Origin: Saprospiraceae bacterium
GTDB taxonomy: Bacteria; Bacteroidota; Bacteroidia; Chitinophagales; Saprospiraceae
Reading direction: 5' to 3'
NCBI GenBank assembly: GCA_029263015.1
Contig: JAJCYI010000206.1
Span: 1-34,637 of the forward strand
DNA: 34,637 nt
A model generated the notes under the pieces. That model had not been told where the DNA came from. It made no database searches and was given only the letters and a program-made list of their open reading frames with translations. Positions 1 to 34,637 of the stretch are shown here, piece by piece (position 1 is the stretch's first letter; each line of letters begins with the position of its first letter). Both the position numbers and the translations under genes were made by a program.

Positions 1-151
1 AAGAGATTTTAAATATTACAACTTCAAAACTCTTTGTGAATGCTTTATAAAATCTTTCAAACGCACGAAATTGAGCAAAATCAAGCTGAAACCTAAAATT
101 TCAGCATGTAAACACTCTACTTATGGGATGACTCATGTTTATAGTTGAAAC
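1..151. other. Left-edge non-coding stretch
   Basis: AT-rich sequence with no credible reading frame, between the window edge and the terminator of the DUF1501 gene. No RNA gene or repeat was recognised in it. Confidence 0.4.
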
Positions 152-180
152 AAAAAAAGGCCAGCCACATGGCCAGCCTT
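152..180 (-). terminator. Intrinsic terminator of the DUF1501 gene
   Basis: Read on the minus strand, AAGGCTGGCC and GGCTGGCCTT form a 10-bp stem (two G-U pairs) around an ATGT tetraloop, at 157-180. A run of T follows directly (152-156 on the plus strand). It lies 33 bp beyond the stop codon of the DUF1501 gene, where the DUF1800-DUF1501 transcript should end. Confidence 0.85.
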
Positions 181-213
181 CTTGGTTTCGGAGCGGAGAT
201 GGTTCATGAAATG

Positions 214-1764
214 CTATTGCTTTACGACCAGTTTGGTTTTTTGGCGACCTCCTTCCAATTGAAGATGGAAGTAGTAAGTGCCAGTTGGCAATTGTGTTCC
301 ATCAAAGCTGAACTGGTGCTCTCCTGCGTTAAGTTTTTTATTGACCAATACTTTCAACTGTTGGGACATGCCATTGAACAAACTGAGTTTCACATGTTCT
401 TGGCCACTGTTAAACCGGATATTCACTTGTTTGGAAAATGGGTTTGGATAAGCTACCGCTTCTAAAACAGGTGCTAATTCATCCGTTCCCGTTGTTTCAC
501 AACCTTCAATGATTGGGATGTGCGAGAATTCTGGAAACAATAGGTTTTTTACATCATCCTCCGCAATATCAAACCAATCCATGAAAACCGAACCATATAC
601 ATTTCTGAAATCGTATTGCATGGCCACGGCATCTCCGACTTCTGGGTTGTCGGGTATTTCTGGGTTGTCGCCAATGAACCCAGGTGCAACACAGCTACCG
701 AACAACATCAATGGGGCAGCATCGCCGTGGTCGGTGCCAAAACTGTCGTTGGATCGGATGCGCCGTCCAAACTCAGAGAAGGTCATGGTCAGCACCCGTT
801 GGTCAAGTCCCAGCAAAACAAGGTCCTCCTGGAAACTCTTGATAGCGTCTGACAGCCAGAGCATCAATGTAGCATGGTTGCCAAGGGCAGGATTGTCGCC
901 GACTTGGTTGGCATGGGTGTCGAACCCGCCAAGACTTACCACATATACTTTGGTCTGCAAGCCGCCGGTAATCATACGAGCTACATTTTTCAATTGATTG
1001 GCAAACGGATTGGCGTCAGCAGCAGGATAATCGGCCAGGTTATTCGCACTTTCAGCAGCATTGGTTATGACTTCACCATAAGCATTGGTCTGCTCGATGG
1101 TTTGCCGTAGGAAAGTCAATTCGTCTCCATAAGGTGTGTTTGGGACAGTTGAACCCTCAAGGTCGAGCAGTGGGTTCAAGTTGAATGGATCATTGATGGC
1201 CAGGCTGTAATTCACCGCACTCCCCTGGCACGTCTCAGAAACCAAAGAACCCATTGTAATAGCAAATGGATCTGGGTATTCAGCACTTGGGTAGCCTTCT
1301 GGATAATCAGGTGCGTCAACCTCAAAGTTCCGACCCAGCCATCCTGTTGTCCAAGTTTCATTGGCAGGAGAACCCGATGTCCAAATGTCGGTGCTGCGAA
1401 AGTGCGATCTGTTTTGGTTTGGGTAGCCGACAGATTGTACGACAGCCATTCTGCCATCATCAAAAACAGATTTAATCCCAGTCATATTTGGGTGGAAAGC
1501 ATTGTTGAAGCCTACATCCAACAGGCTGGATTGGGGTATCAAAATATTGCCTCTTGCATTGGCCAGTTTATCGTACTGGTCGAGCGGCGTGATGGTTGCC
1601 AGGCCATCGTTGCCACCGTTCAATTGAATGAGGATGAGAACTTTGTCGTTGTCACCTGAGATGGCTGAAAATATAGATGATTTAGGCATCGCCCTGAGAT
1701 TCATTCCATTGACAATCAGTGGAATAGAAAGGCCGGTGCTTTGTATGAATTTGCGTCGTTTCAT
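214..1764 (-). CDS. DUF1501 family exported protein with T9SS C-terminal sorting domain
   Basis: A 516-residue protein. The N-terminus KRRKFIQSTGLSIPLIV is a Tat-like signal: twin arginine followed by a hydrophobic stretch. The DUF1501 body (about 40-420) shows the family hallmarks LIQLNGGNDGL near the start, the YPNQNRSHFRSTDIW segment, GGFDTHANQ and a FSEFGRRIRSN...GTDHGDAAP block; these Asp/His-rich motifs resemble the alkaline phosphatase/sulfatase superfamily, but no activity is established for DUF1501. Residues 439-516 begin YPNPF and end LPTGTYYFHLQLEGGRQKTKLVV, a type A T9SS sorting domain, so the product is probably exported across the inner membrane and then displayed on or released from the cell surface. 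The DUF1800 gene lies upstream on the same strand, and such pairs are common in Bacteroidota and Planctomycetota. A strong terminator follows. Confidence 0.93.
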   Translation of the reverse strand: MKRRKFIQSTGLSIPLIVNGMNLRAMPKSSIFSAISGDNDKVLILIQLNGGNDGLATITPLDQYDKLANARGNILIPQSSLLDVGFNNAFHPNMTGIKSVFDDGRMAVVQSVGYPNQNRSHFRSTDIWTSGSPANETWTTGWLGRNFEVDAPDYPEGYPSAEYPDPFAITMGSLVSETCQGSAVNYSLAINDPFNLNPLLDLEGSTVPNTPYGDELTFLRQTIEQTNAYGEVITNAAESANNLADYPAADANPFANQLKNVARMITGGLQTKVYVVSLGGFDTHANQVGDNPALGNHATLMLWLSDAIKSFQEDLVLLGLDQRVLTMTFSEFGRRIRSNDSFGTDHGDAAPLMLFGSCVAPGFIGDNPEIPDNPEVGDAVAMQYDFRNVYGSVFMDWFDIAEDDVKNLLFPEFSHIPIIEGCETTGTDELAPVLEAVAYPNPFSKQVNIRFNSGQEHVKLSLFNGMSQQLKVLVNKKLNAGEHQFSFDGTQLPTGTYYFHLQLEGGRQKTKLVVKQ

Positions 1765-1787
1765 GATTTTTATTTTACAATGAGTTA

Positions 1788-1938
1788 GGAGTCAGGTTTT
1801 TTGAGGAGTCAGGGGTCAGGGGTCAGATTTGAAGAACCGAAGGTCAGTATTCAAGAAAAGAGCAAGAAAAGCCATTGTTTAACTGCTACTCCCTGACTCC
1901 TAAAACCTGATCCCTGACTCCTCATCACTGATCCCTGA
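1788..1938. repeat. Period-7 repeat clusters in opposite orientation
   Basis: This fills most of the 177-bp gap between the DUF1501 and DUF1800 genes. At 1805-1826 the units are GGAGTCA, GGGGTCA, GGGGTCA, with a further GGAGTCAGG at 1788-1796. At 1887-1935 seven consecutive heptamers keep phase without a break: TACTCCC, TGACTCC, TAAAACC, TGATCCC, TGACTCC, TCATCAC, TGATCCC. The second cluster is roughly the reverse complement of the first, so a transcript could fold into a long imperfect hairpin. A single related copy (GAGGAGTCAGGATC) occurs near 19396. Confidence 0.75.
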
Positions 1939-1941
1939 AAT

Positions 1942-3627
1942 TTAACTCAGATAAAATTCGGGCATGCTCATCATGGCTGCCAATAGATCCTGGAGTTTGG
2001 ATACAATTGCGGCTTCCAGATTTGAGTTGGTTGGATCGTTGATATATTCTCCGTATTCCACCGTCCATTCAAAATCTGGAAGGCCGGGGAGGAGGATGGA
2101 TTTCAACAAATCCTTTTGCTCCAGTGTAATGGGCTGCGGGTACAATATTTTAGAAAATTCGTCAATCATATTGTTCGGATCGAATGGGTCGTCCACCGAT
2201 GCGGCAAATTTCAGCACATTGATCTGTGCCCTTGTATCGCCTATGGCAAAACCTTCGAAAGCCATCAAGTTGGTAAAATCCATTCGTACGGGCAGGGTAG
2301 AGGAACTGATCCAAATCCTGTAAAAAGTAGGTTCCTGGTAATAAGCTTTCCATCCTGCAACACTCGGTGGGTTGTACGGTACCATTTGCATCCTTGGCAA
2401 TGGTACTCGAATCAATTGGAACATAACTCGATAGTACCTGTCCAAATCCGATTCGTCGATTTCGACTTCAAATGTATTGAGCACCGTCATCACAAAATCG
2501 ATGGGGTTCTTTATCATTGGCCCGATACTGAGCATATCGAAAAAATGTTCACTTTGCAGCAGGGCTTCAAGGGCAGGTTTTATTTCGTAGTCGTTGTCCA
2601 GGATTATCTGCGCCATGGGTTCGATCACATCTGTTTCCACCTCCGCAGAAATGATGTAATAAACAAACCACCGATATAACTTCCGGCAAATAAACTTGGC
2701 ACATTCATCTTTTGAATAAATAATGTCGATTAAATGGGCATATTCCTGATCGTCCATATTGTCGATCAGAAGATCATCGAAACGGTGGGAGAGCTGCTTT
2801 TGGGTCTGGTTGTGCCTACCGCTGAGAAAAATGCTGCCAGCATCAACATTCTCCTGTGTAAACAATCCTATTTGACGCCACCCGGTTAGTACTTTTGCTA
2901 TCTCGACCACGTCATCTTCTGTATAATTGGTGTAATCGCCAAGGCCCACGGCAGGTCCTTTTCCAATGGTAAACAACTCCAATAATTCCCTGGCAAAATT
3001 TTCATTTGGGGATGCGGCGGTGTTCTCATTTCCATTCAGGTAAAGTAGCATGGATGGATCAATGGCGATCAGTTTGGTGAGTTCCCGATAATTTCCCAAT
3101 GCATTTTTCCGAAGTGTAGTTATGTATTTGTAAACAAAATTGGCGTCAGGAATATCTGAGGTTACATAATGGTTGTGCCAAAAAAGGGTTATTTTTTCAT
3201 GGATCGAAACACCTGCTTTTCGCCAGACTTCAATAGTCCACGCATTTAATGATTGTCGTCGATAGGCGCGGATGCTCTGGCCAAGGTCGCCAGGTTGGTA
3301 AGGTTTATTCACCCAACTTTCGCCAATTTGAACTTCAGGGTCTTCCTCAAAATTATGGTTGACTGGTTCTGCGGGAAGGGGTTGGTCGGCAAACAATTGT
3401 TGTATGGTAGCCTCCAATCCGTTGTTGGCAGCGTCCTTTATTTGTTGGTAAGTTGGACCGAACATGCTGCGCCTGAGCAAGTGTGCGGCATGTTCGTAGT
3501 CAAATGTTCCAGTGTAAGGATTGAGGCCAGAAAGCACGGTGGTCGTTGGAGCAGTTGCAGAAGAAAAAGACGCTTTGTCCGAATCTGCTTGTCCGAATAG
3601 CTTTGTCAAAGTCGTTCTTCTATCCAT
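1942..3627 (-). CDS. DUF1800 domain-containing protein
   Basis: A 561-residue protein of the DUF1800 family. Recognisable segments are HLLRRSMFGPTYQQIKDA (about 48-65), the KITLFWHNHYVTS block near 145, NENFARELLELFTIG (about 210-224), the LTGWRQ segment, and a C-terminal VAGWKAYYQEPTFYRIW followed by a helical tail ending MMSMPEFYLS. The function of the family is unknown; it is repeatedly found next to DUF1501, as here. The N-terminus (MDRRTTLTKLFG) has two arginines but no hydrophobic core, so I cannot call a signal peptide. The start is the first ATG in a long frame. It is probably transcribed first in a two-gene unit with the DUF1501 gene; the 177-bp spacer is full of heptamer repeats. 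Confidence 0.92.
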   Translation of the reverse strand: MDRRTTLTKLFGQADSDKASFSSATAPTTTVLSGLNPYTGTFDYEHAAHLLRRSMFGPTYQQIKDAANNGLEATIQQLFADQPLPAEPVNHNFEEDPEVQIGESWVNKPYQPGDLGQSIRAYRRQSLNAWTIEVWRKAGVSIHEKITLFWHNHYVTSDIPDANFVYKYITTLRKNALGNYRELTKLIAIDPSMLLYLNGNENTAASPNENFARELLELFTIGKGPAVGLGDYTNYTEDDVVEIAKVLTGWRQIGLFTQENVDAGSIFLSGRHNQTQKQLSHRFDDLLIDNMDDQEYAHLIDIIYSKDECAKFICRKLYRWFVYYIISAEVETDVIEPMAQIILDNDYEIKPALEALLQSEHFFDMLSIGPMIKNPIDFVMTVLNTFEVEIDESDLDRYYRVMFQLIRVPLPRMQMVPYNPPSVAGWKAYYQEPTFYRIWISSSTLPVRMDFTNLMAFEGFAIGDTRAQINVLKFAASVDDPFDPNNMIDEFSKILYPQPITLEQKDLLKSILLPGLPDFEWTVEYGEYINDPTNSNLEAAIVSKLQDLLAAMMSMPEFYLS

Positions 3628-3772
3628 GATAAATAAAATTTGGTTGCGAAATGTGTCTGTGAGAAAGGGTGTTTTGGAGAAAGATGGCTTTTGGACTTAG
3701 GTCGTTAATAAAAGTTTAAAACGCAAAGAAATCCATTTTTGGGAATTAAGAAATTAGCTGAAAATTAAGTTG

Positions 3773-3815
3773 TTTCCAATTTCTCAATTTCCAATTTCCA
3801 ATTTCTAATTATCAA
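3773..3815. repeat. Heptamer repeat (TTTCCAA-type) at the end of the SCP2 gene
   Basis: The units are TTTCCAA, TTTCTCAA (one base longer), TTTCCAA, TTTCCAA, TTTCTAA, TTATCAA. The array runs into the stop codon of the SCP2 gene at 3812-3814. The unit is nearly the same as that of the array at 26754-26795. The rest of the gap to the DUF1800 gene shows no gene or clear signal. Confidence 0.7.
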
Positions 3816-4162
3816 ATAAACCCGAACAATTTTGCATGTTTGACAATCTCTTCCTGATTGGAAACTTTCAGTTTGCCAGTAAGAATTGCCATGATAGGGT
3901 TCAATTCGCCTCGTAATAGTTGCATGAAATGGATTTCTTTTGCTTTTATGATGCAATTTGGTTGTTCGACCAATTGTGCGTGAATGTCCATATTATTGTT
4001 TTTCACTACCACACTGAACAGCCCTCCAGTTTCACCTTGGATGTCAAAATGAAAGTTGGTGTTCACTTCCTTGAGCCACTCAGGCTGTACCATCTGAGGA
4101 AGGGAGGAAAAGAAATCCTGGGCAGTTTCAAATTTTACCTTTGGTAGCTTGTTGAAATCCAT
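3812..4162 (-). CDS. SCP2 sterol-binding domain protein
   Basis: A 116-residue, single-domain protein matching the SCP2 (sterol carrier protein 2) fold: an N-terminal helix (KFETAQDFFSSLPQMV), then strands including FHFDIQGETGGLFSVVVKNN and CIIKAKEIHFMQLLRGELNPIMAILTGKLKVSN, and a C-terminal helix. The segment GELNPIMAILTGKLKV is the typical motif near the C-terminus. The family binds lipids or acyl-CoAs in a hydrophobic tunnel; the ligand here is unknown. There is no signal peptide, so it is probably cytoplasmic. It appears to be a single-gene unit upstream of the DUF1800/DUF1501 pair. Confidence 0.88.
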   Translation of the reverse strand: MDFNKLPKVKFETAQDFFSSLPQMVQPEWLKEVNTNFHFDIQGETGGLFSVVVKNNNMDIHAQLVEQPNCIIKAKEIHFMQLLRGELNPIMAILTGKLKVSNQEEIVKHAKLFGFI

Positions 4163-4233
4163 TCTGATTGGTTGCTGGTTTTGTATTACTATTTTTTATT
4201 CAGGTTTAGTTTCCGTTTTTTGCTAAAAGTAGT

Positions 4234-4251
4234 GCGGATCTCCAGATCCGC
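4234..4251. repeat. Short perfect hairpin GCGGATCT/AGATCCGC
   Basis: Two 8-bp arms separated by CC. It is GC-richer than its surroundings and lies 72 bp upstream of the SCP2 start, away from any gene end, so a terminator role is unlikely; it is more probably a REP-like palindrome. Confidence 0.5.
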
Positions 4252-4462
4252 TCATGGTGACACGTACGGCATATTGTAAATATGCAGGACTAACAAGAAC
4301 CATAAAAGTACATGTAATCCCATTTTTTGGTTTTTTTAATCGAAACACGCTGGTTATTTTGATTGTTATATTTTGATTATCAATTGTTTATGAAGGATCA
4401 TTTTGGCAGATCATTTGACTGTTTTTTACAATAATAACACTCCGCTCAACAGGATTAAAGTA

Positions 4463-4656
4463 AGGGGGCATTTTAGAAATCTTATGATACCCCACATCTT
4501 TTGTGTCATCATTTTCCAATTTTATAACTCGTTGACATTAAACGATTTGTAGGAGCATAGTTGGGAGTCAACTTAGAGTTGACTCCCAACTTAAACAACT
4601 GAATTTCAATAAGTTAAAAAAATGTGGGGTGTCGATAGATTTTAGAAATGCCTCCC
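4463..4656. repeat. Nested palindromic element 1 (194 bp)
   Basis: The outer arms at 4463-4497 and 4622-4656 are inverted repeats, 26 of 35 bases identical, both with the core ACCCCACAT and a GGCATTT-like end. Near the middle is a perfect 15-bp stem (4559-4573 and 4577-4591; AGTTGGGAGTCAACT with loop TAG). The right arm ends 24 bp before the fmt start codon. No reading frame or transposase is linked to it. Confidence 0.7.
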
Positions 4657-4680
4657 AACTCATCTGAACAATTAAACAAC

Positions 4681-5649
4681 ATGAGAATAATATTCATGGG
4701 CACACCGGATTTTGCCGTGCCGTCATTAGATGTTTTGATTGAAAATGGTTTTGACGTAGTTGCCGTCATCACCTCCACTGATAAAATGGGTGGACGTGGC
4801 GGCAAAAAGCTTTTGGAGTCTCCGGTAAAAAAATTCGCTAAGAGCAAAGGCATTCCTGTCCTTCAGCCACCAAAATTAAAATCACCAACTTTTCTTGAAG
4901 AATTGAGGAGTTATAAAGCAGACCTTCAAGTAGTCGTGGCCTTTCGGATGCTCCCCGAAGTTGTTTGGGCCATGCCGAAATTTGGTACGTTCAACTTGCA
5001 TGGCTCGCTGTTGCCAAAATACCGGGGCGCAGCTCCGATCAACTGGGCGGTGATCAATGGCGAAAAAGAAACAGGTGTAACTACTTTTTTTATCAAACAT
5101 GAAATCGACACTGGAGATCTTTTATTTCAAGAAAAAATACCCATCGGTGAAAATGAAACAGTCGGAGAAATTCACGACAGGATGATGCATGTCGGAGCAA
5201 AATTAGTTCTGAAAACAGTGCAAGTAATTGAGTCTGGGGATTATCAGTTACAAAAACAAGATGAGTCACAGGTGTGCAAGGCACCCAAAATTTACCACGA
5301 AACTTGCAAGATCAATTTTGACCAACCAGTCGAGAAAGTACATGATTTCATTAGGGGGTTAAGCCCATATCCAGGTGCCTGGATTTTAGTGAATGGCGTG
5401 GCTGTTTTGGAAGATGGAACGCCCTGGGAAGAGGAGGCGTGGCAAAAAATAAACGGCGATCAATTGAAAATTTTTAGATCGGTCAAAGTTGAAGGTGAAC
5501 ACAATTTTAAGACTGGTCAACTTATTACCGATGGCAAAAAAAAGTTGTTTATTGCAACGCAAAATGGTTTTGTTGAAATATTCGAATTGCAATTGAGGGG
5601 TCGAAAAAGGATGCGGGCCGTTGATTTCCTGAACGGAATGCGTTCTTGA
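4681..5649 (+). CDS. fmt: Methionyl-tRNA formyltransferase
   Basis: Transfers a formyl group from 10-formyl-tetrahydrofolate to Met-tRNA(fMet) for translation initiation, in the cytoplasm. The 322-residue protein begins MRIIFMGTPDFAVPSL, the classic N-terminus. The formyl-transferase core carries NLHGSLLPKYRGAAPINW with catalytic N105 and H107, and EIDTGD with D143, in line with the Asn-His-Asp triad of the E. coli enzyme. The C-terminal Fmt_C domain (about 205-315) includes the IRGLSPYPGAW segment. An in-frame ATG 11 codons upstream (4648) lies inside a repeat arm and would add an unconserved peptide, so 4681 is the better start. It is a single gene, convergent with fabH. Confidence 0.97.
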   Translation: MRIIFMGTPDFAVPSLDVLIENGFDVVAVITSTDKMGGRGGKKLLESPVKKFAKSKGIPVLQPPKLKSPTFLEELRSYKADLQVVVAFRMLPEVVWAMPKFGTFNLHGSLLPKYRGAAPINWAVINGEKETGVTTFFIKHEIDTGDLLFQEKIPIGENETVGEIHDRMMHVGAKLVLKTVQVIESGDYQLQKQDESQVCKAPKIYHETCKINFDQPVEKVHDFIRGLSPYPGAWILVNGVAVLEDGTPWEEEAWQKINGDQLKIFRSVKVEGEHNFKTGQLITDGKKKLFIATQNGFVEIFELQLRGRKRMRAVDFLNGMRS

Positions 5650-5691
5650 AACTAAGCCACCAAAAATGATAAGATAAATTTGTCCGACAAC

Positions 5692-6762
5692 TTACCATCG
5701 AATTAACGCAGAACCCCACGTAAATCCGCTACCAAATGCAGCTATGCAAATCAAATCCCCGTCTTTGACTTTTCCTGCTTCAACGGCTTCACTGAGGGCG
5801 ATGGGGATGGTGGCAGCAGTCGTATTTCCATATCGTTGGATGTTGTTCCACACTTGGTCGTCTCGGAGTTTCAACCTTCTTTGCACAAATTGGCTGATGC
5901 GGAGATTGGCTTGGTGAGGAATAAAAAGATCAATATTTTCAGTTGTAAGTCCCTGGTCGTCAAGGGCTTCCATGATAACTTCGGGAAATTTAGTCACGGC
6001 CGTTTTAAAGACCAGCTTTCCGTCCATATTTGGGTAAATCATACCTTCATCCAACATTTTTTGGGTCAAGAAGCGGCCTCCATATTCTATGTCTTTATCA
6101 TAACCAAAATCAATATCTTCTCCCATTTGGTTGAAATGATAACCGGAGTGGCAGCCTGGGTTGATGAAAGCGAGTTTTTCAGCATGGGTGCCGTCAGAGT
6201 GGAGTTTTGTCGTTAGAATACCTTTGCCCTCTTCTTCGGTTGGCTGAATGATTACAGCGCCAGCGCCATCACCGAAGAGCACGGAAACATTCCGACCTCT
6301 GGTGGTGAAATCAAGACCCATCGAGTGAACCTCTGCTCCGACCAACAGCACATTTTTATACATACCAGATTTTACAAACTGGTCGGCAATGGAAAGTCCA
6401 TAGATAAAACCCGAGCATTGGTTCCTGATGTCCAAAGCACCGATTTCTGTCTTGGTGATACCCAATTCACGTTGCATTAAAACGCCACAACCCGGAAAAA
6501 AATAATCGGGGCTGATGGTAGCGAAAATAATAAAATCTATGTCTTCCTTTGAAATGCCTGCACGCTCGATTGCTCGTTCTGCCGCCTTTGCGCCTAATGT
6601 TGTGGACGTTTCATGGAAAGGTTTAGCATACCGTCGTTCGACAATGCCACTACGCTCCTGAATCCACTCGTCTGAGGTATCCATGTGGCGAGTGAGATCG
6701 TGGTTGGTGACGACTGTTTCGGGGACGTAGAAACCGATTCCTGCTATTTTTGAATTGGGCAT
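5692..6762 (-). CDS. fabH: 3-oxoacyl-ACP synthase III (FabH-type ketoacyl synthase)
   Basis: Starts fatty acid synthesis by condensing an acyl-CoA with malonyl-ACP. The 356-residue protein has the thiolase-fold triad of FabH: C116 in RNQCSGFIYGL, H283 in IPHQANLRI and N313 in YGNTTAAT. The N-terminal GIGFYVPETVVTNHDL and DEWIQERSGIVERR segments are typical. It is about 25-35 residues longer than E. coli FabH, with extra sequence around 200-250 (GCHSGYHFNQMGEDIDFGY), so a FabH-like enzyme of another pathway cannot be excluded. It follows the cysteine desulfurase gene by 37 bp on the same strand and is probably cotranscribed. Confidence 0.9.
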   Translation of the reverse strand: MPNSKIAGIGFYVPETVVTNHDLTRHMDTSDEWIQERSGIVERRYAKPFHETSTTLGAKAAERAIERAGISKEDIDFIIFATISPDYFFPGCGVLMQRELGITKTEIGALDIRNQCSGFIYGLSIADQFVKSGMYKNVLLVGAEVHSMGLDFTTRGRNVSVLFGDGAGAVIIQPTEEEGKGILTTKLHSDGTHAEKLAFINPGCHSGYHFNQMGEDIDFGYDKDIEYGGRFLTQKMLDEGMIYPNMDGKLVFKTAVTKFPEVIMEALDDQGLTTENIDLFIPHQANLRISQFVQRRLKLRDDQVWNNIQRYGNTTAATIPIALSEAVEAGKVKDGDLICIAAFGSGFTWGSALIRW

Positions 6763-6799
6763 TTTTTATTGATGATTGATGAATTATAAATGCAGAATG

Positions 6800-7945
6800 T
6801 CATGCAATTACTGCTTCTTTGATTTTGACGATTTCTGCCAATTTTTCTAATACAAAATCAATTTCTCCTTTTGTTGTGAAATGAGAAAACGAAAAACGGA
6901 TGGACTTTCGTGCCGGGTCGGCCCCAATGGCGTTCAATACATGTGAACCGCCCTCCACCCCTGAACTACAGGCACTTCCCCCTGATGCAGATATTCCTGC
7001 GATGTCCAAAAGTAGCAATAGCATCTCGGATTTTTCGGAAGGGGGAAAAGAAACGTTTAGAAAAGTATAAAGGTAGCTTTCTTGGTCTCCTATGAACTGG
7101 ATGTCTTCAAATCTGGCCATCAGGTTTTCTTTAAGATAGTCCCTGAGCCTTTCCATATGTTGGCGGTACTCCTCCATGTTTTCGCATGCGAGTTCCATTG
7201 CTTTGGCCATGCCGACAATGCCATAGATGTTCTCCGTGCCCCCACGCATATTGCGTTCTTGCGAACCGCCATCCATCATTGGTTTGATCTGGGTTTCACT
7301 ATTGATGTAAATAAAGCCGCAACCTTTAGGACCATGAAATTTATGTGCACCTCCTGAAAGAAAATGGATTTTTGTTTTGGAAACATCAATGGGCAAATGG
7401 GCCATGGTCTGCACGGTGTCGGAATGATAATAGGCACCATATTTTTCGCAGAGTTGTGAAATGCGGGCCATGTCAGAAAGAGTGCCGATTTCATTGTTTG
7501 CATGCATTAGTGTGACCAGGGTTTTTACCCCTTCATTTTCTTGCAATTTTTTTTCGAGTTGTTCATAATCTGGTCGCCCCAAGTCATCTACGTCCAAGTA
7601 TTCCAGACTTGCACCCATCTTTTCAGCAGCAGCCAGTGAATTGCTGACACATGGATGTTCCAGTTTTGTGGTGATGAATCGTTGTACCCCTAAATCCCGC
7701 ACAGCGCCTTTAATGGCCATGTTACTACTCTCTGTCCCACCCGATGTAAAGAAAATTTCACCAATAGAAGCGTTCAGGTAACCTGCTATCTTCTTACGTG
7801 ATTCTTCAATCTTGGCCCTGGCTTTTCTGCCATGGGCATGAATGGAAGATGGGTTGCCATGAAGGTCGCGCATGACGCCCGTCATTGCTTCAATGACTTC
7901 TTCCCTGATTGGAGTGGAGGCGGCGTTGTCAAGATAAATCCTCAT
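6800..7945 (-). CDS. Cysteine desulfurase (NifS/IscS family)
   Basis: A PLP-dependent enzyme that removes sulfur from cysteine as a persulfide for Fe-S clusters, thiolated tRNA or other acceptors. The 381-residue protein has the class V aminotransferase pattern: SGGTESSNMAIKG (68-80), H97, HANNEIG (148-154), D176 in YYHSDTVQT, the PLP-binding K202 in SGGAHKFHGPKG, and the catalytic C326 in ASGGSACSSG. The short SACSSG loop fits group I (NifS/IscS). No iscU, sufE or other Fe-S assembly gene adjoins, so the acceptor is unknown. Two small inverted repeats lie upstream, and fabH follows downstream. Confidence 0.94.
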   Translation of the reverse strand: MRIYLDNAASTPIREEVIEAMTGVMRDLHGNPSSIHAHGRKARAKIEESRKKIAGYLNASIGEIFFTSGGTESSNMAIKGAVRDLGVQRFITTKLEHPCVSNSLAAAEKMGASLEYLDVDDLGRPDYEQLEKKLQENEGVKTLVTLMHANNEIGTLSDMARISQLCEKYGAYYHSDTVQTMAHLPIDVSKTKIHFLSGGAHKFHGPKGCGFIYINSETQIKPMMDGGSQERNMRGGTENIYGIVGMAKAMELACENMEEYRQHMERLRDYLKENLMARFEDIQFIGDQESYLYTFLNVSFPPSEKSEMLLLLLDIAGISASGGSACSSGVEGGSHVLNAIGADPARKSIRFSFSHFTTKGEIDFVLEKLAEIVKIKEAVIA

Positions 7946-7980
7946 ATTTTGTGTTCGTGATTTTGATTGTCTGCCAAGTT

Positions 7981-8007
7981 AAGTATGTATTAGTTTTAGA
8001 CATACTT
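7981..8007. repeat. Inverted repeat AAGTATGT/ACATACTT
   Basis: Two 8-bp arms with an 11-base spacer, 35 bp upstream of the cysteine desulfurase start. A T run follows on the plus strand, but no plus-strand gene precedes it. It could be an operator for the desulfurase-fabH unit or simply a hairpin. Confidence 0.35.
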
Positions 8008-8015
8008 TTTCAAAA

Positions 8016-8040
8016 GTGACACCATTCTAAAAGGTGTCAC
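8016..8040 (-). terminator. Hairpin after the methyltransferase gene, possible terminator
   Basis: GTGACACC and GGTGTCAC pair around a 9-base loop. On the minus strand TTTTG follows, 88 bp beyond the stop codon of the methyltransferase gene. The arm core TGACACC also occurs in the palindrome at 9971-10003, so this may be a repeat rather than, or as well as, a terminator. Confidence 0.45.
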
Positions 8041-8127
8041 ATTTTATGCTTTGAAAGTTTCATGTAAAAGTATGGTTTGCGAAAATAAATATTCCTTTTT
8101 TGGATAAATTATAGTCTGAAAACACAG

Positions 8128-8955
8128 CTATTTCACAGTTTCAACATACAGCATTGGCACTGTCATTTTTAATTCACCGTTCCATTTGGCCTGCTCATTC
8201 AGTTTTTTTTCCAAATGTGCGAATACTTGTTTTTCATCTTTTTCTGGTAAAATGGAACGCCATCCCGGTAAAAATCCAATGATAATTAAAAGGTGGTTCA
8301 ACAAAGCGCTGCCATCCACAAAGCGCATGTGGAAACGGTCTTTCACCATTTTCAAAATAGAAAATCCAGCGTTTTCTATCAACTCTCTCACCGATTCGTC
8401 TGTGCCCCGGTGTTGTTCTTGTAGATGCAGTTTCGGCAGCAGTTCCGTCATCCCAAGTTCTTTCAAAGTGGATTCAAATGAACTATAAAATTCCCTGAAA
8501 TGGCCTTTCAAATTGGTAGTCAGACAAAGTTTGCCCATACGTTTTAATACCCTGTGGCATTCATGTAAAGTAGCCTCTGGGTTGTCAAAATTATTGACTC
8601 CAAGATTTGAAACGATCAGGTTGAACTGATCATTTCCAAATGGCATCTTAGCTCCGTCACCAAATATCAAGTCAACATTTTGCAGGCCCATTTGATCGGC
8701 TTTCCATTGCGCCCTTGCCAAGCCTGATGTCCAGCTATCCAACCCAGTCAACTTTGAACTATTGCCCAATCGGTGAGCCAGTTCGAGAATCGGAAAACCT
8801 GCCCCACAGCCTACATCGAGTACTTCCATGCCCTCGTGCATCGGTACATTGTCGAGCAGCAATTTGCCGAAAGGCGAAGACCACAAAGAAAGTTGGTCAA
8901 ACATGGAAGGGGTCTCCTCGTTTTCCAGGGGGTATTTTCGGTTTAGGTAATCCAT
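8128..8955 (-). CDS. Class I SAM-dependent methyltransferase
   Basis: With the start at 8955 (MDYLNRKYPLENEE) the protein has 275 residues. The Rossmann-fold methyltransferase core shows motif I VLDVGCGAGFPILELA (about 44-59), an acidic end of the second strand in LTGLDSW, DLIFGDGAKMPFGNDQFNLIVSNLGVNN, and HECHRVLKRMGKLCLTTN, typical of the Methyltransf_11/UbiE-like group. The substrate cannot be read from the sequence. A longer frame could start at 9009 but would add a hydrophobic leader (LRNHKIVLIVTYC) not expected in this soluble family; 8955 is preferred. It appears to be a single-gene unit. Confidence 0.88.
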   Translation of the reverse strand: MDYLNRKYPLENEETPSMFDQLSLWSSPFGKLLLDNVPMHEGMEVLDVGCGAGFPILELAHRLGNSSKLTGLDSWTSGLARAQWKADQMGLQNVDLIFGDGAKMPFGNDQFNLIVSNLGVNNFDNPEATLHECHRVLKRMGKLCLTTNLKGHFREFYSSFESTLKELGMTELLPKLHLQEQHRGTDESVRELIENAGFSILKMVKDRFHMRFVDGSALLNHLLIIIGFLPGWRSILPEKDEKQVFAHLEKKLNEQAKWNGELKMTVPMLYVETVK

Positions 8956-9071
8956 GTATTGACAATATGTAACGATGAGCACTATTTTGTGATTTCGTAG
9001 AAATGACAAAATAACCTTAAAGAGACTTGGTACATTGGAGTAGCAAATTAGGATTCGGTCTATTTCAATTT

Positions 9072-9226
9072 AGAGCATGTCTAGTTTTTCTTTTTCCTGA
9101 CAACCAACGCTTTAGGCGTTGACTTCGAATTAACTCGGTCATTTACCCCGATAAATTTTCTCATTAATTCTATGCCATCATCCTAAATCATTGATTCTCA
9201 GTTCAAATAAAAACTAGACATGCTCT
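9072..9226. repeat. Nested palindromic element 2 (155 bp)
   Basis: Perfect 18-bp inverted arms at 9072-9089 (AGAGCATGTCTAGTTTTT) and 9209-9226, flanked on both sides by loosely similar TTCA-T-rich sequence. Inside lies a CAACGC/GCGTTG hairpin with a 5-base loop (9105-9121). The layout is the same as in elements 1, 3 and 4 although the sequence differs. Confidence 0.75.
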
Positions 9227-9247
9227 TAAATGAACAAACAAAGATGG

Positions 9248-9276
9248 TTGTTTTCAAAAAACTATTTCTACTTTTC
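9248..9276 (+). promoter_or_regulatory. Possible promoter of the cyclase-family gene
   Basis: TTG (9248-9250), an 18-bp spacer, then TACTTTTC (9269-9276), one base off the Bacteroidota -7 consensus TAnnTTTG. The predicted transcript would have a leader of about 17 bases before the ATG at 9300. Confidence 0.35.
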
Positions 9277-9299
9277 AGCTTTTCATAAATATATAAAAC

Positions 9300-9932
9300 A
9301 TGCCAAAAATTATAGACATTTCCGTTCCACTTTCGCCCGGGCTGCCAGTGTGGACAGGTGAGAGTAAAGTCGCGATCACAAAAAAAGCGGACATGGATCA
9401 TGGAGATGATGCCAACGTGTCGCACCTCCAAATTGGCAGCCACACTGGAACGCATATTGATTCACCGTTGCATTTTGTGAAAGATGGAAAAACGACCGAA
9501 GAAATTCCGCTCGCAAAACTGATTGGCGCATGCTTGGTAGTGGATTGTCGAGGCAAAACCGAAATTACTGCAGCTGACCTCGACGATTTGAATATTCCAA
9601 CAGGCACAGAAAAGTTGCTTTTCAAAACGGACAATTCAAATTTATGGGATCAACCAGAACATGAATTTTATTTGGACTATTGTGCACTGACTGCTGATGC
9701 AGCACAGTGGGTGGTGGATCACGATATCCACCTCGTGGCCATCGACTATCTTTCTATCCAAAAGTATGAGGATTCCATTGACACGCATGTCATTTTGCTT
9801 ACCAACGAAGTGGTAATAGTCGAAAATGTAGACTTGCGATTTGTCGAACCAGGTGAATATCGTTTGGTTTGTTTGCCTCTTAGAATAAAAGGTGTGGAGG
9901 GGACACTGGCAAGGGCGATATTGGAGAAGTAA
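9300..9932 (+). CDS. Cyclase family protein (kynurenine formamidase-like metal hydrolase)
   Basis: A 210-residue protein of the Cyclase/KynB superfamily. The metal-binding signature HTGTHIDSPLHF (48-59) is intact, preceded by the usual IDISVPLSPGLPVWTG N-terminus, and followed by LLFKTDNSNLWD and IDYLSIQKYEDSIDTHVILLTNEVVIVENVDL, where further conserved Asp, His and Glu residues lie. Members hydrolyse N-formylkynurenine, cyclic amides or isatin; no other tryptophan-catabolic gene is nearby, so the substrate is open. It is soluble, without a signal peptide. The PEMT-like gene follows on the same strand after 85 bp and a perfect palindrome. Confidence 0.9.
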   Translation: MPKIIDISVPLSPGLPVWTGESKVAITKKADMDHGDDANVSHLQIGSHTGTHIDSPLHFVKDGKTTEEIPLAKLIGACLVVDCRGKTEITAADLDDLNIPTGTEKLLFKTDNSNLWDQPEHEFYLDYCALTADAAQWVVDHDIHLVAIDYLSIQKYEDSIDTHVILLTNEVVIVENVDLRFVEPGEYRLVCLPLRIKGVEGTLARAILEK

Positions 9933-9970
9933 GAATCTACTTTAGACGAAGTGATAATTCTGTTATATCC

Positions 9971-10003
9971 AAAGTTGACACCTTTTAAAAAGGTGTCAAC
10001 TTT
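9971..10003. repeat. Perfect 33-bp palindrome between the cyclase-family and PEMT-like genes
   Basis: AAAGTTGACACCTTTT (9971-9986) pairs perfectly with 9988-10003 around a single A. It ends 14 bp before the start codon of the PEMT-like gene and 38 bp after the cyclase-family stop. There is no U run beyond TTT, so it is a poor terminator. The core TGACACC/GGTGTCA is shared with the hairpin at 8016-8040, and AGTTGAC with the inner stem of element 1. Confidence 0.7.
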
Positions 10004-10017
10004 GATGACAAAGCACA

Positions 10018-10698
10018 ATGAAGATATTTCAAAGACAATTATGGCATGTATTGATTTTATTCCTTTTAATAATGGGAATCATACCCCTTGTTCAATTTGA
10101 TAATAAATTGCTGTCGGGGAGCCTTTGGGGTATTCCGACTAAAATTTGGTTAATCCTTGCACTTGCATCTCCAGTTGTACATCAGGTATATGTTTTGATA
10201 TGCTGGCGACTTGAACTTTATTACAATTTATTAACCAGGAAAATAGGCGAGGAAGCATTTAGGATATACAAAGTGGGATTTTTTATTCTTTTCATGGGGC
10301 GAATGGTTTTTATATTACTTTTATCTGAATCAAATAAAAACACTTTCCATCTGGGGCCTTTTTTAAAATATACAATTTCTGGAATAATATCAATAGTGGT
10401 ATTATATGCGTTTTATTCTGTGAAAAAATATTTTGGAATAAGCCGGGCAGCAGGTTTAGATCATTTTGATTTGAGCATTGCAAAAACGCCCATTGTGAAA
10501 AAAGGGATTTTCAAATACACCAATAATGGAATGTACGCATTCGCTTTTTTGATTGTTTATTTGCCTGGTTTTTTATATCAATCAAGAGCATCATTGTTAG
10601 TCGCAGTTTTCAGTCATATCTATATCTGGGTACATTATTATTGTACTGAACTACCAGATTTAAAAACCATCTATAAAAATAATAAAAGAAAAAATTGA
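10018..10698 (+). CDS. PEMT/ICMT-like integral membrane methyltransferase (probable)
   Basis: A 226-residue, strongly hydrophobic protein with about five to six membrane segments (roughly 8-26, 38-60, 86-102, 112-134, 172-210). The C-terminal part, GIFKYTNNGMYAFAFL followed by a TM pair and YYCTELPDLKTIY, matches the pattern of phospholipid and isoprenylcysteine methyltransferases: G-x-(F/Y)-(K/R)-Y-x-(R/N)-N-P-x-Y, then an E-x-D/P segment near the end. Here the usual Pro after Asn is Gly (NNGMY). The assignment rests on this pattern only; substrate and activity are unknown. It is convergent with the nucleotidyltransferase gene. Confidence 0.65.
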   Translation: MKIFQRQLWHVLILFLLIMGIIPLVQFDNKLLSGSLWGIPTKIWLILALASPVVHQVYVLICWRLELYYNLLTRKIGEEAFRIYKVGFFILFMGRMVFILLLSESNKNTFHLGPFLKYTISGIISIVVLYAFYSVKKYFGISRAAGLDHFDLSIAKTPIVKKGIFKYTNNGMYAFAFLIVYLPGFLYQSRASLLVAVFSHIYIWVHYYCTELPDLKTIYKNNKRKN

Positions 10699-10738
10699 AA
10701 TATTGAAGATGGGAATGACTGCCTTGATAATCAATGAT

Positions 10739-11377
10739 TTAGTTATTCGTTTCTGAATAATATTTTTTCAAATCCATTATATTATCAATGTCAAATTCCC
10801 CTCTATAAAAATTAACGGTAACTACATCCTGAATATGTTTTTGAATTATATTTTTTGCACCCTGCTGGCTACTCAGGTTCAATAATTCAGGGAAAATATT
10901 TTTTGAAAACAATGCCGGTACGCCAATGGTTTTTCCATATTTACTTGCTATTATTTTTTTTTCTGATTCTTGCAATTTAATTATTATTTCATTAAGGAGT
11001 TTTTCATCCAGGTAAGGCTGGTCGCAAACCAATAATATAACCGCGTCAATATCTGCATAATTTTTTATTAAATATGACATGCCACAAGCGATGGTGCTGC
11101 CCATGCCTAATTCCCAATTTTTATTTTCTAAAATATGGACATTTTTATTTTTAATGTTATTTTTTATTTCATTAAAATATGCTCCCAAAACAACTGCTAT
11201 AGGTTGGCAATTGGAATTAACTGCCACATTAATCATTTTTTCCAGAAGCGTTGTGTCTTTAAATTTAATTAATTGTTTAGGATGACCAAGGCGAGAAGAC
11301 GAACCCGCTGCAAGTAGGAGTATTGCAATGTTATTTTTTATTGGATATTTTGCCACAGATGAAAATGATAAATCCAT
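10739..11377 (-). CDS. MobA/MocA-like nucleotidyltransferase
   Basis: From the ATG at 11377 it encodes 212 residues. Motif LAAGSSSRLGHPKQL (22-36) is the nucleotide-binding signature LAAGxSxRxGxxKQ of MobA/MocA/GlmU-like NTP transferases; AVILLVCDQPYLDE carries the metal-binding Asp, and GKTIGVPALFSKNIFPELLNLSSQQGAKNII is typical of molybdopterin cytidylyltransferase-like proteins. Such enzymes transfer CMP or GMP to molybdopterin, but no molybdoenzyme gene is present here. A TTG start at 11431 would extend the frame through an inverted repeat, so 11377 is preferred. It lies downstream of the adenylate cyclase gene, possibly cotranscribed. The gene looks more AT-rich than its neighbours. Confidence 0.82.
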   Translation of the reverse strand: MDLSFSSVAKYPIKNNIAILLLAAGSSSRLGHPKQLIKFKDTTLLEKMINVAVNSNCQPIAVVLGAYFNEIKNNIKNKNVHILENKNWELGMGSTIACGMSYLIKNYADIDAVILLVCDQPYLDEKLLNEIIIKLQESEKKIIASKYGKTIGVPALFSKNIFPELLNLSSQQGAKNIIQKHIQDVVTVNFYRGEFDIDNIMDLKKYYSETNN

Positions 11378-11378
11378 A

Positions 11379-11434
11379 GACTTGTTCGTAAATAAGATTT
11401 TTTCATATTCAAAATCCTTATTTGCGAACAAGTC
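11379..11434. repeat. 18-bp inverted repeat at the 5' end of the nucleotidyltransferase gene
   Basis: GACTTGTTCGTAAATAAG (11379-11396) and CTTATTTGCGAACAAGTC (11417-11434) pair with one mismatch around a 20-base loop. On the minus strand the hairpin begins 6 bp after the adenylate cyclase stop codon and ends one base before the preferred ATG at 11377. No T run follows, so it is not a normal terminator; it would hide any ribosome-binding site of the downstream gene. Confidence 0.7.
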
Positions 11435-11440
11435 TCATGT

Positions 11441-13687
11441 CTACGCATCAACGATATACATTCCCATTTTACCTTTGTTCTTCACATCTACTTCGCCCCT
11501 GAAATGACAATGGAATTTGTCTCCAATCAGTTTATGTGTAGCTTCTGAAATATTGATCTGTCCAGGTTCTGAATTGCTTTCCATCCGGCTGGCCACGTTA
11601 ACCGTATCCCCCCAGATATCATAAGCGAATTTTTTGCTGCCGACCACCCCAGCTACCAATTCGCCTGTGTGGATGCCGATTCTGATTGGCCAGATAGGTT
11701 TACCGATATTGGCGAGCATGGTGTTCCGTTCACCAATAAAAGCCAATATTTCCTTGGCTGCAGATATGGCATCAGAAGGATGGGTATTGTTTTTTTCGGG
11801 AAGGCCGCCTGCGCACATATATGCGTCACCCATGGTTTTTATTTTTTCGAGGTGGTATTTGTCAGCAATTTCATCAAATTTCATAAAACAATCATTGAGT
11901 TCACTGACGACTTTGGCGGGTGGTAGGGAAGATGCAATTTTCGTAAACCCCACAAAATCAGTGAATAAGACAGTGACGGCGTCATAATGTTTAGGAGTCG
12001 CCTGTCCTTTTAGTTTCAGTTCATTTGCCACGGTGGCAGGAAGGATGTTGAGCAAAAGCCCTTCTGCTCTGTTGCGTTCCGACTCGATTTCCCCTTTCTG
12101 CGATTCGATCTGATGATTTTGATTCGAGAGTTTGTGGTTGAGCTTCCTACTGTAAAGCAAGCCGCCCGTTACGATCAAAAGGATGACAGTCCCCAAAACT
12201 GCCAGCCAGGATATCCTTTTCTCAAATTCTTTTTGTTCCTGTTCCTGCAAAGCAATTTCTTGTTGGCTTTCCATCAATTCCATTTGCTGTTCCTGTTCCT
12301 TTTGTTTTCTTACTGCTTCGAGGCTGTCTAGCTGGCGCTCCTGATTCAGGCTTTCGATTTCCTGTTGTCGTGTCAAAGCAAGGTTCCACTGTGTGGCGTA
12401 AAGTAATTCCTGTTTGGTTTTTTCCCCTTCTAGTTGGGCTGCCCGTAGTGTTGCTTCTTTTGCTGTCCGTTCTTTCTCAAGCATGGCAATTTGTTGCTGG
12501 TTCTGTTCTTTGTCACTTCGCTCTTTTTCAGCTTCCAGTTGGAATTCGAGGGCCTCGTTTGCGGATTCCATCTGATCCACAGTTGCTTGTTTTAGTTCTG
12601 ATTCGATCAAGTTTTGGCGGAATTTGTTTTCCGTATCGATAAGGAAAGCATGGATATTTTCTTGCTCTTGTTTGTCGCGTATTTCAATTCTTTCGAGGCT
12701 GTCTTTTAGGGCGAGGTGTTTTTTATAAAAATCAAGCGCTTTATCGTACTCATATAATTGTTGGTAAATTTCTGATGCTGTTCCATAAGCATCTGCCATT
12801 ACTTGTACTTGGTTGGTTTTTTTTGCATTTTTTATTGCCAATTCATTGTGGGTCAGTGCATTGTAAATATCGTCGCTGTTGAGGTAAATGGAGGAAATCA
12901 AGTGCTGGACATAACTTTTACTATCGGTTTCTTTTTCTTCCGCAATGTGCAGGTTTTCGATCGATCTGGCTTGGTCGCCCAAATTGTTCCATGCGATGCC
13001 CAGGTTGGTGAACACGTGCGCTTGCGTCTCTTCCGAATTTCTGAGAGCCATCTCTTCTGCCTGGCCAAAATAATGAATGGCTTCTTTGTAGTTCTCCAAA
13101 TTGGCAGCTGAAAACCCCATGTTGTTCATTGCTGTGATTGCAATATTGTGGTCTCCGGTAAGATTGGCCAATTCCATGATCTTGAGGTAAAACTCCCTTG
13201 CTTTGACGTGGTTGTTAAGATGGATGGATGTCACCGCAAGCAATTCCAAATCGCGGATAGCGGGTTGGTACATACCAAAAATCTGATGTTGTTCGAACAG
13301 TTCAAGACTATACTCGAAAGTTTCTTCTAGTTGGTTGTTTTCGAAAAACGACGTTGCTAAACGGACCTGTATGTCCAACCTCTGTTCATGGTTCCCCAAT
13401 TCATTTGCCAGACCTACCGCCCTTTCAAAATAGGTGATTGCCTTTTCAAAATATACTTCGTCTTCATAAAGGTTGGCTATTTCAAGGCAAGCAGCAAGCA
13501 TTGTTTCTTGGTTGCCAACTTTCTCTCCAGCCCGTAATTTGGCCAGACCATCTTGTAGTTGTTCGGCCAATTTTAGCTTTTTTATCTCCGTTGCGCTCAA
13601 CACTTTGTCGTCACGGGAAGAGTCACCTGCCTGTGATAGTAATAATGAAGGGATAAGAAAAAGGGCTATGTAAATTAAATATTTCAT
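11441..13687 (-). CDS. Membrane-anchored class III adenylate cyclase with TPR sensor region
   Basis: A 748-residue protein. Order: signal peptide (1-20), TPR-type helical repeats (about 60-335, e.g. FEKAITYFERAVGLANELG, YKEAIHYFGQAEEMA), a long Gln/Glu-rich coiled coil (about 335-490), one membrane helix (492-512), a short signalling helix, and a class III cyclase domain (570-748). Catalytic residues are present: metal-binding D577 (FTDFVGFT) and D621 (KTMGDAY), N697 and R701 (TVNVASRM). The purine-specificity positions are K617 and D690 (AYDIWGD), the pair seen in adenylate rather than guanylate cyclases. The TPR part should face the periplasm and the catalytic part the cytoplasm. The signal sensed is unknown. 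The TonB receptor gene lies upstream on the same strand. Confidence 0.93.
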   Translation of the reverse strand: MKYLIYIALFLIPSLLLSQAGDSSRDDKVLSATEIKKLKLAEQLQDGLAKLRAGEKVGNQETMLAACLEIANLYEDEVYFEKAITYFERAVGLANELGNHEQRLDIQVRLATSFFENNQLEETFEYSLELFEQHQIFGMYQPAIRDLELLAVTSIHLNNHVKAREFYLKIMELANLTGDHNIAITAMNNMGFSAANLENYKEAIHYFGQAEEMALRNSEETQAHVFTNLGIAWNNLGDQARSIENLHIAEEKETDSKSYVQHLISSIYLNSDDIYNALTHNELAIKNAKKTNQVQVMADAYGTASEIYQQLYEYDKALDFYKKHLALKDSLERIEIRDKQEQENIHAFLIDTENKFRQNLIESELKQATVDQMESANEALEFQLEAEKERSDKEQNQQQIAMLEKERTAKEATLRAAQLEGEKTKQELLYATQWNLALTRQQEIESLNQERQLDSLEAVRKQKEQEQQMELMESQQEIALQEQEQKEFEKRISWLAVLGTVILLIVTGGLLYSRKLNHKLSNQNHQIESQKGEIESERNRAEGLLLNILPATVANELKLKGQATPKHYDAVTVLFTDFVGFTKIASSLPPAKVVSELNDCFMKFDEIADKYHLEKIKTMGDAYMCAGGLPEKNNTHPSDAISAAKEILAFIGERNTMLANIGKPIWPIRIGIHTGELVAGVVGSKKFAYDIWGDTVNVASRMESNSEPGQINISEATHKLIGDKFHCHFRGEVDVKNKGKMGMYIVDA

Positions 13688-13743
13688 TTTTGATTATATA
13701 TGCTCACCTACTCAACTATTATCTTCTGCTCCCTGCCCCCCAG

Positions 13744-16116
13744 CTATTCGATAAAATAGTTCATGCCAAACCGCATGTAAAACCCCGATTGAGGATTGTA
13801 CAAGAGGTCATTTGCGGTACGGCTTGCTGGCATTCCAAGGTGTTCTTTGTCAAACATGTTTATTATTTTTAAATAGACATCAAAACGATCGGTAAAGCTG
13901 TATCTGGATACGAGATCGACAGTGGTAAATTTTGTTTCTCTTGCTGCAATATTCACATTCTCATCATTTTTATATTTCACTTTCCGAATATCAACGATCA
14001 AAGTCGTTTTGTCCAAAGGAGTAAGGATCAGTTTTAATTGATGGATTTTGCCAGAATATACAGGAAGGAAATAGTTCGTTTCCTTTTCGGTAGCTTCCAA
14101 CTTTGAATTGGTCCAGGAATATTTATATTGACCTTCTAACAAGCTTTTATTTTCCCGGGCTAATAATTGGAAGCCAAAAAGGAATTGACCTCCTTGGTAA
14201 ATAATACTTGAGCCTATTGAATTGTTGTAGCCTAGTACAGCACGGAACAGGGTAGAATCTTGCATAAACCCGCCAATCCTACCATAATTGATGAGGTCTG
14301 TGGTTTTGCTTCTGAACAAGGTAAAATCTGCGTCGATTTTTTTATCACTGACGAACCGAATGCCTCCTTCCCAAGACGTTGTTTCCTCTGCTGTCAGGTT
14401 TGGCAATGGTCTTGTGATTTTGTCAGTTTTTTGAGATGAAATGAGGAAGGTACTGTTTCGATAAAACTCGTTGGGAGCGATGAATGCTTTGCCCCAGGAT
14501 GATCTAATATTGACATTATTACCCAATTTGATCATGCCGGCAATGCGTGGGAGTATTTTTGAACTATAATTATAACTAATGCTATCACTTGGGTTTTGGG
14601 CACTAGTATAAGCTGAATAATTGAACCCGGCAGCGATATTGAACCTTTTGGTAGCATAAAAGAATTGACCAAAAAGGTTGGTTTCAGCATAAAGAAAATA
14701 TTCAGGTTGGATAGGGTAGGTGATCGAATCAAAAGTAATATCATCAAATTCGCTGATAATGATATCGACCTTTTCTTCTGGAGGTCTTGAAAGAAGTGGC
14801 GTGAATGGATATCCGTGTGCAAATTTTTGATTGAACCCGAAAGTGAGCGACGATGCTTTGAGCAATCTATAGTTCTTCACATGTTCGATCCGGAATTCGT
14901 CAGAATTGCCATACATAAACCTGGAACCATTGATGTACCGCTTATACTCTTTTTCAATAATATTTTGATAGATGTCCTCATAATTTTCCCTGTCAATACT
15001 ATAAGCTTCAGCAAGTGCAGCATTGGAGAGAGCGACTGCGAAATTGGGTTGAACAAATAGAATGGACGATCGGTCTTCCAACCTATACCTAAGAAAGGTG
15101 AAGTCCCACTTCCTATTTTTATTCTCTTTTTCCTTATATAAATTCAAATTGAGCCGTTGGATCACTTCACCTGTATAATTCAATGGATTCCGAAAGGAAA
15201 CTGCAGCTGGGTTCAAACCAATTGAGCTGTGATCCCGGCGATCCATTATATCCGCTGACAAAGTAAAACGCCTGAAGTTAATGGTTGCTCCAAATTTTCG
15301 ACTTCTGTGCGGCGTATTGGTAAATAACGGCTCTGTCGCAGTGCCTGAATAATTGGGGAGATTAACATAAGAAGTATCTCCCTTTGTAAGCAGGGGATAG
15401 TTGGTTGGGTTGTAGACAACGGCTTTGTCGTAAAAAATATTCCTGTCCTCAAATAAAGTATTGCTTCCGAAAACAAAGTACTTTATGATATTCTTGTCCC
15501 TGCCCAATTTTCCCCCGAACATCACATTGGCACTGCTGTATTCGCCGCCACCAATGGCCAAGTCGGCCTGCATGAAAACTGGTTTGTCTGATTGACGGGT
15601 AATAATATTGATTACCCCAGCCGAAGCATCAGCCCCATAAAGGGCAGCCCCAGCGCCGTAAATGATTTCGATCCTTTCTGCTTCACGTATAGGGAGTTGT
15701 GCACCAATCGGCATGCTTGCTACAAATGCAGGTTTTATGGGAATGTCGTTGATCAATATTTTGGTATAAGTATTGCCAAGCAGCCCTCTCATCAGGAAAG
15801 TCTCTCCCTCTGTTGCTGAGCCTGGTTGCGAAGAAAAGATGCCCGGTGCCATTTTAAGCGCATCTACCAGGGTCTCGTAACCGTTCAAGCGGATTTCTTC
15901 ACGGGTTATGACATGGGTGGAAAAAGGCAATTCACCTGCCTCGATTGGGAAGCGGCTACCAGATATAATCTTTACTTTTTCGTCTGCCAATACGGGCGTT
16001 ATTATGTTTTCGACACCTAATTTTTTTGGTTTTAAAAGCAGGGTATCCATCTGGGCTACAAGGCTACTGCTGAAAATCAGGCCCATTAAGGTAAGTGTAT
16101 AACTCAATTGGTTCAT
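13744..16116 (-). CDS. TonB-dependent outer membrane receptor
   Basis: A 790-residue protein with a signal peptide (MNQLSYTLTLMGLIFSSSLVAQ). The plug domain lies at about 55-170: STHVITREEIRLNGYETLVDALKMAPGIF, RGLLGNTYTKILINDIP, EAERIEIIYGAGAALYGADASAGVINIITR. A 22-strand-type beta barrel with many aromatic strand ends follows, closing with FYMRFGMNYFIE. There is no N-terminal carboxypeptidase-like domain and no SusD partner gene, so it is of the siderophore/vitamin class rather than SusC. The ligand cannot be predicted. It is followed by the adenylate cyclase gene after 56 bp, possibly the same transcript. The start region adjoins nested element 3. Confidence 0.93.
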   Translation of the reverse strand: MNQLSYTLTLMGLIFSSSLVAQMDTLLLKPKKLGVENIITPVLADEKVKIISGSRFPIEAGELPFSTHVITREEIRLNGYETLVDALKMAPGIFSSQPGSATEGETFLMRGLLGNTYTKILINDIPIKPAFVASMPIGAQLPIREAERIEIIYGAGAALYGADASAGVINIITRQSDKPVFMQADLAIGGGEYSSANVMFGGKLGRDKNIIKYFVFGSNTLFEDRNIFYDKAVVYNPTNYPLLTKGDTSYVNLPNYSGTATEPLFTNTPHRSRKFGATINFRRFTLSADIMDRRDHSSIGLNPAAVSFRNPLNYTGEVIQRLNLNLYKEKENKNRKWDFTFLRYRLEDRSSILFVQPNFAVALSNAALAEAYSIDRENYEDIYQNIIEKEYKRYINGSRFMYGNSDEFRIEHVKNYRLLKASSLTFGFNQKFAHGYPFTPLLSRPPEEKVDIIISEFDDITFDSITYPIQPEYFLYAETNLFGQFFYATKRFNIAAGFNYSAYTSAQNPSDSISYNYSSKILPRIAGMIKLGNNVNIRSSWGKAFIAPNEFYRNSTFLISSQKTDKITRPLPNLTAEETTSWEGGIRFVSDKKIDADFTLFRSKTTDLINYGRIGGFMQDSTLFRAVLGYNNSIGSSIIYQGGQFLFGFQLLARENKSLLEGQYKYSWTNSKLEATEKETNYFLPVYSGKIHQLKLILTPLDKTTLIVDIRKVKYKNDENVNIAARETKFTTVDLVSRYSFTDRFDVYLKIINMFDKEHLGMPASRTANDLLYNPQSGFYMRFGMNYFIE

Positions 16117-16157
16117 TCGATTGATTATTTAATCACAAGATACAATTCCTCTCTTGT

Positions 16158-16341
16158 TAAGTAACAAAGCCTAATTATTTGGGTATTTTGAGAATATTTT
16201 TTTCCGCTACCTGCCTGTCGGCAGGCAGGTTTCCCTCGAAAAAATAAGTCCGGAACTTGGCTATGCACTGATTTTTTTAAGAAAACTATCGAAAAAATCT
16301 TACCCTCAAAATTTACCCAAATGATTAACCTTTGTTACTTA
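16158..16341. repeat. Nested palindromic element 3 (184 bp)
   Basis: The left arm (16158-16192, beginning TAAGTAACAAAG and containing TTTGGGTATTTTGAG) is matched in inverted orientation by 16305-16341 with three mismatches and one 2-base gap. Between them lies the GC-rich hairpin 16209-16230 (ACCTGCCTG, loop TCGG, CAGGCAGGT). The left arm and five further bases recur exactly at 19460-19499. Confidence 0.8.
16209..16230. repeat. GC-rich palindrome CCTGCCTG...CAGGCAGG
   Basis: Two 9-bp arms around a TCGG loop, sharply GC-richer than the flanks. A near copy (CCTGCC...GGCAGG) occurs at 26800-26820 in another gap. The two are probably members of one dispersed palindrome family. Confidence 0.75.
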
Positions 16342-16409
16342 CCCCATACGTTGGAGTGCTCAAATTTACCATGTTTAACATTTATGTAATACAATTCCGG
16401 CCAACCTCC

Positions 16410-16417
16410 TAACTTTG
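16410..16417 (+). promoter_or_regulatory. Promoter -7 element of the exported protein gene
   Basis: TAACTTTG, an exact match to the Bacteroidota TAnnTTTG element. The -33 region is weak. It predicts a leader of about 20 bases before the ATG at 16445, and argues against the in-frame start at 16415, which would lie inside the promoter. Confidence 0.55.
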
Positions 16418-16444
16418 ACAGCGTTAATTTACAAAAATACAGAC

Positions 16445-18097
16445 ATGCACATATTTTCAAGATTACTTTATCTGATTTTCTTTTTGGGCTTTTTCCTGTC
16501 GTTAAATGGCCAAACTTCAACGCCTGCCTCTCTTGAGTGGGGAAATCAATATTCTGAACCCAACAATACCACTGCCACAAAAATAATTGGGCTGCGCCCC
16601 GACGGCTTTTATATGCTCCGCCAAAAAGTGCTGAACAATCCTGAGTCGAGGCCGCGTGCTTGGGTTGAATTTTATGACCGGGACATGAACTTGAAAAAAG
16701 CAGTTGAGCAAGATCTGAAGTACAAAGGCAAACAACGGGATTTTGAGGATGTGGTATTCATCGGAGGCCAATTGTACCTGCTGACTTCATTTAACAATTC
16801 TGGCCAAAAGAAAAATTACTTGTTCAAACAGAGGATCAGCATGAAGTCTTTAATCACTGCCAAAAAGCTTGAAATGATTTGCGAAACGGATGCCCGCAAC
16901 AAGGAAGCGGAAGGCTCGTTTGGTTCGCATATTTCGAAGGACAGCACCAAGTTGTTGATTTACAATGATTTACCGTATAAAAAGAACGAACAAGAACAAT
17001 TTGGTTTTCGGGTTTTCAACCAACAGTTTGAATTGATTTGGGAAAAGGATGTAGTGCTGCCATACACAGACAACCGTTTTACGGTCGAGGAGTACCAAGT
17101 GGACGAACTGGGTAATGTACATTTAATGGGTGTCCTTTATGAGGACAACGCAAAACGGCGCCGGCGCGGTAGCCCAACCTATCAGTATATTATAATTTCC
17201 TATCTCGACAATGGAGAGCGGGTCGAAGAATTTCGAGTTGGGCTCGACAATAAATTCATTACTGACCTTACTTTTCGGCCAACTAAATCTGGAAAGTTGA
17301 TTTGTGCTGGTTTTTATTCTGAGCGAGGAACCTATAGCGTGAAAGGCGCTTATTATTTTAAGGTTGACCCGACAACCAGGGCGGTCAGTCATAAAAATTA
17401 CCAACCGTTCGAATTCGAATTTTTGACAGAATTTATGTCAGATCGGAGCAAAGAGAAGGCAAAAGATGCGGAAAAACGCAGAGATGTGCGTAAAACTGCA
17501 GAGTTGTATAATTTTTCATTGGATGAGCTTATCCTTCGCAGTGATGGAGGGGCCGTGTTGGTAGCTGAACAGTTTTATATTGAAGAACAATACAATAGGA
17601 ACGATCGATATGGTATTGGTTATTACCCGTATAGCTATGGTTCTCTTTATAACAACCGTTATGGGAACAATAACCAGGCTGATTATTATTACAATTATAA
17701 TGACATCATTGTGGTAAACATACGACCAACTGGCGAAGTCGAATGGGCTTCACGGATTTCCAAAAAGCAGGAAACAAGAAATGATGGTGGTTACTATTCG
17801 TCCTATGCCATGTCCATTGTTCGGGATAAAATTTATTTTCTTTATAATGAAAACTCAAGGAATTTTGCTGGAGGAGGAAAGAACAACCGAATTTACAATT
17901 TTAATGGCAGCAATTCTGTGATTGCAGTGGCTCAGGTCAATAAAAATGGGGAAGTCAAGACCTACCCTTTGGCTTCCAATAAAGACGCAGGGGTCATCAC
18001 CCGTCCAAAAATTTGCAAACAGATCGGCAAAAAGAAAATGGCTGTTTTTGGCGAAAAAGGAAAAGGGTACAAGTTCGCCAATCTTATTTTTGATTAA
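16445..18097 (+). CDS. Exported protein of unknown function with a Tyr/Asn/Gly-rich loop
   Basis: A 550-residue protein from the ATG at 16445 (MHIFSRLLYLIFFLGFFLSLNGQ is a clear signal peptide). I do not recognise a named domain. The pattern of alternating strands with phrases such as GFYMLRQKVLN, DVVFIGGQLYLLTSF, GNVHLMGVLYED and KIYFLYNENSRN suggests a beta-propeller-like or repeated beta structure. Near residues 385-425 is a low-complexity segment rich in Tyr, Asn and Gly (YGIGYYPYSYGSLYNNRYG). There is no T9SS sorting domain and no lipobox, so it is likely periplasmic or outer-membrane associated. It has its own promoter and a strong terminator, so it is monocistronic. Confidence 0.8.
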   Translation: MHIFSRLLYLIFFLGFFLSLNGQTSTPASLEWGNQYSEPNNTTATKIIGLRPDGFYMLRQKVLNNPESRPRAWVEFYDRDMNLKKAVEQDLKYKGKQRDFEDVVFIGGQLYLLTSFNNSGQKKNYLFKQRISMKSLITAKKLEMICETDARNKEAEGSFGSHISKDSTKLLIYNDLPYKKNEQEQFGFRVFNQQFELIWEKDVVLPYTDNRFTVEEYQVDELGNVHLMGVLYEDNAKRRRRGSPTYQYIIISYLDNGERVEEFRVGLDNKFITDLTFRPTKSGKLICAGFYSERGTYSVKGAYYFKVDPTTRAVSHKNYQPFEFEFLTEFMSDRSKEKAKDAEKRRDVRKTAELYNFSLDELILRSDGGAVLVAEQFYIEEQYNRNDRYGIGYYPYSYGSLYNNRYGNNNQADYYYNYNDIIVVNIRPTGEVEWASRISKKQETRNDGGYYSSYAMSIVRDKIYFLYNENSRNFAGGGKNNRIYNFNGSNSVIAVAQVNKNGEVKTYPLASNKDAGVITRPKICKQIGKKKMAVFGEKGKGYKFANLIFD

Positions 18098-18108
18098 TGG
18101 AAAATGGT

Positions 18109-18153
18109 AAATGCAGAATTGAAAAGTCTAAATATTTTCAATTCTGCATTTTT
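18109..18153 (+). terminator. Intrinsic terminator of the exported protein gene
   Basis: AAATGCAGAATTGAAAA (18109-18125) pairs perfectly with 18135-18151 around a 9-base loop, followed by T. It lies 12 bp beyond the stop codon of the exported protein gene and shows that the MGMT-family frame must start downstream of it. Confidence 0.85.
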
Positions 18154-18166
18154 ATTCCTCCTCATT

Positions 18167-18652
18167 ATGCTGACAGCTTACTATCAATCCCCTTTTGGTT
18201 GTTTTGAGATTAAAGGTTCTGAAAAAGGAATCAATTCCGTTCGGTTACAACAAGGAAAAGATTGCGATGGGGATAAAAATCCATCGGCGCTAGCAGCGGC
18301 CGTACGTCAACTGGATGAGTTTTTTCAACGTAAAAGAACAAATTTTGACCTGCCTCTTGACTTATCAGGCGGTACCGATTTCCACCAATCAGTCTGGCGG
18401 GAATTGTTGAATATTCCTTTTGGGCATACTACTTCCTATTCAGCCATTGCCAAAAAAATAGGCAACCCCGACGCCGTCAGGGCAGTTGGACTGGCCAACC
18501 GCAATAACCCCATTGCCATCATTGTACCCTGCCACCGGGTGATAGCTAAAAATGGTGATCTGCAAGGATATTTTTATGGTTTGGACATGAAACGCAAATT
18601 GTTGGAATTGGAGAACCCGATGAGTTTTGGTGAGCAGGGAAAGCTGTTTTAA
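18167..18652 (+). CDS. Methylated-DNA-[protein]-cysteine S-methyltransferase family protein (MGMT)
   Basis: Repairs O6-alkylguanine by moving the alkyl group onto its own cysteine. The 161-residue protein has an N-terminal ribonuclease-like part (YYQSPFGCFEIKGSE) and the C-terminal DNA-binding domain (about 70-150): FHQSVWRELLNIPFGHTTSYSAIAKKIGNPDAVRAVGLANRNNP, then the active site IVPCHRVI with C122, and LQGYFYGLDMKRKLLELE. The usual Gly-Gly after GY is Tyr-Gly here, a mild change. An in-frame ATG at 18104 lies before the upstream terminator hairpin and would add an unrelated peptide, so 18167 is chosen. The next gene, ccmB, has its own promoter. Confidence 0.93.
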   Translation: MLTAYYQSPFGCFEIKGSEKGINSVRLQQGKDCDGDKNPSALAAAVRQLDEFFQRKRTNFDLPLDLSGGTDFHQSVWRELLNIPFGHTTSYSAIAKKIGNPDAVRAVGLANRNNPIAIIVPCHRVIAKNGDLQGYFYGLDMKRKLLELENPMSFGEQGKLF

Positions 18653-18686
18653 GGTGCGCCATATTCGTTCCCAGTTCTTATATGAC

Positions 18687-18716
18687 TTGCCAACTTCAGT
18701 CCGTTTGCTACCTTTG
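18687..18716 (+). promoter_or_regulatory. Strong promoter of ccmB, apparently leaderless
   Basis: TTG (18687-18689), exactly 19 bp, then TACCTTTG (18709-18716), a near-ideal Bacteroidota TTTG-N19-TAnnTTTG promoter. Transcription should begin about 6-7 bases later, at or next to the A of the ccmB ATG (18723), giving a leaderless or near-leaderless mRNA. Confidence 0.7.
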
Positions 18717-18722
18717 CCGCCG

Positions 18723-19382
18723 ATGAACCTGCTACAAGAAATAACCTTTCTGCTCAAAAAGGAATTCACCCTTGAATGGCGACAGAAATATGCGATCAGT
18801 GGTATTTTTTTGTACGTGCTATCCACGGTGTTTATCATCTTTATTTCCTTTCAAAAAATAAGCCCGCAGCTTTGGAACGTGTTGTTTTGGATAGTGATGT
18901 TGTTCGCTTCTATCAATGCCGTTGTGAAGAGTTTTGTACAGGAAAGCGGCAATAGGCAATTATACTATTACCAGTTAGCCAACCCACTTGCCATATTGTT
19001 GTCAAAAATGCTGTACAACGCTATGTTGTTACTACTAATAGGCGTACTAACATTTGTAGCTTTATCATTTATTGCCGGAAGCCCAGTTGAGGATGCCTAT
19101 AATTTTGCGATGGCTTTGTTTTTTGGGAGTGTCGGGTTTTCGATCACCTTTACATTTGTATCTGCCATTGCGGCCAAAGCTGACAACAATAGCACGTTGA
19201 TGGCTATTTTAAGTTTTCCGGTGGTCATTCCAGTTTTACTACTTTTGGTGAATTTGTCGGCACATTCAATAGGCCTCCTGGGAGGAACACAGGTGTCCAG
19301 AGACATTATGATGCTGTTGGCCGTTGACTTGGTCTTGTTGGCACTTGGAATGGTATTGTTCCCTTTCCTTTGGAGGGATTGA
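18723..19382 (+). CDS. ccmB: Heme exporter protein CcmB
   Basis: Membrane subunit of the CcmAB ABC-type complex of system I cytochrome c maturation, which releases heme from CcmE in the periplasm. The 219-residue protein has about six membrane segments and typical CcmB features: an N-terminal LLKKEFTLEWRQKYAISGIFLYVLS, the NAVVKSFVQESGNRQLYYYQLANPLAILLSKMLYN region, then hydrophobic hairpins ending in MLLAVDLVLLALGMVLFPFLWRD. The start at 18723 follows from the promoter and from family length. The ATPase gene ccmA is not adjacent. ccmC follows after 162 bp. Confidence 0.92.
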   Translation: MNLLQEITFLLKKEFTLEWRQKYAISGIFLYVLSTVFIIFISFQKISPQLWNVLFWIVMLFASINAVVKSFVQESGNRQLYYYQLANPLAILLSKMLYNAMLLLLIGVLTFVALSFIAGSPVEDAYNFAMALFFGSVGFSITFTFVSAIAAKADNNSTLMAILSFPVVIPVLLLLVNLSAHSIGLLGGTQVSRDIMMLLAVDLVLLALGMVLFPFLWRD

Positions 19383-19459
19383 TTATTATTAGGGGAGAGG
19401 AGTCAGGATCGTTACCATTATGATAGAAATAAAAAAATATTGGTTTCTGAAAGATAAGG

Positions 19460-19499
19460 TAAGTAACAAAGCCTAATTATTTGGGTATTTTGAGAATAT
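19460..19499. repeat. Exact 40-bp copy of the left arm of element 3
   Basis: Identical to 16158-16197, 3.3 kb away and in the same orientation. It lies between ccmB and ccmC, 46 bp before ccmC. The matching inverted arm and the inner hairpin are missing, so it is a solo half of the element. Confidence 0.9.
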
Positions 19500-19500
19500 C

Positions 19501-19522
19501 TAAATTTCTAATTTCTAATATC
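19501..19522. repeat. Short heptamer repeat before ccmC
   Basis: TAAATTTC, TAATTTC, TAATATC: the same unit type as the arrays at 3773-3815 and 26754-26795, directly following the 40-bp repeat copy and ending 22 bp before the ccmC ATG. Confidence 0.5.
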
Positions 19523-19544
19523 TATCGCTCATTTATTTTTGAAA

Positions 19545-20609
19545 ATGAAAAACGCTTGGTGGAAAATTATTGGGGTTCTTTTGATTATCTATAGCTTAAT
19601 CGTTGGATTGTTGACGCCGCTTCGAACAGGGATCAGCGATGCTTCCCCGACCAGTTTTAAGACAGGTGAAACGATTGAGATTAACGTACAAGGGTATAAT
19701 TCTTTTTATACCAAATCCTCTAACGAATTACGGGCCTGGTTAAAGATGGACAGTGTAAATGCACTGACTGCCAATAATATAGAGGTATTAGATGACCGAA
19801 ACCTGAGCTTGACTTTTATCCTGCCAGCCTATCTTCCTACTTCCCATAAAGTACAAGATTTTACATTGATTGTGGATAGTCCTAAAGATGGGGCGGCAAT
19901 CCTGCCTGGGGGCATTTTCGTGACACAGGATAGTATTGATGTAGCGTCTGGGGATTCATTGTGGGTGAACGCAGAAATCACAAACTTGCACGAAAAAGAA
20001 ACCATTAATTTCCCTTACCGCAATATTTTATACGAGACCATCCGAAACCTATATTACCATGTTCCTCTTTGGTTTGCCATGTTTATCCTATTCATTACGG
20101 CCATGGTGAAGAGCATATTTTACCTGAGAAGTTTCAATCCTGTCCATGATCAAAAAGCGGCGGCCTTTACTAGTGTTGGCATTTTGTACGGCATATTAGG
20201 CCTGGTCACTGGAGCAATTTGGGCAAAAAACACTTGGGGTGCATACTGGAGCTGGGATGTCAAGCAGAATATGACAGCGGTAGGGATGTTAATTTATGCT
20301 GCCTATTTTGTACTTCGGGCTTCCTTTGAAGATCCTGAAAAAAGGGCGAGGATCAGTGCAGTTTATAACATATTTGCATTTGCCACACTGATCCCGTTGC
20401 TTTACGTTGTGCCAAAATTAACCGACAGCCTTCATCCTGGTGCTGGAGGTAACATCGCATTTGGTTCACAGGATTTGGACAATACCATGCGCATGGTGTT
20501 CTATCCTGCTATTATCGGGTGGGCACTGTTTGGTACATGGTTGGCGACATTAGTGTTCAAGATCACTAGCCTCAAAGAAAGGTGGCTCGACCAACAGGAT
20601 GGGTTCTGA
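19545..20609 (+). CDS. ccmC: CcmC/CcsA-type cytochrome c assembly protein with an extra extracytoplasmic domain
   Basis: Handles heme and loads it onto CcmE in cytochrome c maturation. The 354-residue protein has TM1 at about 7-25, then some 120 residues of predicted extracytoplasmic sequence (TGETIEINVQGYNSFYT ... DSLWVNAEITNLHEKETINF), then the canonical core: a His in IRNLYYHVPLWFAMFIL, the tryptophan-rich heme motif WGAYWSWDVKQNM, a second loop His in LTDSLHPGAGGN, and the final TM pair. Typical CcmC is about 220-250 residues, so the inserted beta-rich domain is extra. It probably forms one unit with ccmB, ccmD and the glutamate dehydrogenase gene. The ATG at 19545 is chosen over an upstream TTG. 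Confidence 0.9.
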   Translation: MKNAWWKIIGVLLIIYSLIVGLLTPLRTGISDASPTSFKTGETIEINVQGYNSFYTKSSNELRAWLKMDSVNALTANNIEVLDDRNLSLTFILPAYLPTSHKVQDFTLIVDSPKDGAAILPGGIFVTQDSIDVASGDSLWVNAEITNLHEKETINFPYRNILYETIRNLYYHVPLWFAMFILFITAMVKSIFYLRSFNPVHDQKAAAFTSVGILYGILGLVTGAIWAKNTWGAYWSWDVKQNMTAVGMLIYAAYFVLRASFEDPEKRARISAVYNIFAFATLIPLLYVVPKLTDSLHPGAGGNIAFGSQDLDNTMRMVFYPAIIGWALFGTWLATLVFKITSLKERWLDQQDGF

Positions 20610-20833
20610 TTTGGGTGGGAAAAATAGGTGGATAATTTCAGCCAAACCTTAATGTTCCCACAAGCCTACACAGCATCAATGTTTGCCGTTATATCACAAT
20701 ACCAATTACACAGATAAACCAATAAACCAATCATCAAAAAATAAAAACCTTTGCACAAACTTTCTTGTCTGATAAGAAAAATTGTTAGACTTTTGCGCGA
20801 TCTTATTGGACAGGAACAGCTAATGACAATACC

Positions 20834-21055
20834 ATGTTAAAAGCGACTAAAAAAGCCTTTACAACTTTCACATTATTACTTCTTCCCTTCACGCTTTTAT
20901 TGGCACAAGAAGAAACTGACTTCATGCGCAGCATGGGCAAAATGTATGTGGTAGTGGCCGTGATCGTGGCAATTTTTATAGGCATCGTTATTTACCTGGT
21001 TACCCTGGACAGGAAAATTTCCAAATTGGAAGACCAAATTATTGAAAATGACTAA
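20834..21055 (+). CDS. ccmD: CcmD family small membrane protein
   Basis: A 73-residue protein that stabilises the CcmABC-CcmE complex in system I cytochrome c maturation. The N-terminus resembles a signal peptide (KKAFTTFTLLLLPFTLLLAQ) as in Bacteroidota CcmD-like proteins; the conserved part is MGKMYVVVAVIVAIFIGIVIYLVTLDRKISKLE, one membrane helix followed by a short charged helix. Its place directly after ccmC supports the call. Its stop overlaps the start of the glutamate dehydrogenase gene by 8 bases (ATGACTAA). A 224-bp gap separates it from ccmC, so it may also have its own promoter; a sequence TAGACTTTTGCG lies about 50 bp upstream. Confidence 0.88.
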   Translation: MLKATKKAFTTFTLLLLPFTLLLAQEETDFMRSMGKMYVVVAVIVAIFIGIVIYLVTLDRKISKLEDQIIEND

Positions 21056-22490
21056 AGCAAAACAGCCAATCAACTTTTATCAAAGTGTAGACAATTTCTT
21101 TGAAAAAGCTGCTCCACACACTTGCCTCGACAGAGGTATTCTCGATCAAATAAAATCTTGCAGTGCTATTTATGCGATCAATTTTCCGGTTAAAGTAACG
21201 GACCCAAAAACGGGTAAAAGGGAAGTGAAAGTGATCGAAGCCTACCGCGTGCAGCATAGTCACCACCGGTTACCTACAAAAGGTGGAATTCGTTATAGCA
21301 ATCATGTGACCCAAAGCGAGGTGATGGCTTTGGCAACCTTGATGTCCTATAAATGTGCGATCGTGCATGTGCCTTTTGGCGGAGCAAAAGGGGGCGTGAA
21401 AATCAATCCAAAAGATTATTCAGAAGAAGACCTGGAAAAGATTACCCGCCGATATACTTATGAATTGGTAAGAAGAGATTTCATTGGCCCATCTCTCGAT
21501 GTTCCTGCACCTGATTATGGAACAGGTTCCCGTGAAATGGCATGGATTTATGACACGTACCGCACGCTCCGTGAAAACGAAATTGATGCAGCAGGATGTG
21601 TTACTGGAAAACCCGTAAAAATTCATGGAATCCGTGGAAGAACGGAAGCTACCGGCCGCGGCGTTTATTATGGTTTGCGGGAAGCGTGCGGGAAAGAGGA
21701 AGACATGAAGGCAATTGGACTTTCAAAAGGCATGCAAGGCAAGAGGATAGTCATACAAGGGTTTGGAAATGTGGGTACTTTTTCTGGTTCCATTTCACAG
21801 GATGAGGGCGATGCAAAGATCATTGCAGTTGGAGAGGCGGATGGATTTATTTTGAATGAAGATGGATTGGACATTGCCAAATTAATAGAAGTGAAGGCTG
21901 AAACAGGCTCCATCATGAACTATCAAGATGCCAAGAAATTTGGAAAAGAAGACCGTAACAAAGTATTGGAACTGGACTGTGACGTTTTGGTGCCGGCGGC
22001 TCTCGAAAATCAGATATCCGTTAACAATGCCGACCGGATAAAAGCCAAGATCATCGCAGAAGCGGCAAACGGCCCCATCACCTCTGCCGCTGAAGAAATG
22101 TTGTTGGAGAGAGGGGTTTTGATTTTGCCAGACCTTTATCTGAATGCCGGTGGTGTGACTGTTTCCTATTTCGAATGGTTGAAAAACCTTTCCCACATGC
22201 GGTTTGGAAGAATGGATAAACGTTACCGCCAACAGGGAAGGGAAAATACTTTGAACCTGATTGGATCTATGGTCGGAAGGAAAGTTGACAATGATATTTT
22301 TGCAAAATTTGCAAAGGGGGCGGACGAAATTGACCTGGTTCGCTCCGGTCTTGAGGATTCCATGATTACTGCATATAATGTTACCCGTGAAATCGCAAAG
22401 GAAAAAAAGATTGATCTTCGGACAGCGGCCTTTGTTAATGCAGTCGAATTGATAGGGGCCGATTACATGGCAATGGGTATTTTCCCATAA
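21048..22490 (+). CDS. Glutamate dehydrogenase, animal-mitochondrial-like subfamily
   Basis: Reversible oxidative deamination of glutamate to 2-oxoglutarate, cytoplasmic. The 480-residue protein has the family motifs K78 in PTKGGIRYS, K102 in MSYKCAIVHVPFGG, catalytic K114 in GGAKGG, D156 in DVPAPD, the nucleotide-binding GFGNVGTFSG, and LNAGGVTVSYFEWLKNLSHMRFGRM. Its wording is closer to animal mitochondrial GDH, from memory, than to the common ~420-450-residue bacterial enzymes: ITRRYTYEL, CVTGKP, GGIRGRTEATGRGV-like segments, DLRTAAFVNAVE. The region matching the animal antenna is present but about 10 residues shorter. The ATG at 21048 overlaps the ccmD stop, implying translational coupling. 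A terminator follows. Confidence 0.93.
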   Translation: MTKAKQPINFYQSVDNFFEKAAPHTCLDRGILDQIKSCSAIYAINFPVKVTDPKTGKREVKVIEAYRVQHSHHRLPTKGGIRYSNHVTQSEVMALATLMSYKCAIVHVPFGGAKGGVKINPKDYSEEDLEKITRRYTYELVRRDFIGPSLDVPAPDYGTGSREMAWIYDTYRTLRENEIDAAGCVTGKPVKIHGIRGRTEATGRGVYYGLREACGKEEDMKAIGLSKGMQGKRIVIQGFGNVGTFSGSISQDEGDAKIIAVGEADGFILNEDGLDIAKLIEVKAETGSIMNYQDAKKFGKEDRNKVLELDCDVLVPAALENQISVNNADRIKAKIIAEAANGPITSAAEEMLLERGVLILPDLYLNAGGVTVSYFEWLKNLSHMRFGRMDKRYRQQGRENTLNLIGSMVGRKVDNDIFAKFAKGADEIDLVRSGLEDSMITAYNVTREIAKEKKIDLRTAAFVNAVELIGADYMAMGIFP

Positions 22491-22904
22491 TAGTTGTAGA
22501 TCAATTTCTACACGGTTCTTAAATGCAGGATAGATGATATATCTATCCTGCATTTTTTTTGCTGTTTGTAGGTCGGGCTGTTTGTTAATGAAATTTAAAC
22601 CAACCCTGCTGCATTAGGGCAATATTGTAGCAAGCCGTTCCTATATAAATTTTAATTACCCGTTAAACCATTTCAAAATGCCGAAGTCAATACTCCATAA
22701 ATAATGAAAATCTTCTTATGGAGCATGTTTACTTGACAACCTTTTCTTGTACACAATTAATTCGTTGTCCTTTCTAAAACAATTTTTAAAACAAATAGCT
22801 GGAATTATTAGATGGGATACTATAATGGAATTCCTGCCGGAAATGGCAAGGGGATCCAAGAGATTTCCATTTCTTAAAACGGTTATTGGAAAATTCTTAA
22901 AAAC
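22491..22904. other. Gene-free region between the glutamate dehydrogenase and lipoprotein genes
   Basis: 414 bp. Apart from the terminator at 22521-22560 it holds one inverted repeat, CTCCATAA (22693-22700) with TTATGGAG (22716-22723). No convincing TAnnTTTG promoter for the lipoprotein gene was found; a TATAAT-like word near 22820 is not expected to work in this phylum. No gene was seen. Confidence 0.45.
22521..22560 (+). terminator. Intrinsic terminator of the ccm-glutamate dehydrogenase unit
   Basis: AAATGCAGGATAGAT (22521-22535) pairs perfectly with 22541-22555 around a 5-base loop, followed by further T to 22560. It lies 30 bp after the glutamate dehydrogenase stop codon. Confidence 0.92.
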
Positions 22905-23735
22905 ATGAAAACCATTAATTGGCTTATCACTGCAACCCTTTTTCTGGGACTATTTTTCACTTCTTGCAACAAAGACCAAGACGATAATTTGACCAACGAA
23001 CAAGTAACTGAACAGATGATTGTATCATCGGAAGACCAGGCAACGGCCGAAGATTTTTATCAGGATGTAGAAGACCAAGTGGATGAGGCCATCGAATCGA
23101 GGGGTGGGGGAGGAGACTGCCCAACCGTTACTGCTGATCCTGATTGGGATACATTTCCGCGTACCGTGACCATTGACTTTGGGGATAGTTGTGAAGGTCC
23201 CAACGGCCGTGTCAGGAAAGGGCAAATTGTAGTCACTGTAACTGATAATCTTATCAATGAGGGGGCTGTGAGAACTGCCACTTTTGTCGATTTTTTTATT
23301 GATGATGCACAGATCGAAGGAACCCGTACCCTGACCAATTTGGGATATGACGACAATGGCAACATCACACTTTCCAGGGTTGTTTCTGGTGGCCAGATCA
23401 CTTTCCCAAATGGAGAGGGCGCTTCTTGGGAATCAGATGTTATCATGACTCAAATAGCAGGTGGCAACACTCCTTTGTTTTTCCTCGACAATGTTTTTGA
23501 AATTACAGGAACTGCCAGTGGAGTCAATAGGCAGGGCAAGGCTTATACCATTAATATTTTGGAACCTCTCATCAAGAAGAAAGCTTGTCCTTGGTTTGTG
23601 GAAGGAGTGATTTCCATTACGAGTGAAAATGTTGAAGTTACCCTAAATTACGGCAATGGCGAATGCGACAGAAAAGCTATTCTGACTTTGCCTAATGGTA
23701 CGGAACATGAGATTCTGATGAAGAAATGGTGGTAA
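22905..23735 (+). CDS. Lipoprotein of unknown function
   Basis: A 276-residue protein with a type II signal peptide: MKTINWLITATLFLGLFFTSC, lipidated Cys at position 21. The residues after it (NKDQDDN) are acidic and resemble the export signal that sends Bacteroidota lipoproteins to the cell surface. An acidic linker (about 25-65) and RGGGGDC lead into a region of repeated beta strands (PRTVTIDFGDSC, GQIVVTVTDN, ITFPNGEGASWESDV), with four further Cys residues after the first. No named domain was recognised; the phrases LTLPNGTEHEILM and GRVRKGQIVVT suggest a beta-sandwich. It is monocistronic, convergent with glnS. Confidence 0.78.
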   Translation: MKTINWLITATLFLGLFFTSCNKDQDDNLTNEQVTEQMIVSSEDQATAEDFYQDVEDQVDEAIESRGGGGDCPTVTADPDWDTFPRTVTIDFGDSCEGPNGRVRKGQIVVTVTDNLINEGAVRTATFVDFFIDDAQIEGTRTLTNLGYDDNGNITLSRVVSGGQITFPNGEGASWESDVIMTQIAGGNTPLFFLDNVFEITGTASGVNRQGKAYTINILEPLIKKKACPWFVEGVISITSENVEVTLNYGNGECDRKAILTLPNGTEHEILMKKWW

Positions 23736-23799
23736 GAATGGAGAATGGAGTCCCGAACATGTTTCAGGACTCCATTTTCAATTCTCAATTCCAATTCCC
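23736..23799. repeat. Heptamer repeats around the lipoprotein-glnS junction
   Basis: GAATGGA, GAATGGA at 23736-23749, then after a hairpin CAATTCT, CAATTCC, AATTCCC at 23779-23799. The 7-bp period is again kept while the unit differs from other loci. The stretch fills the 65 bp between the convergent lipoprotein and glnS genes. Confidence 0.55.
23744..23780 (+). terminator. Probable terminator of the lipoprotein gene
   Basis: AATGGAGTCC (23744-23753) pairs with GGACTCCATT (23767-23776) around a 13-base loop, followed by TTC. The T run is short, so strength is uncertain. On the other strand it could also serve glnS, but no T run follows there. Confidence 0.5.
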
Positions 23800-23800
23800 T

Positions 23801-25480
23801 TCACCCTTTCTTTTTCGCTTTGGCCCACGCATCCCGCAGGGTAACGGCTCTGTTGAATGCAAGGTGGCTTTCCGTTGAGTCTGTGTCGGGCGTGAAATAC
23901 CCCAGTCGGAAGAACTGGAAGCTGTCACCGGGCTTTGCATCTTTCAAGCTCGGCTCCAGCATTGCATTCTTGACCACGGTCAGAGAATTTGGGTTGAGTA
24001 GTTCTTCCAGATTCCTTTCATCGCTTGAGGGGTCTTCTACCAGGAAAAGGCGGTCGAACAACTTGACTTCTGCTGGGATCGCATGTTCAACTGATACCCA
24101 ATGTAAGGTTGCTTTTGGTTTTAGGCCAGAAGTATCACTACCGCTTTTTGATGTAGGGAAATAAGTGCAGTGGAGTTCGGTTAGTTCTCCATTTTCGTCT
24201 TTCACAAAATTATCAACTTGGATGATATAGCCGCTTTTAAGTCTTCCTAAACGACCCGGGCCTAAGCGGAAAAATTTCTTTGGCGGGTCTTCCATGAAAT
24301 CTCCTTTTTCAATCCAAAGTTCACGGGTGAAAGGGATTTTACGAGTGCCAGCATCAGGGTCTTCAGGATTGTTGACCGTGTCCATCCATTCTGTCTTTCC
24401 TTCTGGATAATTAGTGATGACCACTTTTAACGGGTCAAGGACTCCCATAACCCTGGTGGCAGTTTTATTCAAATCCTCCCGAACACAGTATTCCAGTAAG
24501 CCAAGGTCAACAACATTATCCCGTTTGCCTATTCCGATCCGTTTTGAAAAATTTCGGATCGAATTCGCGGTGAACCCACGCCGTCGCATTGCAGCAATGG
24601 TAGGCATGCGCGGGTCATCCCAACCGCTGACATGTCCATCCGTGACAAGTTTCAGTAGCTTTCGTTTTGAGACCACCGTATAAGAAAAATTGCGGCGGGC
24701 AAACTCATATTGTTTGGAAGGGAAAATGTCCAGTTTATCTATGCACCAATCGTATAGCTCCCGATGCGGGGCGAATTCAAGTGTACATATCGAGTGGGTA
24801 ATTTTTTCAATGCTGTCACTTTGGCCATGTGCCATGTCGTACATTGGGTAAATGCACCAATCGTCTCCCGTGCGGTGATGATGCGCGAACTTGATTCTGT
24901 AAAGTAATGGGTCCCGCATAATCATATTTGGAGAAGCCATATCAATCTTCGCCCTCAACACCTTGCTCCCAGCTGGAAATTCACCTTTTCGCATCCGTTC
25001 AAAAAGGTCAAGGTTTTCCTCAATGCTACGATCCCGGTAAGGACTGTTTTTTCCCGCTTCTGTTGTAGTGCCTTTTAATGCCGCAATCTCCTCAGCAGAA
25101 CTATCGTCCACATAAGCCAATCCTTTTTTGATCAATTCAATGGCGAGGTCAAATAATTTACCGAAATAATCAGATGAATAAAGAATATTGTCCGGTTCGA
25201 AACCCATCCACCTGACATCACTGAGGATGCTTTCTACATATTCCGTTTCTTCTGTTACAGGATTGGTGTCGTCGAAGCGAAGGTTGCAATTACCGTTGTA
25301 TTTTTTTGCCAAGCCAAAATTCAGACAAACAGTAGTGGCGTGGCCCAAATGCAGATACCCGTTCGGTTCGGGAGGGAAACGGGTGAGAACCTTGCCATCG
25401 TTCTTGTTTTCGGCAAGATCTTTTTCTATTATTTCTTCAATAAAATTAAGTGATTCTTTTTCTTTTGTATTTTCACTCAT
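23801..25480 (-). CDS. glnS: Glutaminyl-tRNA synthetase
   Basis: Charges tRNA(Gln) with glutamine. The 559-residue protein has the class I signatures PPEPNGYLHLGHATTV (36-51, HIGH = HLGH at 44-47) and VVSKRKL (about residue 270, KMSKS equivalent), with NLRFDDTNP, the GluRS/GlnRS-type RFDDTNP motif, near 84. The C-terminal anticodon-binding beta barrels end in HLAFNRAVTLRDAWAKAKKKG. Length matches bacterial GlnRS (about 550). Having GlnRS means Gln-tRNA need not be made through the amidotransferase route. It is monocistronic. The sequence CAGACTTTTGCG about 90 bp upstream resembles the one before ccmD. Confidence 0.97.
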   Translation of the reverse strand: MSENTKEKESLNFIEEIIEKDLAENKNDGKVLTRFPPEPNGYLHLGHATTVCLNFGLAKKYNGNCNLRFDDTNPVTEETEYVESILSDVRWMGFEPDNILYSSDYFGKLFDLAIELIKKGLAYVDDSSAEEIAALKGTTTEAGKNSPYRDRSIEENLDLFERMRKGEFPAGSKVLRAKIDMASPNMIMRDPLLYRIKFAHHHRTGDDWCIYPMYDMAHGQSDSIEKITHSICTLEFAPHRELYDWCIDKLDIFPSKQYEFARRNFSYTVVSKRKLLKLVTDGHVSGWDDPRMPTIAAMRRRGFTANSIRNFSKRIGIGKRDNVVDLGLLEYCVREDLNKTATRVMGVLDPLKVVITNYPEGKTEWMDTVNNPEDPDAGTRKIPFTRELWIEKGDFMEDPPKKFFRLGPGRLGRLKSGYIIQVDNFVKDENGELTELHCTYFPTSKSGSDTSGLKPKATLHWVSVEHAIPAEVKLFDRLFLVEDPSSDERNLEELLNPNSLTVVKNAMLEPSLKDAKPGDSFQFFRLGYFTPDTDSTESHLAFNRAVTLRDAWAKAKKKG

Positions 25481-25634
25481 CTGATAAATCTTTTTGAGAA
25501 GTTTACTTTTATTGATTGCTCTTGAAGACGGTTATTGGAGCAACCTTTGATATTAGAAAAAAGTGTCGCAAAAGTCTGTTTTTTTTAGCTCACGTCAAAA
25601 CAGCTTTTTGTGACTTTCAACAACCAGTCAATCC

Positions 25635-26534
25635 ATGAATAAAATGTTGTCGTTCTTGGCCTCTTTACCCATTTCACTTAAAGGGAAAAGCTTCGTTAGA
25701 ATCGGTGGGAAACTTTTCAGGAAAGCCCAATCCGATAATAATGAGACTTTAACAACAAATCTTGGAATCAAGGATAGTTACAAAATGGTCATGCCCGTTT
25801 CCAATCCCTTATTTGCTTTTGGAAACCCCATGTCTTACCAAGGGGAGCGGGGAGTTTTGTACCTCAGTAAATTCCTTGCACCAGAAGTAGATGCTGTTAT
25901 GGATATAGGTGCCAATTGGGGATATTTCACCTATTTTCTTAAAGCCAATCTTAATGAAAGTATTCCTATCTATTTTTTTGAACCTAACGAAAAACTCTTT
26001 TTGGGAATTCAGCAAAATGTGCGGAATAACAATTTGAAAAATACCCACGGTGTGCAGAAAGGGATTTCCAGTTTTTCTGGAACGGCTAAGTTTTATGTCA
26101 ACCTAACCAACGATTTGAGTTCCAGCTTAGATGGTTCATTTTTGCACGAAGGCGAACAAGTAGTAGAGCACAGTATCGAAGTTGTCAGTTTTGATGATTT
26201 TATTTCAGAAAATGATATTGCCCAAAAATGGTTGGTAAAAGTTGACATCGAAAATGCCGAGCCTGAGTTTATCAAAGGTGCTGCTAACAAAATGGGGCAC
26301 ATCGATTACCTTATTATAGAGTTTTTGGAAAAGGCCAGGAAGGGCAAATTGGCCGACCAACTGACCGATAGGTTTGGTTTCCATGCGTATTACATCAACG
26401 ACTTTAATTTGGAATATATGCCAAAAGAAGACGGGCGTTACACCCCTCCAGAGTATAATTTTTTATTCTGTCGGCTCACTCCTGAGCAATTGTCAACTAA
26501 ATTGGAAGACTCCCCTTTTACGGTAGTGAAATAA
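25635..26534 (+). CDS. FkbM family methyltransferase
   Basis: A 299-residue SAM-dependent methyltransferase. The Rossmann core starts at VMDIGANWGYFTYFL (88-102), followed by IYFFEPNEKLFLGIQQNV (strand 2 with the acidic ribose-binding residue E116), and the FkbM hallmark LVKVDIENAEPEFIKGA near 205, then LIIEFLE. FkbM-type enzymes methylate sugars or polyketide and lipid hydroxyls; no sugar or polyketide genes adjoin, so the substrate is unknown. An N-terminal segment of about 60 residues precedes the fold (SLKGKSFVRIGGKLFRKAQS), with no signal peptide. It is a single gene, divergent from glnS and convergent with argS. Confidence 0.88.
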   Translation: MNKMLSFLASLPISLKGKSFVRIGGKLFRKAQSDNNETLTTNLGIKDSYKMVMPVSNPLFAFGNPMSYQGERGVLYLSKFLAPEVDAVMDIGANWGYFTYFLKANLNESIPIYFFEPNEKLFLGIQQNVRNNNLKNTHGVQKGISSFSGTAKFYVNLTNDLSSSLDGSFLHEGEQVVEHSIEVVSFDDFISENDIAQKWLVKVDIENAEPEFIKGAANKMGHIDYLIIEFLEKARKGKLADQLTDRFGFHAYYINDFNLEYMPKEDGRYTPPEYNFLFCRLTPEQLSTKLEDSPFTVVK

Positions 26535-26753
26535 GATATTAGACTATAGATGAACTCAATTATGCTACTGGGCATTAGACAATTAGACGATAGACATTAG
26601 ACGCCATAAAATCCATAAGTCATTTATTTTTATTAATTTATACGTTTGAAATAGTCTAATGTCTAAAAACCTATCGTCTAATGTCTAATAGTATAAATCT
26701 CAATTAATATAATACCGTAAATAGTTGATCATCAATTACTTATTCCTTATATT

Positions 26754-26795
26754 TTTCTAATTTCTAATTTCTAATTTCTAATTTCTAATTTCTAA
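26754..26795. repeat. Tandem heptamer array, six TTTCTAA units
   Basis: Six perfect, uninterrupted TTTCTAA copies, ending in TTTCC. It is the purest of the period-7 arrays in the window. Confidence 0.92.
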
Positions 26796-26799
26796 TTTC

Positions 26800-26820
26800 C
26801 CTGCCTTGCCGGCAGGCAGG
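26800..26820. repeat. GC-rich imperfect palindrome, second copy
   Basis: CCTGCC (26800-26805) and GGCAGG (26815-26820) enclose the palindromic core GCCGGC. A near copy of the palindrome at 16209-16230. It abuts the TTTCTAA array and lies 11 bp from the argS stop codon, so on the minus strand it could also help end argS transcription. Confidence 0.7.
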
Positions 26821-26830
26821 CAATTTCCAA

Positions 26831-28693
26831 CTACATTCGTTCCGGCATCTCAATGCCCAAAAGTCCCATGCCCGTTTTCAATACATTGGCAGTGGATTGA
26901 CATAGTTCCAGTCTGAACGCACGGGCCTCTTCCGTTTCGGCTTTCAAAATAGATAGTTCTGAAAAGAACTTGTGGAAGTTTTTGGCCAAATCATAACAGA
27001 AGTGGGCAATGGTTGACGGGTCAAAATCTTCGGCTGCCTCAAGGATCGTTTCAGGGAAACGGTACAATTGACCGATCAATGATTTTTCGATGGGCTGCAT
27101 GTTTGGATAATTGGCAACCAATGATTTCCATGTTTCCCGCTGCAAGCCTATCGAATGGGCTTTCCGGATCACCGAATTTACCCTAACGTAAGCATATTGG
27201 ATATGTGGCCCAGTCTGGCCTTGCAGGTCCACACTTTCTTTTGGATCGAATACCATCCGCCTTTTGGGGTGTACTTTTATGATATGGTATTTCAGTGCGG
27301 CCATGCCAATTTTTTGAATAATTTCATCTTGCTCGGCCTGTGGCAATTCTGCTGTTTCCCCCCTTTCAGAAGATGCAGCTTTCGCTTCTCCAATAACTTC
27401 TTCAATCAAGTTATCGGCATCTACGACAGTGCCTTCCCTGCCTTTCATTTTGCCGGAAGGCAGATCGACCATGCCATAGCTCAAATGGAAAAGGCCATCG
27501 GAATAAGGCTCCTTCAAGCGTTTCAGGATTTCAAACAGCACCTGGAAATGGTAGTTTTGTTCATCAGCAACCACATAAACCATTTTTTCGCAGCCATAAT
27601 CTTTATACCTAGATTGCGCCGTACCTATGTCCTGGGTAATGTACACCGATGTGCCGTCACTCCTCATTACAACCTTGTGGTCAAGTTTTGCATCGGTTAA
27701 ATCTGCCCATACACTTCCGTCTTCTTTTTTGTAAAAAACCTCTTTTGTAAGTCCTTCTTCGACTGCATCTTTGCCCAAAAGATAGGTGTCTGATTCGTAA
27801 TAATATTTATCGAATTGAATATTTAATTTATTGAAAGTAACTTCAAATCCACCATAGACCCAGTTGTTCATTTTCTGCCAAAGGGCCATGGTCTCTGGAT
27901 CATTTGCCTCCCATTTCATCAACATTTCACGAGCCTCTTTTCCCAATGTACTGTGTTCGTTGAAATAGGTGTTTTTAAAAATTTTGAAAAACCCAGCTTC
28001 AGGTTGATTCTCTTTTCCTTTGGTGTGAAATATTTCCATGCCTTCCTCCGATCCTTGCCATGCCTTGTATTCTTTCTGAAATTTTTTCTCAAACATGACA
28101 TAATAATCACCCACAAAATGATCGCTCTTGATGCCGGTACTTTCTGGCGTGGCATCGTTGCCAAATTTCTGCCAGGCCAACATGCTTTTGCAAATGGCGA
28201 TGCCCCGGTCATTGATAACCTGTACTTTCACTACTTCATACCCAGCAGCCTCATACAGTTGTGAGCATGACCAACCGAGCAGGATATTTCTGACGTGCCC
28301 AAGGTGAATTGGCTTATTGGTGTTGGGAGAGCAATACTCGATCATCACTTTCCTGCCGTTGGCAGGTTGGCGTCCAAAGTCCTGGTTATCAGTTATTTCA
28401 AGTAGAAATTTTTTCCAGAAATCATCACTGATCGAAAGGTTGAGAAAGCCTTTCACGACGTTGAAATTGTTGATTTCAGTAATATTTTCTACTAAGAAAT
28501 GGCCAAGTTCTTGGGCAATTTCATCGGGCTTCTTTTTCGCAATTTTTGTGAAAGGGAAAGTCACTACCGTATAATCACCTTCAAACTCTTTGCGGGTGAC
28601 ATTCATGGTAACTTGTTTTGGAGACACCTCTTCTCCGTATAAATTTTTGACGCCATTGATTACGCCATTTTCTATTATCGCTGTGATATTCAT
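26831..28693 (-). CDS. argS: Arginyl-tRNA synthetase
   Basis: Charges tRNA(Arg). The 620-residue class Ia synthetase begins with an ArgRS N-terminal domain (about 1-110), then EYCSPNTNKPIHLGHVRNILLGWS with HLGH at 130-133, YITQDIGTAQSRY and VYVVADEQNYHFQVLFEILKRL in the catalytic domain, SSGKM-like SGKMKGREGTVV as KMSKS equivalent, and the C-terminal DALR anticodon domain with YAYVRVNSVIRKA and a final LGIEMPERM. An in-frame TTG two codons earlier is less likely than the ATG at 28693. A perfect inverted repeat lies in its leader. Confidence 0.97.
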   Translation of the reverse strand: MNITAIIENGVINGVKNLYGEEVSPKQVTMNVTRKEFEGDYTVVTFPFTKIAKKKPDEIAQELGHFLVENITEINNFNVVKGFLNLSISDDFWKKFLLEITDNQDFGRQPANGRKVMIEYCSPNTNKPIHLGHVRNILLGWSCSQLYEAAGYEVVKVQVINDRGIAICKSMLAWQKFGNDATPESTGIKSDHFVGDYYVMFEKKFQKEYKAWQGSEEGMEIFHTKGKENQPEAGFFKIFKNTYFNEHSTLGKEAREMLMKWEANDPETMALWQKMNNWVYGGFEVTFNKLNIQFDKYYYESDTYLLGKDAVEEGLTKEVFYKKEDGSVWADLTDAKLDHKVVMRSDGTSVYITQDIGTAQSRYKDYGCEKMVYVVADEQNYHFQVLFEILKRLKEPYSDGLFHLSYGMVDLPSGKMKGREGTVVDADNLIEEVIGEAKAASSERGETAELPQAEQDEIIQKIGMAALKYHIIKVHPKRRMVFDPKESVDLQGQTGPHIQYAYVRVNSVIRKAHSIGLQRETWKSLVANYPNMQPIEKSLIGQLYRFPETILEAAEDFDPSTIAHFCYDLAKNFHKFFSELSILKAETEEARAFRLELCQSTANVLKTGMGLLGIEMPERM

Positions 28694-28718
28694 GTTCAAA
28701 TCGGAATTTTCCTCTTTT

Positions 28719-28758
28719 GCAACTTTGGCGCTTTTAAAAACAAAATCGCCAAAGTTGC
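28719..28758 (-). promoter_or_regulatory. Inverted repeat in the argS leader
   Basis: GCAACTTTGGCG (28719-28730) and CGCCAAAGTTGC (28747-28758) form a perfect 12-bp stem with a 16-base loop, 25 bp before the argS ATG. On the minus strand it is followed by AAAAGAGGAAAA, so it is not a U-run terminator. It could be an operator or a leader hairpin; it does not look like a T-box. Confidence 0.5.
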
Positions 28759-28775
28759 CAGGTTGAAAAAGGCTG

Positions 28776-28783
28776 CAAAGTTA
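28776..28783 (-). promoter_or_regulatory. Possible -7 promoter element of argS
   Basis: On the minus strand it reads TAACTTTG, an exact match to TAnnTTTG. Transcription would start about 75 bases before the ATG, so the 12-bp inverted repeat would be in the mRNA leader. The -33 part is T-rich but not well spaced. Confidence 0.45.
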
Positions 28784-28868
28784 TCATTTTTGTTGTCGAA
28801 AAAAACAACCGTGCTTCAGGTCTGATTCGTTCAAACATATGGAAGAATTGAACCAGCATTGCCCCTCG

Positions 28869-29048
28869 CTGATTTCCGAAATTTCAGCCACTTTGAAAAA
28901 AGGCCATTACCTGTTGCGGAATACTGCCCATAGGCAATTTCGGAAATCTCACGGGAAAAAGCGGCAAGATTTCCGAAATTCGCCCTGGACATATAGCGTG
29001 CGCTGGGCGTGTCCCCTGCTCCGGGTTTACTAAAATTTCGGAAATCAG
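28869..29048. repeat. Nested palindromic element 4 (180 bp)
   Basis: Outer arms at 28869-28887 and 29030-29048 (CTGATTTCCGAAATTT type, 17 of 19 matching when inverted) and inner arms at 28936-28949 and 28967-28980 (AATTTCGGAAATCT and its perfect complement). All four arms share the word TTTCCGAAA or its complement, so one motif appears four times in alternating orientation. It ends 37 bp before the phosphatase ATG. Confidence 0.82.
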
Positions 29049-29072
29049 TAAGAAAGGAACGCGGACGAATCC

Positions 29073-29080
29073 TAAATTTG
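29073..29080 (+). promoter_or_regulatory. -7 promoter element of the phosphatase gene, near-leaderless
   Basis: TAAATTTG, an exact TAnnTTTG match, ending 5 bases before the ATG at 29086, the same arrangement as at ccmB. No TTTG at -33 was seen. Confidence 0.5.
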
Positions 29081-29085
29081 CGTCC

Positions 29086-29787
29086 ATGCGAAAAATAGCC
29101 ATTTCGGACATTCACGGTTGCTATCTTTCTTTCCTGTCTCTTTTGGATAAAATAGCCCTGACCACTGCCGACGAACTATACCTGTTGGGCGATTATATTG
29201 ACCGTGGGCCTGATTCAAAAAATGTGTTGGAAAAGATCATCCAGTTAAAAGAACAAGGCTATCAAGTGCATTGTCTGGCCGGCAATCATGACTTCGCCAT
29301 TATGGATGCAAGGACTGACCCTAATTTTTTTAAAGATTGGTATTCAGGCTGGGGTGGCAAACAAACAATGGAGGGGTTCGATGTTATTTATTTGGAGCAA
29401 ATCACTGAAAGGTATTGGTCGTTTCTGAAAAACCTGGAATGGGTTTTTGAAATTGACGATTTCATCCTTGTTCATGCAGGCCTCGATTTTTTGGCAAAAG
29501 ACCCTTTGAGGCCCGACATCAATATGGTCTTTATCAGAAACTGGTACGACCAGATCAGGTACGAATGGCTGGGTGAACGCATTATCGTCCACGGTCATAC
29601 ACCAGTTACTGTCACGCAAATTCAGGACATGCTGACTTTAATGGAATTCAAGCAGGTCATTGATATTGATGGGGGATGTTTTGCGAAGCACCTTCCGGGA
29701 AAGGGGCATTTATGTGCTTTTGACATGACGAACAGGGAGTTGCACTTTCAAAAGTGTTTGGATGATGTGAGTTCCTATTGGGAGTGA
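29086..29787 (+). CDS. PPP-type metallophosphatase (serine/threonine phosphatase / ApaH-like)
   Basis: A 233-residue protein with the metallophosphoesterase signatures: SDIHGCYLSF (D8, H10), LLGDYIDRGPDS (GDxxDRG at 35-41), LAGNHDFAIM (GNHD at 66-69), LVHAGLDF and IIVHGHTPV. This set is typical of bacterial PPP phosphatases such as PrpA/PrpB and of diadenosine tetraphosphate hydrolases; the sequence does not decide between a protein and a nucleotide substrate. It is soluble and cytoplasmic. It is a single gene, divergent from argS and convergent with the next gene. Confidence 0.92.
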   Translation: MRKIAISDIHGCYLSFLSLLDKIALTTADELYLLGDYIDRGPDSKNVLEKIIQLKEQGYQVHCLAGNHDFAIMDARTDPNFFKDWYSGWGGKQTMEGFDVIYLEQITERYWSFLKNLEWVFEIDDFILVHAGLDFLAKDPLRPDINMVFIRNWYDQIRYEWLGERIIVHGHTPVTVTQIQDMLTLMEFKQVIDIDGGCFAKHLPGKGHLCAFDMTNRELHFQKCLDDVSSYWE

Positions 29788-29886
29788 ATGAAAAACCGGA
29801 GAAACACAGAGGACCACGTAGATTTTTAATTTTGCTGAAGGTGAAATTTTGCTCATTTGTGTTCCCTATGGTTTTAAACTTTCTAT

Positions 29887-31293
29887 TTATCCTATTTTTT
29901 TTACTTGAGCCAGCAGCCATTCTTTTTCTGCCAGAACCTTTGTTTCAGCTATTTCAACCTTTAGGGAGGAAGGGTTTTTAAACTTTCCCTGCACCAGTTT
30001 TTGGGTGATTTGAATGTAATTCAGGCATGTTTCTTTGTGGTAGCCCAACATTTTCTTTCTTCGCAAATATGCTTTGAAATTTTGTAAATGATTGATCAGG
30101 ACTTCCGACTCTCCAAGTTCGTATTGCATTTTTGCGAGCAGGATTTTTCCTAGACAGGTCAGGAGAATATCTTCGTACTCCATCATTTGCAGCAATGGCA
30201 TAGCTTTTTGAAAATTCCCTTGGTCGTAATGGAACCTGGCAAAATTGTAATTGAAGTAACCTTCCCGCTGTTTTTCAGGCAAGGCTTCTTTGTACTTGAA
30301 AATAAATTGTTCGATCCAACCATGCTCCTTGGCACGTAATCCCGACATGACCACATTGCTATACGTTCTGGGGCTTATAGTTCCATTTTGGAGGAATGCT
30401 TTTGTATCCATCCCAAGTTTATAAATATCAAAAACTTCTTTCATAAACGATTGCTCTCCACTATTGAACCTTCGGATGCAGTAATTGATGGAAAAAATAT
30501 ATATGTCGTGCAATTCTTTGGCGTTGAATGATTTTTGGTGGTCCTTCAACAGTTCTTTCAGCTTGGAGTACGATACGTCATCTTCTTTATTCTTGATGGT
30601 TTGGATAGCAAAATAGTAAATTGCAATTGCCGGGTTTTGGTAAAGTTTGTTTTTTTCCGTGTACCCTATAATCTTTGTGAGCAATCCTGTGCTATAATTG
30701 ACATTTGCGACGGTCTGGTTGCTAAGGAGGATGCAAGCGTTTCGCAATTTCTCAACAATAAAAGCAACATCCTGGGCATCGGAAAGCGCTTGAAGGTTGA
30801 AGCTGATCTTGCTGGCACTCTTGATGGTACGGTCGTGTTCAAATCTTAGAAGTTCCAGTTCATATTTTTTTCTTAGTTGGCTTATATCGTACCGTGAACC
30901 TGCCAAAATTGATTCCCCGGCCATATTAAAAGAACTTTCAAAACCTTTTGACAACTGCAATCGGTGATAGGCTTGCATGAGGCTCAAGTGATAGTTCCTA
31001 TTGTCGTTCCGCCATTCTTTCCAAGCCAAGAATTCCTCTATTACCTTCATTAAATACGAACTTATATGGTGTAACTTCTGCATGTTCAACAACGCGCCCG
31101 GAAAGAGGTGGTCAAAGATTTTTTCTCCATTAATGTTTTTAAGATCCTTGTTGAGGTTTTTCCGCAAATACTTGAAAAGGCAGATCACCTGTTCATGTTT
31201 GTTGTGGATGGGCGACCTAACAAATTTGTCCAATTGTCTCATTTCGTCGGCAGATAATGATTTTAGTAAATCAATTACTTTTATTTTAGGCAT
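29887..31293 (-). CDS. Large helical protein of unknown function
   Basis: A 468-residue protein from the ATG at 31293 (MPKIKVIDLLKSLSADEMRQLDKFVRSP). Almost entirely alpha-helical by composition, with helix pairs spaced like TPR or similar solenoid repeats (for instance YFNYNFARFHYDQGNFQKAMPLLQMM at about 365-390). No signal peptide, membrane helix, catalytic motif or DNA-binding motif was recognised. The N-terminal LLKSLSADEMRQLDKFVRSPIHNKHEQVICLFKYL block looks like a conserved domain start and may mark a lineage-specific family. A TTG start at 31326 is less likely, as it sits on the promoter. It is monocistronic. Confidence 0.75.
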   Translation of the reverse strand: MPKIKVIDLLKSLSADEMRQLDKFVRSPIHNKHEQVICLFKYLRKNLNKDLKNINGEKIFDHLFPGALLNMQKLHHISSYLMKVIEEFLAWKEWRNDNRNYHLSLMQAYHRLQLSKGFESSFNMAGESILAGSRYDISQLRKKYELELLRFEHDRTIKSASKISFNLQALSDAQDVAFIVEKLRNACILLSNQTVANVNYSTGLLTKIIGYTEKNKLYQNPAIAIYYFAIQTIKNKEDDVSYSKLKELLKDHQKSFNAKELHDIYIFSINYCIRRFNSGEQSFMKEVFDIYKLGMDTKAFLQNGTISPRTYSNVVMSGLRAKEHGWIEQFIFKYKEALPEKQREGYFNYNFARFHYDQGNFQKAMPLLQMMEYEDILLTCLGKILLAKMQYELGESEVLINHLQNFKAYLRRKKMLGYHKETCLNYIQITQKLVQGKFKNPSSLKVEIAETKVLAEKEWLLAQVKKIG

Positions 31294-31617
31294 ACCGCAA
31301 GCTAAACAATCCGATAATTTCACCAAAATATATTAGTGACTGATTAATGACAAAGCGCATTAAATAAATGACTTAGAAGAGGATTGTGATTATTTTTATT
31401 CAATAATTGATTGTAAAAAATCCGATAATCTGAATAATTTGTAATTGGTTAAACTAATAATAAGAGGGAAATTAGCACCAGAATATTTTTCAACCTAACA
31501 GGCTTTTACCAGGGGTGTCTCCCAACATGTGGCTGGATCACAAGGTTTGGAGATGCCACTTTTTTGTTTTTAGTTTGTATTTATAGAAATGAAACCTGGA
31601 AAGAAGCACTTTAGCCC
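31294..31617. other. Gene-free divergent region before the T9SS surface protein
   Basis: 324 bp. It contains the promoter of the leftward helical-protein gene (31324-31354). A weak stem GTGGC...GCCAC followed by TTTTTTG lies near 31531-31567 and could be an attenuator-like hairpin for the rightward gene. No other feature was seen. Confidence 0.4.
31324..31354 (-). promoter_or_regulatory. Probable promoter of the helical-protein gene
   Basis: On the minus strand TTTG, an 18-bp spacer, then TATATTTTG, close to the Bacteroidota TTTG-N19-TAnnTTTG form with one extra T in the -7 element. It predicts a leader of about 24 bases to the ATG at 31293. Confidence 0.5.
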
Positions 31618-34506
31618 ATGCAAGTGACCCACACAAAAGTTTTATTGCTGGCCTTAGCAATTTTTGCTGTACCTATGGGAGTTTACTCCCAAGGATGGGA
31701 GAAGGCGTTTGGCAGTCAGCATGGAGATGGGTTGTACGACGTTCTTTCCTTGCCCGATGGTGGCTACCTTTCAGTTGGGCACGAGCAAACCTCATTGGCT
31801 CCGCTTCACCACGATTTATTATTGATAAAAACGGATGCAGATGGCATCGAAGAGTGGAGCCAACAAATCACAGATACCGTATTTTCGTATTTCGGAAAGA
31901 GCATTCAGCCAACAGTTGATGGGGGCTACATTATTGGGGGTACTTCTTTGAATGAAAATATTCCTCGTGGCTTTTTAATGAAGACTGACTTTTTAGGGAA
32001 CGTGGAATGGGAGGTCAAAACGACCCAGGATTCGGTTTACGGCCGAAAAACATTGCAATTAATAGATGGCTCGTATTTGTTGACTGGGAGTATATTCCAC
32101 CCCTCTGTGCCTGATTCTTTAGATTACGACTTTTATCAAATGAGGGTTGATTCGTCTGGGGCAATATTGCAGTCGGGATGGTATGGTGGTCCTGGTTATG
32201 ACGATTGTTGGGATGTTGCTGAAACAGCGGAAGGAGATATTTTAATGGCTGGTTATACTAGTAGTTTTGGAGCTGGACTTTATGACGCCTATCTCCTTAA
32301 GATAAATATTGATGGAGACTCTCTTTGGTCAAAGTCATTGGGGACTGATAATGCAGAATCCGTTTTCGCAATAGAAAAAACCAATGATGGCAATTATATC
32401 ATAACTGGTCAATCAATAACATTTTCCCAAGACAGCGAAGACGTTTTTCTTGCCAAAATAAAACCTGGCGGGGAAATTCTTTGGTGGCATGTTTATGAAA
32501 AGGGAAGCCTGGATTTGGCTTATGATGTGAAACAGGCAGCTGTAGGTGGATACATCCTCACAGGATATTCCAAACAAAATGTGGGTGCTGACAAGAATGC
32601 CTTTTTGATAAAAACATATAGCAACGGAGAGGAGCATTGGAAGAAACATTTTGGTGGTGTCAACCACGACGGTGGCTTTGCAGTCAGCGAGGCTGCAAAC
32701 TTGGGATATGTGGTAGCTGGCTTTACCAATAGTTATGGGCAAGGAGGTTCTGATGGTTATCTGTTCAGAACAGATTTTTCTGGGATTGCCAATTCGTGTT
32801 TCATCATTGGAAATGTTCAAACCAACGAAAACAACTCATGTACTCCTTTTGAGTTCGGGGGTTATGTTAATAATATGATTGTTGAAATTGCTGGTGATGT
32901 AACTTATTTTGGAACAACTGACGAATTTGGCAATTATTCTGTACCAGTAAATGCTGGCGATTACAATGTCCGTTTGGTCAACCCATCTCCTTATTGGGAG
33001 CTTTGCGAGGACAGTGTAAACGTGAATGTCAGTGGCAGTTTTGATACTTCCGAGGTTGATTTTTCCCTGTTTGTGGACACACTTTGCACCTACATGCGGG
33101 TAGACCTTTCGACCTTGACCATGCGGCAGTGTTTTCAAAATACTTATACGGTAAGTTATTGCAACCTTGGAACAATGGCTGCCGAGCCAGCAGAAGTGGA
33201 GGTGACTTTTGATTCCTATTTGAATATTGACAGCACCAGCATCCCGTGGACTTCCCAGTTAGGAAACACTTATTTCTTTGATGTTGGAATTGTGGATCCA
33301 TTTGAATGTGGGAGTTTCAATGTATATTTCACTGTTGATTGCAATTCGACCGTCTTAGGACAAACCCATTGTTCAGAAGCACATATATTCCCAGACGAAA
33401 ATTGCGAAATAATAGACCCTCAATGGGATGAAGCGAGCATTGAACTGGAGGCTGAATGTAATGGTGATTCCGTATTTTTTGTGGTGAAAAATATTGGGGC
33501 AGGCGACATGTCCGGGCCACTGAATTTGATTGTGATTGAAGATGTTTTGATGGGATTTCAAGCAACTTTCCAATTGGAATCCCAGCAAGATACCACATTT
33601 GTGTTTTTGGCAAATGGTGCAACTTATCGAATGGAAGCAGATCAAAGCCCTGGTCATCCTGGCAAAAGCAAACCTTGTATTTCAGTGGAAGGTTGCGGCA
33701 ATGTGGGGTTTTCGACTGGATATGTTATTCAATACCCTTTGAACGATGCTGACCCATTTGTCGATTCAGATTGCCGGGAAAACACAAGTTCATTTGACCC
33801 CAATGATAAAATCGGGTTCCCAGTGGGTTACAGTGCCCGCCATTTTATCGAACCCAATACGGATATTGAGTACCTCATCCGTTTTCAAAATACAGGGACA
33901 GATACAGCATTGACAGTTGTCATCAGGGATACGCTTTCCAGGAACTTGGACCCTACCAGTTTTGTAATGGGTGGGAGTAGCCACGATATGGATTTCGAAT
34001 TATATGGTAACGGGATCCTAAAGTTCAAATTCGACAACATTATGCTTCCAGATAGTAATGTGAACGAACCAGCTTCACATGGATTTGTAAAATTCCGGAT
34101 CAAGCAACAGCTAGATTTGCCGATTGGGACGCTGATACAGAATTTTGCCGCTATTTATTTTGACCACAATGTTCCAGTAATTACCGAACCAGTCAACCAT
34201 ACCGTCGCAGAAAATTTCATTATTGGCACAGTCGCCACGGAGGAAGTTTTTGATGAATACCCTTTGGCCAATGTGCGTACCTATCCTAATCCTTTTGTTG
34301 ACCAAGCCTTTTTCGAGTTGGAAAATATCGATGGAAAGGATTTTACCTTCCGATTGTTCGACGTCAATGGCAGACAAGTCCGAGAGGCATTTTTTGACGA
34401 AAAAATATTCCAATTCGAAAGGCGTGGAATACCTGGCGGTATTTATTTTTATCGGATTTCACAGCAAGGGAAGAATTTATTTACTGGAAAAATAATATTG
34501 AAATAA
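31618..34506 (+). CDS. Large T9SS-secreted surface protein with beta-propeller-like repeats and DUF7619-like domain
   Basis: A 962-residue protein. Order: signal peptide (1-25); about 8 repeats of 40-55 residues (26-395) built on the theme GGYIIGGTS...GDSLWSK-x-G, as in GWEKAFGSQHGDGLYDVL and GGYILTGYSKQ, suggesting a beta propeller; a carboxypeptidase-regulatory-like beta sandwich (about 405-480; TTDEFGNYSVPVNAGDYNV); further Ig-like/CARDB-like modules with paired Cys (480-715); a domain beginning SSFDPNDKIGFPVGY (about 722-863) of the DUF7619 type common in this phylum; and a T9SS type A sorting domain (889-962; YPNPF ... GGIYFYRIS). Likely exported to the cell surface as an adhesin or structural protein; no enzymatic motif was seen. 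Complete at both ends. Confidence 0.9.
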   Translation: MQVTHTKVLLLALAIFAVPMGVYSQGWEKAFGSQHGDGLYDVLSLPDGGYLSVGHEQTSLAPLHHDLLLIKTDADGIEEWSQQITDTVFSYFGKSIQPTVDGGYIIGGTSLNENIPRGFLMKTDFLGNVEWEVKTTQDSVYGRKTLQLIDGSYLLTGSIFHPSVPDSLDYDFYQMRVDSSGAILQSGWYGGPGYDDCWDVAETAEGDILMAGYTSSFGAGLYDAYLLKINIDGDSLWSKSLGTDNAESVFAIEKTNDGNYIITGQSITFSQDSEDVFLAKIKPGGEILWWHVYEKGSLDLAYDVKQAAVGGYILTGYSKQNVGADKNAFLIKTYSNGEEHWKKHFGGVNHDGGFAVSEAANLGYVVAGFTNSYGQGGSDGYLFRTDFSGIANSCFIIGNVQTNENNSCTPFEFGGYVNNMIVEIAGDVTYFGTTDEFGNYSVPVNAGDYNVRLVNPSPYWELCEDSVNVNVSGSFDTSEVDFSLFVDTLCTYMRVDLSTLTMRQCFQNTYTVSYCNLGTMAAEPAEVEVTFDSYLNIDSTSIPWTSQLGNTYFFDVGIVDPFECGSFNVYFTVDCNSTVLGQTHCSEAHIFPDENCEIIDPQWDEASIELEAECNGDSVFFVVKNIGAGDMSGPLNLIVIEDVLMGFQATFQLESQQDTTFVFLANGATYRMEADQSPGHPGKSKPCISVEGCGNVGFSTGYVIQYPLNDADPFVDSDCRENTSSFDPNDKIGFPVGYSARHFIEPNTDIEYLIRFQNTGTDTALTVVIRDTLSRNLDPTSFVMGGSSHDMDFELYGNGILKFKFDNIMLPDSNVNEPASHGFVKFRIKQQLDLPIGTLIQNFAAIYFDHNVPVITEPVNHTVAENFIIGTVATEEVFDEYPLANVRTYPNPFVDQAFFELENIDGKDFTFRLFDVNGRQVREAFFDEKIFQFERRGIPGGIYFYRISQQGKNLFTGKIILK

Positions 34507-34563
34507 CCAACCTTCTTAGAAGCTTCCATTATAGTTTAACGTGAGTTCTGGATGATAATCCTT

Positions 34564-34637
34564 GACAATCAAGAGCTTATGGCGGTTTCTGTCCTTTGAT
34601 TGTCCCGTTAGGGACGGAACATGGGTAGCAATGCCAA
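34564..34637. repeat. REP-like palindromic sequence at the right edge
   Basis: GACAATCAA (34564-34572) pairs with TTGATTGTC (34596-34604), and GTCCC/GGGAC (34602-34606 and 34611-34615) form a second hairpin overlapping it by three bases, followed by GGAACATGGGTAGCAATGCC to the window end. The phrase GTCCCGTTAGGGACGGAACATGG resembles REP-type repeats known from Bacteroidota genomes (from memory). It may continue beyond the window. Confidence 0.55.

Follow-up and report, generated by a model that had tools for sequence, protein, structure and literature searches.

Heptanucleotide tandem arrays with many units and facing inverted arms at gene edges in a Saprospiraceae genome and its relatives

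Tandem arrays with a dominant step of 7 bp recur, above chance, in the sampled genome of a Saprospiraceae bacterium, and at orthologous sites in its relatives stand arrays with other units. Both the excess of tandem 7-bp units and the dominance of 7 are features of long simple sequence repeats (SSRs), and we suggest that the arrays belong with the bacterial heptanucleotide SSRs, as a form with many, apparently drifting, units. The reading that we prefer, at a probability of roughly 0.53, is that they are long-lived slippage arrays in sites that tolerate insertions, where the unit drifts while the array persists and where template switching may match the arms.

Heptad arrays in the window and the genome sample

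The window, the whole 34,637-nucleotide stretch of DNA analyzed, had been described in an initial annotation as carrying tandem repeats of unrelated sequence with a strict 7-bp period. The repeats themselves are real: lag-7 identity was 0.54 to 1.00 in seven stretches (that annotation's six coordinate ranges plus 1788-1830), against means of 0.25 to 0.42 in shuffled copies of each, and the observed value was reached by none of 4,000 shuffles in six stretches and by 16 of 4,000 at 26574-26602, in a test that was not blind since the stretches were the annotation's own choice. A blind lag-run detector applied to the whole window returned four lag-7 arrays, with 0.05 expected, one array at lag 8, and none at lags 3 to 6 or 9 to 13. 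The word "strict" was an overstatement, because 3773-3815 and 26574-26602 contain one 8-bp unit each. The seven in-phase units reported at 1887-1935 were recovered as a lag-7 identity of 0.60 over 1887-1938, with a stronger signal at lag 21 (0.81), and the perfect array at 26754 was borne out (Table 1). The palindrome beside it is found at 23 sites in the genome sample, that of the window among them.

Table 1. Repeat features of the window; the strand given is the G-bearing strand of the array
Positions	Strand	Feature	Context
1788-1830	+	G-bearing arm, units GGAGTCA/GGGGTCA	start-codon end of DUF1501 gene
1887-1938	-	matching arm, TGACTCC/TGATCCC on +	stop end of DUF1800 gene
3773-3815	-	TTTCCAA/TTTCTCAA/TTTCTAA array, 7 and 8 mixed	stop end of SCP2-like gene
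19503-19524	-	TTTCTAA array	upstream of cytochrome c assembly gene
23735-23750	+	left arm, GAATGGA x2	at stop of 22905-23735
23767-23799	-	right arm (GGACTCCATTTTCAATTCTCAATTCC...)	before stop end of tRNA-synt_1c (Glu/Gln class) gene
26562-26694	+	dispersed hairpin element, TTAGAC heptad-type arms	13 genome copies
26754-26799	-	perfect TTTCTAA array, 6.6 copies	ArgRS stop end
26800-26820	.	palindrome CCTGCCTTGCCGGCAGGCAGG	adjoins TTTCTAA array 26754-26799

The tRNA-synt_1c gene next to 23767-23799 is labeled GlnRS in our analysis.

Beyond the window, an 800-kb sample of the genome, drawn from contigs with TTTCTAA matches, held 82 arrays at lag 7, 17 at lag 8, 8 at lag 6, 7 at lag 3, and 3 at lag 9, and the multiples 14, 21, and 28 were also raised (49, 32, and 13 arrays). 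Plain chance was rejected as their source, as one shuffle of the sample gave only 0 to 2 arrays per lag (none at lag 7 and one at lag 8). In 277 kb picked by contig number alone, the counts were 17 at lag 7, 2 at lag 8, 1 at lag 6, and 2 at lag 9. The part of the genome covered, about 1.1 of 6.95 Mb, shows the excess at lag 7 across many unit types that the initial annotation had proposed as a check, and periods of 6, 8, and 9 are not as frequent as 7 there. Lag-7 arrays are intergenic in 80 of 85 cases in the 800-kb sample plus the window and in 10 of 17 in the contig-number sample, the other 7 being inside called genes; ten lie within open reading frames. The fixed 7-nt register that had also been proposed fails in the genus: intergenic arrays of period 8 equal or outnumber those of period 7 in two relatives (10 versus 9 in G003 and 8 versus 4 in G008), and period 10 occurs as well.

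Turnover of units and unit-sized changes

The units are not unrelated. Among the 47 distinct 7-bp units of our sample, 46 lie one substitution away from another unit, forming a mutational network, and units recur 13-fold over expectation. No local clustering of units along contigs was seen outside a shared gap, the same-unit fraction being 0.19 for 16 pairs within one gap and 0.04 to 0.06 elsewhere. A restricted set of words in a restricted orientation could point to binding sites of one protein with a 7-bp register; this seems most improbable given the diversity of units, the different units at the same sites in relatives, the periods of 8 to 10 found there, and the arrays inside proteins.

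Relatives carry periodic pairs in 13 of 58 windows where our genome has one, versus 2 of 73 elsewhere (P = 5.5e-4). In the gap orthologous to 1788-1938, whose two arms are inverted partners, G008 has an inverted pair of GGATTGAA-type 8-bp units; close to the stop end of the ArgRS gene there are arrays of 8 and 9 bp in G003 and one of 7 bp in G005. A point against the preferred reading is that the period at a single orthologous site varies among species (7, 8, or 10): the step is not just passed on with the site, and the arrays there may have arisen independently. Turnover extends to coding sequence. An amidohydrolase gene carries in-frame heptad arrays in two loops, with AAACTCA and CAATCAA in our genome, CAGTCCG and a TCCGCAA type in G006, and CAATCCG and GCAGTTG in G007; G001 (AAACTCA) and G002 (GCAGTCC) have an array in the first loop only, and the loop arrays are absent from G003, G005, G008, and the outgroups G014 and G016. 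The differing but internally homogeneous units at orthologous sites are apparently the mark of long-lived arrays whose unit changes. A common mechanism had been favored over descent from one repeat, and that preference does not hold up: the units are mutationally connected and recurrent, paired arms are alike, and orthologous sites hold arrays with changed units, which fits descent plus homogenization.

Some arrays are parts of dispersed elements. The two arrays reported separately at 26574-26602 and 26654-26689 are real repeats but lie within one element, 26562-26694, whose copies (counting that of the window) span about 100 bp or more at 75 to 100% identity and whose arms and spacer are dispersed together, as in MITE-like hairpins. 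A second element, bounded by CAGGGCTGTTAAG, has TAAAATG-type arms at four loci (L064, L074, L087, and L088), with short flanking repeats visible by eye in three of the four copies. It is unlikely, though, that the arrays are generally terminal arms of dispersed MITE-like hairpins, one family per unit type. That holds for a minority, and as the general case it is contradicted by a comparison of gaps of 60 to 400 bp with arrays masked, in which dispersed sequence was shared by 19 of 104 array gaps (5 of the 35 with paired arrays and 14 of the remaining 69) versus 136 of 380 array-free gaps. The amidohydrolase insertions, too, consist of bare repeat between aligned protein segments.

Alignment of the heptad arms of these two elements (13 and 4 copies) within our own genome shows copy number changing by whole units. 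Four of the five clear arm gaps were unit multiples, three of 7 bp (L087 versus L088/L064, L074, and L287) and one of 21 bp (L064); the exception, in L286, was 15 bp. Of the single generating mechanism proposed earlier, slippage is supported and the fixed register is not. Mostly unit-sized indels and the locations of the arrays are observed; under the slippage reading, whole units of 7 nt (also 8 and up to 10) would be gained and lost where insertions are tolerated, at gene edges between genes and in loops or linkers within proteins, and repeated gain and loss would spread a mutated unit through an array, so that the word changes and the array stays.

Facing arms and outward polarity

Many arrays come as inverted pairs, one arm at either end of a gap and the two similar in sequence. 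The two ends of a gap form an inverted match of at least 16 in 13.7% of 597 gaps, versus 1.1% for ends taken from different gaps. In relatives, same-site inverted matches of at least 16, a test that also counts ordinary hairpins, were found in 27 of 131 windows within species versus 17 of 1,106 across species. A permutation of unit order in paired arms, intended as a test of copying between them, was biased by the trimming of arms on the real alignment, let only 6 of 45 pairs pass at 5%, and was set aside. The arms do match, and template switching in a hairpin may be the mechanism: facing arrays in one gap would be recopied from each other as reverse complements, so that both arms change together.

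Near genes, the outward-reading strand of an array carries G and almost no C (87:7 of 99 arrays in our genome). This polarity is identical at gene starts and stops, recurs in relatives (42:1 after eight duplicates were dropped), and is observed but falls outside what slippage predicts. It is a sharper rule than the purine-outward one (108 of 157 arrays), which it superseded. Only 1 of 157 arrays has at least four G tracts of at least three, yet the orientation persists; G-quadruplexes were therefore rejected as its cause in our genome.

Gaps paired at a match of at least 14 make up 37.6% of convergent and 4.5% of divergent gaps (P = 2e-5 for divergent gaps versus the rest). Such a preference for gene 3' ends would suit bidirectional terminators or insulators, in which either strand can fold a hairpin from a 5' arm poor in C and a 3' arm bearing U/C, slippage providing no more than the sequence, a reading that we regard as possible but doubtful. 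In its favor, the gap of the heptad pair 23735-23799 contains in G004 an ordinary hairpin with a short loop and a T run behind it, and the same polarity is seen to a lesser degree in plain hairpins (120:55 against 64:7). Canonical terminators are rarer beside arrays (6 of 71 versus 50 of 204 in tandem gaps, P = 0.003; 3 of 13 versus 29 of 49 in convergent gaps, P = 0.03), a weak shortage because the unspecific detector scores 45% in divergent array-free gaps, and their exclusion by arrays was dropped as a candidate for that reason. Against a terminator role, the polarity persists where arrays near genes are unpaired (52:6), the median loop of array pairs is 24 nt versus 8 in plain hairpins, and arrays also lie in open reading frames. 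With slippage as the source of the arrays, the distribution across gap types could reflect selection, which would keep arrays scarce in divergent promoter gaps and let hairpin pairs become established at gene ends that require one.

The outward G strand at both kinds of gene end, the inverted partners within one gap, the C-poor words, and the (GGGGTTTT)n array of G007 also recall telomere-like healing, in which a polymerase would add C-poor units of 7 to 8 nt outward at a double-strand break and both extended ends would then be joined head to head. The spacer often present between the arms and the in-frame coding arrays, which have no inverted partner, make this very improbable. We would give as little credence to a template-guided end-extension activity, comparable in its logic to telomerase (a reverse transcriptase, say, or an end-joining polymerase), that would write C-poor units of 7 to 10 nt outward from broken chromosome ends beside genes with one template per event, joined ends becoming matched inverted pairs and templates changing between species.

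Known heptanucleotide repeats and meaning for the genus

The STRR sequences of filamentous cyanobacteria are heptanucleotide tandem repeats, and by that description the present arrays resemble them. In the parts of the literature consulted, heptads are reported as the commonest class of long SSRs in most genomes studied, and slippage with a 7-nt polymerase contact has been proposed for them (Mrazek 2007, via PMC4679880 and PMC4692102); abundance and slippage are alike here, whereas our genome has many units, orthologous sites differ, and inverted arms match. The consulted text of Rehm 2015 (PMC4692102), which also cites three Calothrix heptanucleotides, describes GGGAATC and GGGGA(T/C)T heptads close to genes in Xanthomonas and Nostoc, with the G-rich sequence on the noncoding strand when upstream of a gene and on the coding strand when downstream (outward in both positions), with inverted pairs in Xanthomonas and positions mostly conserved across two species. 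Gene proximity, outward G strand, and inverted pairs are shared with our arrays, but that account concerns one G-rich unit type per genome, whereas a single array of ours is quadruplex capable. TAACTGA repeats, according to the portions seen of MacGregor 2015 (PMC4679880), occur in Beggiatoaceae, Cyanobacteria, and some Bacteroidetes, are intergenic, often adjoin start codons, and may have been horizontally transferred, and other heptads are mentioned in gaps of two Bacteroidetes. That system has one unit, while our units are varied and apparently drifting, and TAACTGA is absent from the 42 period-7 units listed from our sample. Reverse-complement copying by template switching makes and mends hairpin stems (Monttinen and Loytynoja 2022, PMC8794818); the text consulted makes no mention of tandem-repeat arms in bacterial gaps.

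Other phyla thus already have published accounts of abundant heptads, of slippage, of inverted pairs, and of the polarity, and a literature judged mainly from titles and abstract openings yielded no description of the many-unit turnover form in this lineage. The arrays bear on why bacteria prefer 7 nt and why such repeats point outward. G-quadruplex formation is removed as the cause of the polarity in our genome, and the genus is a natural experiment that separates step length from word: across as many as ten genomes, shared sites hold differing units, periods of 7, 8, and 10, and matched inverted arms, and arrays in protein-coding loops are included.

Period of the arrays and sampling of the genome

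The genome, of which the window is contig 206, comprises 6.95 Mb in 245 contigs, and two samples together covered ~1.1 Mb of it: a main sample of 800 kb, with contigs picked for bearing TTTCTAA arrays, and a second of 277 kb, picked by contig number alone. Stretches from same-genus relatives and outgroups formed the comparison set. In a genome scan, the window's ArgRS came closest to that of a Bacteroidota MAG (75% identity), followed by Saprospiraceae MAGs (59 to 61%). Genes were called with a small purpose-built hexamer-based caller, so start codons are approximate.

The tandem repeats of 7-bp period reported in the initial annotation are real: the main sample holds 82 lag-7 runs, against 0 to 2 per lag in a single order-2 shuffle of the same 800 kb. 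Lags 14, 21, and 28 follow suit, and the counts are 17 at lag 8, 8 at lag 6, 7 at lag 3, and 0 to 3 at each remaining lag within 1 to 13. In the contig-number sample, lags 7, 8, 6, and 9 yielded 17, 2, 1, and 2 runs. Intergenic counts at lags 7, 8, and 9 were 9, 10, and 5 in the relative G003 (40 kb) and 4, 8, and 0 in the relative G008 (231 kb). Period 7, held to be strict in the initial annotation, is therefore dominant in this genome, yet across the genus the register varies.

Location, polarity, and pairing

Lag-7 arrays are mostly intergenic, with 80 of 85 in the 138 intergenic kb of 835 kb (main sample plus window) and 10 of 17 in the contig-number sample; 157 intergenic arrays of period 7 or 8 lie at a median of 13 bp from a gene end. 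Read away from the gene, the 99 arrays within 25 bp contain 21.6% G and 3.6% C, with G exceeding C in 87 and the reverse in 7 (47:6 at stops, 40:1 at starts), and the bias drops to 37:17 beyond 25 bp. Near genes, the ratio was 12:2 in the contig-number sample, 28:0 in sampled stretches of same-genus relatives, 14:1 in ortholog loci beyond those already counted, and 9:2 in other Bacteroidota loci. Two arrays of G014, an outgroup of the same order, are far from genes and both of opposite polarity, and a mixed set, largely of other phyla, gave 2:3. Background G skew was considered as the source of this polarity; array-free gaps do lean outward toward G, mildly at starts (0.28 dropping to 0.08) and slightly at stops (0.11 dropping to about 0), which is too weak for 47:6 at stops. 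Rehm et al. (PMC4692102), with a focus on G-quadruplexes, reported that in Xanthomonas and Nostoc single G-rich unit types are oriented likewise; outward orientation is thus common to those heptads and ours, whereas only 1 of our 157 arrays is G-quadruplex capable.

Reverse-complement similarity between the two ends of one gap reaches a score ≥16 (ordinary hairpins included) in 13.7% of 597 gaps, versus 1.1% when the ends are taken from different gaps and 0.7% when they are compared directly. At score 14, pairing reaches 37.6% of convergent, 13.6 to 19.6% of tandem, and 4.5% of divergent gaps, and 63 of 157 arrays find an inverted partner within their own gap, compared to 7% in other array-bearing gaps.

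Units and orthologous sites

The 118 period-7 arrays sampled from this genome have 42 units. Intergenic array pairs share a unit in 3.2% of cases, versus 0.24% for random intergenic heptamers (the unit used for picking contigs being omitted), and one substitution separates 46 of 47 units from another, with 80 such links, where five random sets gave 26 to 38. These figures refute the earlier view that the units are unrelated.

Nine genes were compared at both flanks with as many as nine relatives of the genus. Six genes were picked for adjoining arrays in this genome; the window supplied ArgRS, GlnRS, and a KAS III-like gene, of which ArgRS and GlnRS also adjoin arrays. Where this genome has a periodic inverted pair, so do 13 of 58 flanks in relatives, compared with 2 of 73 flanks at other sites (p = 5.5e-4; among the pairs called in this genome, that at the 5' flank of L086_14341 is questionable). 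By manual reading, our unit recurs in 0 of these 13 pairs; at GlnRS, G002 has ATGAGAA, near our TTGAGAA. Arms of the DUF1501/DUF1800 gap are GGAGTCA in this genome; G008 and G007 have the GGATTGAA type (8 bp) and G001 has GAGTGAGG. In the gap preceding an iron-sulfur (Fer2_3) protein gene, our arms are GGTTTTT, those of G002 form an 8-bp pair, and G004, G006, and G007 share GGTTGATAAG (10 bp). Since certain units are common to several relatives, orthologous arrays point to inheritance besides change, and descent, which the initial annotation had set aside, would be part of their history. With ordinary hairpins counted, the two sides match (score ≥16) within one species in 27 of 131 flanks, versus 17 of 1106 comparisons of one species' left side with another's right side at the orthologous site.

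Of the 12 lag-7 arrays that were not called intergenic, 5 from the main sample and 7 from the contig-number sample, ten lie in open frames: three in an NRPS/PKS (two together before one domain, one farther along), three in two amidohydrolases, and one each in a porin, a sortilin/BNR protein, a histidine kinase, and a small unknown protein. Two loops of one amidohydrolase gene bear arrays with differing units in several species: AAACTCA and CAATCAA here, CAGTCCG and TCCGCAA type in G006, and CAATCCG and GCAGTTG in G007, while G001 (AAACTCA) and G002 (GCAGTCC) have no array in the second loop; none was found in either loop in G003, G005, G008, or two outgroups. This is the clearest case of a 7-nt step kept at one site while the word changes, without a hairpin partner. 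In the 3,970-aa NRPS/PKS, some arrays directly precede ketosynthase and condensation domains, and the ~20-bp palindrome described below accompanies the condensation-domain array.

Dispersed elements, indels, and the proposed generator

The genome abounds in dispersed sequences between genes, ~40 to 240 bp long (221 of 605 sampled gaps), and many match in both orientations, palindrome-like. A ~20-bp palindrome (CCTGCCTGCCGGCAGGCAGG type) has 23 sites in the sample, seven of them adjoining or within heptad-like sequence, resembling insertions (manual reading), and several others are parts of one longer dispersed element. The element with CAGGGCTGTTAAG ends and heptad inner arms has short flanking direct repeats in three of its four copies (by eye), and two copies sit in GGGGTCA-type sequence. 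The relative G007 carries a 261-bp (GGGGTTTT)n array, G strand outward by gene calls, whose word is that of a ciliate telomere repeat.

Coordinates of elements and arrays (L, sampled contig stretches)
Feature	Stretch	Position
Dispersed hairpin (13 copies, each ~100 bp or longer; 75-100% identity)	window	26562-26694
Palindrome at heptad-like sequence	window	26800-26820
Palindrome at heptad-like sequence	L072	7269, 14064
Palindrome at heptad-like sequence	L084	5463
Palindrome at heptad-like sequence	L063	12024
Palindrome at heptad-like sequence	L113	19772
Palindrome at heptad-like sequence	L118	12734
NRPS/PKS open frame with heptad arrays	L118	4916-16828
Dispersed-sequence gap (example)	L112	11706-12021
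Dispersed-sequence gap (example)	L078	7754-8618
CAGGGCTGTTAAG-ended element	L064	3500-3720
CAGGGCTGTTAAG-ended element	L074	6471-6826
CAGGGCTGTTAAG-ended element	L087	7726-7952
CAGGGCTGTTAAG-ended element	L088	13400-13708
(GGGGTTTT)n array, G007	L141	19163-19423

That arrays are generally dispersed hairpins was ruled out for most, window 26562-26694 being an exception: once arrays were masked, dispersed sequence was shared by 19 of 104 gaps that bear arrays, fewer in proportion than among array-free gaps (136 of 380). Alignments were possible for two dispersed elements, one of 4 and one of 13 copies. Their heptad arms show 7-bp gaps between copies (L087 versus L088 and L064; L074; L287) and one 21-bp gap (L064), a direct sign of slippage; the 15-bp arm gap of L286 is at odds with unit-sized indels, and remaining gaps are single bases or at diverged ends. 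For other bacteria, publications already cover heptad abundance, slippage as an explanation, inverted pairing, and orientation; the literature searched yielded no description of the many-unit form with site-wise unit change.

Slippage, one of the generating mechanisms suggested in the initial annotation, has the 7- and 21-bp gaps in its favor, with L286 against it. On our preferred reading, slippage would alter arrays at long-lived sites, accompanied by homogenisation, and paired arms would probably be copied into each other as reverse complements. We give this combined generator slightly better than even odds (about 0.53), a grade set a little lower because of the L286 gap.
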